The notes under the pieces: generated by a model
The model's database searches: none
The model's input: only the letters and a program-made list of their open reading frames with translations
What the model was told of the DNA's origin: nothing
NCBI GenBank assembly: GCA_903885795.1
Contig: CAISJV010000084.1
Location: 1-64,000, forward strand
From: an uncultured delta proteobacterium
GTDB taxonomy: Bacteria > Desulfobacterota > Syntrophia > Syntrophales > UBA8958
Length of the DNA: 64,000 bases
Reading direction: 5' to 3'
Made by a program: the position numbers and the translations under genes
Shown: positions 1 to 64,000 of the stretch, in pieces
Numbering within the stretch: the first letter of the stretch is position 1
Layout: each line of letters starts with the position of its first letter

Positions 1-72
1 AACCCTTTCCTGCTAAAAAAGGCTATGGAAAAGAAACTTAAAACGATCTTCTCCTACATCAAACCATGGTAA
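1..72 (+). CDS. C-terminal end of an unidentified protein (partial)
   Basis: Frame 1 is open from the first base and stops at a TAA ending at base 72, giving a lysine-rich 23-residue tail that ends in YIKPW. The gene starts outside the window. The tail is too short to identify. It could be an out-of-frame read, although its direction fits the following his genes. Confidence 0.35.
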   Translation, partial: NPFLLKKAMEKKLKTIFSYIKPW

Positions 73-248
73 CATTATTTATGAGGCAACGTTACCTCTT
101 ATCTCTCTTCCTTGGGTAAGATTTTAATATGAGTCAACGGGCACCATGGAAAATAGTGCTTGATAAAATGAAGATATTCCATTACCATGCGCCCCCAGTT
201 CAGCGATGGAGAGGAAATATTTTGACTGACTTGAGGGATGACAAACTA

Positions 249-623
249 ATGATTTCTCTGGATTTTGACAGGACCGGTGGTCTTGTCCCGGCTATTGTTC
301 AGGACTTCGATACAAACGAGATTCTGATGCTTGCCTATATGAACAGGACGGCATGGGAAAAGACGCTGGAAACAGGCATGGCTACCTTCTGGAGCCGGTC
401 GCGTCAGTCCTTGTGGGTCAAAGGGGAGACATCGGGAAATACGCAGGAAGTCAAGGAAATAAGGGTTGACTGCGATCAGGACGCCGTGATCCTCAAGGTT
501 CTTCAGCGGGGTGGGGCCGCCTGTCATACGGGATACAGGTCATGTTTCTATCGGAGAATCGATGGCGGTCAAGTTGAGGTGATTGGCGAGCGAATATTCA
601 ACCCGGAGGATGTCTATCGATGA
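249..623 (+). CDS. hisI: Phosphoribosyl-AMP cyclohydrolase
   Basis: HisI opens the purine ring of phosphoribosyl-AMP in the third step of histidine synthesis, in the cytoplasm. The 124-residue product has the usual length and the family motifs: an Asp-rich metal site (DCDQDA) and the zinc-ligand stretch [11 protein letters not shown]. The frame stays open upstream to 129, but the family begins at MISLDF. The ATG at 249 has a GAGGGA ribosome site at a good distance, so I choose it and treat the 40-residue extension as untranslated. There is no fused HisE domain. The stop overlaps the start of hisG by 4 bases (ATGA), indicating translational coupling. Confidence 0.93.
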
Positions 624-1492
624 AAAAGCTCAGGCTGGGAATACCGAAGGGTTCTCTTGAAGTCAGTACGGTTGACCTGTTTAAAAGAGCGGGGTGGCGT
701 ATTACTTATGACAGTAGAAATTACTTTCCCGACATTGACGATGAGGAAATAACATGTATCCTCGTCCGTGCCCAGGAGATGTCGCGTTATGTGGAAGAAG
801 GTGTTCTTGACCTCGGACTGACTGGCAGGGACTGGATTGTTGAGAACGAATCGGATGTTGTGACGATACAGGATCTGATTTACTCCAAAACCTCAATTCG
901 CCAGGCACGTTGGGTACTGGTAGTCAGGGAGGATTCGGATATTCAGAGCCTCGATGATATGAAAGGGCGGCGAATATCCACAGAATTAGTCAATTTCACA
1001 AAGAAATATTTTCGGGAACGTAATATTGACGTCCATGTGGAGTTTTCCTGGGGAGCGACGGAAGCCAAAGTGGTCGAGGGTCTTGTTGATGCCATTGTCG
1101 AGGTAACTGAAACGGGGTCCACTATCCGTGCTAACAAATTGAAGATCATTCATGAGTTGATGAAAACCAATACCCAGCTGATCGCAAATCGTGCCGCTTG
1201 GGAGGACCCATGGAAAAGGCAGAAGATTGGTCAAATAAAGACCCTGCTCAACGGATCATTGCAGGCTATGGGAAAGGTTGGTCTGAAACTAAATGTTTCC
1301 AGGGAAAATCTGGGACGGGTTATTCTGCTGCTGCCGTCCCTGAAGGCGCCAACCATCTCCGGCCTGTATTCCGAGGAATGGCTTGCCGTGGAAACTATTG
1401 TGGACATAAGCATTGTCAGGGATTTGATCCCCCTCTTGCAGGAGGCGGGCGCTGAGGGCATTATTGAATATTCTTTAAATAAGGTAATTTAA
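620..1492 (+). CDS. hisG: ATP phosphoribosyltransferase, long form
   Basis: HisG joins ATP and PRPP in the committed step of histidine synthesis. At 290 residues it is the long form: a two-lobed catalytic domain (about 1-215, beginning [14 protein letters not shown]) plus a C-terminal ACT-like regulatory domain that usually binds histidine. It therefore should not need HisZ. It overlaps hisI by 4 bases and precedes hisB by 59 bases. Feedback inhibition by histidine is known for the long-form family and inferred here. Confidence 0.95.
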
Positions 1493-1551
1493 ATTTAGAT
1501 CCTTGGCCAATTGCAAGGAGGACCTGCCGGTTTGGCAGCAGAAGGAGAGAA

Positions 1552-2136
1552 ATGCGGGAGGGAAAGGTAAAAAGGAAAACCAGCGAAACGACCATTTCCA
1601 TGGAGATGGATCTGGATGGTTCCGGCCGTGCGGAAATTGATACCACGGTTCCTTTCATGGACCATATGTTGAATCTCTTTTCCAGGCATGGTCTTTTTGA
1701 CATCAAGCTAGTGGGAAAGGGTGACCGGGATGTGGATGATCATCATCTGGTTGAAGATTTGGGGATCTGTCTGGGACAAGCCTTAAAGAAGGCCCTCGGT
1801 TCCAAAGAGGGTATCAAACGTTATGGATCAGCCCTCGTGCCGATGGATGAAAGCCTTTGCAGTATCGCCCTGGATCTTTCGGGGAGGCCCTATCTGATCT
1901 ACCACGTTGAGTTTGGAGAGGCACGGATCGGTGATTTCGATCCTGCCTTGCTAAAGGAGTTTTTCAAGTCTTTCTCGGATCATAGCGGAATAACCTTGCA
2001 CATCAATGTGCTCTATGGTAAGAATAACCACCATGTTGCCGAGTCCATCTTCAAGGCCTTTGCCCGGGCACTGAGAAGGGCGGCGAGTCTTGATGACCGG
2101 ATTCAGGGTGTCATGTCCACAAAGGGAAGTCTATAA
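1552..2136 (+). CDS. hisB: Imidazoleglycerol-phosphate dehydratase
   Basis: Monofunctional HisB (194 residues) removes water from imidazole glycerol phosphate. It has the internally repeated manganese-binding His motifs: FMDHMLNLFSRHG and DVDDHHLVEDLG in the first half, and SDHSGITLH and NNHHVAES in the second. There is no fused histidinol phosphatase domain. A purine-rich site (GAAGGAGAG) lies just before the ATG. In many relatives hisH follows directly, but here a lipoprotein gene intervenes before hisA. Confidence 0.95.
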   Translation: MREGKVKRKTSETTISMEMDLDGSGRAEIDTTVPFMDHMLNLFSRHGLFDIKLVGKGDRDVDDHHLVEDLGICLGQALKKALGSKEGIKRYGSALVPMDESLCSIALDLSGRPYLIYHVEFGEARIGDFDPALLKEFFKSFSDHSGITLHINVLYGKNNHHVAESIFKAFARALRRAASLDDRIQGVMSTKGSL

Positions 2137-2215
2137 CTTAATAACTACTTTCACCTCCTATGCGGGGTTGTTTTTCTGATTCGTGATAGAGATTCTTGCG
2201 GGTGTGATCCACATA

Positions 2216-2950
2216 ATGTTCAAATTCAGCACATACATGATAGTCATCGTAAAGGAGAAATGGCAGGTTCTGGCATGCCTGATGTTTCTAATCGTGATTT
2301 CCGGCTGTCAGAGTGCCAGCGGTGTATCTTCATCCCTGTTGAAAGACAAGGACATCACATTCAGACGCCTTGCCGTCATGCCCTTTCAGCAAGTATCCCC
2401 AGAATTGGTAGCGACTTATGCCGCTCAAAATGCCCTTTCGGCATCTGTACTGAAAACGGATAATGATCTCAAGAGCCCGGAACGTTTTCTTCAGGATTTC
2501 TTTATGGAAAGGATGTCTGCCTATTCTCAGTTCGAACTCGTTTCGCCCGACCGGGTGGGAGGTATTTACAAAAGGGTCAGCAGCAACTCTTTCACGACGA
2601 CCCTGCCGCAGGTGATGAAGGAAGTGGGAGAAGAACTCAATGCCGACGCCATCGTCGTGGGATATCTCTACCGCTACCGTGAGAGGCGGGGTTATGATTA
2701 TTCTGTGGAAAAACCCGCTTCGGTCTTCTTTGAAATACATTTATTCAGGGTCCAGGATGGGGCTCTCGTCTGGAAAGGTATATTCAATAAAACCCAGACA
2801 TCATTGATGGAAAATGTATTGGGGGTATCCTATTTCCTGAAAGATAAGGGGCGATGGCTTACAGCGAAAGAGTTGGCTATGGAGGGAATGGAAGATACGA
2901 TCAGAAGATTTCCAGGCGTCGCAAAAGATTCGGTCCGGGCCGCCCCCTGA
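2216..2950 (+). CDS. Predicted lipoprotein, LpoB/CsgG-like fold suspected
   Basis: The protein has a hydrophobic signal segment ending in the lipobox VISGC, so it should be lipid-anchored, probably in the outer membrane. The mature part includes a PFQQV stretch, a VVGYLYRYRERRG strand and FEIHLFRVQDGALVWKG. This pattern is seen in LpoB/CsgG-type lipoproteins with a nucleotide-free alpha/beta fold, but family assignment is tentative. Possible starts are GTG 2183, ATG 2216 and ATG 2237, and no ribosome site decides among them. It sits between hisB and hisA on the same strand and is probably a passenger rather than a histidine enzyme. Confidence 0.7.
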   Translation: MFKFSTYMIVIVKEKWQVLACLMFLIVISGCQSASGVSSSLLKDKDITFRRLAVMPFQQVSPELVATYAAQNALSASVLKTDNDLKSPERFLQDFFMERMSAYSQFELVSPDRVGGIYKRVSSNSFTTTLPQVMKEVGEELNADAIVVGYLYRYRERRGYDYSVEKPASVFFEIHLFRVQDGALVWKGIFNKTQTSLMENVLGVSYFLKDKGRWLTAKELAMEGMEDTIRRFPGVAKDSVRAAP

Positions 2951-3078
2951 TCTTCAGCCGGGCCTGAATTCGCGCCGGTGTATATCCTCATTTCAAACAG
3001 CCGCTCTGCATGGGCATGAATCACTTGATTCGCTCTTCATTTTCTATCATTCATTCCAAAATATTTTAAGGATGCGAT

Positions 3079-3816
3079 GTGATCATCATACCTGCTATTG
3101 ATCTTAAGGGAGGCCGTTGTGTGCGGCTGGCGCAAGGAGATTTCAATCGGACGACCGTTTATGGAGAGCATCCAGCGGATGTCGCCATACGCTGGCAGGA
3201 TAAAGGTGCAGAACGAATACATGTGGTGGACCTTGATGGTTCCCTTGTCGGTTGCCCCCAAAACAGGGAGGCCATCCGCGATATCATCGGTGCCGTGAGT
3301 GTGCCTGTGGAGTTGGGGGGGGGCATCCGTGACATGGAGACAATTGCGAATTATGCGAACCTCGGGGTCCGCTGGATCATCCTGGGAACGGCCGCGCTGA
3401 GAAACCCCGAACTGGTTCAAGAGGCCTGCCGGACCTTTGCAGATCAGATTATCCTGGGTATCGATGCCCGTGATGAGATGGTTGCCGTACAGGGTTGGAC
3501 GGAAACCACCTCTCTGACGGCTATTGATCTGATCCGAAGCTATGGGGACTGCCAAATCAGTGCCGTAGTTTATACAGACATCAGGCGTGACGGCATGGAA
3601 ACGGGTGTCAATATTGAGGCGACAAAGGCTCTCGCTAGAGCGATCGAAATCCCCGTCATTGCCTCTGGGGGGGTCGGGGGCATAGGCGATATCGAGAAAC
3701 TTCTGGAAATTGAAGATTCCGGAATCATCGGTGTGATTGCCGGCCGGGCTCTTTATACGGGCGCCCTTTCCCTGGAGGAGGCGATCCGGAAAACAAAGGA
3801 AAAGCAGGAGGTATGA
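3079..3816 (+). CDS. hisA: ProFAR isomerase (phosphoribosylformimino-AICAR isomerase)
   Basis: HisA is a (beta/alpha)8 barrel that performs the Amadori rearrangement of ProFAR in histidine synthesis. The 245-residue sequence starts with IIIPAIDLKGGRCVRL, where the catalytic Asp lies. It has the second-half Asp in YTDIRRDGM and the phosphate-binding loops VELGGGIRD and IASGGVGG. The start is a GTG at 3079 with AAGGATG upstream. It overlaps the next gene by 4 bases. A HisF identity is less likely because both YTDI and IPAIDLKGG are typical of HisA. Confidence 0.93.
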   Translation: MIIIPAIDLKGGRCVRLAQGDFNRTTVYGEHPADVAIRWQDKGAERIHVVDLDGSLVGCPQNREAIRDIIGAVSVPVELGGGIRDMETIANYANLGVRWIILGTAALRNPELVQEACRTFADQIILGIDARDEMVAVQGWTETTSLTAIDLIRSYGDCQISAVVYTDIRRDGMETGVNIEATKALARAIEIPVIASGGVGGIGDIEKLLEIEDSGIIGVIAGRALYTGALSLEEAIRKTKEKQEV

Positions 3817-4163
3817 AAATGGACGATTGTATCTTTTGTAAAATTGTCAAAGGTTCAATACCTTGCAACAAAGTTTATGAAGACGAAAGGGTTCTCGCTT
3901 TTGAAGATATACATCCCATGGCTCCCGTGCACATCGTAATTATTCCCAAGGAACACATTGCCACCATTCTTGATGTTTATGGAGATAAAATGGCGGTTAT
4001 GGGCGCCATGATCTCAGCGGCCCGGGAAGTATCAAGAAAGAAGGGTATAGATAAGAGCGGATTTCGTGTGGTTATAAATTGCAATGAAGAGGGGGGACAG
4101 GTTATCTTCCATCTCCACATGCACGTTTTAGGTGGCAAGCAACTTAAGGATGGTCTTGGCTGA
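3813..4163 (+). CDS. HIT-family nucleotide phosphoramidase/hydrolase
   Basis: This is a 116-residue cytoplasmic histidine-triad protein of the HinT type. The catalytic motif FHLHMHVLGG near the C-terminus gives the His-x-His-x-His-x-x pattern, and the N-terminal CIFCKIVKG carries the zinc-type Cys pair common in bacterial HIT proteins. HinT enzymes hydrolyse AMP-lysine or aminoacyl-AMP adducts. Its ATG overlaps the hisA stop (a second in-frame ATG is at 3819), so it is probably cotranslated with hisA. Confidence 0.92.
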   Translation: MKMDDCIFCKIVKGSIPCNKVYEDERVLAFEDIHPMAPVHIVIIPKEHIATILDVYGDKMAVMGAMISAAREVSRKKGIDKSGFRVVINCNEEGGQVIFHLHMHVLGGKQLKDGLG

Positions 4164-4250
4164 GGTTTGAATCCTTCGTTGACAAAAAGTTAAGGGTGGA
4201 TAGGTTAAGAGGCGGTAAATTTTCAGTGATATGTGAGGATGAAAAAGGAT

Positions 4251-4697
4251 ATGGAACTTAATAGAAAAATAGAACAGGAAATGATCAAGGCGGCGAAAGC
4301 CAAGGAAAAAATCCGGTTGTCCGCCCTCAGGATGATGAAAAACGCTGTTCATAATAAAGAGATCGATCTGAGACGGGAGTTAACGGAGGCGGAATTCCTG
4401 CAGGTACTCGCGGGGATGGTTAAACAGCGCAAGGATTCCATCGAGCAGTTCGAGAAGGGCGGCAGAATGGATCTGGTTGAAAAAGAGACAGCGGAGCTGA
4501 AAGTTGTTCAGGAGTTCATGCCTCAGCAGTTTTCGGAAGAAGATCTCACGGCGGCGATAGAAAGGGCCATTCAAGAGACGGGCGCGGCAAACCCAAAAGA
4601 CATGGGCAAAGTAATGAAGGCCATCTTGCCTGTGATCAGCGGCAGGGCTGATGGCAAGGTCGTAAGTGAAAAGGTTAAGGCCAGGCTTTCAGGTTAG
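4251..4697 (+). CDS. YqeY/GatB-C-terminal-like protein
   Basis: The 148-residue product matches the YqeY family, which resembles the tRNA-binding tail domain of GatB. It starts MELNRKIEQEM, has KEKIRLSALRMMKNAV, and ends with the MGKVMKAILPVISGRADG helical domain. Upstream in-frame GTG 4233 and ATG 4239 are possible starts; I prefer 4251 by family length. YqeY is very often next to dnaG and rpoD, as here. Its molecular role is not settled; a tRNA-related function is inferred from the fold. Confidence 0.88.
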   Translation: MELNRKIEQEMIKAAKAKEKIRLSALRMMKNAVHNKEIDLRRELTEAEFLQVLAGMVKQRKDSIEQFEKGGRMDLVEKETAELKVVQEFMPQQFSEEDLTAAIERAIQETGAANPKDMGKVMKAILPVISGRADGKVVSEKVKARLSG

Positions 4698-4705
4698 CGC
4701 CGTTG

Positions 4706-6493
4706 ATGACTAAAGGTTCAATTCCTGAAGATAAGATTGACGAGATAAAGAGACGGATCAATATCGTGGATCTTGTGTCGGAGTTTGTGAGCCTGAAACA
4801 GGCGGGAAGGAGCTTCATCGGACTTTGTCCTTTTCATAAGGAGAAGACGCCCTCCTTTACGGTGAGTCCGGATAAGCAGATTTTTTACTGTTTCGGTTGC
4901 GCCGAAGGAGGGAATGCCCTTGCCTTTGTCATGAAGATAAATGGACTGACTTTCCCGGAAGCAATACGGTATTTGGCTAAGAAAACAGGCGTCGCCCTTC
5001 CCGACCGACCCCTCAGCAAGCAGGAAAAGGAGCAATTGACCCTCAAAGAGAGGATGCTCCGTCTCCATACCCTGGTTTCAGATTATTATTTGTCCCGATT
5101 GAGAGGGAAGGAAGGTCAGAAAGCTCAGTTATATTTGCAGAACCGTGATATCGGCGCTGAGGCTGTTAATACGTTCCAATTGGGTTATGCCCTTGATGGT
5201 TGGAGGTTTCTCCGGGATCATCTGGAACAAAAAAGGGTGCCCCTTCTCCTTGCCGAACAGTCAGGACTCCTCGTCAAAAATGAGCGAGGAGAATATTACG
5301 ACCGATTCCGGGGCAGACTTATCTTCCCCATCGAAGATCAGGCCGGCCAGATCATAGCCTTTGGTGGACGAATTCTGGGGGAAGGGGAGCCAAAATATTT
5401 AAATTCACCGGAATCGGCATTATTCAGCAAGGGAAAGACCCTGTATGGCCTCAGCAGGACGAAAGATGATATTAGAAAAAGCGGTTATGCCATCCTGGTG
5501 GAGGGATACTTCGACCTGCTATCACTCTGGAATGCCGGGGTGAGAAATGTCGTTGCTACCTTGGGTACGGCCCTTACCCGGGATCATGTAGACTTGCTCC
5601 GCAGGTATACGAAAGATGTGGCAGTGGTATTCGATGGCGATGAGGCGGGTAAGAAGGCATTGTCAAGAAGTTTGGGATTGTTTATTGACGGGAACCTGCA
5701 CTCACGGGCCGTGATGCTTCCGGAAGCCTCCGATCCAGACGACTATGTTCGGAAATTCGGAAAGAAGAGATTCCATGAATTGATTAAACAGTCTCCCCCG
5801 GCGGTGGAGTATTATCTTGATACTGTCGTCGGGAGCAGGGGGGATTTTTCTCATGACCGGGATGCGCTCAGGGAATCCCTCGCTTTTATAACCAGAATGG
5901 ACAACGCTGTGGAAAGAAATCTTTTTATCAAGCTTGCGGCGGAAAGGATAGGCGTCGACGAAAATATTCTCAAGGCGGAAGTCATTCAGGGAATGGGGAA
6001 TAAATCCAACGGAAACGTTATCGAGAAGAACGAAAAACAGTCTTCATCCCCCGTGGATGCCCTGGAAATTAACTTTATAACGTTGATCCTGGATCATCCC
6101 GATAAAATTCCCGCCATGATTGACGCTGATATCCTGAAATGCTTCGCTAGCGAAGAATTAAGGAACCTAGGGAAGATTATCGAGACTTATTATGACAGGA
6201 TCGGGAAAATCGATCTTAAGGACTTTATTGACCATCTGGAGGCCGGGTTCATGAGAGATGAAATTTTAAGTCGTCTCATTGATTCTGGCGCCTGGGAAGC
6301 GGACACTATTGATCAGGTCTTCAGTGACATGATCCACCAGATCAGGCGCAAATGGTTCAAGGAGAGGCACAGGTCCTTGAAAATCAGGCTGATCAGGGCT
6401 CAGCAGGCGAGCGATCCGGAGTTGTGCCAGCGCCTGCTTGTGGAAAAGGGAGACCTGATGAAGGCAGAAAAGGCAGTATTAGCGAAAGGGTAA
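4706..6493 (+). CDS. dnaG: DNA primase
   Basis: DnaG makes RNA primers at the replication fork. The 595-residue protein has an N-terminal CHC2 zinc finger (CPFHKEKTPSFTV then CFGCAEGGN), a catalytic TOPRIM core with VEGYFDLLSL and the acidic metal motif VFDGDEAGKKA, and a C-terminal region that binds DnaB helicase. A TTG codon directly precedes the ATG at 4706; I use the ATG. Only 8 bases separate it from yqeY and 15 from rpoD. This is the macromolecular-synthesis type gene order. Confidence 0.96.
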   Translation: MTKGSIPEDKIDEIKRRINIVDLVSEFVSLKQAGRSFIGLCPFHKEKTPSFTVSPDKQIFYCFGCAEGGNALAFVMKINGLTFPEAIRYLAKKTGVALPDRPLSKQEKEQLTLKERMLRLHTLVSDYYLSRLRGKEGQKAQLYLQNRDIGAEAVNTFQLGYALDGWRFLRDHLEQKRVPLLLAEQSGLLVKNERGEYYDRFRGRLIFPIEDQAGQIIAFGGRILGEGEPKYLNSPESALFSKGKTLYGLSRTKDDIRKSGYAILVEGYFDLLSLWNAGVRNVVATLGTALTRDHVDLLRRYTKDVAVVFDGDEAGKKALSRSLGLFIDGNLHSRAVMLPEASDPDDYVRKFGKKRFHELIKQSPPAVEYYLDTVVGSRGDFSHDRDALRESLAFITRMDNAVERNLFIKLAAERIGVDENILKAEVIQGMGNKSNGNVIEKNEKQSSSPVDALEINFITLILDHPDKIPAMIDADILKCFASEELRNLGKIIETYYDRIGKIDLKDFIDHLEAGFMRDEILSRLIDSGAWEADTIDQVFSDMIHQIRRKWFKERHRSLKIRLIRAQQASDPELCQRLLVEKGDLMKAEKAVLAKG

Positions 6494-6508
6494 GATGGAG
6501 GCTTCTTT

Positions 6509-8260
6509 ATGGGAAAAGACATCCAGTCCGAGGAATTTAAAAAACTGATGTCCTTGGGGGAAGAAAAGGGCTTTTTAACCTATGACGACGTGAACGATCT
6601 GTTGCCGTCGGATGTCATTTCGTCGGATCAGATTGACGATATCATCATGCTGTTTGGGGAAAAGAACATTGATATTATCGATACGGACAAGGGGGAAAAG
6701 CTGGTCGTCAAAAAGGCGCCGGACGAGCTTGTTGGGTCAAAAGACGAAGAGCTCATAGGTCTTATGCCCGTGGCCGGCAAAACCGGCGATCCAGTGAAGA
6801 TGTATCTTCGGGAGATGGGGATGGTCTCCCTGCTTAGCCGGGAGGGGGAGGTTGAAATTGCCAAAAAAATTGAGGATGGCGTGCGGGATACAATGGATTC
6901 GGTTTTCAGCGTCACTGTCTGCATTAAGGAGGTCGTTGATATTGGACGGAAGATACGCAATGGGGAGATGAGAATCAAGAACGTCGTTGATAACCTTGAA
7001 GATGACGATGGTTTCGTTGAAGAAGACATGCATCGCGACCGGGTACTCAGGCTTATTGATAAGGTAACCGCTCTCAACAGGAAAAACGACAAACTCAAAG
7101 CGGCGCTGAAGGAGAAAGGGACTACGACCGAGCAGAAATCCGCCCATGAGAAGGCCATCGAGAAAAACACGAAGACTATTATCCGTGATTGCCGGAAGGT
7201 GAGGTTCAGTAAAAAGCAGATCGATAGGATGGTGTCCATTCTCAAACAATTCATCCTGGAGGTTGAAAGGGCCGAAGAAGAGATTCATCGCTGCAAGGAA
7301 AGCACCGGCTTGTCGCTGGCGCAACTGGAAAAGGCCTGGAGCCGAATACGGATGGATCGCAAGGGTCAGGGACAGGTCGCTAAAGAACTGCGGGTATCTC
7401 TGGACAAGCTCAAAGATGCCGAGGTTATCATCAAAGAGGCCAATCGCCGGAAGAAAAAGGTATCCCAAGAAATGGGACTATCTGTAACAGAGCTCAAGAA
7501 AATTGTCACCACGATCGAGGAGGGAGAAGCGAAGGCGGAGATAGCTAAGAAAACACTCGTCCAGGCTAATTTGCGCCTGGTTGTAAGTATTGCGAAAAAA
7601 TATACCAACCGTGGATTGCAGTTCCTTGATCTCATTCAGGAAGGCAATATCGGTCTTATGAAGGCTGTCGACAAGTTTGAGTATCAGCGGGGATACAAAT
7701 TTTCAACTTATGCTACCTGGTGGATCCGCCAGGCAATTACGCGGGCAATTGCCGATCAGGCCAGAACGATCCGCATTCCCGTGCACATGATTGAAACAAT
7801 AAATAAATTGATCCGGACATCCCGTTACCTGGTGCAGGAACTGGGCAGGGAACCAAACCCGGAAGAGATTGCCGCCAAAATGGAGTTCCCCCTAGAAAAG
7901 GTGCGCAAAGTGCTAAAAATTGCCAAAGAACCCATATCTCTCGAAACACCAATCGGTGAGGAAGAGGATAGTCATCTTGGCGATTTCATAGAAGATAAAA
8001 AGATCATGTCCCCTTCGGAAGCGACCATCAGCATGGATCTGGCTGAACAGACGAGGAAAATCCTGGCAACCCTGACTCCCAGGGAGGAAAAGGTCTTGCG
8101 GATGCGTTTCGGTATCAGCGAGCGGGTGGATGTCTCTACGGATGAATTAAGAGAGCCTCCGGTGAACCTTTCCCTGGAAATAACCAGGCAGGCGGAGACC
8201 AATGGAGTAAGAAAGCTCCGGAATCCTTCGCGCCGCAAGCTTATCAAGCCGGCGCTTTAG
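6509..8260 (+). CDS. rpoD: RNA polymerase primary sigma factor with divergent region 4.2
   Basis: A 583-residue sigma-70 with region 1.1 (about 1-65), region 1.2 ([10 protein letters not shown]), a non-conserved insert, region 2 with [14 protein letters not shown] and [14 protein letters not shown], region 3, and region 4. Regions 2 and 3 are fully normal. Region 4.1 is intact ([15 protein letters not shown]), but the region 4.2 helix-turn-helix is unusual. Where relatives read VTRERIRQIEAKALRKL, this reads [17 protein letters not shown], preceded by STDELREPP. The Arg equivalent to E. coli R584 is replaced by Leu, while the residues equivalent to E585, R588 and Q589 remain. The tail RKLRNPSRR is normal. 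No frameshift repairs it. Confidence 0.92.
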
Positions 8261-8300
8261 ATATAAATATAAGTTGGACCAAGGATGGCCAAAGAAGGTA

Positions 8301-8327
8301 TTGACATATTGCCTGTTTGGGTATACT
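8301..8327 (+). promoter_or_regulatory. Sigma-70-type promoter for tRNA-Met
   Basis: TTGACA at 8301-8306 and TATACT at 8322-8327 are separated by 15 bases, slightly short. They lie 36 bases upstream of the tRNA. The perfect -35 box matters because the sigma factor encoded just upstream has an altered -35-reading helix. Confidence 0.6.
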
Positions 8328-8362
8328 AGAACAATTTATTGACTAAGTGGGGAGACAGGAGA

Positions 8363-8438
8363 GGGCCCATAGCTCAATTGGTAGAGCCACCGGCTCATAA
8401 CCGGTAGGTCCCTGGTTCGAACCCAGGTGGGCCCACCA
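8363..8438 (+). tRNA. tRNA with CAU anticodon, probably elongator tRNA-Met
   Basis: A full cloverleaf is visible. The acceptor stem GGGCCCA (8363-8369) pairs with TGGGCCC (8428-8434). The anticodon stem ACCGG/CCGGT carries loop CTCATAA with anticodon CAT at 8396-8398. The T arm has GGTTCGAACCC, and the CCA end is encoded (8436-8438). The A-U acceptor closing and normal D arm argue against initiator tRNA. tRNA-Ile2 (CAU read after lysidine modification) is the alternative; the acceptor sequence resembles deltaproteobacterial elongator Met. Confidence 0.93.
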
Positions 8439-8515
8439 TTCAATATGTATAGAGAATACGACATATTCAAGAAAAATGGTCAAACAGGAATGACCGGAAG
8501 ACAAATCTTCCTTTG

Positions 8516-8552
8516 AAAAAAGTGCACCATCCTCGTGGGGCACTTTTTTTTG
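8516..8552 (+). terminator. Rho-independent terminator after tRNA-Met
   Basis: AAAAAAGTGC (8516-8525) pairs with GCACTTTTTT (8540-8549), extended by CC/GG around a short loop, and followed by a T-rich run. It lies 78 bases after the tRNA and just before the next gene. Confidence 0.85.
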
Positions 8553-8582
8553 TCTTTTATCGGGTAAGAAAGGGGGAAGTCG

Positions 8583-9308
8583 TTGAACGAACAATTATTA
8601 TATCTCATAGAGCTGCAAAAGATCGATACAGAAACGCAGAAGGTTCTCCTTGGTAGAAAGGAGTTGCCCGTATTACTGGCAAAAAAGGAAGAAACCTTCG
8701 GAGTTATTAAGTCCCGGATAGCTGAGCACAGGTCAAATCTCGATGAAAAAAACGGGGCTCACAGGGAATTGGAAGATAAATTAAAAAAAGTGCTGGAGCA
8801 ACTCCGGAAAACCAGGGACCGTATCCACGATGTCAAGTCCAACAAAGAATATCAGGCGGTGTTAAAGGAAATAGAAACGCTCGAAAAGAAAAGCGGAGTA
8901 GTGGAGGATCAGATTATTTCCATCCTTGAGGAAATCGATGCAGTCAAGGTATTATTGGCAATGAAGGAGCAGGAATTTGCAGGAGAGCAACAGAGATACG
9001 AGGAGGATAAGAGAAAGACTGAGGAACAGATCGGTTCCATCGAATCGCAGTTGCGGTCCGGACAGAAACAGGGGGATGAAATCCGTGGGAAGATACGAAA
9101 GGACCTTTTAAAGAAGTATGAGATAATCAAGAATGTCAATCATGGTCTGGCGGTCGTATCCGCATGGAAGGAGACCTGCAATGGTTGTCATATGAACATT
9201 CCTCCCCAGCTGTACAATGAACTCCTGGAATCAATGGATGACCTGATTTGTTGTCCTAACTGTCGTCGCATTATTTATCGGCATGATCAAAGTATGGATG
9301 GTGCTTGA
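8583..9308 (+). CDS. Coiled-coil zinc-ribbon protein (DUF164/CT398 type)
   Basis: The 241-residue protein has a long charged helical coiled coil (about 10-185, rich in KEIETLEKK-like heptads). It ends with a C4 zinc ribbon, CNGCHMNIPPQ (Cys pair) and CCPNCRRIIY (second pair). The family is widespread and associated with RNA, flagellar or secretion roles depending on the lineage; its role here is unknown. The start is a TTG at 8583 with an AAGGGGGAAG ribosome site. Its TGA stop (9306-9308) lies inside the first helix of the RNase P RNA that follows. Confidence 0.87.
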   Translation: MNEQLLYLIELQKIDTETQKVLLGRKELPVLLAKKEETFGVIKSRIAEHRSNLDEKNGAHRELEDKLKKVLEQLRKTRDRIHDVKSNKEYQAVLKEIETLEKKSGVVEDQIISILEEIDAVKVLLAMKEQEFAGEQQRYEEDKRKTEEQIGSIESQLRSGQKQGDEIRGKIRKDLLKKYEIIKNVNHGLAVVSAWKETCNGCHMNIPPQLYNELLESMDDLICCPNCRRIIYRHDQSMDGA

Positions 9309-9688
9309 GCAGATCAGATGATCGCTGGTCCGGACGCAACCGGACGGGAGGAAAGTCCGAGCTCCACAGGGCAGGATGGTCGCTAACGGCGACTGGGGGC
9401 GACCCTAAGGAAAGTGCCACAGAAAATATACCGCCGGTTGGGTGCAACCCGGTCGGTAAGGGTGAAAAGGCGAGGTAAGAGCTCACCGCTTGCCTGGTGA
9501 CAGGAAAGGCATGGTAAACCCCATCCGGAGCAAGACCGAATAGGAGAACGATTGAGGGCTGCCCGCCCGATGTTCTCGGGTAGGTTGCTTGAGGCAGCAG
9601 GCAACTGCTGTCCCAGAGGAATGATCATCGCCGCCTTGCGGGGTAACCTGGGGGCGGAACAGAACTCGGCTTACGATTTACTCAAGCA
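9302..9688 (+). ncRNA. rnpB: RNase P RNA, bacterial class A
   Basis: This is the catalytic RNA that trims tRNA 5' ends. P1 is formed by TGCTTGAG (9302-9309) and CTCAAGCA (9681-9688). Conserved blocks are present: GAGGAAAGTCCGAGCTCC near 9350, AGAGGAATGATCATCG (CR-V side) near 9615, and ACAGAACTCGGCTTAC near 9660. The length of about 387 bases is typical of type A. Exact mature ends are inferred from P1. Confidence 0.96.
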
Positions 9689-9702
9689 TCTCTTTATACA
9701 GA

Positions 9703-9731
9703 AAAGGGCGGTTCCATAGGAACCGCCCTTT
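9703..9731. terminator. Bidirectional hairpin terminator between rnpB and ppsA
   Basis: A 13-bp perfect stem (AAAGGGCGGTTCC, 9703-9715, with its complement at 9719-9731) surrounds a 3-base loop. It is flanked by A-rich and T-rich sequence, so it can end rnpB on the plus strand and ppsA on the minus strand. Confidence 0.88.
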
Positions 9732-9757
9732 GTCTTATTAGCTGGAAAGCAAGAAAC

Positions 9758-12166
9758 TTATATTCCCAGGGATCTCTCTGTCTCCTTGATGTCGATCGTG
9801 GTTTTGATGACCGTATCCGAGTTCAGGGAGATACTGCTTATTCCGCATTCCACGAGGAACCGGGCAAATTCGGGATAATCGCTCGGAGCTTGTCCGCAGA
9901 TTCCGATCTTCTTCCCCATCTTGTTGGCCTTCGTAATGGCGATCCGGATCAGATCCATTACGGCTTTATTCCGTTCGTCAAAAATGTGAGAAACAAGGAA
10001 AGAATCTCTATCCAGACCAAGTGTAAGCTGGGTCAGGTCGTTCGAGCCGATGGAGAAGCCGTCAAATATCTCGCCGAATTCGTCGATCAAGAGGACATTG
10101 CTGGGAATCTCGACCATCATGTAGATCTGGAGGCCGTTTTCACCCTGGACAAGGCCCTTGTCAGCCATGACTTCGATGACCTTTTTGCCTTCCTCAACGG
10201 TCCGGCAGAAGGGAATCATCAGTACGGCATTGGTGAGGCCCATGTCGTTTCTTACTTTTTTCATGGCCTCGCATTCCAGGGCGAAGGCATCGCGGTACCT
10301 TTCATTATAATACCGGGAGGCCCCCCGGAACCCGATCATCGGGTTTTCCTCGTCCATCTCAAAATACTGACCCCCGATAAGGTTTTTGTATTCATTACTC
10401 TTGAAGTCGCTCATGCGAACGATGACGTCGTTCGGATAGAAGGCGGCCGCGATCTTGGCGACTCCTTGGGCCAGTTTGTCAACAAAGAAATCGGATTTAT
10501 TCTTATACCCATAGGTTGAGGATTCAATCTTCTCCCGGATGGCCGGATCGACTACCCTGTCAAACTGGATCAGGGCCATGGGGTGGATGCTGATGAACTG
10601 GTTGATGATAAACTCCAGTCTTGCCAGACCGACGCCGTCATTGGGAATAGCGGCCAGATTGAAGGCATTTTCCGGGTTGCCCACGTTCATCATAATCTTG
10701 GTTTTCGGGCGTTCGAGGTTCTTGGCATCGACCCGTTGAACTTCGAATTTCAGTATTCCATTATAGACATTGCCGACTTCACCTTCAGCACAGGATATGG
10801 TTGCCTCCTTGACGCCTTGGAGGGCCTTGGTTCCGTTCTCCGTACCGACGATGCAGGGGACCCCGAGTTCACGGCTTACGATGGCCGCATGACAGGTCCT
10901 GCCGCCTCTGTTTGTGACAATTGCAGCGGCGATTTTCATGACCGGTTCCCAATCAGGATCGGTCATATCCGTAACGAGGACCTCCCCCTTTTTGAAAGTC
11001 ATGATCTGGTTTACAGACTCGATAATATGTACTGGTCCCGCACCTATCTTCGAACCTACCGCTGTTCCCTGTACCAGAGGGGGCTTATGTTCTATAAGGA
11101 CATAGCTTTCCAGAACGTTGGCATCCTTCTGAGACTGAACTGTTTCCGGTCGGGCCTGCAGAATGAAGAGTTCACCTGTCCGTCCATCTTTCCCCCACTC
11201 AATATCCATGGGCTTAAAATAGCCGGCTTCCTGTGAATAGTGGTCTTCGATAATCGTTGTCCATCGAGCCAACTGTAGAATCTCATCTTCGCTCAGACAA
11301 AACTTGCGTCGCTCCTCGATGGGCACGGAAACTGTCTCCGTAGCCTCTCCCCCCTTACCGCCGGCGTACACCATCTTGAGCTCTTTGGTGCCCAGCTTTT
11401 TCTGAACAATGGGACGGTGACCCTGTTTCAAGGTGGGCTTGAATACAAAAAATTCATCAGGGTTTACGGTACCTTGTACCACTGTTTCTCCCAGGCCGTA
11501 AGCGGCGGTGATGAGGATGGCATCCTTGAAGCCCGATTCCGTATCGATTGAGAAAATGACACCCGATGAGGCAAGATCGGACCGGACCATTTTTTGCACA
11601 CCGATGGAGAGGGCGATGGACATATGATCGAATCCCTTGTCAAAACGGTAGGAGATAGCCCGGTCTGTGAAGAGGGAAGCAAAACAATGCTTGCAGGCTT
11701 CAAGGAGGGCATCTTCCCCGGTGATATTCAGGTAGGTTTCCTGCTGGCCGGCAAAGCTCGCATCAGGAAGGTCCTCAGCAGTTGCCGAGCTTCTCACGGC
11801 CACGTCGGTGTTTTCCCCGTATTCGTCACAGAGCTTCTTGTAGGCTTCGACAATAGCCGCTTTCAAGTCGTTCGGAAAGGGGGCGTTGTAGATGAGGTCG
11901 CGGACTTTTCTCCCCCTGTCCTTGAGATTCTGGAGATCGTGAGTATCCAGATCAGATAAGACCGCCTTGATCTGATCACGAATTCCCGCTGACTCGAGAA
12001 GATAGCGATAGGCAAAAGCGGTGACCGCGTATCCATCGGGGATACTCACACCTTTGGGGATCAATTCTCTGCGCATTTCCCCGAGGGAGGCATTTTTCCC
12101 TCCCACCTGTGGGATATCAGCGAGTTGCAGTTCATCGAACCAAAGTACTAACTTGTTGTCATTCAT
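9758..12166 (-). CDS. ppsA: Phosphoenolpyruvate synthase (pyruvate, water dikinase)
   Basis: This enzyme makes PEP from pyruvate with ATP, giving AMP and phosphate; it is gluconeogenic and important for growth on acetate or other short acids. The 802-residue protein has the ATP-grasp N-terminal domain (VGGKNASLGEM near the start, TYLNI and FILQARPET later), the swivelling phosphohistidine domain with the active-site His in GGRTCHAAIVSREL, and a C-terminal PEP/pyruvate barrel ending near GICGQAPSDYPEF. The ATG has AGGAGGA upstream. Length and the start VLWFDEL support PpsA rather than pyruvate, phosphate dikinase. Confidence 0.95.
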   Translation of the reverse strand: MNDNKLVLWFDELQLADIPQVGGKNASLGEMRRELIPKGVSIPDGYAVTAFAYRYLLESAGIRDQIKAVLSDLDTHDLQNLKDRGRKVRDLIYNAPFPNDLKAAIVEAYKKLCDEYGENTDVAVRSSATAEDLPDASFAGQQETYLNITGEDALLEACKHCFASLFTDRAISYRFDKGFDHMSIALSIGVQKMVRSDLASSGVIFSIDTESGFKDAILITAAYGLGETVVQGTVNPDEFFVFKPTLKQGHRPIVQKKLGTKELKMVYAGGKGGEATETVSVPIEERRKFCLSEDEILQLARWTTIIEDHYSQEAGYFKPMDIEWGKDGRTGELFILQARPETVQSQKDANVLESYVLIEHKPPLVQGTAVGSKIGAGPVHIIESVNQIMTFKKGEVLVTDMTDPDWEPVMKIAAAIVTNRGGRTCHAAIVSRELGVPCIVGTENGTKALQGVKEATISCAEGEVGNVYNGILKFEVQRVDAKNLERPKTKIMMNVGNPENAFNLAAIPNDGVGLARLEFIINQFISIHPMALIQFDRVVDPAIREKIESSTYGYKNKSDFFVDKLAQGVAKIAAAFYPNDVIVRMSDFKSNEYKNLIGGQYFEMDEENPMIGFRGASRYYNERYRDAFALECEAMKKVRNDMGLTNAVLMIPFCRTVEEGKKVIEVMADKGLVQGENGLQIYMMVEIPSNVLLIDEFGEIFDGFSIGSNDLTQLTLGLDRDSFLVSHIFDERNKAVMDLIRIAITKANKMGKKIGICGQAPSDYPEFARFLVECGISSISLNSDTVIKTTIDIKETERSLGI

Positions 12167-12284
12167 GGGATTCCTCCTGTGGGTAGTTGTTTTTTATGGA
12201 AGGATCATAGCGCTAGTGTGCCTATCAGTAATGAAATCCGAAGTCAAATAGAAAGATACGAGGTGAGTCATTATGAGGGAAAAA

Positions 12285-12311
12285 AAGAGGCCGGATTGAA
12301 TCCGGCCTCTT
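12285..12311 (-). terminator. Rho-independent terminator for the Cache-protein gene
   Basis: AAGAGGCCGGATT and its complement form a long GC-rich hairpin. Read on the minus strand it is followed by a run of seven T residues, 14 bases after the stop codon of the Cache-domain gene. Confidence 0.88.
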
Positions 12312-12324
12312 CATGCTTCAAGGG

Positions 12325-13638
12325 TTATTTATCTTCTTCCTCGTCATCGTAGAAAGGACCTTCTCCCTGGGCGTCGGGTGGAACCTCAGCCGCTATGGAT
12401 CGAGAGATACCCTTTGACAAAAGGGCCGCAATCCCGAAGAGGATGATAATGGAAATTACCAGGATCAGAATGATCGTTGTCGACCATGCCTTCGCTTCCT
12501 TGTCGATACTTTGCGTTGCCTTGGCGGCAATTTCACTGAATTTCTCTACATCCACACCCATGCCGATCCAACCGAATCCTGCCGGCGCTTGATAATCCTG
12601 AGTGAAGAATTTAATGGGGGCATAAGCCACGAACTTTGTATGCCCACCGAACTTGTACGTCTTGATGCCGGACTTTCCTGCTGCTGCATCTTTGGCTATC
12701 AGGGGCAAATTGGGATCAACAAAACCCATGAGGTTCAGGTTCAGCACCTCTTCGCCCTTCTTGGTCAACTCTGCCGAAGTCTGTTCCGTCAATGGTTGCA
12801 CCGGTCGGCCATCGGCATAAAGCCCCTCGATATGATAGTCGACGGGATGGGAAATAATCAGTCCCCGGTTATCCACCATGTAGGCGTAGTTTCCCGTGGA
12901 TGCATCCGCCTCGTACACCGGCGCCGACTGGGTCGGAATCACATGGTCCGTGTATGCACCGAGATGACGGTAGTCAAGGGCCAGTTGCACGATACCCTGA
13001 AGACCTTCCTTGCCATAAAGAGGGGTGGCGAAACGGATAACACCGGAGAAACGCTTTCCCTTCTCAAAATCTGCACGGTTGACATACCAGCCCGTTACCT
13101 GGGAGACGAAGACATCGCCCTTGTTAAAGGCTTTTGCAGAAGCAAAGTATGTTTCTGATTTGTAGGTTGTATTCGCCGGAATGCTCACATTTGTGAGTTT
13201 TGCTTTGGAGGCAATCTCTCCATTGGTAATCTTGATCACCTCGTTGCCATTTTTGTCAATGAGCGTCATTTCCGTATAAATGGGGGCGGAGACCTGTTTT
13301 AGCTTATCTCCATCCTTAATCCAGATATTCCTGCGATTTTCATTGACAAACTGTTTGTATGCAGACTCCGTGGCCGGGATAATCGTGGCAACGAGGACAT
13401 CCTTCTTACGTTCCGTAAGGAAGTTTGTCACTTCATCTGCAATGTTCATGGCACGTATCTTGATTTCTTCCTGAGATTTCTGGTCAAGAACGTTCACAGC
13501 CCGCTCTTTTACTGTAACCCCTAATTTGAAAATCCCATTGGCGATGAGAATCGCCATCAGTGATAAGGGGATTACGATAAGCAGGAAGAATACCCTCGCG
13601 ACAGTGAAAAACTGCTTATCTTGTTTCTTCTCTGACAT
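12325..13638 (-). CDS. Membrane-anchored Cache-domain sensor-like protein
   Basis: The 437-residue protein has an N-terminal transmembrane helix (VARVFFLLIVIPLSLMAIL, about 13-35), a large periplasmic double-Cache ligand-binding region (about 40-380, with YAYMVDNRGLIISHP typical of dCache) and a second transmembrane helix (about 390-415). It ends in a short acidic tail (DDEEEDK). It lacks HAMP, methyl-accepting, kinase or cyclase domains, so the signal output is unclear; it may act through a partner. It follows the c-subunit gene by 51 bases and may share its transcript. Confidence 0.82.
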   Translation of the reverse strand: MSEKKQDKQFFTVARVFFLLIVIPLSLMAILIANGIFKLGVTVKERAVNVLDQKSQEEIKIRAMNIADEVTNFLTERKKDVLVATIIPATESAYKQFVNENRRNIWIKDGDKLKQVSAPIYTEMTLIDKNGNEVIKITNGEIASKAKLTNVSIPANTTYKSETYFASAKAFNKGDVFVSQVTGWYVNRADFEKGKRFSGVIRFATPLYGKEGLQGIVQLALDYRHLGAYTDHVIPTQSAPVYEADASTGNYAYMVDNRGLIISHPVDYHIEGLYADGRPVQPLTEQTSAELTKKGEEVLNLNLMGFVDPNLPLIAKDAAAGKSGIKTYKFGGHTKFVAYAPIKFFTQDYQAPAGFGWIGMGVDVEKFSEIAAKATQSIDKEAKAWSTTIILILVISIIILFGIAALLSKGISRSIAAEVPPDAQGEGPFYDDEEEDK

Positions 13639-13689
13639 TCTATTTCCCCCTAACTGTAGTTCAATTTGAAGTTAATTTCATTTGTCGGA

Positions 13690-14067
13690 TTAACCCAAAA
13701 AGTACTTTACGTAGGGGTTGGCATAGAGAAGAACCAGCGCAACAACCAGCGCATAAATACAAACGGATTCCGCCATGGCCATGCCGACTAGCATAACGGT
13801 CATGATCTTTCCCTGAACCCCGGGGTTTCTTCCGACGGCCTGACATGCGCCATTGGCTGCATTACCAATACCGGCACCGGCGCCAATCGCACCGAGACCA
13901 ATGGCAAATCCCGCAGCAACCATTGCGCCAACCGTAAAAATCACCTTCACATAAGACTCACCTGCGCCTGGTAAAGCCTCCGCAGCAAATACGACTGGTG
14001 ATGATAAAAGTACTGCCGCCATCGTCGTCATGAGTGTTAACAACTTCTTTCCAAATTTCCCTAACAT
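13690..14067 (-). CDS. atpE: F0F1 ATP synthase subunit c with N-terminal signal-like segment
   Basis: The product is 125 residues. A leader (LLTLMTTMAAVLLSSPVVFA) precedes two membrane helices joined by the polar loop VGRNPG. Helix 2 carries the ion-binding Glu in AMAESVCIYALVVALVLL. The position equivalent to the sodium-ligand Gln in helix 1 is Ile, so proton coupling is more likely than sodium (inference). The start at 14067 has an AGGAG site; the frame is open to 14190, but that extension looks non-coding. No atpB or other F0 gene is adjacent in this window, which is unusual, since a and c subunits are normally neighbours. Confidence 0.9.
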   Translation of the reverse strand: MLGKFGKKLLTLMTTMAAVLLSSPVVFAAEALPGAGESYVKVIFTVGAMVAAGFAIGLGAIGAGAGIGNAANGACQAVGRNPGVQGKIMTVMLVGMAMAESVCIYALVVALVLLYANPYVKYFLG

Positions 14068-14429
14068 CTTCTCTTCTCCTTTCATTTTATAGCTTATAAT
14101 TTTTTTCTCCCGCCCCCTTAACACACTTCCTGCCTCTGGGAAAGGAAAAATGTCATCAAACTGCGCGCTTTTCTGCAACAGATATGCCATGAAAATGAAA
14201 ACGATAAAGATAACCCTTAAGAATGGACAAACATTTAATAAATTTTTTTATCCGTCTTTGTTATGAAGTCACGAAATCAGCTTGTCATTGAACATTTCAT
14301 TCAATCGGGAGGGAAAATTGAATGAAATGTAGAATAAATATTTCTGTTGAATTTTTGCAAAGACACAAGTAGTATCGCCGCACTATTGTTTAACCCGGAT
14401 TTAGAATAATATCATCAAGAGGTTTAGTC
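14068..14429. other. Divergent intergenic region between atpE and the kinase operon
   Basis: There are 362 bases with no credible gene. The first 120 bases contain an open upstream extension of atpE with Arg/Lys-rich, non-membrane composition, which I reject as coding. It holds the perfect inverted repeat listed separately and AT-rich DNA around 14225-14250 suited to promoters. I see no clear sigma-54 box despite the NtrC-type regulator downstream. Confidence 0.6.
14292..14330. repeat. Perfect 14-bp inverted repeat, possible operator or hairpin
   Basis: ACATTTCATTCAAT (14292-14305) and ATTGAATGAAATGT (14317-14330) are exact reverse complements separated by 11 bases. The AT-rich arms and the lack of a T tract make an operator more likely than a terminator. 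It sits 100 bases upstream of the plus-strand kinase operon and 225 bases upstream of atpE. Confidence 0.75.
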
Positions 14430-14612
14430 ATGCAAGAAATCTTGACAGCCGTGACTTATCTGGTTGTATGGCTGATATGTCAACGGGTAATAGGCATTGA
14501 AAGCGGTCTTGTGAATCTTATTATCTCTTTGAGTGCGGCCGTAGGCGTCTACATACTGATGGCCGTGAAGGAACACAGGGATAAGAAAAAAAGGGGCGAA
14601 GACCATGAGTAA
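14430..14612 (+). CDS. Small two-helix membrane protein
   Basis: A 60-residue protein with two hydrophobic helices (about 4-22, LTAVTYLVVWLICQRVI, and about 28-45, LVNLIISLSAAVGVYILMAV) and a short, basic then acidic, cytoplasmic-looking tail (KEHRDKKKRGEDHE). No family recognised. Its last 8 bases overlap the start of the histidine kinase, so it is cotranslated with it. Because that kinase has no membrane segment of its own, this peptide may be its anchor or sensing partner (inference). Confidence 0.6.
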   Translation: MQEILTAVTYLVVWLICQRVIGIESGLVNLIISLSAAVGVYILMAVKEHRDKKKRGEDHE

Positions 14613-16641
14613 GGCTGTGGAGGAAAGACTCCTCAGAGAGTGGAAGGTCAACGTCGGCATTATTGAAGGGTCGCCAATTCCTACATTTGTCATTGACAGG
14701 CAGCACAAGGTAATTTTTTGGAATAAGGCCTGTGAGGAACTTACAGATTTCCCGGCTATAGAAATGATTGGTACGGACAAGCACTACATGCCATTCTACG
14801 GTACGAGAAGGCCTCTGATTGCTGATTTGATTGTCGATCAGGACATAAATGGATTAGAAAAATTTTATGGCACCAAGCGGGTAAAGAAATCGGACCGCGT
14901 GGAAGGGGCTTATGAGGCGCGGGATTTTTATATGAACCTGGGTGGCCAGAGTCGCCATGTCTATTTTATGGCAGCCCCTATCTTTGACGATACCGGCGAG
15001 ATCATCGCGGCCATAGAGACTCTGCAGGATATAACCAAAGAAAAAGAGCTGGAACTCAGTCTCAAGGAATATACTGAAAATATAAGGGGGGAACTCGAAA
15101 AGAACATCACCCTGAGAAAGACTATCGAAGGTATTATCGAAGGGTCGCCCATCCCCATGTTTGTTATCGACAAGGAGCATAAGATCACGTTCTGGAATCG
15201 TGCCTTCACGGAATTAAGCGGCTATGAGGGGAAGTATTTTATCGGAACGGACCGACAGTACATTCCCTTTTACCCGGAAAAACGACCGGTTATTGCAGAC
15301 CTTATTGTAGATAATGACATAGATGACCTGGAGAAATATTATGGAAAAAAGAAGGTGCAGAAATCGACGGTCATCCGCGGGGCTTATGAAGCCTGGGACT
15401 TTTATCCCAACTTAGGTGGGAAGAGCAGGCACCTTTACTTTCTGGCGGCCCCCATCTACGATGACAAAGGCGAGATTATTGCAGCCGTCGAGACTCTGCA
15501 GGATATAACTCGCGAAGAGGAGCTGTCTCAGCACTTGAAAGAATATGCAGAAAATCTGGAGAATGAGCTGAAAGAGAACATCCGGCTCCGACAGGAAATA
15601 GAGACGATTTACAACTATATACAGACAGTCTTGGAGAGCTCTCCGGACACTCTTTTCGAACTCAATAGCGAGGGCATTATTACCTATGTCAGCCGCGGTC
15701 GCGGCGATGGCTTGGAACCATTCCAGATCAAGGGGAAGCACTTTACCGAGTATGCCCCGGTGCATAAGGATTATCTTATGGCCAGATGGATAGAGATCAA
15801 GAACGGCAACTTCAGACCCTTTGAGATGGAAGTAACTACTGCCGAAGGGATCAGGCAGTTTCATCTTATCACCCCTTGCCCGCTCAAAGGTTCGAAGGAC
15901 CGGTATGTGATGGTGCGCAGGGAAATTACGGAATTCAAGGATCTCGAGAAAAAATATTACGAAAGCCAGAAACTGGCGGCCATTGGTCAATTATCCGCAG
16001 GCATCGCCCATGAGGTTCGCAATCCCCTTTCATCCATCAAGATGAGTCTGCAAATTCTTGAGAAAAGGCTTCAACCGGAAGGCAATGACCTGAAGCGTTT
16101 CAAAATAGCCCAGCGAGAAGTAGAGCACCTCGAGGAGTTGGTGAATGACGTCCTTATCTTTGCCAGGCCCGGAGACCCGAAGAAGGTCCCAACCGATCTG
16201 AAAAGAACCATAGAAAACGCCCTGGAAATGGTGGAAAAGGCCGTTTTGGACAAGCACATCAACGTGATTCAGCAAATCGAGATAGAATTGCCCCATCCGA
16301 ACATTGACGGTGTCATGCTGGAGCAGGCCTTTCTTAATGTTTTCCGTAATGCTATTGACGCCATGCAGGAGGGGGGCCGTCTCCAGATTTTTGTCAGAGA
16401 ATCCGGTAATCAGCCCCATGAACTATCCATTGAAATCGTGGATGACGGTTGTGGGATGGACGAGGAGACCCTTACCCATCTTTTTAATCCCTTTTTTACG
16501 CAGAAGCGGTACGGAACAGGGCTGGGTATGACCCAGGTCAAGAAGATTATTGATCTGCACACGGGAAATATCGAGATTGAAAGTAAAAAAGGGGAGGGGA
16601 CGAGAGTAATTATTACGCTTCCCCTGAATGTTTCAGAATAG
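14605..16641 (+). CDS. Soluble histidine kinase with three PAS domains
   Basis: The 678-residue cytoplasmic kinase contains two closely similar tandem PAS domains, each starting near EGSPIPxFVID and running to LEKxYG (about 19-90 and 178-250). Each is followed by an AAPIxDDxGEIIAAxETLQDIT segment. A third PAS (about 345-445, TVLESSPDTLFELNSEG) precedes the dimerisation helix with phospho-acceptor His469 (SAGIAHEVRNPLSS) and an ATP-binding domain (NAIDAMQ, DDGCGMD, GTGLGM). It pairs with the NtrC-type regulator 18 bases downstream. The signal is unknown; PAS domains can sense redox state, haem, FAD or small ligands. Confidence 0.93.
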   Translation: MSKAVEERLLREWKVNVGIIEGSPIPTFVIDRQHKVIFWNKACEELTDFPAIEMIGTDKHYMPFYGTRRPLIADLIVDQDINGLEKFYGTKRVKKSDRVEGAYEARDFYMNLGGQSRHVYFMAAPIFDDTGEIIAAIETLQDITKEKELELSLKEYTENIRGELEKNITLRKTIEGIIEGSPIPMFVIDKEHKITFWNRAFTELSGYEGKYFIGTDRQYIPFYPEKRPVIADLIVDNDIDDLEKYYGKKKVQKSTVIRGAYEAWDFYPNLGGKSRHLYFLAAPIYDDKGEIIAAVETLQDITREEELSQHLKEYAENLENELKENIRLRQEIETIYNYIQTVLESSPDTLFELNSEGIITYVSRGRGDGLEPFQIKGKHFTEYAPVHKDYLMARWIEIKNGNFRPFEMEVTTAEGIRQFHLITPCPLKGSKDRYVMVRREITEFKDLEKKYYESQKLAAIGQLSAGIAHEVRNPLSSIKMSLQILEKRLQPEGNDLKRFKIAQREVEHLEELVNDVLIFARPGDPKKVPTDLKRTIENALEMVEKAVLDKHINVIQQIEIELPHPNIDGVMLEQAFLNVFRNAIDAMQEGGRLQIFVRESGNQPHELSIEIVDDGCGMDEETLTHLFNPFFTQKRYGTGLGMTQVKKIIDLHTGNIEIESKKGEGTRVIITLPLNVSE

Positions 16642-16659
16642 ACATATCAGGAGTGCCTC

Positions 16660-18036
16660 ATGGCAAAAATTCTGGTTATTGATGACGACAGTTCCATCGC
16701 GGAAAGCCTTGACCTGTACCTTACGGAAGAAGGGTATACGGTATATACAGCCGCCACCGGAACCGACGGTCTCAATGCCTTTGTGAAGCATGCTCCCGAT
16801 CTGGTGATTCTTGACATACGCCTTCCTGACATCGACGGCTTCACTGTGCTTGAAGACCTGCGGGAAGAGGAGGAGAACGTCAAGGTGGTCATGATCACCG
16901 CCTATCACGACATGGATTCCACGATCAAGGCCATGAAGGGAGGGGCCTTCGATTATATCCATAAGCCGATCAATGTGGAAGAGCTGGACATGGCCATTAG
17001 GAAGGCCTTGAAGACCCTGGAGATGGAAAAGAAGATCAGCGGTCTCCTGAATGAGCCGTCGCGGAGTTTCAAGGTAGGGGACATCATCGGCAACAACAAG
17101 GAAATGAAGGAGATTTTCAAGACTATCGGCGTCGTTTCCCAGAGTCGGACCACGGTTCTCATTGAGGGGGAAAGTGGGACGGGAAAGGAGCTTATCGCCA
17201 AGGTGATCCACAACAACACTGCCCCCGATGAGCCTTACATAGCGGTGAACTGCTCAGCAATCGTTGAAACGCTGCTGGAGTCGGAACTCTTTGGCCACGA
17301 AAAAGGCTCTTTTACAGGGGCTGTCGTACGAAAGTTGGGGAAATTTGAGCTTGCCCGTTATGGAACGGTATTTTTAGATGAAATTAGTGAAATGTCCGTG
17401 AATCTTCAGGCCAAGCTGTTGCGGGTCCTTCAGGAAATGGATTTCGAGCGAGTGGGCGGCAAGGATTCGATCAAGGTCAATGCGAGGATAATTACAGCGA
17501 CCAATAAAGATCTCAAAGGGATGGTCAAGGAAGGCAAATTCCGCGATGATCTTTACTATCGTTTGAATATCGTCTCCATACGCATTCCACCCTTGCGGGA
17601 ACGACGGGAAGACATTACCTCCCTGGTTGACTATCTCCTCGCCAAGATAAACCGGGAGTTGCATAAGAAGGTTGTCGGCGTTTCCGAGGAAATGATGGAT
17701 ATTTTTATGAAATATCGTTGGCCCGGGAATGTAAGGGAGCTGGAAAACCTTCTGACCAGGGCGGTCGTGGTGGCAAAAAGCCAGGTCCTCACGCGCGGCG
17801 ATTTTCCCGAACTGGGGGATGAAGCCGTCAACGGCGCCGATAGCAAGCACGCCGAAATCATTGTCGAGCCCGGGAAAAATATGACCTTGGATGAAGTGGA
17901 AGAACAGTATATCCGCCGGGTCATTAAAGACAATAATCACAGAACAAAGGGAGAAATATGCGACATTCTCGGAATTTCCCGTCCAACCTTCGAAAGAAAA
18001 CTAGAAAAATACGGCATCACCATTGAAAAGGATTAA
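16660..18036 (+). CDS. NtrC-family sigma-54-dependent response regulator
   Basis: The 458-residue protein has a receiver domain with phospho-acceptor Asp52 (LVILDIRLPD), a sigma-54 AAA+ domain with Walker A GESGTGKE, the sigma-54 contact loop as GSFTGA (GAFTGA in most members), Walker B VFLDEISEM and the RWPGNVREL finger, and a C-terminal Fis-type helix-turn-helix (KGEICDILGISRPTFERKL). Phosphorylated by the upstream kinase, it would open sigma-54 promoters; none is evident in this window, so its targets probably lie elsewhere. Confidence 0.95.
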   Translation: MAKILVIDDDSSIAESLDLYLTEEGYTVYTAATGTDGLNAFVKHAPDLVILDIRLPDIDGFTVLEDLREEEENVKVVMITAYHDMDSTIKAMKGGAFDYIHKPINVEELDMAIRKALKTLEMEKKISGLLNEPSRSFKVGDIIGNNKEMKEIFKTIGVVSQSRTTVLIEGESGTGKELIAKVIHNNTAPDEPYIAVNCSAIVETLLESELFGHEKGSFTGAVVRKLGKFELARYGTVFLDEISEMSVNLQAKLLRVLQEMDFERVGGKDSIKVNARIITATNKDLKGMVKEGKFRDDLYYRLNIVSIRIPPLRERREDITSLVDYLLAKINRELHKKVVGVSEEMMDIFMKYRWPGNVRELENLLTRAVVVAKSQVLTRGDFPELGDEAVNGADSKHAEIIVEPGKNMTLDEVEEQYIRRVIKDNNHRTKGEICDILGISRPTFERKLEKYGITIEKD

Positions 18037-18103
18037 ACATCTTTTCTGCATGCAAATCGCTGTGTAGTTGCCGGCAGATTTTAGAATAAAGAATGGATAC
18101 TGA

Positions 18104-18691
18104 TTGAAGATACTTTCCGCGCAATTTGTGAAGACCGCAATGTTGCCTGTCCATTATCCAGAACCGTTGGGGCCGGAAATCGCCTTTGCCGGGCGTTCCA
18201 ACGTGGGGAAATCTTCCCTTATCAATGTCCTGGTGAACCGCAATAATCTGGCGAAGGCGAGCCGGACCCCGGGCAGGACCCAGGCCATCAACTTTTTTAT
18301 GATCAATGATCAGATATCTTTCGTTGACTTACCCGGTTACGGATTTGCCAAAGTACCTGAAAAAATCAGGATAAGTTGGGGACCGATGGTGGAAACCTAT
18401 CTCAGGGAGAGAGGAAACTTGATTCTTCTTATCATGATTCTGGATATCCGCAGGGATCTGCGGGATGATGACAGAAACTTCCTTGTGTGGATGGAGGAAA
18501 ATCAGCTTCCCTGGCAGATGGTTCTGACGAAGGCGGACAAGTTATCAAAAAATCAGGTAACGAATCGGCTGCGTATTATCGAGGAACAGGCGGGCATTTC
18601 AGGCATACAAAAGCCGCTCTCCTTTTCAGCCCTGAACGGTCAGGGAAAAGATCAATTATGGGGTATAATCAAAGAGGCATCGGGGCTTTGA
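18104..18691 (+). CDS. engB: Ribosome-biogenesis GTPase EngB/YsxC
   Basis: A 195-residue small GTPase needed for assembly of the large ribosomal subunit. GTP-binding motifs are all present: G1 GRSNVGKSSLIN, the TPGRTQ switch, G3 DLPGYGFAKV, G4 TKADK and G5 SALNGQG. The start is a TTG at 18104 (MKILSAQF); no ATG is in frame nearby. It stands alone between the two-component genes and the redox operon. Confidence 0.94.
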   Translation: MKILSAQFVKTAMLPVHYPEPLGPEIAFAGRSNVGKSSLINVLVNRNNLAKASRTPGRTQAINFFMINDQISFVDLPGYGFAKVPEKIRISWGPMVETYLRERGNLILLIMILDIRRDLRDDDRNFLVWMEENQLPWQMVLTKADKLSKNQVTNRLRIIEEQAGISGIQKPLSFSALNGQGKDQLWGIIKEASGL

Positions 18692-18838
18692 AAAAAGATT
18701 TATCCTTGACAGGCGTCGTTAATCGTGATAGCGGCTCCGTCGGTTCCAGACCATAGGAACTAGCAGGAGGAGAGGGTAATTACTCAAAATCTCTGGAAAC
18801 ATAACAACCCGAATATACTCATCTTTTGAGGTGTCTAA

Positions 18839-21800
18839 GTGATAAAAGACAGTGAAAAAATTGGCGCGGTAATGGTTGTCGGTTCAGGTATTGCCGGGAT
18901 TCAAGCCTCCCTTGACCTGGCAAATTCCGGCTTGAAAGTGTACCTCGTTGAGAAGGATATCAGCATCGGCGGTGTCATGGCCCAGCTTGACAAGACCTTT
19001 CCCACCAATGATTGCTCGGCCTGCATCCTCTCCCCCAAGCTCGTAGAAGTCGGTCGCCATCCCAATGTGGAGATCCTGACCCGGCGCACGGTTGATTCCG
19101 TCGAGGGGGAGGCAGGAAAATTCAAGGTCAAAATGACCAAGGCCCCGCGATTCATTGACCTCGATAAATGTACGGGTTGCGGCGACTGCGCCAAGGTTTG
19201 CCCCATCAATGTCCCCTCCGAATTCAATGAAGGTCTCTCCGAGCGGCAGGCTACATATCGCAAGTTTCCCCAGGCGATTCCCAGTGGTTTCGCAATCGAC
19301 AAGATCGGCACTTCTCCCTGTAAGTCAGCCTGTCCCACGCATATCAGTGTCCAGGGCTACGTCGCCCTGATTGCGACGGGTAAATACAAGGAAGCCCTGA
19401 AGCTCATCAAAAAGGACAATCCCTTCCCCATCGTCTGCGGCCGGGTCTGCAACCATCCCTGCGAGACGGCCTGTATGCGGGGCAAGGTGGAAGAACCCAT
19501 CGATATCATGCATCTCAAGCGCTTTGTCGCCGACCTGGATCTTAAGGACGAAACGCGTTACATCCCTGATAAAAAAGAAAGCAAGGGCAAAAAAATAGCT
19601 GTCGTCGGCGCCGGTCCCGCCGGTCTCACCTGCGCCTACTATCTGGCTGCCGAGGGCTATGACGTAGAGGTCTTTGAGTCCCTCCCCGTGGCGGGTGGCT
19701 GGCTTGCCGTCGGCATCCCCGAATATCGCCTCCCGAAGGACGTCCTGAAAGCGGAGATCAAGGTAATCGAGGATCTCGGCGTCAAGATTCACCTGAACAA
19801 GGCTATCGGCAAGGACATCCCCTTCGAGAAACTCCAGAAAGAATATGACGCCGTCTTCATCGGCTGTGGAACCGTCAATAGCAGCAAGCTGAATATCCCC
19901 GGCGAAGAGATGCAGGGCGTTATCCATGGCGTGGATTATTTGAAGCGTGTGAACCTGGGAGAGAAAGTCTTCCTCGGCGACAAGGTCGCCGTCGTTGGCG
20001 GTGGTAACGTCGCCATGGACGCTGTAAGAACGGCCATCCGCACGGGTTCCAAAGACGTCTTCGTTCTGTATCGCCGTTCCCGGGCCGAAATGCCCGCCGC
20101 CCCCGAAGAGATAGAAGAAGCTCTGGAAGAGGGCATCAAGATGGAATTCCTCGCTGCCCCCAAGCGCGTTGTCGGTGAGAACGGCAAGGTCACGGGCGTG
20201 GAATGCACCCGCATGGAACTCGGCGAGCCCGATGCCAGTGGTCGCCGCCGGCCGGTGGAAATCAAGGGATCGGAATTCATCGTTCCCTGCGATTCCCTGA
20301 TCCCTGCCATCGGCCAGGAAGCGGATCTCGATTTCGTTCCCAAAGAGAGTGGCATCGCCATCAATAAATGGAAAAACTTCGATGTCGATCCCGTAACCTT
20401 TGCATCGAATGTCCCTGGCGTCTTTGCCGGCGGCGATGTCGTTACGGGTCCCCAGACTGTCGTCAAGGCCGTCTATGCCGGAAAGGAAGCAGCGGTTTCC
20501 ATCGACCGATACCTGAAGGGCGAGGATGTGAAGGCCGGCCGTGAGAAGGACTGGACCAAAGACCTGGCGGATAAAGCGGATGTTTCCAAGGTCGAAAAGG
20601 TCGCCAGGGCCAAGTACCCCCACCTGAAGCCCGAAACACGGAGGACGAACTTCCAGGAAGTCGGCGTCGGGTTCAGCGAGGAAGAAGCCGTAGCCGAGGC
20701 GAAGCGCTGTCTGGCCTGCGGAATCTGTTCCGAGTGCTACCAGTGTGTCGATGCCTGTATCGCCAACGCCATCAATCATGATGATACCTTCGAGGAAGAA
20801 ACCATCGAAGTCGGAGCCGTCATTGCCGCCCCCGGTTTTGAAGTCTTTGACGCCGGTATTCGCGGCGAATACGGTTTCGGCATCTATAAGAACGTTGTCA
20901 CGAGTATCCAGTTCGAGCGCATCCTGTCGGCATCGGGTCCCTATTTCGGCCATGTCCAGCGGATCTCCGACGGTAAGGAGCCGAAGAAGCTTGCCTTCAT
21001 CCAGTGTGTCGGTTCCCGGGACACCTCCTGCGGCAACAGTTGGTGCTCCTCCGTGTGCTGCATGTATGCCACCAAACAGGCCATCATCGGCAAGGAGCAC
21101 GCCAAGGGATTGGAGCCTACCGTTTTCTTCATGGATATCCGTGCCCACGGCAAGGACTTCGACCGCTTTGTCAACCGGGCGAAGGACGAGTACGGCATCC
21201 GGTATATCCGCTCCATGCCCTCGACAGTCAAAGAACTCCAGCAATCAAATAACCTGTTGCTTAAATACGTTCAGGAAGACGGGAGCCTCGTCGAGGAAGA
21301 ATTCGACATGGTTGTCCTGTCCGTAGGACTTTGCCCGCCCGCCGAGGCCGGCAAACTGGCAGGGGCTCTGGGCATCGACCTTCAGGAACATGGTTTCTGC
21401 AAGACCGCCCTTGAAAATCCCGTAGAGACCTCCCGGGGCGGCGTTTTTGTCTGCGGCGCCTTCGGCGGACCCAAGGACATTCCCGAGACCGTCATGGAGG
21501 CCAGCAGCGCCGCTGCCTGCGCCTCGGGTATCCTGGCGACGCGGCGGGGGACAATGACCAAAGAAGAAGACCTGCCCCTCGAGTCCGACCTCCGGGGGCT
21601 CGGTCCGCGGACCGGCGTTTTTGTCTGTCACTGCGGCATCAATATCGGCGGCGTTGTCAATGTCCCCGAAGTGGTCGAATACTGCAAGACTCTTCCCAAT
21701 GTTGTCTTTGCCACGGACAATCTCTTTACCTGTTCCCAGGATACGGCGGTGAAGATGGGCGAGGTGATCAAGGAACATAACCTGACCCGCGTCGTTGTCG

Positions 21801-23263
21801 CCTCCTGTTCCCCCCGGACCCACGAAGGCCTCTTCCAGGAGAACTGCGAAAAGGCGGGGCTCAACCGTTATCTCTTCGAGATGGCCAATATCCGGGATCA
21901 GAATTCCTGGGTGCATATGCACGAACCCGTCGAGGCCACCGAAAAAGCGAAGGATCTGGTCCGCATGGCCATTGCCAAGGCCCAGTTCCTCAAACCCCTT
22001 AAACCGGGTCAGTTGTCGGTCAACCATGCCACCATGATCATCGGCGGCGGCCTCGCCGGAATTACGGCGGCCCTGTCCCTGGCGGATCAAGGATATGAAT
22101 CCTACATTGTGGAAAAGGAACCTGTCCTCGGCGGTAATTACCGTAACCTCTATTTTACTCTCGAAGGTCTGGATACCCGTAAGCACCTGAGCGGCCTTCT
22201 GGAAAGAGTGAAGGCCAGCAAGCTCATCCATGCCTATACCGCCGCGACGATCAAAAAGATCGAGGGCTTCATCGGCAATTACAAAACAACTATCGCCACG
22301 AAGGATGGGGACGAACAATTCGAGCACGGTGTTGTCATCGTTGCCGCGGGTGGCTATGAACTCGATACGAAGGAATACCTCCATGGCCAGTCTCCCCAGG
22401 TCATCACCCAGCGGGAGTTAGAGAAACTGATTGCCGAAAAGGACGACCGGGCGGCCAAAGCCAAGTCCATAACCATGATCCAGTGTGTGGGCTCCCGGAT
22501 TCCCGAGCGGCCGTACTGCAGTCGTTACTGCTGCTCCGAGGCCATCAAGAACGCTTTGAAAATCAAAGAGATGGATCCCGCCAAGGAGATTACCATACTC
22601 TATCGAGATATCCGCACTTTTGGTCTCAAGGAAGATTACTACAAGAAGGCCAGAGAGTTGAACGTCCAGTTCATCCGCTATGACGAAGACAGGAAGCCGG
22701 AAATCGTTCAGGAAGGGGACAAGGTCTCCATCCGGATCTTTGATCCCATCATGAACGCCCCGGTGGAATTCAAGACCGACCTCCTGGCCCTCAGCGTCGG
22801 CACGGTCCCCAACCCGGGAAATGCCGAGATCGGTCAGATGCTCAAGGTCCCGACAAACCAGGACGGATTCTTCCTTGAGGCCCACGTGAAGTTGCGTCCC
22901 GTCGATTTTGCTACGGACGGGGTATTTATGTGCGGCATGTCCCACGCGCCGAAGCTCAGCGAAGATTCCATAGTCCAGGCCAACGCGGCAGTGTCCCGGG
23001 CCTGCACCATCCTGACGAAGGATTACATCGAAGCGGAAGGAAAAACCGCCTATGTGAACAAGGAAAGATGCGCGGCCTGCGGCCTCTGTGAAGAGAACTG
23101 TCCCTTCAGCGCCATCTCCGTGAACATTGTGGAAGCCTGCGCAGAAGTGAACACCGTTCTCTGCAAGGGTTGCGGAGTCTGCACCGCCTCGTGCCGGATG
23201 AACGCCGTGGATCTCAACGGTTACACCAACGAAGAAGAGCTGGAACAGATATTCAATATATAA
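18839..23263 (+). CDS. hdrA: HdrA-like flavoprotein with inserted GltD-type NAD(P)H module
   Basis: This 1,474-residue cytoplasmic protein is the likely electron-bifurcating core. An N-terminal HdrA FAD domain ([31 protein letters not shown]) is followed by a 4Fe-4S motif ([12 protein letters not shown]). A complete glutamate-synthase-small-subunit-like unit spans about 160-600, with [13 protein letters not shown], the FAD site [17 protein letters not shown] and the NAD(P) site [15 protein letters not shown]. HdrA then resumes ([13 protein letters not shown]; second FAD fold [20 protein letters not shown]) and ends with two 4Fe-4S clusters ([23 protein letters not shown]). The start is GTG 18839. 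It leads the operon with MvhD, HdrC, HdrB and Flx-like subunits. Confidence 0.92.
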
Positions 23264-23291
23264 ACTAGGGTTAACGGCCGATAAAGCAGCA

Positions 23292-23750
23292 TTGCCACTG
23301 GAAGGAGAATATATGGCTGAAAATTTAGCAAACAAAGAATGGGTACCAAAAATCGTTGCCATCGTCTGCAACTGGTGTACCTACGCGGGAGCCGATCTGG
23401 CTGGTATCAGCAGGATTCAGTATCCGCCGAATGTGCGCATTATTCGCGTTCCCTGCACGGGAAGGATTAACCCTTTTTACGTCGCGAAAGCACTGCAGAC
23501 GGGAGCCGACGGCGTTCTTGTTTCGGGTTGACACCCCGGTGAATGCCACTATATCTCGGGAAATCTGGTGGCGCGCCGCAAGTTTGCGACGTTGAAAAGA
23601 TTCCTGGACTACATCGGCTTGGAAGGAGACCGGACGATCTTTACCTGGATTTCCGCCTCGGAGGGGGAGCGTTTTGCCAATGTCATCAAGGGCGTAACCG
23701 CCAAGGTCCGCGCCTTGGGTCCGGCGTCGAAACTGGTTAAGAAGCTGTAG
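23292..23750 (+). CDS. mvhD: MvhD/FlxD-type electron-transfer subunit, predicted selenoprotein
   Basis: The reading frame is interrupted only by TGA at 23529-23531 and continues in the same frame to TAG at 23750. Read through, it gives one 152-residue MvhD protein: [13 protein letters not shown], then [21 protein letters not shown]. The TGA stands exactly where relatives have the Cys of the [2Fe-2S] site (GCHPGDCHY), so it is read as selenocysteine (residue 80). MvhD passes electrons from a hydrogenase or NAD(P)H dehydrogenase to HdrA, whose gene is 28 bases upstream. An ATG at 23312 region is not needed; AAGGAGAA precedes the chosen start. It should not be annotated as two genes. Confidence 0.92.
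23529..23580 (+). promoter_or_regulatory. Selenocysteine TGA codon with candidate SECIS element
   Basis: TGA at 23529-23531 is followed within the coding sequence by complementary stretches able to fold: CACC/GGTG and CCCG/CGGG nested after the codon, or alternatively GCCAC/GTGGC. A bacterial SECIS should form directly 3' of the codon; which fold is real needs a folding program. SelB recognition is inferred. Confidence 0.6.
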
Positions 23751-23766
23751 GGACAAGACGAATACC

Positions 23767-23792
23767 GGGGGACAGATTCAAATCTGTCCCCC
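23767..23792. repeat. GGGGGACAGATT palindrome (REP-like)
   Basis: GGGGGACAGATT (23767-23778) and its exact complement (23781-23792) form a near-perfect hairpin in the gap after mvhD. The GGGGACAGATT word resembles short palindromes dispersed next to RAYT/IS200-like transposase remnants in many deltaproteobacteria. It lacks a T tract, so a REP-type repeat or mRNA-stabilising hairpin is more likely than a terminator. Confidence 0.65.
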
Positions 23793-23827
23793 ATAATACC
23801 CAATAATATTTTGAGGATTCATATAAA

Positions 23828-24838
23828 GTGGAAAACATCGACAAAAAGCTAAGGGAAGAGGCAAAACGGCTCCTTGAAGAGAAGAGGGTGGACGCCCTGG
23901 TAGGTTATGAGACAGGTACCCTTCCCCTGACGGCGACGCCCTGCTTCATCACGAATCCGGAGGATGCGGAAAAGCTCGTTTGGAACGCCTTTTGTACCCA
24001 GAATCTGGCCAAGTATGTCCATGACCTGATCTCCCAGCACCGGGAGTCCCAGAAGCGGGTCAAACCGGAAGACCGCAAGAAAAAGGTCTTTGGTGTGGTG
24101 GCGAGGGGCTGCACGACCAGGTCTATTGTTCTGCACCTTCAGGAGCGCCAGTATGCCCGGGATGAAATCGTCATCGTCGGTGTTCCCTGCACCGGTTATG
24201 TGGACCGGAAGCAGCTTTCCATAATTGTCAGCGGAGAGGATATCCAGGAAGGCACTCTTGAGGGAGATCAACTGGTCGTCAAGACAACCGCTGGTGAAAA
24301 ACGGATCCCCCTCCAAGACGCCCTGTCCGGAAATTGCCTGACCTGCAAGTTCAACAATCCCATCATCTGCGACGTCATGATCGGCGAAAAGGCTCCGGCC
24401 ATCGCGGGGGCGGCGCAGGAATACGCCGAGGTTGAGGATTTTGAAAACCTGCCGACCGAGGAAAGATGGGCCTATTTCACGAAGGAGATGGCCAAGTGCA
24501 TCCGCTGTTACGCCTGCCGTCAGGCTTGCCCCTCCTGCTATTGCAAGACCTGTTTCGTTGAGCAGAGCCAGCCCCAATGGGTTGGTCTTGGCGAAGATAC
24601 GACCGATACCCAGGTCTTTCAGTTGATGAGGCTGTTTCATATGGTGGGCCGTTGCGTGGATTGCGGTTCCTGTATCTCCGTGTGTCCCATGGGCGTAGAC
24701 CTGAGGAAATTCCTCAAAAAACTGGACAAGGATGTCTTGGATCTGTTCGAGAGCAGGGCCGGATCATCGATGGAGGATTTGCCGCCCCTGTCCAGATTCA
24801 AGGAACACGATAAGGAAGATTTTGTCTTTAACCCATAA
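23828..24838 (+). CDS. FrhB/FdhB-like iron-sulfur flavoprotein subunit
   Basis: The 336-residue protein carries an F420-hydrogenase/dehydrogenase beta-subunit-like domain (about 85-260, with VVARGCTTRSIV, VGVPCTGYVDR and NCLTCKFNNP). Two ferredoxin-type 4Fe-4S motifs follow (CIRCYACRQACPSCYCKTC and CVDCGSCISVCPMGV). Such subunits feed electrons from F420H2, formate or NAD(P)H into Hdr complexes. Here it is encoded between MvhD and HdrC, and a role as an intermediate Fe-S carrier is inferred. The start is a GTG at 23828. It is separated from hdrC by only two bases. Confidence 0.85.
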   Translation: MENIDKKLREEAKRLLEEKRVDALVGYETGTLPLTATPCFITNPEDAEKLVWNAFCTQNLAKYVHDLISQHRESQKRVKPEDRKKKVFGVVARGCTTRSIVLHLQERQYARDEIVIVGVPCTGYVDRKQLSIIVSGEDIQEGTLEGDQLVVKTTAGEKRIPLQDALSGNCLTCKFNNPIICDVMIGEKAPAIAGAAQEYAEVEDFENLPTEERWAYFTKEMAKCIRCYACRQACPSCYCKTCFVEQSQPQWVGLGEDTTDTQVFQLMRLFHMVGRCVDCGSCISVCPMGVDLRKFLKKLDKDVLDLFESRAGSSMEDLPPLSRFKEHDKEDFVFNP

Positions 24839-24840
24839 GC

Positions 24841-25449
24841 ATGACTGGAAAAAAGATCCTGGTCAAATCCTACGGATGTCTGCCCCTGACGGAGGATGAC
24901 CGGACGGTGAACGGAGTCAACATGAAGACCTTTCTTGAAGAAGTAAATGAGAAGATCAACGGTGTAGCCATTCAGAGATGCTACCACTGCCGGAAATGCA
25001 CCGCCGGGTGTCCCCTGGCCTTCGCCATGGAATACAATCCCAACAAGGTCATCAAGATGATCCAGATGGGAATGAAAAAGGAAGTCCTGGGCAGTTCGAC
25101 CATCTGGCTCTGTGCATCCTGTGAGACCTGTATCACCCGCTGTCCCAACGAAGTGGACATCGCCCGCATGATGGACGTCCTCCGGGAAGCGGCCATTAGC
25201 GCCGGTGTCGGGGCGAAGGAAAAGAACGTCCTCTCTTTCCATCAGGCCTTCCTCGCCAGCATCAAATCCCGCGGCCGGATCAATGAACCGTTTATGATGG
25301 TTGACTATAAGCTCAAATCAGGTGATCTCTTCTCCGATATGGGGATGGGCATCTCCATGTTCATGAAGGGGAAGCTGTCCCTGAACTCACCCAAGACCAA
25401 AGACATTGATACCATCCGGAAGATGTTCGACAAAACGAAGAACCTGTGA
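24841..25449 (+). CDS. hdrC: Heterodisulfide reductase subunit C-like protein
   Basis: The 202-residue protein has the two HdrC 4Fe-4S motifs, CYHCRKCTAGCPLA and CASCETCITRCPNEVD, with a roughly 40-residue N-terminal extension. HdrC relays electrons between HdrA and the catalytic HdrB. Immediately downstream of the FrhB-like gene and 29 bases before hdrB, it belongs to the same operon. Canonical HdrC adjoins hdrB in the same order. Confidence 0.92.
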   Translation: MTGKKILVKSYGCLPLTEDDRTVNGVNMKTFLEEVNEKINGVAIQRCYHCRKCTAGCPLAFAMEYNPNKVIKMIQMGMKKEVLGSSTIWLCASCETCITRCPNEVDIARMMDVLREAAISAGVGAKEKNVLSFHQAFLASIKSRGRINEPFMMVDYKLKSGDLFSDMGMGISMFMKGKLSLNSPKTKDIDTIRKMFDKTKNL

Positions 25450-25478
25450 CGCGGTAAGCGACAGTAAGGAGGCAAGTG

Positions 25479-26330
25479 TTGAAAGTTTCATATTATCCGG
25501 GATGTTCCCTCCATGGTACGGCAAAGGAGTATGATCAGTCTGTCAAGGCCATGAGCCGCGCCTTGGGGATCGAGCTGAAGGAGGTCGAAGATTGGTCCTG
25601 TTGCGGTGCCACCTCGGCCCATTCGACGAATTTTAAGCTGTCCGTGGCCCTGCCCGCCCGCAATCTCATGATTGCCGAAAAAAGCGAGGCGAAAGAGGTC
25701 ATGGTTCCCTGCGCCGCCTGTTTCAACCGCTTCAAGATGGCCCAGCATCATCTTGATCATGACCAGTCTCTCAAGAAGGAAGTGGAGGGCATCGTCGGTC
25801 AGAAATATACAGGGGGCCTGAAGGTCAAAAATCCCATCGACATCCTCTATAACGATATCGGCCTGGATATCCTGGCCGAAAAGGTCACAAAAAAACTCGG
25901 AGGTTTAAAGCCGGTTTCCTACTATGGATGCCTGTTGGTGCGACCGCCGGAGGTATGCCAGTTCGAGAACTATGAAAACCCCTACATGCTCGACGATATC
26001 CTCAAGACCCTGGGAGCGGATGTAAAACCCTGGTCCTACAAGACGGACTGTTGCGGCGGTAGCCTGACCATCAGCCGGACGGATATCGTTGGCAAACTGG
26101 TGGACAAGTTGATGACCATGGCCAGAGAAGCGGGGGCCAATTGCGTTGTGACGGCCTGTCCCGTCTGTATGACAAATCTTGATGCCAGAGCCAGTGAGAA
26201 CCTGCGGTTGCCGGTTTTTTACTTCACCGAACTGGTGGCGCTGGCCCTAGGTCTCCAAGGAACGTCGACGTGGTTTAAACTGCACAATGTGGATCCCGTG
26301 CCGCTGGTAAGCAGCCTGGGGCTCGTTTAA
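25479..26330 (+). CDS. hdrB: Heterodisulfide reductase subunit B-like protein
   Basis: The 283-residue protein has the two CCG domains that bind the non-cubane 4Fe-4S clusters of HdrB: YYPGCSLHG with WSCCGATSAH and VPCAACFNR, then YYGCLLVRP with TDCCGGSLT and TACPVCMTN. HdrB is the site of disulfide reduction in methanogens; the substrate in bacteria is unknown. A GTG at 25476 directly precedes the chosen TTG at 25479; AAGGAGG spacing favours TTG, giving MKVSYYPG, the family start. Confidence 0.93.
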   Translation: MKVSYYPGCSLHGTAKEYDQSVKAMSRALGIELKEVEDWSCCGATSAHSTNFKLSVALPARNLMIAEKSEAKEVMVPCAACFNRFKMAQHHLDHDQSLKKEVEGIVGQKYTGGLKVKNPIDILYNDIGLDILAEKVTKKLGGLKPVSYYGCLLVRPPEVCQFENYENPYMLDDILKTLGADVKPWSYKTDCCGGSLTISRTDIVGKLVDKLMTMAREAGANCVVTACPVCMTNLDARASENLRLPVFYFTELVALALGLQGTSTWFKLHNVDPVPLVSSLGLV

Positions 26331-26365
26331 TCATATAACCCATTATTCGAATACTGAAGGACGAT

Positions 26366-27388
26366 ATGGAAAAACGGTTGATCAAAAAAGACGCCCTGAC
26401 AGGGATCATCGGTAAGATCGCGGCAGATACGACGGTCTACGCCCCGGTGAAAGTGGAAGACAATGTCCTCTTCAAGGTCCTGGAAAAAGGGGACGAGCCG
26501 CTCGTTACATTAGCCAACACCAAGAATGCCCCGAAGAACTTTTTCTTTCCCCGGACGGAAGTAATGCTCCGTTATACCCGGACAACGAAGGGGATGGAAT
26601 TTTCGGGAGGTGAGAAGGAGGCCGCCGAGGCGGTCATTTTCGGAGTCCGTCCCTGCGATGCGAGAAGCTTTGTCCTCCTGGATATGCTCTTTGATCAAGA
26701 GAAATACAAGGATCCTTATTATATCGACAAGCGTCAGAAGACGACCATCGTCTCCCTGGCCTGCGCCCATCCCCCGTATGCCACCTGTTTTTGTACCTCC
26801 GTGGATGGACAGCCCGTGTCCTCGGCAGGGGCGGATATCCTCCTTGTCGACTTGGGAGATCAGTATCTAGCGGAATTCATCACTGCCAAGGGCGAGAAGC
26901 TGCTTAAATATTTTGGCGATGCGAAGGCTGACGCCGCTGCCGATCAGAAGAAGGAGGCTATTGCCGCCCAAGCGGAGAAAGAAATCAAGGTACAGATCCC
27001 GGCCAAGGCCATCAAGCCCATCCTTGATGTCAACTTTGAGCATCCCTTCTGGGACACGATTTATCAGAAGTGCCTGGCCTGTGGAACGTGCACCTTTCTT
27101 TGCCCCACCTGCCACTGCTTCGATATCAGCGACGAGATGAAAGACGGCGATGGTCGCCGGCTGCGGAACTGGGATTCCTGCATGTTTCCCATGTTTACCA
27201 GGGAAACATCTGGTCACAATCCCCGGACATCGCAAAAGGAGCGCTGGCGTCAGCGGGCCATGCACAAATTCAAGTATTACGTGGACAATTTCAATGCCAT
27301 CGCCTGCGTGGGGTGCGGCCGCTGCGTCATGTACTGTCCCGTCAATATCGATATCCGGAAAATTGTCGAAGACATTTCGAAACTATAG
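26366..27388 (+). CDS. FlxC/AsrA-like 4Fe-4S subunit
   Basis: The 340-residue cytoplasmic protein resembles anaerobic sulfite reductase subunit A and hydrogenase beta-type Fe-S subunits. An N-terminal domain (VRPCDARSF, about 95) is followed by two C-terminal 4Fe-4S motifs (CLACGTCTFLCPTC and CVGCGRCVMYCP). Paired with the FAD/NAD(P) protein 15 bases downstream, it matches the FlxA/FlxC partnership known from Desulfovibrio Flx-Hdr complexes, and should transfer electrons between that flavoprotein and Hdr. No sulfite-reductase catalytic subunit (AsrC) is present, so a sulfite role is unlikely. Confidence 0.85.
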   Translation: MEKRLIKKDALTGIIGKIAADTTVYAPVKVEDNVLFKVLEKGDEPLVTLANTKNAPKNFFFPRTEVMLRYTRTTKGMEFSGGEKEAAEAVIFGVRPCDARSFVLLDMLFDQEKYKDPYYIDKRQKTTIVSLACAHPPYATCFCTSVDGQPVSSAGADILLVDLGDQYLAEFITAKGEKLLKYFGDAKADAAADQKKEAIAAQAEKEIKVQIPAKAIKPILDVNFEHPFWDTIYQKCLACGTCTFLCPTCHCFDISDEMKDGDGRRLRNWDSCMFPMFTRETSGHNPRTSQKERWRQRAMHKFKYYVDNFNAIACVGCGRCVMYCPVNIDIRKIVEDISKL

Positions 27389-27403
27389 ATCAGGGAGAAC
27401 GTC

Positions 27404-28243
27404 ATGCAAAACCCTTACATACCCTATCCTGTCGAGCTCATAAAGATAGTCACCGAAGTGGATACAAAGGACATCAAGACCTTTCGTTTCGCCTTTGTGA
27501 ACAAGGAAGACGCGGAGAAATACAAATATATCCCCGGTCAGTTCGGCGAGTTGTCCATCTTCGGGAAGGGGGAGTCGCCCATTGGCATCGCTTCGTCGCC
27601 AACCCAGCCAGGTTATGTTGAGTTTACCGTTCAGAAGGCGGGGGTAGTAACGTCGGCCCTCCATGAAATGGAAGAGGGAACAAGAATGGGTCTGCGGGGG
27701 CCCCTGGGTAATTCCTGGCCCATCGAATTCCTGGAAGGGAAAAATATCGTTATTGTCGGCGGTGGGTTTGCCTTTACGACCCTCCGTTCCCTGATCAATT
27801 ATATGATCTATGGCGACAATCGCAAACGCTTTGGGAAGATAACCGTTGTTTACGGGGCGAGAAATCCGGGCCTGCTTATTTACAAAGAGGAGCTGGAAGC
27901 ATGGGCGCAGCGGGACGATATCGATCTCAATGTGACCGTCGACAAAGGTGATTCCACCTGGAAGGGTCGGGAAGGATTTGTCCCGACCGTATGCAGGGAA
28001 GTCGCCCCCAGTTCCGAGAATGCCGTAACGGTCATCTGCGGTCCCCCCATCATGATCCGCTTCACCCTTCCCGTTTTCTTCGATCTGGGCTTTTCCAAGG
28101 AAAACATCATCACCTCCCTGGAAATGAGGATGAAATGCGGCATCGGCAAGTGCGGCCGCTGCAATGTGGGCAGTAAGTATGTCTGCAAGGACGGTCCCGT
28201 TTTCTCCCTGGCTGAACTGGACAAACTAACGAAGGAATACTAA
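27404..28243 (+). CDS. FlxA/AsrB-like FAD/NAD(P)-binding oxidoreductase
   Basis: The 279-residue protein is of the ferredoxin-NADP reductase fold. An FAD domain (YIPGQFGELSIFG; GIASSP) precedes an NAD(P) domain (IVIVGGGFAFTTLRSL; VICGPPIMI), and a C-terminal [2Fe-2S] Cys set lies in CGIGKCGRCNVGSKYVC. It is the probable NAD(P)H entry point of the Flx-Hdr complex. Its stop codon touches the left end of the 126-bp repeat element at 28243. Confidence 0.9.
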   Translation: MQNPYIPYPVELIKIVTEVDTKDIKTFRFAFVNKEDAEKYKYIPGQFGELSIFGKGESPIGIASSPTQPGYVEFTVQKAGVVTSALHEMEEGTRMGLRGPLGNSWPIEFLEGKNIVIVGGGFAFTTLRSLINYMIYGDNRKRFGKITVVYGARNPGLLIYKEELEAWAQRDDIDLNVTVDKGDSTWKGREGFVPTVCREVAPSSENAVTVICGPPIMIRFTLPVFFDLGFSKENIITSLEMRMKCGIGKCGRCNVGSKYVCKDGPVFSLAELDKLTKEY

Positions 28244-28368
28244 TTCCGTTTCTGAATCAGAGCACTATCTTCGTTGGCTACGTCATCGGCTCCTCGACGT
28301 ATAAAAAATACGCCTGCGTCGCCTTAAGCCTTGCCGCCGTGATTTCATCTTTGATTTAGAAACGGAAT
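28243..28368. repeat. Palindromic MITE-like element, copy 1
   Basis: This 126-bp element has imperfect terminal inverted repeats (ATTCCGTTTCTGAATC at the left, GATTTAGAAACGGAAT at the right). Its reverse complement matches the element at 53673-53797 along nearly the full length, including internal stretches such as GACGCAGGCGTAT and CGTCGAGGAGCCGATGACG. It has no coding capacity. A non-autonomous mobile element or large REP-type hairpin is the best reading. It separates the Flx/Hdr genes from nfnAB. Confidence 0.82.
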
Positions 28369-28413
28369 AAGGACGGAGGAGGGATGGTCCGTCGATATAA
28401 TATGCAGGCAAGT

Positions 28414-28433
28414 AGGGAGCCCTCAGGCTCCCT
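28414..28433 (+). terminator. Hairpin before nfnA, possible terminator
   Basis: AGGGAGCC-CTCA-GGCTCCCT forms an 8-bp stem with a tetraloop, followed by CTTCGTTTG, a weak T tract. It could end the Flx/Hdr transcript or act as an attenuator in the nfnA leader. Confidence 0.5.
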
Positions 28434-28469
28434 CTTCGTTTGTAAAGACATAGTAAGGAGAGGGACACA

Positions 28470-29306
28470 TTGAGTAGCATCATCAGCAAAACAAACCTGT
28501 CAGACAGCGTTGTCCAGATGGACATTTTAGCGCCGGAGATTGCGAGGAAGCGTAAGGCCGGCCAATTCGTAATCCTCAAGGTTAACGAGCAGGGGGAGCG
28601 AATACCCCTGACCATTGTTGATTCGGATGGGGAGCAGGGAACCATCACCATTATTTTCCAGATTGTCGGCAAGACGACTGCGATGATGGCGGTGATGAAA
28701 GTCGGCGATGAAATCCAGGATGTTCAGGGGCCCCTAGGCAACCCGACGGAAATAGAAAACTTCGGCCATGTCGTCTGTATCGGCGGCGGGGTGGGAGTGG
28801 GCGTCATCTATCCCATTACGAAAGCCCTCAAGGAAGCCGGTAATCGGGTAACCTCCATCATTGGCGCCCGGACCAAGTCCCTGATTATCCTGGAAGAAGA
28901 CATGAAAGCGGCGAGCAACGAACTGATCGTGACCACCGATGACGGCAGCTACGGCGTCCACGGTTTCGTCAGTAATGTATTGCAGAAGGTTATCGACGGC
29001 GGCGAGAAAATCGACCATGTCTATGCCATCGGTCCGGTCCCGATGATGAAGGCCATTGCCAACCTGACCCGTCCTTACGGAATCAAGACGATCGTGAGTC
29101 TTAACGCCATTATGGTGGATGCCACGGGGATGTGCGGGGCCTGCCGGGTTGCCGTGGGCGGGAAGACGAAATTTACCTGTGTGGATGGACCTGAATTCGA
29201 TGGTCACCAGGTTGACTTTGATTTATTGACCAACCGCCTGCGCATGTATTGCGAACAGGAAGGTCAGTCCTATGAACGGCACCGGTGCGGGTGGCAGGGA
29301 AACTGA
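28470..29306 (+). CDS. nfnA: NfnA: small subunit of NADH-dependent ferredoxin:NADP+ oxidoreductase
   Basis: The 278-residue FAD and [2Fe-2S] flavoprotein (also annotated as sulfide dehydrogenase/dihydroorotate-dehydrogenase-like subunit) has KAGQFVILKV and an NAD-binding CIGGGVGVGVIYPI. The Cys ligands of its 2Fe-2S cluster lie in MCGACRVAVGGKTKFTC. With NfnB it forms the bifurcating Nfn complex, which couples NADH and reduced ferredoxin to NADPH. The start is a TTG at 28470 after AAGGAGAGGG. nfnB follows after 6 bases. Confidence 0.92.
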   Translation: MSSIISKTNLSDSVVQMDILAPEIARKRKAGQFVILKVNEQGERIPLTIVDSDGEQGTITIIFQIVGKTTAMMAVMKVGDEIQDVQGPLGNPTEIENFGHVVCIGGGVGVGVIYPITKALKEAGNRVTSIIGARTKSLIILEEDMKAASNELIVTTDDGSYGVHGFVSNVLQKVIDGGEKIDHVYAIGPVPMMKAIANLTRPYGIKTIVSLNAIMVDATGMCGACRVAVGGKTKFTCVDGPEFDGHQVDFDLLTNRLRMYCEQEGQSYERHRCGWQGN

Positions 29307-29312
29307 GGCGAA

Positions 29313-30758
29313 ATGACCATGACTGATACAGAAACCAAGCCTAAGAAGGAAAAAATACCCCGCCAGGCGATGCCGGAGCAGAACCCCGGGGACAGGGTGA
29401 AAAACTTCGACGAAGTGCCTTGCGGTTATCCCCCGGAGACAGCCATGTTGGAAGCGAAGCGCTGTATCCAGTGCAAGAAGCCCGGATGTGTGGAAGGCTG
29501 TCCCGTTGACGTCCGGATACCGGAATTCATCCTCCAGATTGCTGAGGGAGATTTTATTGGGGCCGCCCGGACCCTGAAGGAAACAAATTGCCTCCCCGCC
29601 GTCTGCGGCCGCGTCTGTCCCCAGGAAGATCAATGTGAGAAGACCTGCATCCTGGGCAAGAAAGGTGAGCCCGTGGCCATCGGCCGCCTGGAGAGATTTG
29701 CCGCCGATTACGAAAGAGACCAAGGCGCCGTTAAAATCCCTGCGGTTGCGACCCCCAACGGCAAAAAGGTAGCCGTTATCGGCGCGGGACCCTCGGGGCT
29801 GACCATCGCTGGTGATCTCGTTAAACTCGGTTACGATATTACGGTCTTCGAAGCCCTCCACAAAGCGGGAGGCGTGCTGATATACGGAATTCCCGAATTC
29901 CGTCTCCCCAAGGCCATTGTGGAGGCCGAGGTTGATTATCTCAAGAAACTCGGGGTTAAGGTTATCACCAACGCCGTCATCGGCCGTTTGAAAACGATCG
30001 ATGAACTCTTTGCGGAAGGTTTTGATGCCGTCTATATCGGTGTCGGCGCCGGGGCTCCCGTTTTCATGGATATACCCGGGGAAAATATGAGTGGGATTTA
30101 CTCCGCCAATGAATACCTGACCCGATCGAACCTCATGAAGGCCTACCGGTTTCCTGAATACGACACGCCCATAGTCCGGGGAAAGAATGTCGCCGTCGTC
30201 GGCGGCGGAAACGTGGCCATGGATTCGGTCCGGACTGCCCTGCGCCTGGGGGCGGACAACGCCTATATCATCTACCGGCGCAGTGAGGTGGAGATGCCCG
30301 CCCGGAAGGAAGAGGTCCATCATGCCAAGGAAGAGGGGGTCCAGTTCCTCCTCCTGACAAATCCTGTTGAATATTTGGGTAGCAAGGACGGCTGGGTCAC
30401 CGGGGTCAGGTGCATCCGGATGGAGCTGGGAGAACCGGACGCCTCGGGCCGCCGCAGCCCCGTTCCCATGCCCGGATCGGAGTTTGTCATCGATGTGGAT
30501 ACGGTTGTCGTTGCGGTCGGGACAATGGCTAACCCCATTGTGTCGTCCACGACGCCGGGACTTGAGACGAACAGGAAAGGTTATATCATCACCAAGGGAG
30601 AATCGGGAGAGACAACCCGCCGCGGCGTCTACGCCGGGGGAGACATCGTCACCGGCGCCGCCACCGTCATCCTGGCCATGGGGGCTGGACGCAAGGCCGC
30701 CCAGGCGATCCACCATGCCTTATCCGGATCGCTTCAGGATGATGGCGAAAAAAGATGA
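29313..30758 (+). CDS. nfnB: NfnB: large subunit of NADH-dependent ferredoxin:NADP+ oxidoreductase (GltA-like)
   Basis: The 481-residue protein has the glutamate-synthase-small-subunit fold: N-terminal 4Fe-4S Cys groups (CIQCKKPGCVEGCPV; CGRVCPQEDQCEKTC), an FAD site AVIGAGPSGLTIAGDL and an NADP site [16 protein letters not shown]. It is the bifurcating-FAD subunit partner of NfnA. Its domain order matches the module inserted in HdrA upstream (shared GNVAMDxVRTA and [13 protein letters not shown]), suggesting common ancestry. A standalone NADPH glutamate synthase small subunit is the alternative, but the nfnA neighbour decides. Confidence 0.93.
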   Translation: MTMTDTETKPKKEKIPRQAMPEQNPGDRVKNFDEVPCGYPPETAMLEAKRCIQCKKPGCVEGCPVDVRIPEFILQIAEGDFIGAARTLKETNCLPAVCGRVCPQEDQCEKTCILGKKGEPVAIGRLERFAADYERDQGAVKIPAVATPNGKKVAVIGAGPSGLTIAGDLVKLGYDITVFEALHKAGGVLIYGIPEFRLPKAIVEAEVDYLKKLGVKVITNAVIGRLKTIDELFAEGFDAVYIGVGAGAPVFMDIPGENMSGIYSANEYLTRSNLMKAYRFPEYDTPIVRGKNVAVVGGGNVAMDSVRTALRLGADNAYIIYRRSEVEMPARKEEVHHAKEEGVQFLLLTNPVEYLGSKDGWVTGVRCIRMELGEPDASGRRSPVPMPGSEFVIDVDTVVVAVGTMANPIVSSTTPGLETNRKGYIITKGESGETTRRGVYAGGDIVTGAATVILAMGAGRKAAQAIHHALSGSLQDDGEKR

Positions 30759-31083
30759 CGGAGGTGCCAATATTAACACATGTCTGTCACGCCCGTGCGA
30801 TCCAGCTTGTTGAGAACGGTCTGAAAAGTGTAAAGTATGCTGTCAACACTATGGAAGGCAAGGGTATATTTTGTGTGGTCAAAGTTAGGGGAAAGACAAC
30901 ATAGGGCAATATTGGCGATGTGTTGACTTTTCCTGAACCGGTATTGTATGGGACCCGTAGTTAAGAAATCGAAGAGGCAATGAATGGTGGTCCGAAACGC
31001 CAAATTTCTATGCGTGGCAGGCCTTCTTCAAAGCGGAGGCTGAATTGGCGTCCCCTCCGGGACAATAATGGCTAAGGAAAATC
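30759..31083. other. 325-bp gap before the biosynthetic locus
   Basis: No convincing gene is present. A small hairpin GTCCC-CTCC-GGGAC lies at 31050-31063, about 20 bases before the first ACP start, with a TAAGGAAA ribosome site after it. TTGACT at 30923 has only weak -10 candidates (TATTGT at 30942 is too close). This gap marks the boundary between the redox operon and the biosynthetic locus and probably holds its promoter. Confidence 0.5.
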
Positions 31084-31383
31084 ATGAACCAATTGATTAT
31101 TGAGTTGAAACAAAAAATCATCGAAACCCTGAACCTGCTGGATGTCTCTCCAGCGGATATCGACGAAAACGGACAACTCATCGGTGGCGATCTCGGACTG
31201 GATTCCATCGATGTCCTGGAACTGGTTATGATGCTTGAAAAAGATTACGGCGTAGAAATCGAAAGCAAAGAACTAGGTATCAAGGTCTTTGCCTCTGTTG
31301 CAGCGTTAGCGGATCATGTCTACCATCACCGGACAAAGAGCCATGCCGGTGCCGGGGATTCGACTGCGCCGGAATTCCCGTAA
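31084..31383 (+). CDS. Acyl carrier protein 1
   Basis: A 99-residue ACP with the phosphopantetheine attachment Ser41 in the motif GLDSIDVLELVMMLE, and a non-conserved C-terminal tail after about residue 80. It is the first gene of the biosynthetic locus, 6 bases before the CrtI-like gene. It would carry the growing chain as a thioester. Four distinct ACPs occur in the locus, so each may serve a different ketosynthase or tailoring enzyme. Confidence 0.93.
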   Translation: MNQLIIELKQKIIETLNLLDVSPADIDENGQLIGGDLGLDSIDVLELVMMLEKDYGVEIESKELGIKVFASVAALADHVYHHRTKSHAGAGDSTAPEFP

Positions 31384-31389
31384 AAGGGC

Positions 31390-32850
31390 ATGGCTGGACA
31401 GGTCCTGATTATCGGTTCAGGTATCGGTGGATTGACCGCCGGCATCATCCTGGCGCAGCTTAAGCATCCGGTGACGGTCGTGGAAAGGAACCCGCGACCC
31501 GGAGGGCTGATGCGCAGCTACCGCCGATCCGGCATTGATTGCCCCGTGGGCGTCCACTATCTGGGCGCCCTCGACCGGGGGCAGATACTGCGCCGATTAT
31601 GGGATGCCATCGGCGTCACGCCGCTTATCCCCCTTGAGCGCATGGGCGCTGAAGGTGTCATCGACCGCTATATTTTCGACGATTTTGAATTTAATCTCCC
31701 TTCCGGCATCGATCCTTTTGAAGAAAACCTGAGGAGAACCTTTCCGGAAGAACAGTGCCAGATTACGATGATCATGGCCGATCTGAGGGAGATATCACGA
31801 TCGCTCTCGACGTTTGACTTTTTACTTTCACCAGCCCTGTCCGATCTTTTCCCGGAACGCTTTGCATCCATGGGAGAGCGCCTTTCAAATCTGGGTTGCT
31901 CCATACGGCTGGCATCCCTTCTGGGTGTACCGGCCGGGCTGATCGGGGTTCCTCTGCGGGAATGTCCGGTCTATTATTACTACATTACCCTGGCCTCCTA
32001 TCTCATGTCCTCCTGGCGTTTGGTCGATAGCGGCACGGCCATGGCGGAAGCTTTCGTGTCCCAACTCCAGTCGCTGGGCGGAAATATTGTGGCCGGAGAC
32101 GGCGTTGCGGCGATTCAAGTGGAAGCGGGTCATGTAAAGGGCGCCGTTTTAAGCTCCGGACGCATTCTTCCGGCGGATGTTGTCATTGCCGCCGTTCATC
32201 CGGAGACGGTCCTATCCATGCTCCCCGACGATATGGTCAGACCTTCCTATCGTGAACGTGTAGGCCAACTGGAAAATACCAAGGGGCTTCTTGGTGTGAA
32301 TGCTGTCGTTGCCGCCGACTTGCACCGTCCGCTGCCTTACAATGTATATCGCCTCTACACTGAGGCGGACGGTTCTCTTACCCGGGGGATTTTCCACCAA
32401 CTGCGCGAGAGCGGGCAACCGGGAATGAATCTCCTTTCCATGATTACCACCAGCGATATTGAGGAATGGCGACCATGGGAAAAAACGATGTCGGGAAGGC
32501 GCGGCGAAGACTACAAGGAGGCTAAGGAGAAACGAGCGCATTGGATGATCGAAGAGGCAGCGGAGTTGTTCGGCATTCGGGATATAAATCTCCTGGATGT
32601 CTATTCGCCTCTCACCATCCGGGATGGTGTAAACAGTCCCGGCGGATCGGCGTACGGGATCATGCGCACGACGAAGCAACTTATGAAAGTAGCATCCTTG
32701 AATCGTGTGCCCGTCAAAGGGTTGTTCCTCGCCGGCCAGAATAGGCTGGCTTCGGGGATTATGGGGACTATGCTGGGGTCTTTTCAGGCCGTCCGGCAGA
32801 TGATCGGCCATGAAAAATTCATCAGGGAAGTGGCGGTAAGGCTGATATGA
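31390..32850 (+). CDS. Phytoene-desaturase-like FAD oxidoreductase (CrtI/retinol saturase type)
   Basis: The 486-residue protein has an N-terminal Rossmann FAD motif (LIIGSGIGGLTAGIILAQL), the ERNPRPGGLMRSY stretch, and a C-terminal FLAGQNRLASGIMGTMLGSF typical of the CrtI superfamily. Members desaturate, saturate or isomerise polyene chains. No carotenoid genes (crtB, crtE) are nearby; a role in setting double bonds of the ACP-bound or free chain is inferred. It overlaps the following radical SAM gene by 4 bases. Similar genes appear in gene sets proposed for ladderane lipid synthesis. Confidence 0.87.
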   Translation: MAGQVLIIGSGIGGLTAGIILAQLKHPVTVVERNPRPGGLMRSYRRSGIDCPVGVHYLGALDRGQILRRLWDAIGVTPLIPLERMGAEGVIDRYIFDDFEFNLPSGIDPFEENLRRTFPEEQCQITMIMADLREISRSLSTFDFLLSPALSDLFPERFASMGERLSNLGCSIRLASLLGVPAGLIGVPLRECPVYYYYITLASYLMSSWRLVDSGTAMAEAFVSQLQSLGGNIVAGDGVAAIQVEAGHVKGAVLSSGRILPADVVIAAVHPETVLSMLPDDMVRPSYRERVGQLENTKGLLGVNAVVAADLHRPLPYNVYRLYTEADGSLTRGIFHQLRESGQPGMNLLSMITTSDIEEWRPWEKTMSGRRGEDYKEAKEKRAHWMIEEAAELFGIRDINLLDVYSPLTIRDGVNSPGGSAYGIMRTTKQLMKVASLNRVPVKGLFLAGQNRLASGIMGTMLGSFQAVRQMIGHEKFIREVAVRLI

Positions 32851-34196
32851 AGGTGCTGCTCATCTCGACGAACACCATGAAGGAACCTTATCCGACGTAC
32901 CCCATCGGCCTCGACTATGTCCTGAATGCCATCTCACCTCCCCATCTGGTCCAGTGCGTCGATATGAACGAACTGAATACTGCTGCCGCCCTTGTCGGAG
33001 TTCTTTCCGGCTTCCGTCCCGATGTCGTCGGATTATCCATCCGTAATGTAGATAATGTCGATGGGGCTTGCAGCCAATCGTTGATTGGGGAGATCGCAGG
33101 TGTGATCGAGGTGATCAGGCGGAATTCGGAAGGCGTCATTGTCCTGGGGGGGAGCGGGTTCACGATCCTGCCCCGGGAATTCATGACAGAACTAGATGCC
33201 GATTTTGGCGTGATCGGTGAAGGGGAACGGTTGCCGCTTCTTCTCGATGCCATGGAAAGAGGAGAATCGGGCGCCGGTCTCCCCGGCATCGTAGTCGGGA
33301 AGGGTCCGGCCGTATACCAGGAACCCATCTCAATCCCCTTCGGACGCGGCATTTTTCCACATCATTCCTATACTTCTTTTTACCTTAAAAAGGGGGGCAT
33401 GCTCAATTTGCAGACCAAGCGTGGCTGCCCCTTCGGTTGTATCTATTGTACGTATCCCCTTATCGAGGGCAGGAGGTTCCGCTTTATGCCACCTTCGGAA
33501 GTGGGCCGGACGGCCCGAATGCTTCAGGATGCCGGGGCTAAATACCTTTACATCACGGATTCGACGTTCAACGGCAGCTACGAACATAGCCGGGAAGTAG
33601 CCCTGGCCTTCCAGAAGGCCGGCGTCTCCATTCCCTGGGGGGGGTTTTTTACCCCGACATGCCCGCCGCCTGACTACTACCGGGCGCTGGCCGATGCGGG
33701 GCTCCGGCACGTGGAATTCGGCACGGAAGCCCTCTCCAATTTGGTGCTTGGTCTTTATAATAAGCCTTTTGTGAAGGAGGATGCCTTCTTCGCCCACCGG
33801 TCGGCCCTGGAAGCCGGCCTGCATGTCGCCCACTACCTCATTTTCGGGGGCCCCGGGGAGAATGAAAACACCATCCAGGAAACCATATCCAATTCCTGTC
33901 AATTGGAGAAAACGGTTTTTTTCGTTTATAACGGAGTGAGAATTTACCCGCATACGGCCCTGTATGAACGGGCAGTGCGGGAGGGGCAGCTTGAATCTTC
34001 AGCAAATCTCCTGTATCCGTTATTTTACTGGTCGCCGGTCCTGAACCGGGAGCGTGGGATGGCTTTGATAAACGAACACGCCGCCGGCCGACCGAATTGG
34101 GCAGTCGGCAGCGGTCCGCCGGGGATGTTCAAGGCGCTGTCGCGGCTGCATGACAGAGGGCGCGTGGGACCTCTATGGGAGCATCTGGTACGGTGA
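32847..34196 (+). CDS. B12-binding-type radical SAM enzyme 1
   Basis: The 449-residue protein has an N-terminal cobalamin-binding-like fold (about 1-160: MKVLLISTNT start, VIVLGGSGFTILPREF, DFGVIGEGERLPLL) and a radical SAM barrel with the 4Fe-4S triad C194, C198 and C201 in RGCPFGCIYC. The canonical DxHxxG cobalamin ligand is not evident, so B12 binding is uncertain. Reactions of the family include methylation, cyclisation and ring contraction. It is coupled to the CrtI-like gene upstream (4-base overlap) and the deacetylase downstream. Confidence 0.88.
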   Translation: MKVLLISTNTMKEPYPTYPIGLDYVLNAISPPHLVQCVDMNELNTAAALVGVLSGFRPDVVGLSIRNVDNVDGACSQSLIGEIAGVIEVIRRNSEGVIVLGGSGFTILPREFMTELDADFGVIGEGERLPLLLDAMERGESGAGLPGIVVGKGPAVYQEPISIPFGRGIFPHHSYTSFYLKKGGMLNLQTKRGCPFGCIYCTYPLIEGRRFRFMPPSEVGRTARMLQDAGAKYLYITDSTFNGSYEHSREVALAFQKAGVSIPWGGFFTPTCPPPDYYRALADAGLRHVEFGTEALSNLVLGLYNKPFVKEDAFFAHRSALEAGLHVAHYLIFGGPGENENTIQETISNSCQLEKTVFFVYNGVRIYPHTALYERAVREGQLESSANLLYPLFYWSPVLNRERGMALINEHAAGRPNWAVGSGPPGMFKALSRLHDRGRVGPLWEHLVR

Positions 34197-35029
34197 GCAA
34201 AGACCGCGGTAGGATGTATCCTGTCCCACCGGCAGTGGCGGCCGGTCTTGCGGCGATGATCCTTGCCTTGGCTTTGGCCGTTGTGCGCATCGAATTGGCA
34301 GCCGTGCCCTTATTCATCTTTGTTGTCCTATGTGTGGCCGCGGCGTTTCAACCGGCATACGGTTTTATTTTGCCGGTCGTCAGCCGGGGACACACGGGAA
34401 GATTGGTTGTGTCCCTCACCTTCGATGACGGGCCGGATCCGGCGACGACCCCGGCTCTTTTACAACTGCTGGACAGGCATGGCGTAAAAGGCGCTTTCTT
34501 CGTTACGGGAGAAAGGACTAGCCAATATGGACACCTCATATCGGAGATTGTGGAACGTGGTCATGACATCGGGAGCCACTCGTTCAGCCATGATCCTTTT
34601 TTGATGCTACGCCGGACGGAAAGACTGCTACGGGAGATTGCATCGACGCAAACGCTGCTCCATCGCTTTGGCATCTCTCCCGTGGCGTTCCGGCCGCCCG
34701 TAGGCATTGCCAATTCGAAGCTTCCCCGTGTTCTGCGTAAAGTGGGGCTTTATTGCGTCATTTTCTCCTGCCGGGCCGGGGACTTTGGGAATCGGCGGAT
34801 ACACAGACTTGCCGAAAAAATTCTGAAAAAGGTGAAAGCTGATGATATCATAATGCTTCATGATGTTCTGCCGCGTAGCGTCGGCGGCGTCGAATCATGG
34901 CTTCACGAGGTTGATTTAATCCTGGACGGATTGAAAAATAAAGGTCTGGAAGTGATCCCCCTGTCCGAACTGATTGCCAGACCGGTGATGGTGAAGGTGG
35001 ATAGGCTGAATGGTAAAGGGACTCGTTAA
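34193..35029 (+). CDS. Membrane-anchored NodB-type polysaccharide deacetylase
   Basis: The protein begins with two hydrophobic helices (AVAAGLAAMILALALAVV and PLFIFVVLCVAAAF), then a NodB domain. The metal and catalytic motifs are TFDDGPDPATTP and GSHSFSHDPF (His pair), with FRPPVGIAN and DIIMLHDV later. Family members remove N- or O-acetyl groups from sugars. In this locus a sugar-decorated lipid or an ester cleavage is possible (inference). The start is uncertain: ATG 34175, GTG 34193 (overlapping the upstream stop) or ATG 34214; I use the GTG. Confidence 0.85.
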   Translation: MSKDRGRMYPVPPAVAAGLAAMILALALAVVRIELAAVPLFIFVVLCVAAAFQPAYGFILPVVSRGHTGRLVVSLTFDDGPDPATTPALLQLLDRHGVKGAFFVTGERTSQYGHLISEIVERGHDIGSHSFSHDPFLMLRRTERLLREIASTQTLLHRFGISPVAFRPPVGIANSKLPRVLRKVGLYCVIFSCRAGDFGNRRIHRLAEKILKKVKADDIIMLHDVLPRSVGGVESWLHEVDLILDGLKNKGLEVIPLSELIARPVMVKVDRLNGKGTR

Positions 35030-35108
35030 CTACAAAAAATATTGATATGCTCCTCGATCGATGATAAAAATCAAAGATTAAATAAATCGTTGATGAGTTA
35101 CCGCTTTT

Positions 35109-35495
35109 ATGCAAGAAATATGGCATGAAATGAAGTTTGAAAATTCGCCCGAAGGAAGCATTTTGGCGGAGGCGTGGGTGGGTGCGTCATCGCCGTGGTT
35201 TTCAGGCCACTTTCCGGGGGCGCCGGTTTTGCCCGCCATTGCGATCCTATCCATGGTACGGGATGTCATTTCTCGTCATGAAGCCGAGCAGGGAAGAAAG
35301 ATCAAAGTATCGGCGATTCACAGGGTCAGGTTCAGGGTGCCAGCGAAGCCGGACGATGTGCTGAAGATATCAGCAACTTCATCGAATTGCCCCGGCCAGA
35401 CTTCCTATCAATTCAAGGTGGAAGTAAACGGCCAGACGGCGTGCACGGGCATGATGGCAGTGGAGACATTGCAGGGGGAAAACCAAGAGCCTTAA
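35109..35495 (+). CDS. FabZ/ApeI-like hotdog dehydratase lacking the usual acidic residue
   Basis: The 128-residue hotdog protein has the FabZ motif FSGHFPGAPVLPA, with catalytic His34. In FabZ a Glu follows 14 residues later (GVLIIEALAQ); here the matching stretch reads AIAILSMVRD, with Ser in place of Glu. It therefore keeps the His but not the acid, which suggests an inactive dimer or a mixed active site with another subunit. Expected role: 3-hydroxyacyl-ACP dehydration. It lies 39 bases before the second ACP gene. Confidence 0.85.
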   Translation: MQEIWHEMKFENSPEGSILAEAWVGASSPWFSGHFPGAPVLPAIAILSMVRDVISRHEAEQGRKIKVSAIHRVRFRVPAKPDDVLKISATSSNCPGQTSYQFKVEVNGQTACTGMMAVETLQGENQEP

Positions 35496-35533
35496 GGCGG
35501 CGACTTATTTATTATTGGCGAGGAGGATAGGGA

Positions 35534-35797
35534 ATGTCTGCAAAAGATAAAGAAGCTTTAATCGTTCGTATTGCCGAAATCATTATATTCGAGCTCAAAT
35601 TGGAAGATATAACTCCGGAGTCGTTTGATCCCGATCTCGATCTGATCGATGAATTGGGTGTTGATAGTATGGACCTGGCAACGGTGGTGCTCGTTCTTCA
35701 GGATGAATACGGTATAGCCATCGATGAAGATGACTATCCCAAACTTAGCAGTATCCGCCTGATTGCCGAATATATCAAGCAGAAGCAGGCTGCATGA
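35534..35797 (+). CDS. Acyl carrier protein 2
   Basis: An 87-residue acidic ACP with Ser45 in ELGVDSMDLATVVLVLQ. It has a strong GAGGAGG-like ribosome site. It is placed between the FabZ-like gene and the pair of radical SAM genes, so its acyl load may be the substrate for those radical enzymes (inference from position only). Confidence 0.93.
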   Translation: MSAKDKEALIVRIAEIIIFELKLEDITPESFDPDLDLIDELGVDSMDLATVVLVLQDEYGIAIDEDDYPKLSSIRLIAEYIKQKQAA

Positions 35798-35824
35798 ATG
35801 AAACCCGGAAAGTTTGGCTGATCC

Positions 35825-36931
35825 ATGGATAGTGTGAACACCGCAGCGGAATCCCGCTGTCAGACCGGAACGAAGACCTGGAAGTTCTCCGAACTTCTGG
35901 CCGATCCTGAGGTACGTCGATTATGGGAAAAAGTTCGTAAGTTCTTTTTCCTCCGGGAATCGACGTATGATATGACCACGCGCTGTAATATCCGCTGCGA
36001 TGGCTGCTATTATTATGAGGGACAGAAGCAGTTTGCCGCCCCTAATGAAGATCCGGCCGCCTGGAGACGTTTATTTCAGGAGGAGAAAAAAAGGGGCATC
36101 ACCTATGTGGTTCTGGCGGGTGCCGAACCGTCTTTGGTCCCGGAAATTCTGGAGAGCTGTTATGGAGAAATACCGCTGGGCTGCGTGGCCACGAACGGAT
36201 TGAAGCGGATTCCCGAAACTGTCGGCTATAAGATGCATATCTCCGTTTGGGGAAACGACGAGACCAGTTTTCGCGTGCGAGGGGCGAAGCATTTATTGCG
36301 CAAGCAGATCGATAATTACCAGGGCGATCCCAGGGCTGTCTTCGTATATACGTTTACCCGTGACAACATCGAAGAGGCCTATGAAGTTACGGAGGCGATT
36401 GCCCGGCAAGACTGTCGACTGACCTTCAACATGTTTTCTTCCCCCGTCGGATATACGGGGAATCTCCGTCATGATCCGGCATCCCTCGCACGGACCGGTC
36501 AGGTCATGCTGGATCTAATGTCACGGTACCCGGTCAATGTCCTGTTTTCCCATTACAATGTCGTGGCCCATACCCATGAATACGGTCTCCATGACCTTTA
36601 CGGGTGTACCTACCCGCGAAGGAACCCCTCGGTGGATATCGGTCTGGGAAGGTCATTCCGGCAATACCGGGCAGATCTCTCCTGGGATCGCGAGGTGGCC
36701 TGCTGTGTCCCCGATACGAATTGCGATGATTGCCGCCATTACGCCTCGGGCAGCGCCGTGGTTACGGCCCGCCTGTTCCGTCATGTCACGGACCCCAAAA
36801 CCTTCCGGTCCTGGCTGGACTACGTTGATACCTACCTGGCCGTATGGGTTAAAAATTATGAAAAAAGCGATTCCCTTTGCCGGGAGATGATCAGGCCGCC
36901 CCGGCCCAAAGGGGAGGATGGCAGAGAATAA
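35825..36931 (+). CDS. Radical SAM enzyme 2 (first of a tandem pair)
   Basis: The 368-residue protein carries the radical SAM triad C54, C58, C61 in TTRCNIRCDGCYYYEG. A C-terminal Cys group (ACCVPDTNCDDCRHY) may bind an auxiliary cluster, SPASM/twitch-like. No B12 domain. It is a paralogue of the next gene: shared ISVWG/ISLWG, NYQGDP/NYEGDP and the C-terminal CC...C..C pattern. Substrate unknown; in this context an ACP-bound or free polyene is plausible. It lies 27 bases after the ACP 2 gene. Confidence 0.9.
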   Translation: MDSVNTAAESRCQTGTKTWKFSELLADPEVRRLWEKVRKFFFLRESTYDMTTRCNIRCDGCYYYEGQKQFAAPNEDPAAWRRLFQEEKKRGITYVVLAGAEPSLVPEILESCYGEIPLGCVATNGLKRIPETVGYKMHISVWGNDETSFRVRGAKHLLRKQIDNYQGDPRAVFVYTFTRDNIEEAYEVTEAIARQDCRLTFNMFSSPVGYTGNLRHDPASLARTGQVMLDLMSRYPVNVLFSHYNVVAHTHEYGLHDLYGCTYPRRNPSVDIGLGRSFRQYRADLSWDREVACCVPDTNCDDCRHYASGSAVVTARLFRHVTDPKTFRSWLDYVDTYLAVWVKNYEKSDSLCREMIRPPRPKGEDGRE

Positions 36932-36934
36932 TTT

Positions 36935-37933
36935 ATGAATACAGTCAGTTCCTTGTTGGATGATTCGTGGCGTGAGCGGTACCGGCGGATATCCTCTCTC
37001 AATATCCGCAGTTCCATATATGATGTGACCAACCAGTGCAATTTGCGTTGCCGGGGTTGTTTCTTCTATTCTTCGAAGGAGCATGAGGCGGCCTCTGAAG
37101 AGATGGATTTGCAGAAGTGGCATGAGTTTGTCGGGAGAGAGAAGGAGCGGGGTGTGAATCTCGCTATCCTGATCGGCGGTGAGCCAACGCTGTATCTGGA
37201 CCGGGTGGCCGCGTTTTACCAAACCATGCCGACGTATTGCGCTACAAACGGACAGATCAAGGTTCCCCGGGACCGTTTTCCCGACATGATGGTGGGCATA
37301 TCGCTATGGGGTGACGAAGAGGATGAAAAGGTGCTGCGGGGAAAGAATACCTTTGCCGTCTCCAGCAAGAATTACGAAGGCGACCCCTACACCTATTATC
37401 TCTATACGATCACGCCGAAACAGGTCGGACGGATCGGAGAGGTCATCCGGAAAATTGACGATGCAGGGCTCAAAGTCCATCTCCAATTGCTGACGAATGA
37501 CGAGCAGGTGGATGGATATTCCTGGACGGAAGAAAAAATGCGCGACGTGCGCGCTGAAATGGACGAAATGTTGGAGTATTACCCTAAAACGGTAATCTCT
37601 TGTAAATACTACCACGAAATCATCACCACGGGCAAAATGATGGGGCGGTCTTTTGGCTGGAACGAGTGCCCATCCGTCACTGAATCGATGGATAAGCGGA
37701 ATCCCCGGCCCAAACGGCTCATCCGGTTTATCCGCTGGGCGTCGGATCTGAAGACACAGCACCGCTGCTGCACCTCGGCGACCCGCGATTGTGCGACCTG
37801 CAAGGACGGCGCTGCGCATATGAGTTGGGTCATGGTCAACAAGCGGGAGCACCTGAAATCCGCAAAGGACCTGCAGAACTGGATCGAGGTCTACGAGATG
37901 TTCGCCAAGCTCTACCAGTTCATCCCATGGTAG
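36935..37933 (+). CDS. Radical SAM enzyme 3 (second of a tandem pair)
   Basis: The 332-residue protein has the triad C35, C39, C42 in TNQCNLRCRGCFFYS, the GGEPTLY SAM-binding segment and C-terminal cysteines in RCCTSATRDCATCKDGAA that may hold an auxiliary Fe-S cluster. It follows its paralogue by only 3 bases, pointing to gene duplication and possibly a heterodimer or two successive steps. It contains no cobalamin domain. Function unassigned. Confidence 0.9.
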   Translation: MNTVSSLLDDSWRERYRRISSLNIRSSIYDVTNQCNLRCRGCFFYSSKEHEAASEEMDLQKWHEFVGREKERGVNLAILIGGEPTLYLDRVAAFYQTMPTYCATNGQIKVPRDRFPDMMVGISLWGDEEDEKVLRGKNTFAVSSKNYEGDPYTYYLYTITPKQVGRIGEVIRKIDDAGLKVHLQLLTNDEQVDGYSWTEEKMRDVRAEMDEMLEYYPKTVISCKYYHEIITTGKMMGRSFGWNECPSVTESMDKRNPRPKRLIRFIRWASDLKTQHRCCTSATRDCATCKDGAAHMSWVMVNKREHLKSAKDLQNWIEVYEMFAKLYQFIPW

Positions 37934-37975
37934 CGCCGGCCATGAGCATCGTTTTTCCGGTCGGAACCGTACGGC

Positions 37976-39226
37976 ATGAATAAGAATCGACCGGTAATAT
38001 TGGGTTACGATGCCGTCTCCCCTTTGGGTGTCGAGATGAAGGACCAGTGGGAGCGGGCGTCCAGGGGAGAAAGCGGCATCGGGGTTCTCAACCGTTTCCC
38101 CCTGTCTGAAGGTTTTCCCGTCAAAATTGCCGGCCAGGTGGCGGAAATCAACCCCAAGGAGTATCCCTTCTTGTCCTCCCGGGATATGGCCCTGTGGACG
38201 TCGCCGATTTTCAGGTATGCCCTGCTCGTGGTCCGGCGAGCCCTCGAAAAAAGCGGGATTGAAATAACGAAGGCCTTGGCGCCACGGGTGGCCATTACGT
38301 TCAGCTCCGCCGTCGGCGGTCTCGATGCGGTCATCCGCGCGGACAGGCTGTGGGTGGCGGATGGGAAACTCCCCCACCCATTTACCAATGCGAATTCCTG
38401 TATAAATATGGTCGGGGGCAAAGTATCCATCATGACTGGGGCGACTGGTCCTATTACGTCCACCATCACCGCCTGTGCCACTGGTTCCACCTCCCTGACC
38501 GTCGGCGCCATGTTTCTGGAATTAGGCATGGCGGATGTTGTGATTTGCGGCGCTGTGGATTTCCCCCTGGTTGAGACCATTCTGGGCGGTTTTGCTACCA
38601 TGAACGGCACTTACAAGCCGAAGGAAGGGCAGGCGGAAGAACCGCCGGAGAAGGCAAGCCGCCCCTTTTCCATCAACCGGCGGGGTTTTGTCGTGTCGGA
38701 AGGGGCCGGATGTATCATTCTCGCCACCCGGGAATTTGCCAATGCCCATGGCTTGTCCCCGAAGATAGAGATGAAAGGATGGGCCATGACCTCGGACGCC
38801 CATCATTTTGTCGCCCCGAACCTGGACACAGTCACGCGTTGCATCGCAGAGAGTATAGCACACGCTGGTTTACAACCGAAGGACATAGATGCGGTCAATG
38901 CCCACGGGACATCGACCAGGATCGGTGACCGGGTTGAAGGGTATGCCCTGAGGGATATCTTTGGGGGGGGTATTCCGCCGGTATCGGCCAATAAGTCACA
39001 AATGGGCCATGCCATGGGAGCGTCGAGCGCCGTTGAACTGATCCTGGCCATGGAGGGTATGGTACAGGAGGCACTCCTACCTACCATTAATTATAAGCCC
39101 GATCCGGAGATTACTCTGGATTGTGTATCCGAGGGGGCAAGATCCCTCGCGCAAGAGTTTGTGTTAAAGAATGCTTTTGGATTCGGCGGTTGCAATGCAT
39201 GCATTGTTCTGCGCCGACGGGGATAG
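37976..39226 (+). CDS. Beta-ketoacyl-ACP synthase 1 (FabF-like)
   Basis: The 416-residue condensing enzyme has an intact Cys-His-His site: Cys167 in ITACATGST, His in NAHGTSTRIGD and His in NKSQMGHAMGAS. It would extend ACP-bound chains by two carbons. It sits 16 bases before a second ketosynthase of similar length and sequence; each keeps its Cys, so they are separate condensing enzymes rather than a KS-chain length factor pair. No strong ribosome site is visible at ATG 37976. Confidence 0.93.
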   Translation: MNKNRPVILGYDAVSPLGVEMKDQWERASRGESGIGVLNRFPLSEGFPVKIAGQVAEINPKEYPFLSSRDMALWTSPIFRYALLVVRRALEKSGIEITKALAPRVAITFSSAVGGLDAVIRADRLWVADGKLPHPFTNANSCINMVGGKVSIMTGATGPITSTITACATGSTSLTVGAMFLELGMADVVICGAVDFPLVETILGGFATMNGTYKPKEGQAEEPPEKASRPFSINRRGFVVSEGAGCIILATREFANAHGLSPKIEMKGWAMTSDAHHFVAPNLDTVTRCIAESIAHAGLQPKDIDAVNAHGTSTRIGDRVEGYALRDIFGGGIPPVSANKSQMGHAMGASSAVELILAMEGMVQEALLPTINYKPDPEITLDCVSEGARSLAQEFVLKNAFGFGGCNACIVLRRRG

Positions 39227-39241
39227 GATAAACCGGATTAG

Positions 39242-40507
39242 ATGAGAGCACCGAGGAACCGAAAAGTTTTTGTCATTGGCTATGGTGCGGCGACGCCCTT
39301 GGGGAAAACTTTTGCCCAAACGTGGGAGCGGGCCGTGCGAGGCGAGGCCGGATTTCGCAAAGTCACCCGGTTCCAGGTGGAATCCCTCTGCAACGTGGTG
39401 GGCGAAATCCCCGACTGGGATCCCCGGGCCTACCCCTTCTCCAACAAGAAGGAAGTCTACAACTGGAACGCCTCCTTCGTCATCCTGACCATGGCCGTTG
39501 TCAAGGAGGCCATGGAAAACGCGAGGCTCCAAATGGACAAGGAAACGAGCCCCCGGACGGCCTGCCTGATCGGTTCGGCCATCAACGGCACCGACGCCTT
39601 CCGGATCGCCCTGGAAAACATGCGGGACGGCGGTCCCTTGAAGGTCAGCCCCTATTTGCTGCCCAATCTTTGCGCAAACCTGCCGTCGGGAAAGGCGGGC
39701 ATGCTCATGGGATTTACAGGTCCTATCTTCTCACCCCAGGGAGCGTGCGCCTCCGGGAATCACGCCATTGGGATCGGTGCCCGGATGATCCGGGACGGCG
39801 ATTGCGACTTTGTCCTGGCGGGTGGTGTGGACATGCCGATCATGCCGGAAATCATTCATGGATTTTCGAACATGAACGCGACCATCAGAATAACCGCCCA
39901 GGACCGGGCGTACAATGATCCCTCCCAGGCGTCCCGGCCGTTCAGTCATGACCGAAAGGGTTTTGTCTTTGCCGAAGGAGGAGGTGTCGTCGTCCTGGCC
40001 GCGGAAGAGGCAATCGAAGCACATGGCCTCCACGCCAAGGCGGAGGTGATCGGCGTCGGCTGGACATCGGATGCTTATCACTTTACCCGGCCCAAACCGG
40101 AAACGATTATCCGGGCCATTCGGGAAACGATTGCCGATGCCGAATTGACACCGGCCGATGTGCAGTATATCAATGCCCATGGGACCTCGACCATCAGGGG
40201 AGACGCCACGGAAGTGGAATGTCTGCGGGCGGTCTTTGGCGAGGGATTGCGTCATATTCCCATATCATCGAACAAGTCCCAGATCGGCCATACCCTGGGC
40301 GGGGCGGCGGCCATTGAGGACGCCCTGACCATCGAGGGGATGCAGCGGGGGGTGATTCTGCCCACGATCAATTATCTTCCCGACCCCCATTTCGAAGGTC
40401 TGGACTTTGTCCCCAACGAGGCCCGGAGGGTCCATCATGAGATCGCCCTGTCGAACGCCTTCGGGTTTGGGGGAACTAATTGCTGCATCCTGTTCCGGGG
40501 AGTGTAG
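39242..40507 (+). CDS. Beta-ketoacyl-ACP synthase 2 (FabF-like)
   Basis: The 421-residue condensing enzyme has Cys169 in QGACASGNH, His in NAHGTSTIRGD and His in NKSQIGHTLGGAA. The nucleophile context (GACASGN) differs from KS 1 (TACATGS), hinting at a different chain length or partner ACP. Likely substrates are aryl or polyunsaturated acyl-ACPs (inference). The thioesterase begins 1 base after its stop. Confidence 0.93.
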   Translation: MRAPRNRKVFVIGYGAATPLGKTFAQTWERAVRGEAGFRKVTRFQVESLCNVVGEIPDWDPRAYPFSNKKEVYNWNASFVILTMAVVKEAMENARLQMDKETSPRTACLIGSAINGTDAFRIALENMRDGGPLKVSPYLLPNLCANLPSGKAGMLMGFTGPIFSPQGACASGNHAIGIGARMIRDGDCDFVLAGGVDMPIMPEIIHGFSNMNATIRITAQDRAYNDPSQASRPFSHDRKGFVFAEGGGVVVLAAEEAIEAHGLHAKAEVIGVGWTSDAYHFTRPKPETIIRAIRETIADAELTPADVQYINAHGTSTIRGDATEVECLRAVFGEGLRHIPISSNKSQIGHTLGGAAAIEDALTIEGMQRGVILPTINYLPDPHFEGLDFVPNEARRVHHEIALSNAFGFGGTNCCILFRGV

Positions 40508-40508
40508 A

Positions 40509-40988
40509 ATGAAACAGCGACCTTTCAGACCCGAAGCGTTGGAGGCGGATGCCCGTTACGTCCGGGACCAGGAAACGGGTCTTTGCTGGCACCTGTCGTT
40601 TAATCGGATCCTGTATATAGATACGGACCGGTCCGACGTTGTCTACCATGCCAATTATCTGCGTTATTTCGAGTACGGCCGGACTTCCCTGATGCGGGAT
40701 GCGGCCTACCCGTACAAGGAAATTGAAGACAGCGGCTATGTTTATCCCATCATCGATCTGGGGATTCAATTCTACGAGCCCCTCCGTTACGATGATCCCA
40801 TGCGTATCCATACCCGGCCGGCCGAACTGGAGCGGGTGAAACTCCGTTTCGATTACGTTATCATTCACGGCGAATCCGGGGCGATCGTCTGTAAGGGATT
40901 CACGAAGCACTGTGCCCTCAATGCGTCGGGCAGACCCGTGGCTGTGGACCCGAAGACCGTGCAACTTTGGAAGACCTTTCCCGCCTGA
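40509..40988 (+). CDS. YbgC-type hotdog acyl-ACP/CoA thioesterase
   Basis: The 159-residue product has the 4-hydroxybenzoyl-CoA thioesterase pattern: DTDRSDVVYHANYLRYFEYGR, with the usual Asp/Tyr region and a C-terminal KGFTKHCALN strand. The frame is open upstream to 40407 within the ketosynthase, but the real start is ATG 40509, right after that gene's stop. It would release or proofread acyl chains. Confidence 0.88.
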   Translation: MKQRPFRPEALEADARYVRDQETGLCWHLSFNRILYIDTDRSDVVYHANYLRYFEYGRTSLMRDAAYPYKEIEDSGYVYPIIDLGIQFYEPLRYDDPMRIHTRPAELERVKLRFDYVIIHGESGAIVCKGFTKHCALNASGRPVAVDPKTVQLWKTFPA

Positions 40989-41024
40989 GCGGAATATTCT
41001 AGATCGGAGAGTTCGATAACCCCT

Positions 41025-41312
41025 ATGACACGTGAAGAGATCAAAACAGCCATTCTGGTATTTTTCCGTAAAGAGTTTGAAATTGAAAATCCGGGCATGG
41101 AAGACAACTTGAGAGAAGTACATGGTTTCGACAGTATCGATGCCATCGAGTTACTCCTGGAAATCGAGAAGCTCCTCGGTTCTGAGCTGACCCATGAAGA
41201 AAAGAAGCGGGCGATGGATATCCAGAACCTCAATCAGGTTTGCGATTATGTCGAATCCCTGGCTAAGGTCAGGAATATAGGCAATGGGCAAGTGAAAGGT
41301 GTAATTACGTGA
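41025..41312 (+). CDS. Acyl carrier protein 3
   Basis: A 95-residue ACP with Ser37 in HGFDSIDAIELLLEIE. An extra C-terminal stretch (VESLAKVRNIGNGQVKG) is not conserved in ACPs. It is 25 bases before ketosynthase 3, its likely partner. Confidence 0.92.
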   Translation: MTREEIKTAILVFFRKEFEIENPGMEDNLREVHGFDSIDAIELLLEIEKLLGSELTHEEKKRAMDIQNLNQVCDYVESLAKVRNIGNGQVKGVIT

Positions 41313-41337
41313 GCACCAGTGAGGCTAAAGGAGTATT

Positions 41338-42579
41338 ATGGAAAGAAGAGTCGTAATTACAGCGTGTTCTGCCATCACCCCCATCGGCCGTACCAAGAAG
41401 GATATTCTTGACAGTCTGGTGAACGGGATCTCGGGCGTCAAGGTCCTCCGGGAGGATGATGTGTTGACCCCCTATATCCACTCCAAAGTCTTCGGGACCG
41501 TCGACTATCCCATCACCTACGATTTCAAGCGCCAGTACCGCAAAACCATGGGACCGGTGGCCTATTACGCCTGTCAGGTGGCGAAGGAGGTGCTCGAGAG
41601 CGCCGGTCTCGATGAGGCCTTCGTCACGGGCGGCCGCCTGGGTGTGGCCTTCGGTTCGACCCATGGCAGTCCCACGGTCCAGCGGGGAATTTACAAGACT
41701 TTTTTCAGTGGGTCCCAGGCGGGGTACTCTTCCATCGGCGCCGTCGATTACCTGAAATCGATGGTGCATACGACGGCCGTCAATATTACGAAGATGTTCG
41801 GCATCACCGGCCGCGTTATCTCCTCTTCTACGGCCTGTACGACGAGCAGTCAGTCTATAGGCTATGGCTATGAAATGGTCAAATACGGGATGCAAGATGC
41901 CATGATCTGCGGCGGGGCGGATGAGTATGATACGACCACTGTGGCCGTCTTTGATAATCTCCTCGCCTGTTCCACGGCTTTCAACGATACGCCGCATCTG
42001 ACCCCGCGCCCTTTCGACACAAAGCGCGACGGTCTCGTCGTGGGGGAGGGCGCCGGAGCCGTGCTCCTGGAAGAGTACGAACGGGCGCGGAAAAGAGGGG
42101 CTTCCATCCTTGCGGAAGTGATCGGATTTTCCTGCAACAACAACGGCGGCGACCTGATCCTTCCCAATTTGGGCGGCATCTCGGAAACCATCCGCCTCGG
42201 CTTGAAAGACGCGAAGATCCCTGCGGACGATATGGATTTCATAAGCGCCCATGCGACGGGAACCAAGATGGGCGACGTGATTGAAGCGCAGGCAATTCAC
42301 AACGTTTACGGGGGAAGGCCCGCAGTGACGGGGTTCAAAAGTTACATGGGTCATACCATGGGTTCTTGCGGTGCGATTGAGACCATCATCATGACATATC
42401 TACTGGCTGAAGGCTTTGTCGTGCCGACACTGAACCTGGAGGAGGTTGATGAGAGGTGCGCCATGATCAATCTGGTCAGAGTCCGGCGGGAGTGCCCGCT
42501 CAGGATCGCCGCCATCCAGAATTTTGCCTTTGGCGGTGTGAACACGAGCCTCATCATCAAGAAATGGGAAGGCCGTTAA
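41338..42579 (+). CDS. Beta-ketoacyl-ACP synthase 3 (FabF/FabB-like)
   Basis: The 413-residue condensing enzyme has Cys167 in SSTACTTSSQS, His in SAHATGTKMGD and His in KSYMGHTMGSCG. It resembles FabB and the APE ketosynthases more than KS 1 and 2. It is translated next to ACP 3. It starts at ATG 41338 with AAAGGAG upstream and ends 10 bases before the acyltransferase. Confidence 0.93.
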   Translation: MERRVVITACSAITPIGRTKKDILDSLVNGISGVKVLREDDVLTPYIHSKVFGTVDYPITYDFKRQYRKTMGPVAYYACQVAKEVLESAGLDEAFVTGGRLGVAFGSTHGSPTVQRGIYKTFFSGSQAGYSSIGAVDYLKSMVHTTAVNITKMFGITGRVISSSTACTTSSQSIGYGYEMVKYGMQDAMICGGADEYDTTTVAVFDNLLACSTAFNDTPHLTPRPFDTKRDGLVVGEGAGAVLLEEYERARKRGASILAEVIGFSCNNNGGDLILPNLGGISETIRLGLKDAKIPADDMDFISAHATGTKMGDVIEAQAIHNVYGGRPAVTGFKSYMGHTMGSCGAIETIIMTYLLAEGFVVPTLNLEEVDERCAMINLVRVRRECPLRIAAIQNFAFGGVNTSLIIKKWEGR

Positions 42580-42589
42580 CGGCGTTTGT

Positions 42590-43357
42590 ATGCTGTCATC
42601 ATTGACAAGACGCGTCTGGGATATTGCCGTCACACTCACCCTTTGGTTCTACTACATCATGGGGTATCTCGTGATCTTCTCCCCTTTTTACCTGTATTCT
42701 TTCTTTTTCTCTCCGCGCCGGGAGGCATCTTTCCAGAAATTGAATCAAATCCTGCACCGGCTCTTTTTCTCCCTGATGCGTGTCCTCATTCCCGGTGTGA
42801 AATGGCACATTTCCGATCAGGTCTCCTCCATCCGTTCCTCAATCATCATCGCCAACCATCTGTCCTTTCTGGATCCCATTCTGTTCGTGTCCCTCTATGA
42901 AAAACAGAAAACCATCGTCAAAAGCGAGTATTTCCGCTACCCCGTGTTCGGCTGGATTTTGAAGACCTCCGGCTATATGCCTTCTCTGGCGGAGGGGCTG
43001 TTCAAGGAGGACATGATGAATCAGGTTAAGAGCATGGCGGGATACCTCGCGGCAGGGGGAAATCTCTTTATCTTCCCCGAGGGGACGCGAAGCCGCGACG
43101 GTCGGATCGCTCCTTTTGACAAGGGTGCCTTCAGCATCGCCAAGCTATGTCGCGCTCCTATCCGGGTCGTGTCGATCAGTGGCACGAATAACCTATATCA
43201 ACCGGACAGCTTATGGTTCCATACCGGAAGCCGTCAGACCATCGAAATCACGCTTGCGGGGAGCATCGAACCGGACTACGGGAGTAACGCCTTTTCCCTA
43301 CCCGGTCTCATGGCGGAGGCGCGCGCCCTGTTGGAAGGGAAAAAGGCGGTGCGATGA
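42590..43357 (+). CDS. PlsC-like 1-acyl-glycerol-phosphate-type acyltransferase
   Basis: The 255-residue membrane protein has an N-terminal hydrophobic helix (VTLTLWFYYIMGYLVIF) and the acyltransferase motifs: HX4D as NHLSFLD, and FPEGTRSRDGRIAPFDKGAF. It transfers acyl chains onto a hydroxyl, usually of a glycerol phosphate. In aryl-polyene clusters such enzymes attach the polyene to a lipid. The last 4 bases overlap the radical SAM gene that follows. Confidence 0.9.
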   Translation: MLSSLTRRVWDIAVTLTLWFYYIMGYLVIFSPFYLYSFFFSPRREASFQKLNQILHRLFFSLMRVLIPGVKWHISDQVSSIRSSIIIANHLSFLDPILFVSLYEKQKTIVKSEYFRYPVFGWILKTSGYMPSLAEGLFKEDMMNQVKSMAGYLAAGGNLFIFPEGTRSRDGRIAPFDKGAFSIAKLCRAPIRVVSISGTNNLYQPDSLWFHTGSRQTIEITLAGSIEPDYGSNAFSLPGLMAEARALLEGKKAVR

Positions 43358-44904
43358 AAGTTGTTCTCCTCTCCATGCCCGACGTGGTGCCAATAATCAT
43401 CCATGAAATGGCGATTCACATGCCAAATCACGGCATTGCCTGTGTGGGCGGAAATATCGACGAACGCCACGAAGTCTACCTCATCGATCTCGTCCGCAAG
43501 AGAAACCACATCGCGGCCTATCTTGAGAAAAAGCTGAAAAGGATCGATCCCGCTCTCATCGGCCTGTCGGCCATGACCTGGCAATATCCGACCTGTATGG
43601 CCTTGATCGGGCTCATCAAGAGCATTCTCCCCCGGGCTAAGATAGCCGTCGGTGGGTATCACGCCACCTTGATGAGCGAAGAGATGGGCGATTCTCCCGA
43701 AGCGCACACTATAGACTTCATGGTCCGGGGCGAGGGAGAGGAAACCTTTCGCCGGCTGGTGAACGCTCTGGAGGAGACCGATCGCCTGGATTCAATCCCG
43801 TCCCTCTCTTACAAACAGGATGGACGGTGGTTCCACAACCCCCCGGGAGATCTCTGCGATTTATCCCGATTGAAGTTGCCCATCCGTGACCGACGGCGCC
43901 TGACCTCCGGCTATCATGTCATGTATTCGAAGGTCGAGGTTATGGAAACGTCCCGGGGTTGCACCCGCAACTGTAATTTCTGCAGTATCCGTCATATGTA
44001 CGGCCGTTCCTACCGGACGTATCCCATTGAACGCATCCTTGCCGATCTCGACGAAATTTATTATCGGAAAAAGACGCGCTTCGTGTTCATCATAGACGAC
44101 AACATGGTCCTGAATCCGAAATGGGTTACGGAGGTCTGCGACGCCATTATCAGCCGGAAGTATCGTAAACTGAGGTTTGTCGTCCAGGCCGACTGTGTTT
44201 CCATGGCTCAAAATGAAGCGATGGTGGAAAAGATGGCCCAGGCGGGATTCCGGACTGTCTTTCTGGGAATCGAGAGTGTATCGCGGGATAACCTCCGGAC
44301 CATTGGAAAGGGCAATATCGTCCCCGAGGCAAAGCGGGCGATCGAGATCTGTCACCGGCATGGCATCATGGTGATCGGCGGCTTGATCTTCGGATTGCCC
44401 GATGATGATGAAGAAGCCGTCCGGGAGAACTACCAGTATCTAAATGACCTGGAGGCTGATGCCTCCTACTGCCAGATGCTCTCCCCCTTCCCTAAAACCC
44501 CTATCCGGGACTACCTGATAAGCGAAGGACTGGTGTCGAACCCCGACCGTTATGAACGGTACAACGGCATGTGGGCCAACGTGAGAACGCGACACATGGA
44601 GAACGAGCAGTTGCAGTACGCCTTCTGGTACTATCGGCAGACCGCCCTGGGGTGGTGGACCCCGTCACCTTTCGCGAGGAGCCAGGGATGGCTGTGGACT
44701 GCCGCATGGATGTACCTGGTTAAACCGGTCATGAAATTCTTCATCGACGGGCAGCTTCGCCGGACGGGTTGGCAAGAACGGTATCGAAGGGAAATCGAGC
44801 GTCTGGAAGGGATGAATCGTTTTGCAGACCTGGAGAGGTTCCTTCCCGAAGGGAAGACCGCAGTCTTCGGGGAAGGTGATACCGGCAGAGGCCCTTCATC
44901 ATGA
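43354..44904 (+). CDS. B12-binding-type radical SAM enzyme 4
   Basis: The 516-residue protein has an N-terminal B12-binding-like domain (about 1-165, with LIGLSAM, IAVGGYHATLM, FMVRGEGEETF) and a radical SAM barrel with C203, C207 and C210 in SRGCTRNCNFCSIR. A C-terminal region, about 400-510, is typical of BchE/HpnJ-like members. It could methylate or cyclise an unactivated chain; substrate unknown. It is coupled to the acyltransferase before it and the dehydratase fusion after it (4-base overlaps both sides). Confidence 0.9.
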   Translation: MKVVLLSMPDVVPIIIHEMAIHMPNHGIACVGGNIDERHEVYLIDLVRKRNHIAAYLEKKLKRIDPALIGLSAMTWQYPTCMALIGLIKSILPRAKIAVGGYHATLMSEEMGDSPEAHTIDFMVRGEGEETFRRLVNALEETDRLDSIPSLSYKQDGRWFHNPPGDLCDLSRLKLPIRDRRRLTSGYHVMYSKVEVMETSRGCTRNCNFCSIRHMYGRSYRTYPIERILADLDEIYYRKKTRFVFIIDDNMVLNPKWVTEVCDAIISRKYRKLRFVVQADCVSMAQNEAMVEKMAQAGFRTVFLGIESVSRDNLRTIGKGNIVPEAKRAIEICHRHGIMVIGGLIFGLPDDDEEAVRENYQYLNDLEADASYCQMLSPFPKTPIRDYLISEGLVSNPDRYERYNGMWANVRTRHMENEQLQYAFWYYRQTALGWWTPSPFARSQGWLWTAAWMYLVKPVMKFFIDGQLRRTGWQERYRREIERLEGMNRFADLERFLPEGKTAVFGEGDTGRGPSS

Positions 44905-46451
44905 AGACTTCGGCTGTGGAAAAGGCGCCTCCCGAGCCGCTGGAAAGGGTCCGTCTACCCATGACGATTCCCATCACGCCATATCTCCGGGACCACCGGA
45001 TCGACGGGAAGATCGTTCTGCCTGCCGTGGAGATCCTCCAGCACCTGGCTGCGTCGGTAAAGGCCCATCGGACCGATGCCGCGATATGTCGTATGGAGGC
45101 GGTCAAATTCATGCACTTTTTACAGATCCCGGAAGATTCCTCCGCAATCGAGGCCTGTCATGAGCTGGATATCCATGAAGGGGGCCGTCTTGTTTCCCGG
45201 CTGATCACCAGGAACCTAATTTCGGGGACCGGAATCAAAAGGTCCAAAGTCCACGCAGTGGTCGAATTCACCCGTCCGAAAGAGGACATACCAAAGCTTC
45301 CCATGGATATTGCCGCCGCTTTGGACGGTGTCTCCTGCGAAATCACGGCCTCAAAATTGTACACTGAACTCGTACCCTTTGGGCCTGCCTATCAAAACAT
45401 TATCGGCAGTCTCTTCCTTACGGAAAACGGCGCCGTTGCCAAGGTGTTTGCTGTGAGGCAGCCGTTGGTCTCCGAGCTTCTAGGCTCCCCCTTTCCCTTT
45501 GATGCCGCCCTCCACGCCGCTTGCGTCTGGGGGCAGAAGTTTCACCGCCTCACCGCCTTTCCGGTTGGTTTTGAAGAGCGGATCATTGTCGAACCGACGG
45601 TGCCGGGTGAGATCTACCACTGCCGGATTCTCCCCGTTGCTGTGACCGGGGATGATCTCACCTTCGATATCTGGATTCACGATATGGCGGGGGGGCTGCG
45701 CGAGGCGATCCGGGGGGTGGCGATGAAGGAGATCTTTCCCGGCCGTATTGTGCCCCCCGGCTGGGTCCGGAGAGAGGAGGCAGCACCGCTGGCAGAGATA
45801 CGTGAGCAGTGTCAGGCCGTCGCGGTCGTCGATCGGCGGACCATGGCGGATTTCGCCGCCCTGGCCCTGACCGTGTCGGAGCGTGAGCGCCTGGAAAAAA
45901 TGGGAAAGAAGCGGCAGACAGACTTTCTGGCAGGGCGTCTCGCCCTGAAATTCATCTCCCGGAAGTTGGCCGGCGGCGACATGGCAACGCCGGCATCGGC
46001 CATTCACACGATGTCTTCCGATGGCATTCGTCCCTGCTGTATCGTTGCGGGCGCTGATGATTCTGTGTTTTGCTCCGTCTCCCATGACTCGCGTTTTGCC
46101 GCTGCTGTGGCCGGGGACGGGGAAATCGGTGTGGATGTGGAACGCCTATCTGAAAAAGTCTTGAAATCCAGACGCATCTATATGAGCGAGGAAGAACTGG
46201 CCTTGACGGAAGGGTCACCCCTGGGGATCGTCCCGGCATCGATCCGGGTATGGTCCATAAAAGAGGGAATAGCCAAGGCCACGGGCCTACCCCTCGCCGA
46301 ATCATGGCGGAATGTTAAGGTCGAGCGCGTCGGAAGGCGCCGGAGCCTTCTGACCGTTGAAGGGGTTTGGTACACGGCCTTTCACGACAGTGTTGACGAT
46401 CACGTCTTCACCCTGGTGAAGCGGGAAGGACCGGGGAGTGAACGGACATGA
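44901..46451 (+). CDS. Fusion of a PKS-type dehydratase with a phosphopantetheinyl transferase
   Basis: The 516-residue protein joins two functions. Residues about 20-290 form a double-hotdog PKS dehydratase: His32 in RDHRIDGKIVLPAVE and Asp201 in FPFDAALHAA are the expected catalytic pair. Residues about 310-510 form an Sfp-type phosphopantetheinyl transferase, with GVDVER, SVSHDSRFAA and WSIKEGIAKATG. The transferase should activate the locus ACPs; the dehydratase may form a double bond. The fusion is unusual and shows that the locus supplies its own carrier activation. It overlaps both neighbours by 4 bases. Confidence 0.88.
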   Translation: MKTSAVEKAPPEPLERVRLPMTIPITPYLRDHRIDGKIVLPAVEILQHLAASVKAHRTDAAICRMEAVKFMHFLQIPEDSSAIEACHELDIHEGGRLVSRLITRNLISGTGIKRSKVHAVVEFTRPKEDIPKLPMDIAAALDGVSCEITASKLYTELVPFGPAYQNIIGSLFLTENGAVAKVFAVRQPLVSELLGSPFPFDAALHAACVWGQKFHRLTAFPVGFEERIIVEPTVPGEIYHCRILPVAVTGDDLTFDIWIHDMAGGLREAIRGVAMKEIFPGRIVPPGWVRREEAAPLAEIREQCQAVAVVDRRTMADFAALALTVSERERLEKMGKKRQTDFLAGRLALKFISRKLAGGDMATPASAIHTMSSDGIRPCCIVAGADDSVFCSVSHDSRFAAAVAGDGEIGVDVERLSEKVLKSRRIYMSEEELALTEGSPLGIVPASIRVWSIKEGIAKATGLPLAESWRNVKVERVGRRRSLLTVEGVWYTAFHDSVDDHVFTLVKREGPGSERT

Positions 46452-47008
46452 AACTGGCGGTTCTCCTGGCAGGCGCATATCTGGCCGGATCGGTGAACTT
46501 TTCTGTCCTCCTTTTCAGGATACTGGGAAGGGAGGATCCCAGGCGTCAATTCAGCGGGAACGCAGGGGTCACGAATGTCTATCGCCAGGCGGGGTTGTTA
46601 TGGGCCGCAGTTGTCCTGCTCCTTGATATCGGGAGGGCTTTAGGGGTTTGTTGGGTGGCGCTGCATATGCTTGCCCTCGACGTTGTTCCCTTGATGGGCC
46701 TTGCGTTTATCATCGGCAACCGCTACCCCTGCTTCCACCAGTTTCGCGGCGGGAAGGGCGTGGCCGGCTATCTGGGGTTTACGGCCTTGATCTCGCCCAT
46801 ATCCACGGGCATCTCGGCACTCCTCTGGGTTGTTGTATATGGGATCGTCCGGATCCCCTTTATCGCTTCGCTCTTGATGACCGCCGTCCTTGGCCTTGGC
46901 ACGGTTATCGCCTGTGGCTTTCGAACGGAGGCGGTTGTGGGAACCGTGGCCACGGTCCTTTTCATCTTCAATAACCATCGGCAAAATTGTGCCGCATTTT
47001 TTCGCTGA
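46448..47008 (+). CDS. PlsY-like acyl-phosphate:glycerol-3-phosphate acyltransferase, divergent
   Basis: The 186-residue polytopic membrane protein (about five helices) has PlsY motif 1 as SGNAGVTNVYRQAG and a third motif as GNRYPCFHQFRGGKGVA, where relatives have GHxFPVFxxFKGGKG. The usual His is Asn, and the second motif (KG) reads RA. It may have changed its acceptor or donor. PlsY normally starts phospholipid synthesis and is a housekeeping gene, so its presence in this locus suggests acylation of a special product onto glycerol phosphate. Confidence 0.8.
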   Translation: MKLAVLLAGAYLAGSVNFSVLLFRILGREDPRRQFSGNAGVTNVYRQAGLLWAAVVLLLDIGRALGVCWVALHMLALDVVPLMGLAFIIGNRYPCFHQFRGGKGVAGYLGFTALISPISTGISALLWVVVYGIVRIPFIASLLMTAVLGLGTVIACGFRTEAVVGTVATVLFIFNNHRQNCAAFFR

Positions 47009-47057
47009 ATAACTATGCTTGCCACAGGCACAATTATCAATTATATTATTTCCATGT

Positions 47058-47094
47058 GGCCGTGAAGGGATTGATTACAGCGGCCTCTTTTTTA
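47058..47094 (+). terminator. Probable Rho-independent terminator after the PlsY-like gene
   Basis: GGCCG (47058-47062) can pair with CGGCC (47081-47085) around an 18-base loop, followed by TCTTTTTT. The stem is short, so this is moderate evidence that one transcript ends here, 50 bases after plsY-like. Confidence 0.55.
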
Positions 47095-47148
47095 TGTTTA
47101 ATAACCACAAACCAAATATTCTGTCTCTTGTGAAAAAAAGGGGGAAGG

Positions 47149-47562
47149 ATGACAACTGAGGATGTCAAGCAAAATCAGCTCAAGACCCGCGAAGCACGTT
47201 GGAAACCAATGGCCTGGACAATTTACAAAGTCGATGATCAGGGTAAATATGAAACGACCCTTGAAAGATATGATGACCATTTAGTCGCGACGGTGCCCTT
47301 TGCCGATGCTTCTCAAGAGAAGGCAGAGGAAGTCAAGCAACGTGTTTTGAGAAATGAATCATCTCCCATAGAATATTTTATGTACAAACGGTTGCTTGAT
47401 CCAAAGGCTCTTGCACAGGCTATGGGCGTTGCAGTGTGGCGATTGAAGCGGCACTTCAAACCCAAGGTATTCAAAAAACTTGATCGCAATAAGTTGCAGG
47501 AATACGCAAAGATATTCAAAGTCCAAGTGGACGATCTCATAAACTTCCGGGAGGATGCATAA
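47149..47562 (+). CDS. Unknown small protein with HTH-like C-terminal part
   Basis: The 137-residue soluble protein is unrecognised. Residues about 85-137 (PKALAQAMGVAVWRLKRHF...LQEYAKIFKVQVDDLINF) resemble the helix-turn-helix of XRE or LexA-type proteins, while the N-terminal part is charged. It sits just before the BtrH-like gene (adjacent stop and start), so the two form a unit. Either regulation or a partner role is possible; I do not assign function. Confidence 0.7.
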   Translation: MTTEDVKQNQLKTREARWKPMAWTIYKVDDQGKYETTLERYDDHLVATVPFADASQEKAEEVKQRVLRNESSPIEYFMYKRLLDPKALAQAMGVAVWRLKRHFKPKVFKKLDRNKLQEYAKIFKVQVDDLINFREDA

Positions 47563-48564
47563 TTGAAAGTCAAGGATCAATATGAGCATAGAACTTATGC
47601 CCATTGCGAAACAGGTACGGTAACTTCGCTTTTAAGGCACCATGGGCTGGAGATATCCGAGCCCATGGTTTTCGGACTTGCCAGTGGAATGATGTTTGCT
47701 TTTCTGCCTTTTGTCAAGATGACGGGTGGTATGCCGGTCATCGCCTACCGCAGTATTCCCAAATCGATCATTGGTGGGATTCAAAGACGTCTTGGTGTCA
47801 AATTCGAAGTCAGAAAATACCGGGATGAAGTAAAGGCCATGGAGGATCTGAGTGATCTGGTCGATAAAAAACAGGTTGTCGGGGTTCAGACATCTGTTTT
47901 CTGGCTTCCCTATTTTCCTGAGGAAATGAGGATTCCGTTTAATGCTCACAACATCGTAATTTTCGGTAAAGAAAACGGGGAGTATCTGGTTAGTGAACCG
48001 GTTATCGAAGAACCCGCACGGATAAAACCGCAAGATTTGCAGAATGCCAGGTTCGCTAAAGGTATCATGGCCCCGAAGGGCTTTATGTATTATCCAACAT
48101 ATATTCCTGAAAAAATCGACATCAATTCCCTGATTTTGAAATCGATCAAGCGGACGAATTTCATGATGCTGAGCGCTCCGACCCCCTGTGGGGTCCGCGG
48201 GATTTTTTATCTCGCCAATTACATCGAAAAACTCAGCGAGAAGAAGAGTGAAAAATATATAAGATCACTTTTGGGACACATTACGCTTATGCAGGAAGAG
48301 GTCGGCACCGGTGGAGGCGGGTTTCGCTATATGTACGCCGCATTTCTGGAGGAAGCTTATGAACGTCTGGAGATGCCTGTATTGCAGGAGGCCTATAGAA
48401 AAATGACGGAGGCAGGTCATCTCTGGCGCAACTTTGCCTTGGTTTGTGCGAGAACATTCAAAAGAAAAGACAGCGAGATCGATCTGCCCCATATTGCCAA
48501 TCTACTCAGGATGGCCGGCAAGGCAGAGAAAGAAGTCCACCTGATGCTTCGCAAGATTTCATAA
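47563..48564 (+). CDS. BtrH-like acyltransferase/C39-like protein
   Basis: The 333-residue protein has an N-terminal papain-like BtrH domain: HRTYAHCETGTVTSLLRHHG has the Cys nucleophile, and FNAHNIVIFG the His. A C-terminal helical DUF4872-type region follows. In butirosin synthesis BtrH moves an acyl group from an ACP to an amine. Here it may move the polyene chain from an ACP to an amino or other acceptor (inference). The start is a TTG at 47563, immediately after the previous stop. Confidence 0.8.
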   Translation: MKVKDQYEHRTYAHCETGTVTSLLRHHGLEISEPMVFGLASGMMFAFLPFVKMTGGMPVIAYRSIPKSIIGGIQRRLGVKFEVRKYRDEVKAMEDLSDLVDKKQVVGVQTSVFWLPYFPEEMRIPFNAHNIVIFGKENGEYLVSEPVIEEPARIKPQDLQNARFAKGIMAPKGFMYYPTYIPEKIDINSLILKSIKRTNFMMLSAPTPCGVRGIFYLANYIEKLSEKKSEKYIRSLLGHITLMQEEVGTGGGGFRYMYAAFLEEAYERLEMPVLQEAYRKMTEAGHLWRNFALVCARTFKRKDSEIDLPHIANLLRMAGKAEKEVHLMLRKIS

Positions 48565-48596
48565 GAGAGAAAAAGGACGGGTATTGTCGCAGCTCT

Positions 48597-49469
48597 TCAA
48601 TACCTCTCGATTTCGATGACTGCAAAATGACCGCGCTGGTCCCTGTTGATATGCAACATGGTTTTTCCTTGAAAAAGCATTATGAACAGGCCTACACCGC
48701 AGGCCGTGGCTGAGCTTGAGTATCCGTACTCACGGAGGTAATCAAACTCGGCAACTGGATGTAAAATTTCCTTCATCGCAGCGGCTTCATCATCATCAAT
48801 GAGGGCGCCGAAAGAAACGACGTCTATATGCGATCCTCTTCTTTCTCTCATCCAGTTTATACATGCAGGTCCGTCGCTAAACGACCTGATCTCTGAAATT
48901 ACCCCACAGGCGCCATCCTTCACAGGTTTAACATAAAGCCAGCCACTCCCGTTAACCATCCTAAAGACGCGACTGGTTTGTTCTTCCAGGGCGGTTCGTG
49001 AAAGGAGGGCCTCATCCACGCCGCCGATCAAGGCGTTCCCTGTCGCGCCAAGGGCGAAATCTACCTGCATCAGCTCCAGCCCCCTTTCAAAGGAAAGGTG
49101 CTGGCTGGAGACCATGATGTTGCGACCCCGGACGCCCAGGTTACGTGCAAGATAAAAAGCAGCGGTATTACTCATTGTATTGATGAATCCAAATGGTTTT
49201 GGCAGAGACCGGGCCGCATATATTTCATCGAGAACTGAAGCGGTTTCACCAAGATTGCCGTGCTCCGTTGTGAGGTAGATGGCCGTATCAAAATCAAGGG
49301 CGTGATTATGGATACACTGACGGGCGCCAAGCATGGTAAGAAGGATGAACCTGTTTACCCTGCGAAAATATTCATCGGTGTAGCATCTAAGCTTTTCTTT
49401 TAAGAAATTTACGTCCGCATTTTCCGCCCCGATAAAGGATGAGGCGCTGTGAATATACATTTCGTTCAT
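48597..49469 (-). CDS. Ketosynthase-like protein lacking the active-site Cys (chain-length-factor type)
   Basis: The 290-residue protein has a shortened ketosynthase fold. Where ketosynthases carry the nucleophile Cys, this reads FINTMSNTAAFYLARNLG, with no Cys. Later His motifs are also absent. This matches chain length factors that pair with an active ketosynthase, such as ApeC with ApeO in aryl polyene synthesis. Its gene overlaps the active ketosynthase upstream on the minus strand by 4 bases, supporting a heterodimer. Confidence 0.85.
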   Translation of the reverse strand: MNEMYIHSASSFIGAENADVNFLKEKLRCYTDEYFRRVNRFILLTMLGARQCIHNHALDFDTAIYLTTEHGNLGETASVLDEIYAARSLPKPFGFINTMSNTAAFYLARNLGVRGRNIMVSSQHLSFERGLELMQVDFALGATGNALIGGVDEALLSRTALEEQTSRVFRMVNGSGWLYVKPVKDGACGVISEIRSFSDGPACINWMRERRGSHIDVVSFGALIDDDEAAAMKEILHPVAEFDYLREYGYSSSATACGVGLFIMLFQGKTMLHINRDQRGHFAVIEIERY

Positions 49470-50641
49470 TCCCCCTCACCCTTATTGGAGAGGATAAGGG
49501 TCGTGCAGTTGCCGCCGAACCCAAAATAGTTGAGCATAAATATACCCTCACCGGCTTCCATGTTTTCCGTCAGGGGCGTCAGATTCAATTTATCGTCCAT
49601 TTCCCGAAAGCCGGGTGTGGAGGGTATAAATCCCGTCTTTACCGATTCCGTGAACAGGATCAGCTCGTTGACGCCACAGGCTCCTACGGTGTGACCTATA
49701 AAAGGCTTGACGCATGTCACTGGGGGCATTTCACACCCGAAGGTCACCCTCATGGCGGCACACTCGGTCCTGTCATTGTTTTCCGTTCCCGTGGCGTGGG
49801 CCTTGACGGCGCATATGTCCCCGGGGGGAATCCCCGCCTGCCTGAGAGCCCTGTTCATCGTTTCCGCAACGGCAAACCCTTCTTCATCGTGGCTGGTGAC
49901 GCTGTAAGTATCACAGAGATTCGCTCCGCCAAGATGCATGAAATCTCCGGTATTTCTTCGTTTTCCTTCCAGTATGACCGCTCCGCAAGCCTCGCCGAGG
50001 ATCAGTCCGTCACGCATTCTGTCAAAGGGTCTGTAATACGTCTCGGCAATGGATTTCAGGGCTTCAAACCCATAAAACCCAAGGTTGTTGAACAGGTCGT
50101 AGCCCACAACCAAAGCCCTCTCTATCAACCCTTCCTCTATCATGGCTGCGGCGTAAAGCAAGGCGTTGGCGCTCGAGGTGCAGGCGGTGGCAAAGGAATA
50201 GCAGTTACCCTCTATCCCGAACTTCTCCAAGATGGCGCCGGCGATTTTTCCGTACCCATAGGATGACTGGAGGAACATCCCCGATACAGTTGAAGATGAC
50301 TTGCGGTGGTTGCCCTCAAACACGGGAACGTCCATGGATGTAGAGCCGAAGAACACATTCATGTCCTTGGTCTCCGTTCTGTTCAAGCCGGCATTGAGGA
50401 GAGCGCGGGATACCGCAGAGAAGAGAACCTCATAGAAATACTGTTCGGAGCGGTTATGGAGCTTGTCCGTAACATTCCGTTGGATAAGATAATATGGTTT
50501 GGAATAGGGCAGGGAGGCGAGCGTAAAGGGGATACGGTCAATCTTTATTCTCTTATGGCGGACAGCGTCTATAATCTCCTCAAGAGAATCTCCGAGAGAG
50601 CATGTCATCGCCTTTCCGGTTATAAACGCCCTTCTTTTCAA
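49466..50641 (-). CDS. Beta-ketoacyl-ACP synthase 4, active partner of the chain length factor
   Basis: The 391-residue condensing enzyme has Cys154 in FATACTSSANAL, His in KAHATGTENND and His in KPFIGHTVGACG. With the Cys-less neighbour, it should form the KS:CLF pair that builds the main polyene chain. The ACP gene precedes it by 3 bases on the minus strand, and the ABC exporter lies further upstream. Confidence 0.92.
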   Translation of the reverse strand: MKRRAFITGKAMTCSLGDSLEEIIDAVRHKRIKIDRIPFTLASLPYSKPYYLIQRNVTDKLHNRSEQYFYEVLFSAVSRALLNAGLNRTETKDMNVFFGSTSMDVPVFEGNHRKSSSTVSGMFLQSSYGYGKIAGAILEKFGIEGNCYSFATACTSSANALLYAAAMIEEGLIERALVVGYDLFNNLGFYGFEALKSIAETYYRPFDRMRDGLILGEACGAVILEGKRRNTGDFMHLGGANLCDTYSVTSHDEEGFAVAETMNRALRQAGIPPGDICAVKAHATGTENNDRTECAAMRVTFGCEMPPVTCVKPFIGHTVGACGVNELILFTESVKTGFIPSTPGFREMDDKLNLTPLTENMEAGEGIFMLNYFGFGGNCTTLILSNKGEGE

Positions 50642-50644
50642 TCT

Positions 50645-50911
50645 CTACTCCGGTTGAATAAAGTCAGCAAAGGTGTTTATAGATCTCATCACCCGTCTTG
50701 TTTCCTTGCTGTCGGTGATGGTGATTTTGTATTTCTTCTCGATTGCTACAGAAATCTGCAGGGCGTCTATGGAGTCCAACCCGATCTTTGCTTCCCTGCC
50801 GAACAGAGGATCGTCATCGCCAATTTCCCCCGGATCGACTATAAGATCACACTCTTCAACGATCAGTTTCTTCAGCTCCGTCTTAAATCTGTCATCAAGG
50901 GAACCTTTCAT
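50645..50911 (-). CDS. Acyl carrier protein 4
   Basis: The 88-residue ACP has Ser47 in KIGLDSIDALQISVAIE. The frame is open back to 51304, but the extension overlaps the permease gene and is Arg-rich, so ATG 50911 is the start. It lies between the exporter permease and the KS:CLF genes and is their likely carrier. Confidence 0.92.
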   Translation of the reverse strand: MKGSLDDRFKTELKKLIVEECDLIVDPGEIGDDDPLFGREAKIGLDSIDALQISVAIEKKYKITITDSKETRRVMRSINTFADFIQPE

Positions 50912-50916
50912 CGGTT

Positions 50917-52152
50917 TCAGACCTCTCTTTGCCTTCTCAATAAAATCAGCGTCAGACCAAGCATGACCAGCCCTAAAGTTAGCAGGGACATGCTTTTGGG
51001 TAGCACATCGGAGACGCCGCCGTTTCGCAGGAAGATATCGAGAAACCCTTCCAGTCCCCAGGACATAGGGGATAAATTGGCAAGGTTCTGCATAAACTCG
51101 GGCATCACGAATTTGGGCACCATGAGCCCGCCAAGGGCGCCAAAGATAATATTCATGACAGCTCCGATAGTCGTTGCCTGTTCCGTCGTTCTGGCAATGG
51201 AGGCAATAAGGAGCGCCACGGAGATGGCGCTGAAGCTCACGGCGGAGGCGATCAATATGAGTCCACCCAGTGAATCTCCAATGGTAAGAGCGGTGCCCCC
51301 GCATAAGGGGACGACATAGACACCGATGGCAATCATAAAAATCACCTGGACCGCGTTAATCAGAAGATAAGGGATCATCTTGCCCAAGATCAGATAGGTG
51401 CTGGATACATTCATGCTTCTAAGGCGCATGAAAGTCCCCTGATTTCTTTCGGATATGAAGGTGTTGGATATGGGGATAACGATAAAAAACATGGAAAACA
51501 CGAGCCACGCGGGAACGCTCTGCTGGACGGCGGAAGGCATCTTGGAGTAGTGTCCCCCTTTGTAAACGTATTGGACGTCGATGGGGCTGAGTTTATCCGC
51601 TTTCAGGTCCTTCTTGTCGATTCCTGCAAAGGCGAGGAGCTTGTCGATACGGCCGATAAAGGCATCCCATCTCAGTTTCGACAGCTCTCCGTCCAGCGTG
51701 CTTTTTAAAACAAGCTGTGTCTGCACGGGCACCGTGGGATTAACGAGGAGTTCCAAAGGATTCTCATGCTTTTCCTTTCCCTTTTTATTCACGAAGGTGG
51801 AAAAGTTTTTTTTGATGATCAGGGCGAACTTGTAGTCCCGGGATAGCATCTGCTCTTTGACACTCTCTGTGACGGTGTTTTTATCAATGAGGTGAAACCG
51901 GAATGTGTTGTGTTCTTCCATCGCCTTTAAAAACGCCACCGACAGCTTTCCCGTGTCGTGGTTTACAGCGAGGATGTCAATGACAACATTGCTATGAAGT
52001 TCGAACAGATCCTGCATGGCGAGGGTCATGATCAGGATGAAAACAGCAGGCATGACGAAGAGGATAGTTACGGCATGGATATCCCTAACGATCAGTAAAA
52101 ATTCTTTTTTTAAAATGTAAAATAGTTTTATCATAGTTGATGATACGGTCAA
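50917..52152 (-). CDS. ABC-2 type exporter permease
   Basis: The 411-residue inner-membrane protein has one N-terminal helix (HAVTILFVMPAVFILIMTLA, about 26-46), a roughly 170-residue periplasmic domain, and a C-terminal block of five or so helices (from about 225) with the ABC-2 signature ERNQGTFMRLRSM. With the ATPase (4-base overlap) it would export the lipid product or its precursor. Similar exporters adjoin aryl-polyene loci. Confidence 0.9.
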   Translation of the reverse strand: MTVSSTMIKLFYILKKEFLLIVRDIHAVTILFVMPAVFILIMTLAMQDLFELHSNVVIDILAVNHDTGKLSVAFLKAMEEHNTFRFHLIDKNTVTESVKEQMLSRDYKFALIIKKNFSTFVNKKGKEKHENPLELLVNPTVPVQTQLVLKSTLDGELSKLRWDAFIGRIDKLLAFAGIDKKDLKADKLSPIDVQYVYKGGHYSKMPSAVQQSVPAWLVFSMFFIVIPISNTFISERNQGTFMRLRSMNVSSTYLILGKMIPYLLINAVQVIFMIAIGVYVVPLCGGTALTIGDSLGGLILIASAVSFSAISVALLIASIARTTEQATTIGAVMNIIFGALGGLMVPKFVMPEFMQNLANLSPMSWGLEGFLDIFLRNGGVSDVLPKSMSLLTLGLVMLGLTLILLRRQREV

Positions 52153-52898
52153 TCTTCGTCGCGTAATCTGACGCTTGTCAACTTGAGGAAAAGTTCCTCA
52201 AGGCTTCTATGGCCGCAAAGGGCATCGGCGCGGGTCAAAATGTCCTGCTTGGCGCCGTGAAGAATGATTTTGCCCTCATCGATAATGGCGATATCGTCGG
52301 ACACCTGCTCAATCTCATCCATGTAGTGGGATGTATAGATGATTGTCATCTTCCGTTCACAGTTGATCTTCTTTATAGTCTGAAGGATATAGTTCCTTGA
52401 TTGCGCATCGACGCCCAACGTAGGCTCGTCAAGATACAATATTTCCGGGTCGTTCAGGAGACCTATGGCCATATTCAAGCGCCTTTTCATGCCGCCGGAA
52501 AACTTATCCACCCGTTTATTCAAGAAATCTTGCATGCTCCCTATATCGATGCAGAATTCCATGCTCTCCTTCAGTTTCTTTCCCTTCAGATCCCGCAGGG
52601 CGCCAAAATATTCCAGGTTTTCCCGGGCTGTTAGCCGCGGATAGAAAGCAAGAGTCTGGGGCACGTAACTGCATCTTGATTGGATGGCGCCGATCTCATG
52701 GTCGAGATCCATGCCGTTTACAGTTATGCTTCCGCTGTTCTTCCTGATCACGCCTATAAGAATGGAGATGAGGGTTGTCTTTCCCGCGCCATTGGGACCA
52801 AGGAGCCCCATGATGGATCCGTGTTGCACCGAAAGAGTCACATCTTTGAGGACAGGTTTTTTGTCGTAGGATTTGAAGAGATGTTCAATTTTGATCAA
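52149..52898 (-). CDS. ABC transporter ATP-binding protein
   Basis: The 249-residue ATPase has Walker A GPNGAGKTTLIS, the signature SGGMKRRLNMAIG and Walker B ILYLDEPTLGVD, with a C-terminal H-loop TSHYMDE. The fold is of the DrrA/NodI export type. It heads the minus-strand exporter/KS operon. Confidence 0.94.
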   Translation of the reverse strand: MIKIEHLFKSYDKKPVLKDVTLSVQHGSIMGLLGPNGAGKTTLISILIGVIRKNSGSITVNGMDLDHEIGAIQSRCSYVPQTLAFYPRLTARENLEYFGALRDLKGKKLKESMEFCIDIGSMQDFLNKRVDKFSGGMKRRLNMAIGLLNDPEILYLDEPTLGVDAQSRNYILQTIKKINCERKMTIIYTSHYMDEIEQVSDDIAIIDEGKIILHGAKQDILTRADALCGHRSLEELFLKLTSVRLRDED

Positions 52899-53140
52899 TG
52901 GCTCACCATTCCCCGGGCCCCACTCTTACTTTTGTCATTTTGAACAAGAAATCCTTTGAATCGGGAGGAACGACAGTTCCTGATATTTGCCACAGCGTAT
53001 AGAAGAAATGTCATTATTCGTCAAGGTGAAAATGCCTAAAACATTGTGTAATCATTGATTGCAATCCGTTTTTGGCGTTGAACGGCTTGCTGACCGTTGC
53101 TGCACACCCCATGCGGGCATATGCTTCCCCGATCAATTCG

Positions 53141-53491
53141 TTAGGAGAATAACTTTCTGAGGAAAAACTGTATAGTGTATCTTGTCAGGATCGCCATGTA
53201 GTGGGGCGCGCGCGCGAGCCAGGCGCCAGCAATAAAGACAACATAGGAGAGACCATAGGTCGTCGGACAGCCGATGACGGCGATCATCGGTTCCTGGAAC
53301 CAGACGGCCAGAACGCTCAAAGCGGCCACTGCCGGCCAGCCCATAACATAACTCAACCCCATCAGGATCAATCCGGCGATCAACCGCGGCGTCGGGCGCT
53401 CTTTGAATTCTCTGAGATCCGTCGGATTATCAAGTATCTCACGGATATATTTTCTCCCGGCAAGGTATTTGGCAACTTTCCTTCGAATCAT
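53141..53491 (-). CDS. Small membrane protein of unknown function
   Basis: The 116-residue protein has a basic, charged N-terminus (about 1-35) and two to three hydrophobic helices (RLIAGLILMGLSYVMGW, AALSVLAVWF, LSYVVFIAGAWLA). No family recognised. It is 242 bases upstream of the ATPase gene and reads on the same strand; it may be a passenger of the exporter transcript or separate. Confidence 0.65.
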   Translation of the reverse strand: MIRRKVAKYLAGRKYIREILDNPTDLREFKERPTPRLIAGLILMGLSYVMGWPAVAALSVLAVWFQEPMIAVIGCPTTYGLSYVVFIAGAWLARAPHYMAILTRYTIQFFLRKLFS

Positions 53492-53672
53492 AAAACCTTA
53501 TCCCTTGAAACAAGCAACTTGTTCTGAATCCGGATGCCTTTCACCTGAACGAACGACTACATACGCGAGAGAACCTGGCATCGTCGGGCAAATGAATTAC
53601 CAGGAAGAAGTCGATGGATTAAATACACGAGGCCTCACCTTTCCGCAACGGCTTTTCTGCAACCGTGATGTA

Positions 53673-53797
53673 ATTCCGATTCTAAATCGAAGATGATATC
53701 AAGGCGGCAAGGAAGAGGCGACGCAGGCGTATTGCTCATACGTCGAGGAGCCGATGACGATGCCAACGAAGATAGCGCTTTGATTTAGAATCGGAAT
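53673..53797. repeat. Palindromic MITE-like element, copy 2
   Basis: The 125-bp element begins ATTCCGATTCTAAATC and ends GATTTAGAATCGGAAT, which are near-perfect terminal inverted repeats. It is in inverted orientation to copy 1 at 28243-28368 and shares its internal sequence. It lies inside the biosynthetic locus between two genes and codes for nothing. Confidence 0.82.
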
Positions 53798-53921
53798 AAG
53801 GGAAAGGAGTTCGCGATCTTGCTTTTTCCCCATGCCTTCAGTTCCCAGCCATTTCTTGACAGGCTACTATGCTCACAGTATAAGGACACGGCAAAGAAAA
53901 AGGCGCTTGATCGGGGATACC

Positions 53922-54641
53922 GTGAAGAAAGAGACTAATGGTTGGGATTATTTTGATCGCATCTACTGTATCTCCTTGGAAGAGCGAGAAGACCGGCGGC
54001 AGGCGGCTGCGGTTTCGTTCTCCACCGTAGGACTGACCGAAAAAGTTGAATTCGTCATCGTCAAACGTCATCCCTCCAATATCGAACAAGGAATGTATGA
54101 ATCTCACATGACCTGCCTGCGTAAGGGCTTGGAAGCCGGTGCAGAGAGGATCGTCGTTTTCGAGGACGACGTCGCGTTTGACCGCTTTGATGCTGAGCGC
54201 TTCAAACAATCCATTCAATTTTTAGTGGAAAATCCGAAGTGGAAAGTGCTGCTTTTGGGGGCCTTAATACGCTCAAGCAGGAGAACGGCCAATCCGTTTA
54301 TACAAAAAGTCGGTTACCAGAGCCTTGCACATGCGTACGCCCTAAACAGATCTTACGCTGAAGCCTTGGCTTATCAACCCTGGCAGGGGATTGTCATCGA
54401 CACCCTGTTTCGGCCTCTGACTGATGACCTCTATGCCGTTTATCCTATGTTTGCGTTTCAAAACGATTTCGCCTCGGACAATGACAACAAATACGCGGGC
54501 ATTGAGCGCTTCAGGCGATTGTGCGGCGGACTTGAGCGGATTCAAAAGGCAAACGAATTCTATCAGCGCCATAAATTGGGCGTCATTGCCGCCCACATCA
54601 TGATTATTTTATCCCTCCTTATCGTTATCCTCTCTCGATGA
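53922..54641 (+). CDS. Glycosyltransferase family 25-like protein with C-terminal membrane helix
   Basis: The protein has the GT25 features RIYCISLEEREDRR, HMTCLRKGLEAG and the acidic VVFEDDVAF. It ends in a transmembrane helix (AAHIMIILSLLIVILS), so it probably faces the cytoplasm at the inner membrane. GT25 enzymes add galactose or similar sugars to LPS. The frame extends to 53832, but GTG 53922 has a GGGGAT ribosome site and begins just before the conserved domain. It would add a sugar to a product of the locus or to lipopolysaccharide; which is unknown. Confidence 0.75.
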   Translation: MKKETNGWDYFDRIYCISLEEREDRRQAAAVSFSTVGLTEKVEFVIVKRHPSNIEQGMYESHMTCLRKGLEAGAERIVVFEDDVAFDRFDAERFKQSIQFLVENPKWKVLLLGALIRSSRRTANPFIQKVGYQSLAHAYALNRSYAEALAYQPWQGIVIDTLFRPLTDDLYAVYPMFAFQNDFASDNDNKYAGIERFRRLCGGLERIQKANEFYQRHKLGVIAAHIMIILSLLIVILSR

Positions 54642-54687
54642 AGCTGCCGTAACGATTTAATCGATAAAAATTGGCCATTTTGTCACT

Positions 54688-56091
54688 TTAATTTGCCTGA
54701 ATCTTTCCTGATTTCAAAATTCGTTCGATTTCCATCCGGTCATATTTGCCGGATGGCGTCATGGGTATCTCTTCCACAACGGCCAGTCGTTTGGGAACGG
54801 CGTAAGCTTCGCTGGTACAGGCAATGCCGCGCCTCACATCAATTACATCGAGTCGGGTCGCGACCAGAGCGGCCAGTTCATTCTGCCTCCCCGTTCTGAC
54901 GGGCATTGCCATTACCACCGCATCATAAACGCCGGGAATCCGCTTCAGTTTGGCCTGAACGGCAGCCATGTCAACTCTCTTGCCGCCGATCTTGACGATA
55001 TCGTCCACTCTGCCGCGCAGGATGAAGCGGCCATTTCCGTCCGGATCAGCGCAGTCTGCCGTGACAAAGAAACCGTCGCCGTCCCGGGGAAGTGTCGGAG
55101 AGAGAAAGTCCGACCGGACGCAAAGGCTCCCATCGCGAATCCTCCAATCGACGGGGTCTATGGGGACCCATGATTCCCGATCCGAAAAGCTGCGTCTTGT
55201 CGCCACGCCTCCCGTTTCCGTCGAACCATAGACTTCGATAACATCCACACCTGTTTTTTCGCGAAAATAGAGGCCATCCTCCTGGTCCAGCATTCCCGCC
55301 GACGAAAAGGCCATCCGCAGATGGAAGCGCTGTAGGGCATCATTTTTCAGGACCCGAAAATGAACGGGAACGCTGACCAGAACGGTTGCCTTATGTTCCT
55401 GTGCGGCTAAAAGGATTTCTTTGGGGAAGGTATAGATTCCAGGGAGAACGCGGGCGGAGCTGAGCAATGGAATCAGTACGGAAAAGAGCAGACCGTAGAT
55501 GTGGCAAGGAGGCACGGTTGAGAGAAACAAATCGTCTTTCGTGATGGCGAATGTGTCCGATTGGTAGCGGGCCTCGGCAAGCATATTCCGTGGTGTCTTG
55601 GGCCAAATTGTCGGTTTCCCCGTAGAGCCTCCTGTAAACAGAATGAGAAAAGGCTCGTCGGGATCACGAACGGAATCGGTCAGAGCGGCGCTTTGCGGCG
55701 GAATTGCAGCGGTGTCGATAATGCGCGGTCCGGGCGGAAAATCTCCTGAGCCGTCAGCGAGAAAAAAGGTCGGAGACAGGGTTTCCACAACTTCCTCAAG
55801 GGCCTGACGGGAGCGGGCATAGGGCAGAACAAGAAGGGGTCCGTCGCTGCTGAGGGAGGCAATCAGGGACGCGGCAAGAAGGGCCTTGTCGTCGCTGCAC
55901 AGACAAATTGTCGGTTTGCTGACATTCGTAGACTTCGCGAGTTGATAAAGGCCTGCCGCCAACCGATAGATCTCTCTGTAAGTACTGCCTCCGAATATGA
56001 ATTCTCTGTCCGGATCTGCGGGCAGGAAGAGTAATTCCCGATACCAGTCCGGATTTGTGAAACGGTCTTTTCCAAGTGGATTCGTCAACAT
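54688..56091 (-). CDS. AMP-forming acyl/aryl ligase
   Basis: The 467-residue member of the ANL superfamily has the P-loop LFTGGSTGKPTIWPKT, the A5 motif VYGSTETGG, the hinge LRGRVDDIVKIGGKRVD and the catalytic Lys in TPSGKYDR. Short ANL ligases in aryl-polyene loci (ApeH) activate an aromatic acid and load it onto an ACP. Here the likely substrate is a cinnamate or coumarate made by the ammonia-lyase (inference). It is divergent from the dehydratase gene. Confidence 0.88.
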   Translation of the reverse strand: MLTNPLGKDRFTNPDWYRELLFLPADPDREFIFGGSTYREIYRLAAGLYQLAKSTNVSKPTICLCSDDKALLAASLIASLSSDGPLLVLPYARSRQALEEVVETLSPTFFLADGSGDFPPGPRIIDTAAIPPQSAALTDSVRDPDEPFLILFTGGSTGKPTIWPKTPRNMLAEARYQSDTFAITKDDLFLSTVPPCHIYGLLFSVLIPLLSSARVLPGIYTFPKEILLAAQEHKATVLVSVPVHFRVLKNDALQRFHLRMAFSSAGMLDQEDGLYFREKTGVDVIEVYGSTETGGVATRRSFSDRESWVPIDPVDWRIRDGSLCVRSDFLSPTLPRDGDGFFVTADCADPDGNGRFILRGRVDDIVKIGGKRVDMAAVQAKLKRIPGVYDAVVMAMPVRTGRQNELAALVATRLDVIDVRRGIACTSEAYAVPKRLAVVEEIPMTPSGKYDRMEIERILKSGKIQAN

Positions 56092-56251
56092 AAAATATTC
56101 AAATAGTTACCTTTCCAAGTCATGACTTCGCTTCTAAAGCGGCAAGGGCAGCGTCGATAATTAACCTTGACATCCCTCAGTTTTTCCCTTTAAGTAAGTC
56201 CCGTCTTTTAGCATGATTGGAAGGTTTTGAATATCAATAAATTAAGTCGAT

Positions 56252-56680
56252 ATGATGAACATAGAAGACCTGATCCCCCAGCGTGACAGAATGAAGCTCC
56301 TCGATGAGGTCGTAGCCGCAAACGAGGATGTTGCTATTACTTCGGCCAGGGCTTCCGATCGTTGGCCTCTGTGCCGGGGGGCTTACGTTGATCCTGTGGT
56401 ACTCATCGAGATTGTGGCGCAGACTGCGGCTGTTTTCATCAGTTGCAAGAAGGGGATCAAGACGGGCAGCAGCAGGCGTGGATGGATTGTCGGCATCAAG
56501 AATGCGGATTTTTTTGTGGATCGGATTCCTCTGGATACGGTGCTCATCACGACGGTTAAAGATCTGTATCATCTGGACCAGTATAGTGTCCTGGATGGCG
56601 AGGTTACCGCAGCAGCAGAGACGCTGTGCCGTGTCCAAATTCAGGTGTTCCGTGAAATTGACGAAGAAAAAATATTATGA
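56252..56680 (+). CDS. ApeP-like hotdog dehydratase lacking the usual His
   Basis: The 142-residue hotdog protein starts IPQRDRMKLLDEV, where relatives have PHRxPMLLLDxV, and has LIEIVAQTAAVF with Glu53. The region that would carry GHFPG reads RGAYVDP, without the His. Thus the acid is kept and the His lost, the reverse of the FabZ-like protein at 35109. The dehydratases ApeI and ApeP of aryl polyene synthesis work as a mixed complex. A second ATG at 56255 is possible. Confidence 0.82.
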   Translation: MMNIEDLIPQRDRMKLLDEVVAANEDVAITSARASDRWPLCRGAYVDPVVLIEIVAQTAAVFISCKKGIKTGSSRRGWIVGIKNADFFVDRIPLDTVLITTVKDLYHLDQYSVLDGEVTAAAETLCRVQIQVFREIDEEKIL

Positions 56681-56694
56681 GGGAGAGAGATGTC

Positions 56695-57423
56695 ATGGAA
56701 GAAGAACAGATTGCCCTGGTGACTGGCGGCAGCCGCGGTATCGGCCGCGCGATTGCGATTGAACTTGCCGAAGCCGGCTACGGGATTATCTTTACCTATA
56801 AGTCAAACGATCAGGCGGCCGATGAAACCGTCGACATGATTCGCTCAAGGGGGGGACGGGCGGAGAAAATCCGATTCGATGTCGCAGACGCGAAGGAAGC
56901 GGCTCCCATCATGAATGAGATTATCACTCAGCACAGCAACATTGGCATTCTGGTCAATAATGCCGGAATCAATGCCGATGGCCTGTTCATGATGATGCCG
57001 GAGGAAGACTGGGATTCCGTCATCCAGACGACCCTCAAGGGTTTCTACAATATGACGAAGCCGATTGTAAAAATGATGGTCAGGAAAAAGAAGGGTTCTA
57101 TTGTCTCGATATCGTCTGCATCGGCCCTTATGGGCAACAGGGGACAGGCCAACTACGCAGCGGCGAAGTCCGGACTGATTGCGGCGAGTCGTGTCCTCGC
57201 AGCGGAGGTCGGCAGACTGGGCGTTCGTGTCAACGTCGTTGCGCCGGGGTTGATCGACACCGATATGATCAAGGGCGCTCCCGTGGAAAGAATCAAAGAT
57301 ATCATCCCCATGGCAAGGATCGGCAAGCCGGAGGAGGTGGCAAAAGTTGTCCGTTTTCTCTGCTCCGATGATGCTTCTTATGTTACGGGACAGGTTATAT
57401 CCGTCAATGGCGGGATGTTTTGA
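56695..57423 (+). CDS. FabG-type 3-ketoacyl-ACP reductase
   Basis: The short-chain dehydrogenase has NAD(P) motif VTGGSRGIGRAIA, the NNAG loop in LVNNAGINAD, catalytic Ser in SISSASAL, and Tyr-x-x-x-Lys in YAAAKSG. It reduces the 3-ketoacyl-ACP. The frame is open to ATG 56677 overlapping the previous stop, but ATG 56695 has a GGGAGAG site at good spacing; the product is 242 residues. Adjacent to the ApeP-like gene, it completes the reduce-and-dehydrate cycle. Confidence 0.92.
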   Translation: MEEEQIALVTGGSRGIGRAIAIELAEAGYGIIFTYKSNDQAADETVDMIRSRGGRAEKIRFDVADAKEAAPIMNEIITQHSNIGILVNNAGINADGLFMMMPEEDWDSVIQTTLKGFYNMTKPIVKMMVRKKKGSIVSISSASALMGNRGQANYAAAKSGLIAASRVLAAEVGRLGVRVNVVAPGLIDTDMIKGAPVERIKDIIPMARIGKPEEVAKVVRFLCSDDASYVTGQVISVNGGMF

Positions 57424-58043
57424 TGCACCGTTTCAAAAGATATTGTGCCATCATTTCGGTTCTTCTTTCCTGCGTCGTCCTTTTGGGATGGGCGGATAGC
57501 TGGGAAAGCATTCAGAAGGAATCGGCAAAGATCAAGTCCGTCAAAGCTCAATTTACCCAGTCGAAGCACATGAAGATCCTCGCCAGGCCCCTTGTTTCAA
57601 AGGGGCGTTTTTATTTCCAGTCCCCCGATTCGGTCCGCTGGGAATACGTCTCCCCGGTGAAGAGTATTCTCCTCATGAACAGGGACGGGATCAGAAGATA
57701 CACCCAGGGCAGCGGGGGTCTTGCGGAGGATAAAAGCGGATCCCTGCAATCGATGCAGGTAGTTCTGAAGGAAATCGGTCAGTGGAGTAAGGGGCAGTTC
57801 ACAACGAATGAACATTTCACGGCGGTCCTGAAAAAGGGCAGCGAGCCGACGATCATCATGACCCCCAGGGAGAAGGGGTTTGCCGCCATGATCTCGCGCA
57901 TTGTCATCACTCTTTCTTCGGACAGGCCGGGCATCCTGAAATCGGTGAAGATATTTGAGAATGAGGGCAACTACACCCTCTTTGAGTTTAACGATGTGCA
58001 GGTCAATGAAAAGATCGCTGAATCGTTATTCCGGGATGCATAA
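57423..58043 (+). CDS. LolA-like periplasmic lipid-carrier protein
   Basis: The roughly 206-residue protein begins with a signal peptide (IISVLLSCVVLLGWA) followed by SVKAQFTQSKHMKIL and GRFYFQSPDSVRWEY, characteristic of LolA. LolA carries lipids or lipoproteins across the periplasm. LolA-like genes are standard in aryl polyene loci, so it probably carries the product to the outer membrane. ATG 57423 overlaps the fabG stop. Confidence 0.87.
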   Translation: MHRFKRYCAIISVLLSCVVLLGWADSWESIQKESAKIKSVKAQFTQSKHMKILARPLVSKGRFYFQSPDSVRWEYVSPVKSILLMNRDGIRRYTQGSGGLAEDKSGSLQSMQVVLKEIGQWSKGQFTTNEHFTAVLKKGSEPTIIMTPREKGFAAMISRIVITLSSDRPGILKSVKIFENEGNYTLFEFNDVQVNEKIAESLFRDA

Positions 58044-58723
58044 TGGTGATGAACCCGCCGCTCAAATATGGATTCGCCGTGCTTATGATGGCGTCATTTC
58101 TGTTTTCGTGCAGCCGCCTTCCTGTGATCAAAACTGGGGAACCGGCAGCGGCGGCGGCGCTCATCGAGCAGTGTCGTCGGCCATATCCTGCCGTCCCCTA
58201 TCGTTTTGTTCATGCGATAGAAGTGATGTTGCCGGATGGATCGTCAGAAACCATGATGGGCGTTACACTTGTTGATCCCAAGGCGGCGGCCGTCCATAGT
58301 GTGATTATGACCATTGAAGGGTTTGTTGTTTTTGATGGCGTTTATGATAAGGATGTACGTGTTGATCGGGCGGTGCCGCCCTTCGATAAGCCCCATTTCG
58401 CAAGGAAGATGTTAAAGGATGTCCGCCTGATGTATCTGGCGCCGGAGGGGCGGCCGGTGAATGTCGGTTTCCTTGAAGACGGAGCCGTTATCTGCCGGTA
58501 TGTGGGAAATGAGAATCCCTTCATGGATATAATCCTTTATCGGAACGGATCATGGGAGATCGACGCTTACAGTGAACATGAAGAACTAAGACGGCGGATC
58601 AAGGCCGGTTCCGTCAAGGATGGAATCCCGGAGACGGTTGAGTTGCATGGTTATGAATCCTGGGATTATACGCTGCAAATGAGACTGATCTCTGCCGAGA
58701 CGGTAGAATTAGGAATATTTTAA
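58043..58723 (+). CDS. Lipoprotein of aryl-polyene locus type (DUF3261-like)
   Basis: The 226-residue protein has a signal peptide ending in the lipobox LFSC, then an Ala-rich stretch and a beta-rich domain (YRFVHAIEVMLPDGSSETMMG; IEGFVVFDGVYD). It resembles outer-membrane lipoproteins that accompany LolA in aryl polyene loci, but the family match is from pattern memory, not a search. It overlaps the LolA stop by 1 base. Confidence 0.7.
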   Translation: MVMNPPLKYGFAVLMMASFLFSCSRLPVIKTGEPAAAAALIEQCRRPYPAVPYRFVHAIEVMLPDGSSETMMGVTLVDPKAAAVHSVIMTIEGFVVFDGVYDKDVRVDRAVPPFDKPHFARKMLKDVRLMYLAPEGRPVNVGFLEDGAVICRYVGNENPFMDIILYRNGSWEIDAYSEHEELRRRIKAGSVKDGIPETVELHGYESWDYTLQMRLISAETVELGIF

Positions 58724-58763
58724 TTATTACGAGGACTTAAAACTTAACACGGAATACGATTTT

Positions 58764-60017
58764 ATGAAATTTAAGCTGATCTTTCCCCTGTGGAGAAAAC
58801 TTGACGGCCAGACGGAGTTTCATCTGCCCCCTCATGGGCCGGTCGTCTTTGCTGCGACCATACCGGCTGATGTGGATGTCTCATTTGTGGACGAAAACGT
58901 GGAAGCCATCGATTTTGATGACTCCCCAGATTTTGTCGGCATCTCCATGATGCTGACCAGCCAGGTAAAACGGGCCTGGGAGATCGCCGATCGGTACCGG
59001 CAACGTGGTATCAAGGTCATCTTTGGCGGCATCGCGACGATGCTCCATGCCGAGGAGACGATGCTCCACGCCGATGCCGTATTCCTCGGCGAAGCGGAAG
59101 GCAGGATGGAGGAGGTCTTCCGTGACTTCAGTGAGAACCGCCTGAAGAAATGCTACGACTACCTCCTTGATTTCCCTCCCATTGAATCCGTCGGTCCGGC
59201 GAGGAGATCCATATTGAACCGCGAGCTTTATTATTACAAAGGTGTGCAGATGGTTGATCTTGTCCATGCCTCGCGGGGATGCCGGTTTAACTGTTACCCC
59301 TGCTGCGTCAGTTTTCTGGGGGGCAGGACCTTCAGACCCCGGCCTTACGATAAGGTCATCGAAGAGCTCGCCGGCATCGATAATAACCGGCTTTTCATGG
59401 TCGATAATTCCCTTGCCCAGGACAAGAAGTGGGAAATGGATCTCTTCCGGGAGATGATACCACTCAAAAAGAAATGGTGCTGCCATCCGATCGAGGATGA
59501 CGACGAGGTCCTCGATCTGGCTGCTCAGGCAGGCGCCTGGTATGTCTATCAGGCCGTCTTCGATACATCCGATTACATCCGGGATCGCATCAAGCGCTAT
59601 CACGACCATGGCATCGGTGTGGAGGGGACGATCCTTTTGGGTCTTGACCACCATACGGAAGACTATATCAAGGAGATGATCGACTTTCTCCTGGAGGTGA
59701 ACCTGGACCTTGCGGAATTCACCATCCTGACGCCATTCCCCCATACCAGGGCCTTTGACGATCTTAAGCAGGAGGGGAGAATTCTGTCCTACGACTGGAA
59801 TGATTATACCTGTGACCGGGTCGTCTTTCAGCCGAAGAATATGTCGCCCGAGAGGCTCCGGGAGCTCTACGATTATGCCTGGGAGACTTTTTACCGGCAC
59901 GAACCGCAGAGTTACAAGATGTTCAAACTGATCAAGAAGGTTATGATGAAGGAAAAGGAAGAGGGCACCTTCAAACAGCGAAGGCGGGATCTCATCTCCC
60001 AGGCATTTGGGAAATAA
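58764..60017 (+). CDS. B12-binding-type radical SAM enzyme 5
   Basis: The 417-residue protein starts with a B12-binding-like domain (about 1-130: MKFKLIFPLW, FVGISMMLTSQ, VIFGGIATMLHAEETM), followed by the radical SAM triad C173, C177, C180 in SRGCRFNCYPCCV. It is followed after 17 bases by the ammonia-lyase. Role unknown; placement suggests action on the aromatic starter or the aryl chain. Confidence 0.9.
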   Translation: MKFKLIFPLWRKLDGQTEFHLPPHGPVVFAATIPADVDVSFVDENVEAIDFDDSPDFVGISMMLTSQVKRAWEIADRYRQRGIKVIFGGIATMLHAEETMLHADAVFLGEAEGRMEEVFRDFSENRLKKCYDYLLDFPPIESVGPARRSILNRELYYYKGVQMVDLVHASRGCRFNCYPCCVSFLGGRTFRPRPYDKVIEELAGIDNNRLFMVDNSLAQDKKWEMDLFREMIPLKKKWCCHPIEDDDEVLDLAAQAGAWYVYQAVFDTSDYIRDRIKRYHDHGIGVEGTILLGLDHHTEDYIKEMIDFLLEVNLDLAEFTILTPFPHTRAFDDLKQEGRILSYDWNDYTCDRVVFQPKNMSPERLRELYDYAWETFYRHEPQSYKMFKLIKKVMMKEKEEGTFKQRRRDLISQAFGK

Positions 60018-60034
60018 CAATTGAAAGTGGAAGA

Positions 60035-61588
60035 ATGAGCAAGAAAGAAGTTGTTGCAGTCGATGGCGGACAGATAAGCCTTGAGCGGATTGCGGCCGTC
60101 GCCAAGGGTGATGCGAGCGTCAGGGTCGGCACGGATACTAAATTCGTGAAACGCATGGAGCGGGCACAGGAACTGGTGATGGCCGCCATGCAAAACGATG
60201 TTCCCCTGTACGGTGTGAATACGGGATTCGGAAAGTCATGCAGCAAACGGGTTCCCGTCCGGACGACCTCCAGAAAGGTCGTCAGTCCCATCGCCTTTCA
60301 CGGTTGCGGGACCGGGGAGCCCCTCGGCATCGAGGAGACGCGGGCGGCAATGTTGTGTCGGATGATCTGTCTGGCACGGGGCAACTCGGGAGTATCCATC
60401 GAACTCCTGGAGCAGATGGCGTCCTTTCTCAATCTCGGCATTACGCCGGTCGTTCCCGCGGAGGGCTCCGTCGGCGCTTCGGGCGACCTGACCCCCATGT
60501 CCTATATTGCCGCCTGTCTTGAGGGAGAGCGTGAGGTATTTTACCGAGGTCGCCGCATGCCCGCCCTGAAAGCGATCAAGCTGGCCAAATTGACGCCTTA
60601 CCGGTACGGTGCGAAAGAACCCCTTTCCATGATCAACGGCACGTCGACCATGACGGGGATTGCCGTCATGGCTGTTGTCAGGGCAAGGAGAATTCTCCAT
60701 GCCGCCATCGGCGCCACGGCGCTCAGCGTTCATGCCTTCAAGGGCAAGGTTCATCATTTTCACTCCCTGATCAGTGAAGTAAAACCGTTTCCGGGGCAGA
60801 TATTTGTTGCCGAAAAGCTGCGAAATCTCCTGGAAACGAAGAAGGCCCTGACCGGCCTCGAGGACCATGAACTCGGCGCCCTGCAGGACCCCTATTCGAT
60901 ACGCTGCACCCCGCAGATTGCCGGTGTTCTCTTCGATGCCCTGGCCTGGATTGAAAAGTGGGTGGAGATAGAGGCGAACAGCTCGAACGACAATCCGATC
61001 TTTGATCCCGATACGGGTCAGATTTTTATGAGCGGCAATTTCTATGGCGGGCATATGGCATTTGCCATGGATTGTCTGAAATCGGCGGTGGCAGCCATAG
61101 CCGACATGTCGGACCGCCAGGTTGTCCTGCTTGTAAATCCCCAGACCAATCGCGGGCTCCCGGCCGATCTTGTCGGTGCAAAAGGCGACGACATGCTGGT
61201 GAATCACGGTTTCAAAGCCGCATCCATAACGGCAACGGCACTGTGCGCGGAGGCGCTAAAATTAACCATGCCTGCCGCCTCTTTTTCGCGATCCTGCGAA
61301 TCCCACAACCAGGATAAGGTAAGCATGGGAACCATCGCCGCGAGAGACGCCCTGCGGATCTGCACCCTTACGGAGAGGATTGTGGCCATACATATCCTTG
61401 CGGCGGTTCAGGGTTGCGAGTTGCGTAAGAATTGTAAAGTCAGGCCGAGGCTTTCGGAATTGATCGGCAACATCCGGTCTCTGGCTGAGGGCATCATCGA
61501 CGACCGGCCTATGGACATGGATATTGAAAATGTTGCCAGGGCCATATCCGCCACGGACATGTTTGCGCCGCCAGGCGATTCAGGGTAG
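60035..61588 (+). CDS. MIO-type aromatic amino acid ammonia-lyase (TAL/PAL/HAL family)
   Basis: The 517-residue enzyme has the MIO-forming triad Ala148-Ser149-Gly150 in SVGASGDLTPMS, and the catalytic Tyr59 in YGVNTGFG. The substrate-selecting pair, by alignment to the region that reads HL in tyrosine, FL in phenylalanine and SH in histidine lyases, is Phe88-His89. This mixed pair leaves specificity open. The product would be cinnamate, p-coumarate or urocanate. In this locus it most likely supplies the aryl starter acid, as in flexirubin and some aryl polyene pathways. Confidence 0.9.
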   Translation: MSKKEVVAVDGGQISLERIAAVAKGDASVRVGTDTKFVKRMERAQELVMAAMQNDVPLYGVNTGFGKSCSKRVPVRTTSRKVVSPIAFHGCGTGEPLGIEETRAAMLCRMICLARGNSGVSIELLEQMASFLNLGITPVVPAEGSVGASGDLTPMSYIAACLEGEREVFYRGRRMPALKAIKLAKLTPYRYGAKEPLSMINGTSTMTGIAVMAVVRARRILHAAIGATALSVHAFKGKVHHFHSLISEVKPFPGQIFVAEKLRNLLETKKALTGLEDHELGALQDPYSIRCTPQIAGVLFDALAWIEKWVEIEANSSNDNPIFDPDTGQIFMSGNFYGGHMAFAMDCLKSAVAAIADMSDRQVVLLVNPQTNRGLPADLVGAKGDDMLVNHGFKAASITATALCAEALKLTMPAASFSRSCESHNQDKVSMGTIAARDALRICTLTERIVAIHILAAVQGCELRKNCKVRPRLSELIGNIRSLAEGIIDDRPMDMDIENVARAISATDMFAPPGDSG

Positions 61589-61599
61589 AGGGGGGCTTT

Positions 61600-62019
61600 A
61601 TGGCGGAGAGTCAACAGCGGAGTTTTGAGGTAGAAGGCCGGGTGGCATTTTACGAGTTAGATCCCATGCGGATTGTCTGGCATGGCAACTATTTCAATTA
61701 TTTCGAGGACGCAAGAAGCGCCCTCCTTGCACATTATGGCATTGACCTCAATGAATATTTTGCAAGGTCCCAATGCCTGTTTCCCATCATCAGAACATCT
61801 TCAAAGCATATCTATCCCCTGAGATACGGGGATGAATATATCTGTAAAGCCACCTTGGTTGAGGTAAAGACAAAGCTTGTCGTCGATTTTGAAATCAGGC
61901 TTAAAAGCGACGGAAGGATTTGCACCCGCGGCAGGACTGAGCAAGTGACGGTAAAAGCGCCGGAGATGGAGATCGTCTTCAACATCCCTGAAGAAATTCG
62001 CCAGGCCCTGGGATTTTAA
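61600..62019 (+). CDS. Hotdog acyl thioesterase 2
   Basis: The 139-residue protein has the 4HBT pattern YELDPMRIVWHGNYFNYFEDAR. It differs from the first thioesterase and resembles those of aryl polyene loci. It would release the finished acyl chain or edit stalled ones. It lies 11 bases after the ammonia-lyase and is the last clear gene of the locus. Confidence 0.87.
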   Translation: MAESQQRSFEVEGRVAFYELDPMRIVWHGNYFNYFEDARSALLAHYGIDLNEYFARSQCLFPIIRTSSKHIYPLRYGDEYICKATLVEVKTKLVVDFEIRLKSDGRICTRGRTEQVTVKAPEMEIVFNIPEEIRQALGF

Positions 62020-62330
62020 TAACGGATGCGGATTTTTGTAATGCCTTGGTCACGGGTGTTGAGCGCGTAACCGCATGGTCCGGAGCCCGCCACCCCAATT
62101 GTCCTGACGGCGGGGCATACTGGAAAATGAAAAACGGCGGACACTGTCGTCAGTTAGCTTATTACATCATATAGTTAACCTCTGCCGGAGCTCCGGCAGA
62201 GAATTTTGGCCGGAGCTAAACGATCCTAAGACTTCCAAATATTCCGATGTCTCGACACAACGTGAATGGTAAATTAATACCGAATACCGGTTTCTGCTGA
62301 CATCGCAACCTATCGTAGTCATAAGCTACT
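62020..62330. other. 311-bp gap at the end of the biosynthetic locus
   Basis: No gene is visible. The gap includes the palindrome at 62180-62201 and GTTGAGC at 62058, a possible but weak integron core site. Compositional change begins here. Confidence 0.5.
62180..62201. terminator. 22-bp perfect palindrome, possible terminator
   Basis: CTCTGCCGGAG followed by its exact complement; the arms meet without a spacer, so in RNA a few central bases would form the loop. A short AATTTT follows. It may end the biosynthetic transcript on the plus strand. Confidence 0.5.
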
Positions 62331-63071
62331 GTGGATAATTTATCCGCGCTTAGCGGTTTAAAGAAGCCGATATTAGTCAGCCTAAACAGTGTTAGACCTG
62401 GAAAAAGTGTGACTATGCAAATTACCGAAGCAATCGCAGCACTTAGTTTGTTTTCTGGCCAAGATGTGGGTCGGACATTGTCTAAAATAGAGTTGGCGGT
62501 GGAAGGGGCCACGGCAGATAGATGTACCCCGCTCTTGCATGAGTATCACGCGCACCACGATGCCCTTGCTGCCGCCGGTCTTGTGAAGCGGCTTGCAGGA
62601 CAGGTCAACGTAGTTGTCCATGCCCTTGGCATTCTGCTCTGTTTGCCGGAGGTCCTGCAACCAGGTGAAGTTATTGAGAGCATATCGCTCGGTGCAGGCA
62701 ATACCGGCAAGCCATTTGACTTGGAGACCAGTCATCGAGTCGCGGAGTTCAAGTTTATCGCATGGCAAGGTGGGCCGGAGGCAATTCGGCAAAACTCCTT
62801 ATTCAAAGACTTCTACTACTTGGCAGAACACGACTCGTCGAAGTCAAAGCACCTGTACGTGCTCGGGACTGAGTTTCCATTGAGGTTCCTCAACAGTCGA
62901 CGGTCGCTTGAAAGTGTCCTCAGTAAGAACGTTACTTTTCACAACGAGTTCAGGGCCAAGTATCCTGGCTACCAAGTCGTGCGGGATTATTACCTGCCGC
63001 GGCGTAGTCAGGTCAGCATTGAAGATGTGTCTGCGATGGTACCTGGATTGACGAACGATTTAATGGTCTAA
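62331..63071 (+). CDS. Unknown protein, possible integron cassette gene
   Basis: A 246-residue soluble protein with no family recognised by eye. The start is a GTG at 62331. Features are an N-terminal ITEAIAALSLFSG, a helical middle (LVKRLAGQVNVVVHALGILLCLP) and a C-terminal PGYQVVRDYYLPRRSQ. Its stop codon is embedded in the left core of a candidate attC site. It is outside the biosynthetic locus in sense and composition. Confidence 0.65.
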   Translation: MDNLSALSGLKKPILVSLNSVRPGKSVTMQITEAIAALSLFSGQDVGRTLSKIELAVEGATADRCTPLLHEYHAHHDALAAAGLVKRLAGQVNVVVHALGILLCLPEVLQPGEVIESISLGAGNTGKPFDLETSHRVAEFKFIAWQGGPEAIRQNSLFKDFYYLAEHDSSKSKHLYVLGTEFPLRFLNSRRSLESVLSKNVTFHNEFRAKYPGYQVVRDYYLPRRSQVSIEDVSAMVPGLTNDLMV

Positions 63072-63129
63072 CGTGTGGATGCAGCCAATCGCCCATAAAT
63101 CCGGCTCTAGCTGATGCCCGGTGTTGGGC
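63066..63129 (+). other. Candidate attC recombination site
   Basis: GTCTAAC (63066-63072, fits RYYYAAC) and GTTGGGC (63123-63129, fits GTTRRRY) frame 64 bases with imperfect inner complementarity (GCAGCC near the left, GGCTCTAGC near the right). The layout, with the left core overlapping the gene stop, is typical of a gene-cassette attC. No integrase is in the window, so this is a pattern-based call. Confidence 0.4.
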
Positions 63130-63154
63130 AGTGACGCCATAAATAATGGAATCC

Positions 63155-63183
63155 TTGACTTTTATGTTGAATGTAATTACAAT
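63155..63183 (+). promoter_or_regulatory. Promoter for the mazEF-like pair
   Basis: TTGACT (63155-63160) and TACAAT (63178-63183) are separated by 17 bases. The palindrome GTAATTAC (63173-63180) overlaps the -10 box and may be the antitoxin operator. Confidence 0.7.
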
Positions 63184-63214
63184 GTAGTAACCATTCAGTC
63201 GAGGAGGTAAAATA

Positions 63215-63469
63215 ATGAGAGCACACATTGTAAAAATAGGAAATTCCCAAGGAATCCGCATTCCAAAACCATTACTTGATCAAACGGGAATTGTGGATGA
63301 CGTTGAACTCGAGGTGGAGAAAAACCAAATTATTATTCGCCCGATCTCAAATCCAAGGCCAGATTGGGATAATGCTTTCAGAACAATGGCCAAGAACGGT
63401 CATGACACATTGATAGACGGAGACGATAATATCTCAAATTCCTGGGATGAAGAGGAATGGCAATGGTAG
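63215..63469 (+). CDS. mazE: MazE/AbrB-type antitoxin
   Basis: The 84-residue protein has an N-terminal SpoVT/AbrB DNA-binding domain (HIVKIGNSQGIRIPKPLL) and a C-terminal acidic tail (DGDDNISNSWDEEEW) that would bind and block the toxin. It binds its own promoter in the family. It overlaps the toxin gene by 13 bases, and an AGGAGG ribosome site is upstream. Confidence 0.9.
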   Translation: MRAHIVKIGNSQGIRIPKPLLDQTGIVDDVELEVEKNQIIIRPISNPRPDWDNAFRTMAKNGHDTLIDGDDNISNSWDEEEWQW

Positions 63470-63786
63470 TGAATCGATTCGATATATATTTGATAAATCT
63501 TGATCCTACCGTTGGTTCTGAAATTCAGAAAACAAGACCTTGTGTGATTATTTCGCCGGATGAAATGAACCGGCATATACACACCGTCATAGTTGCCCCG
63601 ATGACGACTGCCGGGATAGATTATCCCACGAGAATAACTTGCGAATTTAAAGAAAAAAAGGGACATATTGTGCTGGATCAGATACGGACAATAGACAAAA
63701 AGCGACTTATAAAAAAACTCGGCACTCTTGATTCAGATATCCAGTTAAAGGTTATTTCCGTCTTGCAGCGGCTATTTGCCTTTTGA
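63457..63786 (+). CDS. mazF: MazF/PemK-type mRNA endonuclease toxin
   Basis: The 109-residue toxin has the MazF fold: FDIYLINLDPTVGSEIQKTRP (N-terminal loop), VIISPDEMN and VIVAPMTT, and a C-terminal GHIVLDQIRTIDKKRL. It cuts single-stranded RNA at short motifs and is neutralised by the upstream antitoxin. The ATG at 63457 overlaps mazE; 63463 is an alternative. Confidence 0.93.
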   Translation: MAMVVNRFDIYLINLDPTVGSEIQKTRPCVIISPDEMNRHIHTVIVAPMTTAGIDYPTRITCEFKEKKGHIVLDQIRTIDKKRLIKKLGTLDSDIQLKVISVLQRLFAF

Positions 63787-63802
63787 GATTGCCGGAATTA
63801 AC

Positions 63803-63841
63803 TTGACATCACCGTATCACTAACGTACCATATGCAGTACG
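63803..63841 (+). promoter_or_regulatory. Promoter and operator of the Phd/YefM-type gene
   Basis: TTGACA (63803-63808) and TACCAT (63826-63831) are 17 bases apart. CGTAC (63824-63828) and GTACG (63837-63841) form an inverted repeat over the -10. GTAC cores occur in YefM operators, so self-repression is likely (inference). Confidence 0.6.
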
Positions 63842-63858
63842 ATTGGGAGGTGGGAGAG

Positions 63859-64000
63859 ATGACAACACTATCGGCATCAGAAGCAAGAAAGCGATTATAC
63901 AATCTGGTGGATGAAGTGAAAGAAAGCCACCAACCGGTACAGATCGTCGGTAAGAGAAACTCTGCGGTTCTTGTGTCGGAAGAGGATTGGAAAGCGATAG
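63859..64000 (+). CDS. Phd/YefM-type antitoxin, N-terminal part (partial)
   Basis: Forty-seven residues are visible, beginning MTTLSASEARKRLYNLVD and continuing to VQIVGKRNSAVLVSEEDW, the typical Phd/YefM DNA-binding fold. A partner toxin (YoeB, Doc or RelE type) should start just beyond the window. The ribosome site is GGGAGAG. This is a second toxin-antitoxin unit right next to mazEF. Confidence 0.88.
   Translation, partial: MTTLSASEARKRLYNLVDEVKESHQPVQIVGKRNSAVLVSEEDWKAI

Follow-up and report, generated by a model that had tools for sequence, protein, structure and literature searches.

The locus raises the question of whether genes of aryl polyene (APE) type and a set of radical SAM (rSAM) genes serve one pathway or lie together by chance. 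It occupies positions 31084-62019 of the window, the 64,000-nucleotide stretch of DNA that was analysed. The first-pass annotation had proposed a radical-SAM-modified aryl polyene lipid, and the APE genes that it listed were all found in this region from open reading frames and Pfam/NCBIfam scans, together with five rSAM genes, one CrtI-like gene and additional ketosynthases and ACPs. A single pathway, in which an aryl-polyene-type type II polyketide synthase and four conserved rSAM enzymes would yield a predicted envelope lipid, was favoured with a probability of about 0.6. The analysis shows gene homologies, co-inheritance and intact motifs; every substrate, the reaction order, the chemistry of the rSAM enzymes and the lipid end product are inferred. 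Conservation was counted over 32 fully flanked loci, and the NCBIfam scan covered 20 of the 34 locus proteins.

Chain-building, starter and export genes

The carrier proteins, all assigned to PF00550, were ACP1 (31084..31383, +; 47% to E. coli ApeE by BLAST; 21/32 loci), ACP2 (35534..35797, +; 32/32 loci), ACP3 (41025..41312, +) and ACP4 (50645..50911, -, with an inferred start). The ketosynthases KS1 (37976..39226, +) and KS2 (39242..40507, +) conserved the Cys and His residues and were each present in 32/32 loci. KS3 (41338..42579, +) was an ApeR-type ketosynthase, which matched E. coli ApeR over the full length (38%, BLAST) and had as best PDB matches 7f27 and 4ewg, structures that were named ApeR (PMC8358021). 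KS4 (49466..50641, -) was ApeO-like by its best BLAST match, with PRK09185 below its cut-off; hhalign ranked ApeR above ApeO for this protein, and 6qsp was third in its PDB list. The adjacent protein (48597..49469, -) was weakly assigned as a CLF-like partner of KS4 from its position and a sub-threshold PF00109 score (12.2 bits), and similarity to E. coli ApeC was not detected by BLAST or hhalign.

The dehydratases FabZ1 (35109..35495, +; 32/32 loci) and FabZ2 (56252..56680, +) formed an ApeI:ApeP pair. FabZ1 was specifically matched to ApeI (hhalign 98.1%, against 0.2% for ApeP), which was also its only BLAST match in the E. coli APE cluster, and FabZ2 to ApeP (98.9%, against 0.1% for ApeI). 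Both assignments rest on this profile comparison, the scores to PF22818 (ApeI-like, 27.4 bits for FabZ1) and PF22817 (ApeP-like, 19 bits for FabZ2) being below the cut-offs of 28.5 and 27. By BLAST, the FabG ketoreductase (56677..57423, +) was 45% identical to E. coli ApeQ and the AMP ligase (54688..56091, -; PF00501) was 27% identical to ApeH over most of its length. Two 4HBT thioesterases each matched the thioesterase of the E. coli APE cluster at 31%: the ApeK-like TE1 (40509..40988, +; 31/32 loci), the start codon of which was inferred within an open reading frame listed from 40407, and TE2 (61600..62019, +).

An aromatic amino acid ammonia lyase (60035..61588, +; PF00221, 509 bits) contained the ASGDL motif and the FHGCG loop. 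Genes for export included an ABC-2 permease (50917..52152, -; PF12698) and an ABC ATPase (52149..52898, -; PF00005). A LolA-like carrier (57420..58043, +; PF03548) was matched to the APE LolA by hhalign (96.5%), and was followed by a putative lipoprotein (58043..58723, +) of no Pfam family, which adjoined LolA in relatives and gave a weak profile match to DUF3261 (hhalign). An MMPL-methyltransferase was encoded in the same genome, 27 kb beyond the window (G000:C84:91138-94164).

The region also held genes beyond the first-pass list. These were a polysaccharide-deacetylase-like protein (34175..35029, +; PF01522; 23/32 loci), an ApeD-like acyltransferase (42590..43357, +; PF01553; 30% to the acyltransferase of the E. 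coli APE cluster), a fusion of a dehydratase-like domain and a phosphopantetheinyl transferase (PPTase) (44901..46451, +; ACPS above and PKS_DH_N below the cut-off; 31/32 loci, often matched across about half its length) and a PlsY-type glycerol-3-phosphate acyltransferase (46448..47008, +; PF02660; 20/32 loci). Also present were an accessory DarG-family protein (47149..47562, +; 1/32 loci), an accessory BtrH_N-DUF4872 protein (47563..48564, +; Pfam; 2/32 loci), a small membrane-protein-like open reading frame of no Pfam family that was a recurrent neighbour (53141..53491, -; 19/32 loci) and a GT25-like glycosyltransferase (53832..54641, +; PF01755; 6/32 loci).

Radical SAM enzymes and the predicted pathway

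The rSAM genes started at 32847, 35825, 36935, 43354 and 58764, and the CxxxCxxC motif was kept in 5/5. rSAM1 (32847..34196, +), a B12-binding enzyme with this motif at residue 194, scored 365.5 bits against a cut-off of 360 for TIGR04072 (rSAM_ladder_B12) and was found in 26/32 loci. rSAM2 (35825..36931, +; PF04055, 30.3 bits against a cut-off of 29.5) and rSAM3 (36935..37933, +; PF04055) were small proteins with a C-terminal Cys pattern; neither had an NCBIfam family above its cut-off, and no B12 domain was found in either by the Pfam scan. They ranked among the most conserved genes of the 32 loci, rSAM2 being present in 32/32 at 64-74% identity, and 24 other aligned rSAM3 sequences were 71-95% identical to the window copy. 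rSAM5 (58764..60017, +) scored above the cut-off for B12 binding and conserved the CxxxCxxC motif, with PF04055 sub-threshold at 26.8 bits against 29.5. The B12 enzyme rSAM4 (43354..44904, +; best NCBIfam model BchE, 157 bits, below its cut-off) was found at ≥50% identity in 5/32 loci. Four rSAM enzymes are conserved (rSAM1, rSAM2, rSAM3 and rSAM5), and rSAM4 is accessory. The CrtI/CrtD-like FAD oxidoreductase (31390..32850, +; Pfam/NCBIfam) was likewise accessory, with homologues at ≥40% identity in 5/32 loci.

In the predicted pathway, the ammonia lyase would supply an arylacrylate starter in this genome, with a Phe-like selectivity presumed, and the ApeH-like ligase would charge an ACP with it. 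The chain would be built by the ApeR-type KS3, KS1/KS2, KS4 with its CLF-like partner, FabG and the ApeI-like/ApeP-like dehydratases. As the scanned locus proteins included no recognisable dedicated enoyl reductase, the chain should keep its double bonds. The carrier-bound chain may be modified by the B12-type rSAM1 and rSAM5 and by rSAM2/rSAM3, which likely hold a second Fe-S cluster, through methylation or the formation of C-C bonds or rings. PlsY and the acyltransferase would attach the chain to glycerol, and LolA, the lipoprotein and the exporters (ABC, and the MMPL-methyltransferase outside the window) would deliver the lipid to the envelope. An rSAM-modified aryl-polyene-type lipid is the best reading of the locus. 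The ammonia lyase was matched at ≥52% identity in 23/43 core-positive genomes, a set defined by the rSAM3 query, and had no match at this identity in 20/43. As the lyase, CrtI and rSAM4 are accessory, a lyase-made aryl cap can be expected in this genome, though not in all of its relatives.

It is possible, though tentative, that rSAM2/rSAM3 and the two B12 enzymes close rings or form new C-C bonds on the carrier-bound aryl polyene, which would give an undescribed class of carbocyclic membrane lipid, widespread in anaerobic Desulfobacterota and some other bacteria. A near-ordinary aryl polyene lipid, on which the rSAM enzymes merely methylate or stand in for oxygen-dependent decorations in anaerobes, was judged rather unlikely. 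B12 radical SAM enzymes are mostly linked to methylation in the abstract of PMC13142503, and the passage concerned of PMC8253772 has the E. coli APE methyltransferase ApeB act on the aromatic head group, both of which fit such a role. Four conserved rSAM enzymes are nevertheless many for decoration, and two of the most conserved genes, rSAM2 and rSAM3, have no B12 domain. Furthermore, the MMPL-fused methyltransferase was already found in 38/43 core-positive genomes (five as partial matches) against 0/16 negative genomes.

Co-occurrence of the two halves across genomes

The combination is not peculiar to the window, since rSAM3 relatives are encoded by 320 stretches of the genome collection, the best 80 of which were all at ≥75% identity. 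Much of the gene set was kept, for the most part collinear, by other families and orders within Desulfobacterota, which is more than chance would give. rSAM3 and rSAM5, which lie one in each half of the locus, occurred together in 38/41 rSAM3-positive genomes of the Desulfobacterota samples, even though they lay on different contigs in at least eight of these (G023, G028, G039, G059, G282, G303, G314 and G362). Different draft contigs may still be close, and the core of G023 was >200 kb from either contig end. rSAM5 was found in 18/21 rSAM3-positive against 0/39 rSAM3-negative genomes in the sample of relatives, and in 24/24 rSAM3-positive genomes in the phylum sample. The ApeR-type ketosynthase was present in 41/43 core-positive and in 0/16 tested core-negative genomes, and the MMPL-methyltransferase showed a like contrast (38/43 against 0/16). 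The genomes in these counts are related by descent, so that Fisher values overstate their independence. A relative of rSAM5 at 59-65% was carried by 21/321 rSAM3-negative genomes of the phylum sample, which suggests that rSAM5 also works in another setting. With this co-occurrence, the APE and rSAM sets behave as a single inherited unit and are not joined by chance.

Two side-by-side pathways, an ordinary aryl polyene and an unrelated rSAM fatty-acid route, were considered improbable. In their favour, the halves lay on different contigs in G023, G028, G039 and G059. In G017, listed as 100% complete, the core operon stood alone, with no matches to rSAM5, the ApeR-type ketosynthase, the lyase or MMPL at the cut-offs used, and rSAM5 was also missing in the rSAM3-positive G036 and G005 (78% complete). 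Against two routes are the near-complete co-occurrence of rSAM3 and rSAM5 and the division of the ApeI-like and ApeP-like partners between the halves, a division that speaks for one pathway. In addition, Desulfosarcina widdelii (PP31) and Desulfogranum japonicum (DSM 18378) carried the gene set with both halves within one divergent locus. A conserved gene set of oxygen-avoiding bacteria appears to build a pigment-like aryl polyene membrane chain and then to alter it with four rSAM enzymes.

Comparison with known systems

The first-pass annotation had likened the rSAM, CrtI-like, ketosynthase and ACP genes to the combination proposed for anammox ladderane synthesis, a likeness that proved distant although TIGR04072 is shared. 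The candidate ladderane clusters of anammox bacteria (Kuenenia stuttgartiensis; Rattray 2009) share a TIGR04072 B12-rSAM, relatives of the CrtI-like protein, KS, ACP and FabG, and a partial deacetylase-like match. That the locus makes a membrane lipid with fused cyclobutanes, a ladderane or something close to it, was regarded as very improbable. The score of rSAM1 just above the TIGR04072 cut-off and the anammox-type locus of G487, in which the CrtI-like protein, KS, ACP and FabG have relatives and the deacetylase-like protein a short match, are consistent with it. TIGR04072 was above its cut-off in 5/18 anammox-type genomes. Against it, none of the 18 was among the five genomes matching rSAM3 at E<=1e-15. 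In the eight anammox regions compared, rSAM2, the dehydratase-like/PPTase fusion, the lipoprotein and the lyase had no match, and rSAM3 had partial matches at 17-19%. In the tree, core-type rSAM1 formed a clade of its own, separate from the two anammox groups, and Desulfotalea, with a similar cluster, is reported to have yielded no ladderanes in the passage concerned of PMC2649909.

Least probable was an anaerobic polyunsaturated fatty acid (PUFA) or hydrocarbon pathway, as proposed in 2009 for Desulfotalea psychrophila from synteny and reported C31:8/C31:9 hydrocarbons (PMC2649909, in part), since the window locus has ApeI, ApeP, ApeR and ApeH relatives and a pfa-like synthase has been put forward as the source of the same hydrocarbon in Geobacter bemidjiensis (PMC3098273, in part). 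The claim that no described pathway holds both gene sets was too strong for the genes themselves: a 2009 paper described rSAM/CrtI/FabF clusters in Desulfotalea, Geobacter and Pelobacter and read them as a possible route to PUFA, with no product assigned (PMC2649909). By their published description, to which the comparison was confined, these clusters resemble the Desulfobacterota loci in rSAM, phytoene-dehydrogenase-like protein, ligase, glycosyltransferase, Mmp-like membrane protein and FabF paralogues. In that description they were assigned to PUFA/hydrocarbon synthesis and not termed aryl polyene.

Radical chemistry on carrier-bound unsaturated chains is the proposed basis of ladderane synthesis, and is difficult to study experimentally, as pure cultures of anammox bacteria are lacking (section 11 of PMC2649909 and PMC4790861, in the passages concerned). 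A conserved APE-type set with four rSAM enzymes in named sulfate reducers, D. widdelii PP31 and D. japonicum DSM 18378, would make this chemistry directly testable, and might bring to light a lipid that is widespread in anoxic habitats.

The dialkylresorcinol and flexirubin systems were matched by the DarG-family protein (NF053536, 105.6 bits against a cut-off of 70) and by the ammonia lyase, which was related to the FlxA model below its cut-off. DarG and BtrH are accessory here given their low counts, which differs from dialkylresorcinol loci, and KS3 gave a DarB trace of 20 bits against a cut-off of 550 among the 20 of 34 proteins scanned.

The APE cluster of E. coli CFT073 shares the ApeR-type and, less securely, the ApeO-like ketosynthase, the ApeQ-like ketoreductase, the ApeI/ApeP pair, the ApeH-like ligase, ACPs, a thioesterase, LolA and an acyltransferase; an MMPL exporter fused to a methyltransferase domain is encoded elsewhere in this genome, outside the window. 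The annotation of the E. coli cluster includes neither rSAM genes nor an ammonia lyase, whereas the present locus adds four conserved rSAM enzymes, the PPTase fusion, PlsY and the deacetylase-like protein, and this genome further has the ammonia lyase, CrtI, rSAM4, DarG/BtrH and the ABC exporter.

Gene layout and sequence motifs

The locus at 31084–62019 was dense coding sequence in the ORF listing. A first run of 19 genes with small gaps or overlaps (31084–48564, + strand) was followed by a five-gene block on the − strand (48597–52898), a small membrane ORF (53141), a GT25 gene (53832), the AMP ligase gene (54688, − strand), and a second run on the + strand (56252–62019). The window is the start of contig C84 in a genome of 95 contigs. 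Pfam and NCBIfam scans bore out the gene list of the first-pass annotation.

The CxxxCxxC motif was intact in all five radical SAM (rSAM) genes, rSAM1–rSAM5 (at 32847, 35825, 36935, 43354, and 58764, respectively), and rSAM5 scored 26.8 bits against PF04055, slightly below the Pfam cut-off of 29.5. Neither rSAM2 nor rSAM3 reached any named NCBIfam family. A second iron-sulfur cluster is suggested in both, because conserved C-terminal cysteines formed a common pattern in rSAM2 (C261, C293, C294, C300, and C303) and rSAM3 (C245, C278, C279, C286, and C289). The predicted structure of rSAM3 (mean pLDDT 74.5) gave no useful match in the PDB, with top TM-scores of ~0.3 or less and none at E ≤ 0.001, and a profile search of the PDB gave weak matches, mostly to rSAM proteins. 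The dehydratase FabZ1 (35109) was closest to ordinary FabZ in the PDB, and the entries 7qv0 and 8ayb–8ayi, which we take to be anammox FabZ, matched weakly. The active-site-type Cys and His set was conserved in the ketosynthases KS1, KS2, and KS3.

An Hdr/GltA/GltD-like iron-sulfur flavoprotein redox gene set (18839–30758) lay directly upstream of the operon. It was treated as unrelated to the pathway, since these genes had no full-length match in the operon regions of 16 relatives mapped, several of which were short contigs; fragments of 4–11% of the GltA/HdrA protein were matched in three genomes (G013, G017, and G032). Elsewhere, the window contained a tRNA-Met gene (8363–8438) and, by reading of the sequence, an overlapping putative pair of AbrB/MazE-type antitoxin and PemK/MazF-type toxin (63215–63786).

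Co-inheritance and conserved gene set

The locus is a real, widespread, and co-inherited set of aryl polyene (APE)-type genes, in which four of the rSAM enzymes are conserved. rSAM3 of the first half and rSAM5 of the second half were searched in identical genome samples. Among 60 relatives, the window's own genome counted in, rSAM3 was strong in 21, among them G042, where it was present as a fragment only; rSAM5 was found at E ≤ 1e-60 in 18 of the 21 positives and in none of the other 39. The positives without rSAM5 were G005 (78% complete), G036 (92%), and G017 (listed as 100%), the last being a true exception to the pairing. In a phylum sample of 345 genomes, the rSAM3 cut-off of E ≤ 1e-20 gave 25 genomes, or 24 after exclusion of G077 (a single 31% match), and all 24 had rSAM5 (22 at ≥71% identity, G142 at 54%, and G134 at 49%). 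Of the remaining 321 rSAM3-negative genomes, 21 had an rSAM5 relative at 59–65%, and weaker B12-rSAM paralogues were common. The samples had four positives in common, and rSAM3 and rSAM5 occurred together in 38 of the 41 distinct positives, so that the APE and rSAM sets, which the first-pass annotation had joined, behaved as one unit and not two. Fisher values for these counts were 1.4e-12 and 6.6e-25, from genomes that are related and therefore not independent. In five families (f1, f10, f16, f19, and f20), rSAM3 was patchy and rSAM5 tracked it, G005 excepted; in f11 it did not (G036). The two genes were on separate contigs in at least eight positives (G023, G028, G039, G059, G282, G303, G314, and G362), draft contigs that do not prove distance; in G023, more than 200 kb lay between the core and either contig end.

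Desulfosarcina widdelii and Desulfogranum japonicum brought the rSAM3-bearing (core-positive) genomes to 43, which were searched together with 16 core-negatives chosen out of 39. The ApeR-type KS3 was found at E ≤ 1e-120 in 41/43 core-positives (all except G017 and G142) and 0/16 core-negatives. A fusion of MMPL exporter and methyltransferase, first noticed in the D. widdelii locus, was found at E ≤ 1e-60 in 38/43 and 0/16, respectively; it was absent at this threshold in G005, G017, G034, G052, and G140, and partial in G036, G048, G053, G105, and G188. In the window's genome it was located at C84:91138–94164, ~27 kb beyond the window.

Named loci were the best 80 of 320 matched stretches, and the 32 of these with both 10-kb flanks were used for counting. 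FabZ1, the carrier ACP2, rSAM2, rSAM3, KS1, and KS2 were present in 32/32, and the thioesterase TE1 and the DH-PPTase fusion in 31/32, followed by rSAM1 (26/32), the deacetylase-like gene (23/32), ACP1 (21/32), PlsY (20/32), and the small membrane ORF (19/32). rSAM5 (7/32), LolA (10/32), and the ligase (7/32) were under-counted, lying ~10 kb away or more. The lyase, CrtI, rSAM4, DarG/BtrH, KS4/CLF/ACP4, and the ABC exporter were variable.

In D. widdelii, rSAM5-lipoprotein-LolA-FabG-FabZ2 diverged from ACP1-rSAM1-FabZ1-ACP2-rSAM2-rSAM3-KS1-KS2-TE1-DH/PPT-PlsY, which was followed by the small ORF, GT25, the MMPL-methyltransferase, and the deacetylase-like gene. The AMP ligase lay ~7 kb beyond the latter with other genes between, and KS3 was located away from the locus. 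D. japonicum had most of this gene set, plus ACP3-KS3-acyltransferase-rSAM4.

Two side observations were made. G140 contained two full rSAM3 copies (L061 and L080; 77–79% identity) on separate contigs. A sister cluster type (L211–L218, in G376, G249, G358, and G337) contained rSAM5 (62–65%), a TIGR04072-like rSAM (32–37%), KS genes, and mostly DarG/BtrH and CrtI-like genes, with no match to rSAM2 or rSAM3.

Ammonia lyase and starter acid

An ASGDL motif was present in the ammonia lyase, whose FHGCGTG loop recurred in all 12 sequences examined, the window's counted in. In alignment with a tyrosine ammonia-lyase chain, Phe occupied the selectivity position, where His marks Tyr specificity. The substrate may for this reason be Phe-like, a call that is tentative because the next residue is a HAL-like His. 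The lyase was found at ≥52% identity in 23/43 core-positives: 19/24 in the window's own order, 4/17 elsewhere in the phylum, and 0/2 named cultures, with a 35% match in D. widdelii some 160–180 kb away from the locus. The AMP ligase was kept in several lyase-free loci (G073, G145, G314, G333, G352, G389, and D. japonicum), and the chain may therefore begin with different acids there.

Comparison with aryl polyene and anammox clusters

The APE cluster of E. coli CFT073 (18 genes) served as reference, with gene roles taken from PMC8253772. BLAST paired KS3 with ApeR (38%), FabG with ApeQ (45%), KS4 with ApeO (29%), and the AMP ligase with ApeH (27%), and the window also had matches to ApeI, the ACPs, thioesterase, acyltransferase, and LolA. 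By profile comparison, FabZ1 paired with ApeI (98.1%) and not ApeP, and FabZ2 (56252) with ApeP (98.9%) and not ApeI; these partners sit in opposite halves, and therefore the halves should act together. KS4 scored higher with the ApeR profile than with ApeO, and the CLF and lipoprotein assignments are weak. No dedicated enoyl reductase was seen in the locus proteins scanned; FabG also matched PF13561, whose family name mentions enoyl reductase, yet was closest to ApeQ. Unlike the window locus, the E. coli cluster has no annotated rSAM gene or ammonia lyase.

The first-pass annotation knew of no described pathway with both sets. Among the open-licence papers listed, as far as their accessible text goes, no description of rSAM enzymes inside an aryl polyene pathway was found, which does not prove absence, and the available part of a Red Sea antiSMASH survey gave no aryl polyene-ladderane hybrid class. 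However, clusters of rSAM, phytoene-desaturase-like, and FabF genes were already reported in Kuenenia, Desulfotalea, Geobacter, and Pelobacter (Rattray 2009, PMC2649909); the portion available gave no link of these to APE, and for Desulfotalea reported that polyunsaturated hydrocarbons were found and ladderanes were not. Celluxanthenes, arylpolyenes from anaerobes, were ruled out as a match, being type I PKS products in the excerpt of PMC12144888. Named non-methylating B12 rSAMs are said to form rings or rearrangements (PMC13142503, in part), so cyclisation may be one of the steps. The putative product of the APE/rSAM set has a credible chance of being a new lipid class.

A resemblance to the anammox gene set had also been proposed. 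In 392 Planctomycetota genomes, the rSAM3 profile (E ≤ 1e-15) matched five, the sample's seed genome (703 bits) and four distant relatives (214–230 bits). Three of these distant relatives (30–33%; L255, L257, and L259 in G585, G557, and G457) adjoined Hdr-like genes, a separate setting for the rSAM3 family. The HzsA domain PF18582 occurred in 75/392 genomes, many with numerous paralogues, and such paralogue-rich genomes are probably not anammox; the 18 genomes with one or two matches in HzsA-kind frames were taken as anammox-type. None of these 18 was among the five rSAM3 matches. TIGR04072 was found at E ≤ 1e-30 in 17/18, and above its cut-off in 5/18 and in 0/14 control genomes.

The anammox-type locus of G487 matched the kuste3351–kuste3336 order given in PMC4790861. 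It had TIGR04072, KS, FabG, ACP, and CrtI relatives (20–40%), a short deacetylase-like match, a weak LolA match, and a 38% match across 19% of rSAM3; rSAM2, like the DH-PPTase, lipoprotein, and lyase, had no match in this locus. rSAM5 was not counted as common to both, because its anammox matches (34–35%) were no closer than B12-rSAM paralogues in rSAM3-negative Desulfobacterota (~33–39%). The antiSMASH 'ladderane' calls in non-anammox phyla have no product assigned in the available text of PMC9902471. In the rSAM1 tree, core-type sequences grouped in a single clade (100/100), apart from two groups that contained the anammox sequences. Because rSAM3 matched 0/18 at E ≤ 1e-15, rSAM2 had no match in the anammox regions compared, and the rSAM1 clades were separate, the window locus is, as judged from sequence comparison, a distant cousin of the anammox loci and not a member of that group.
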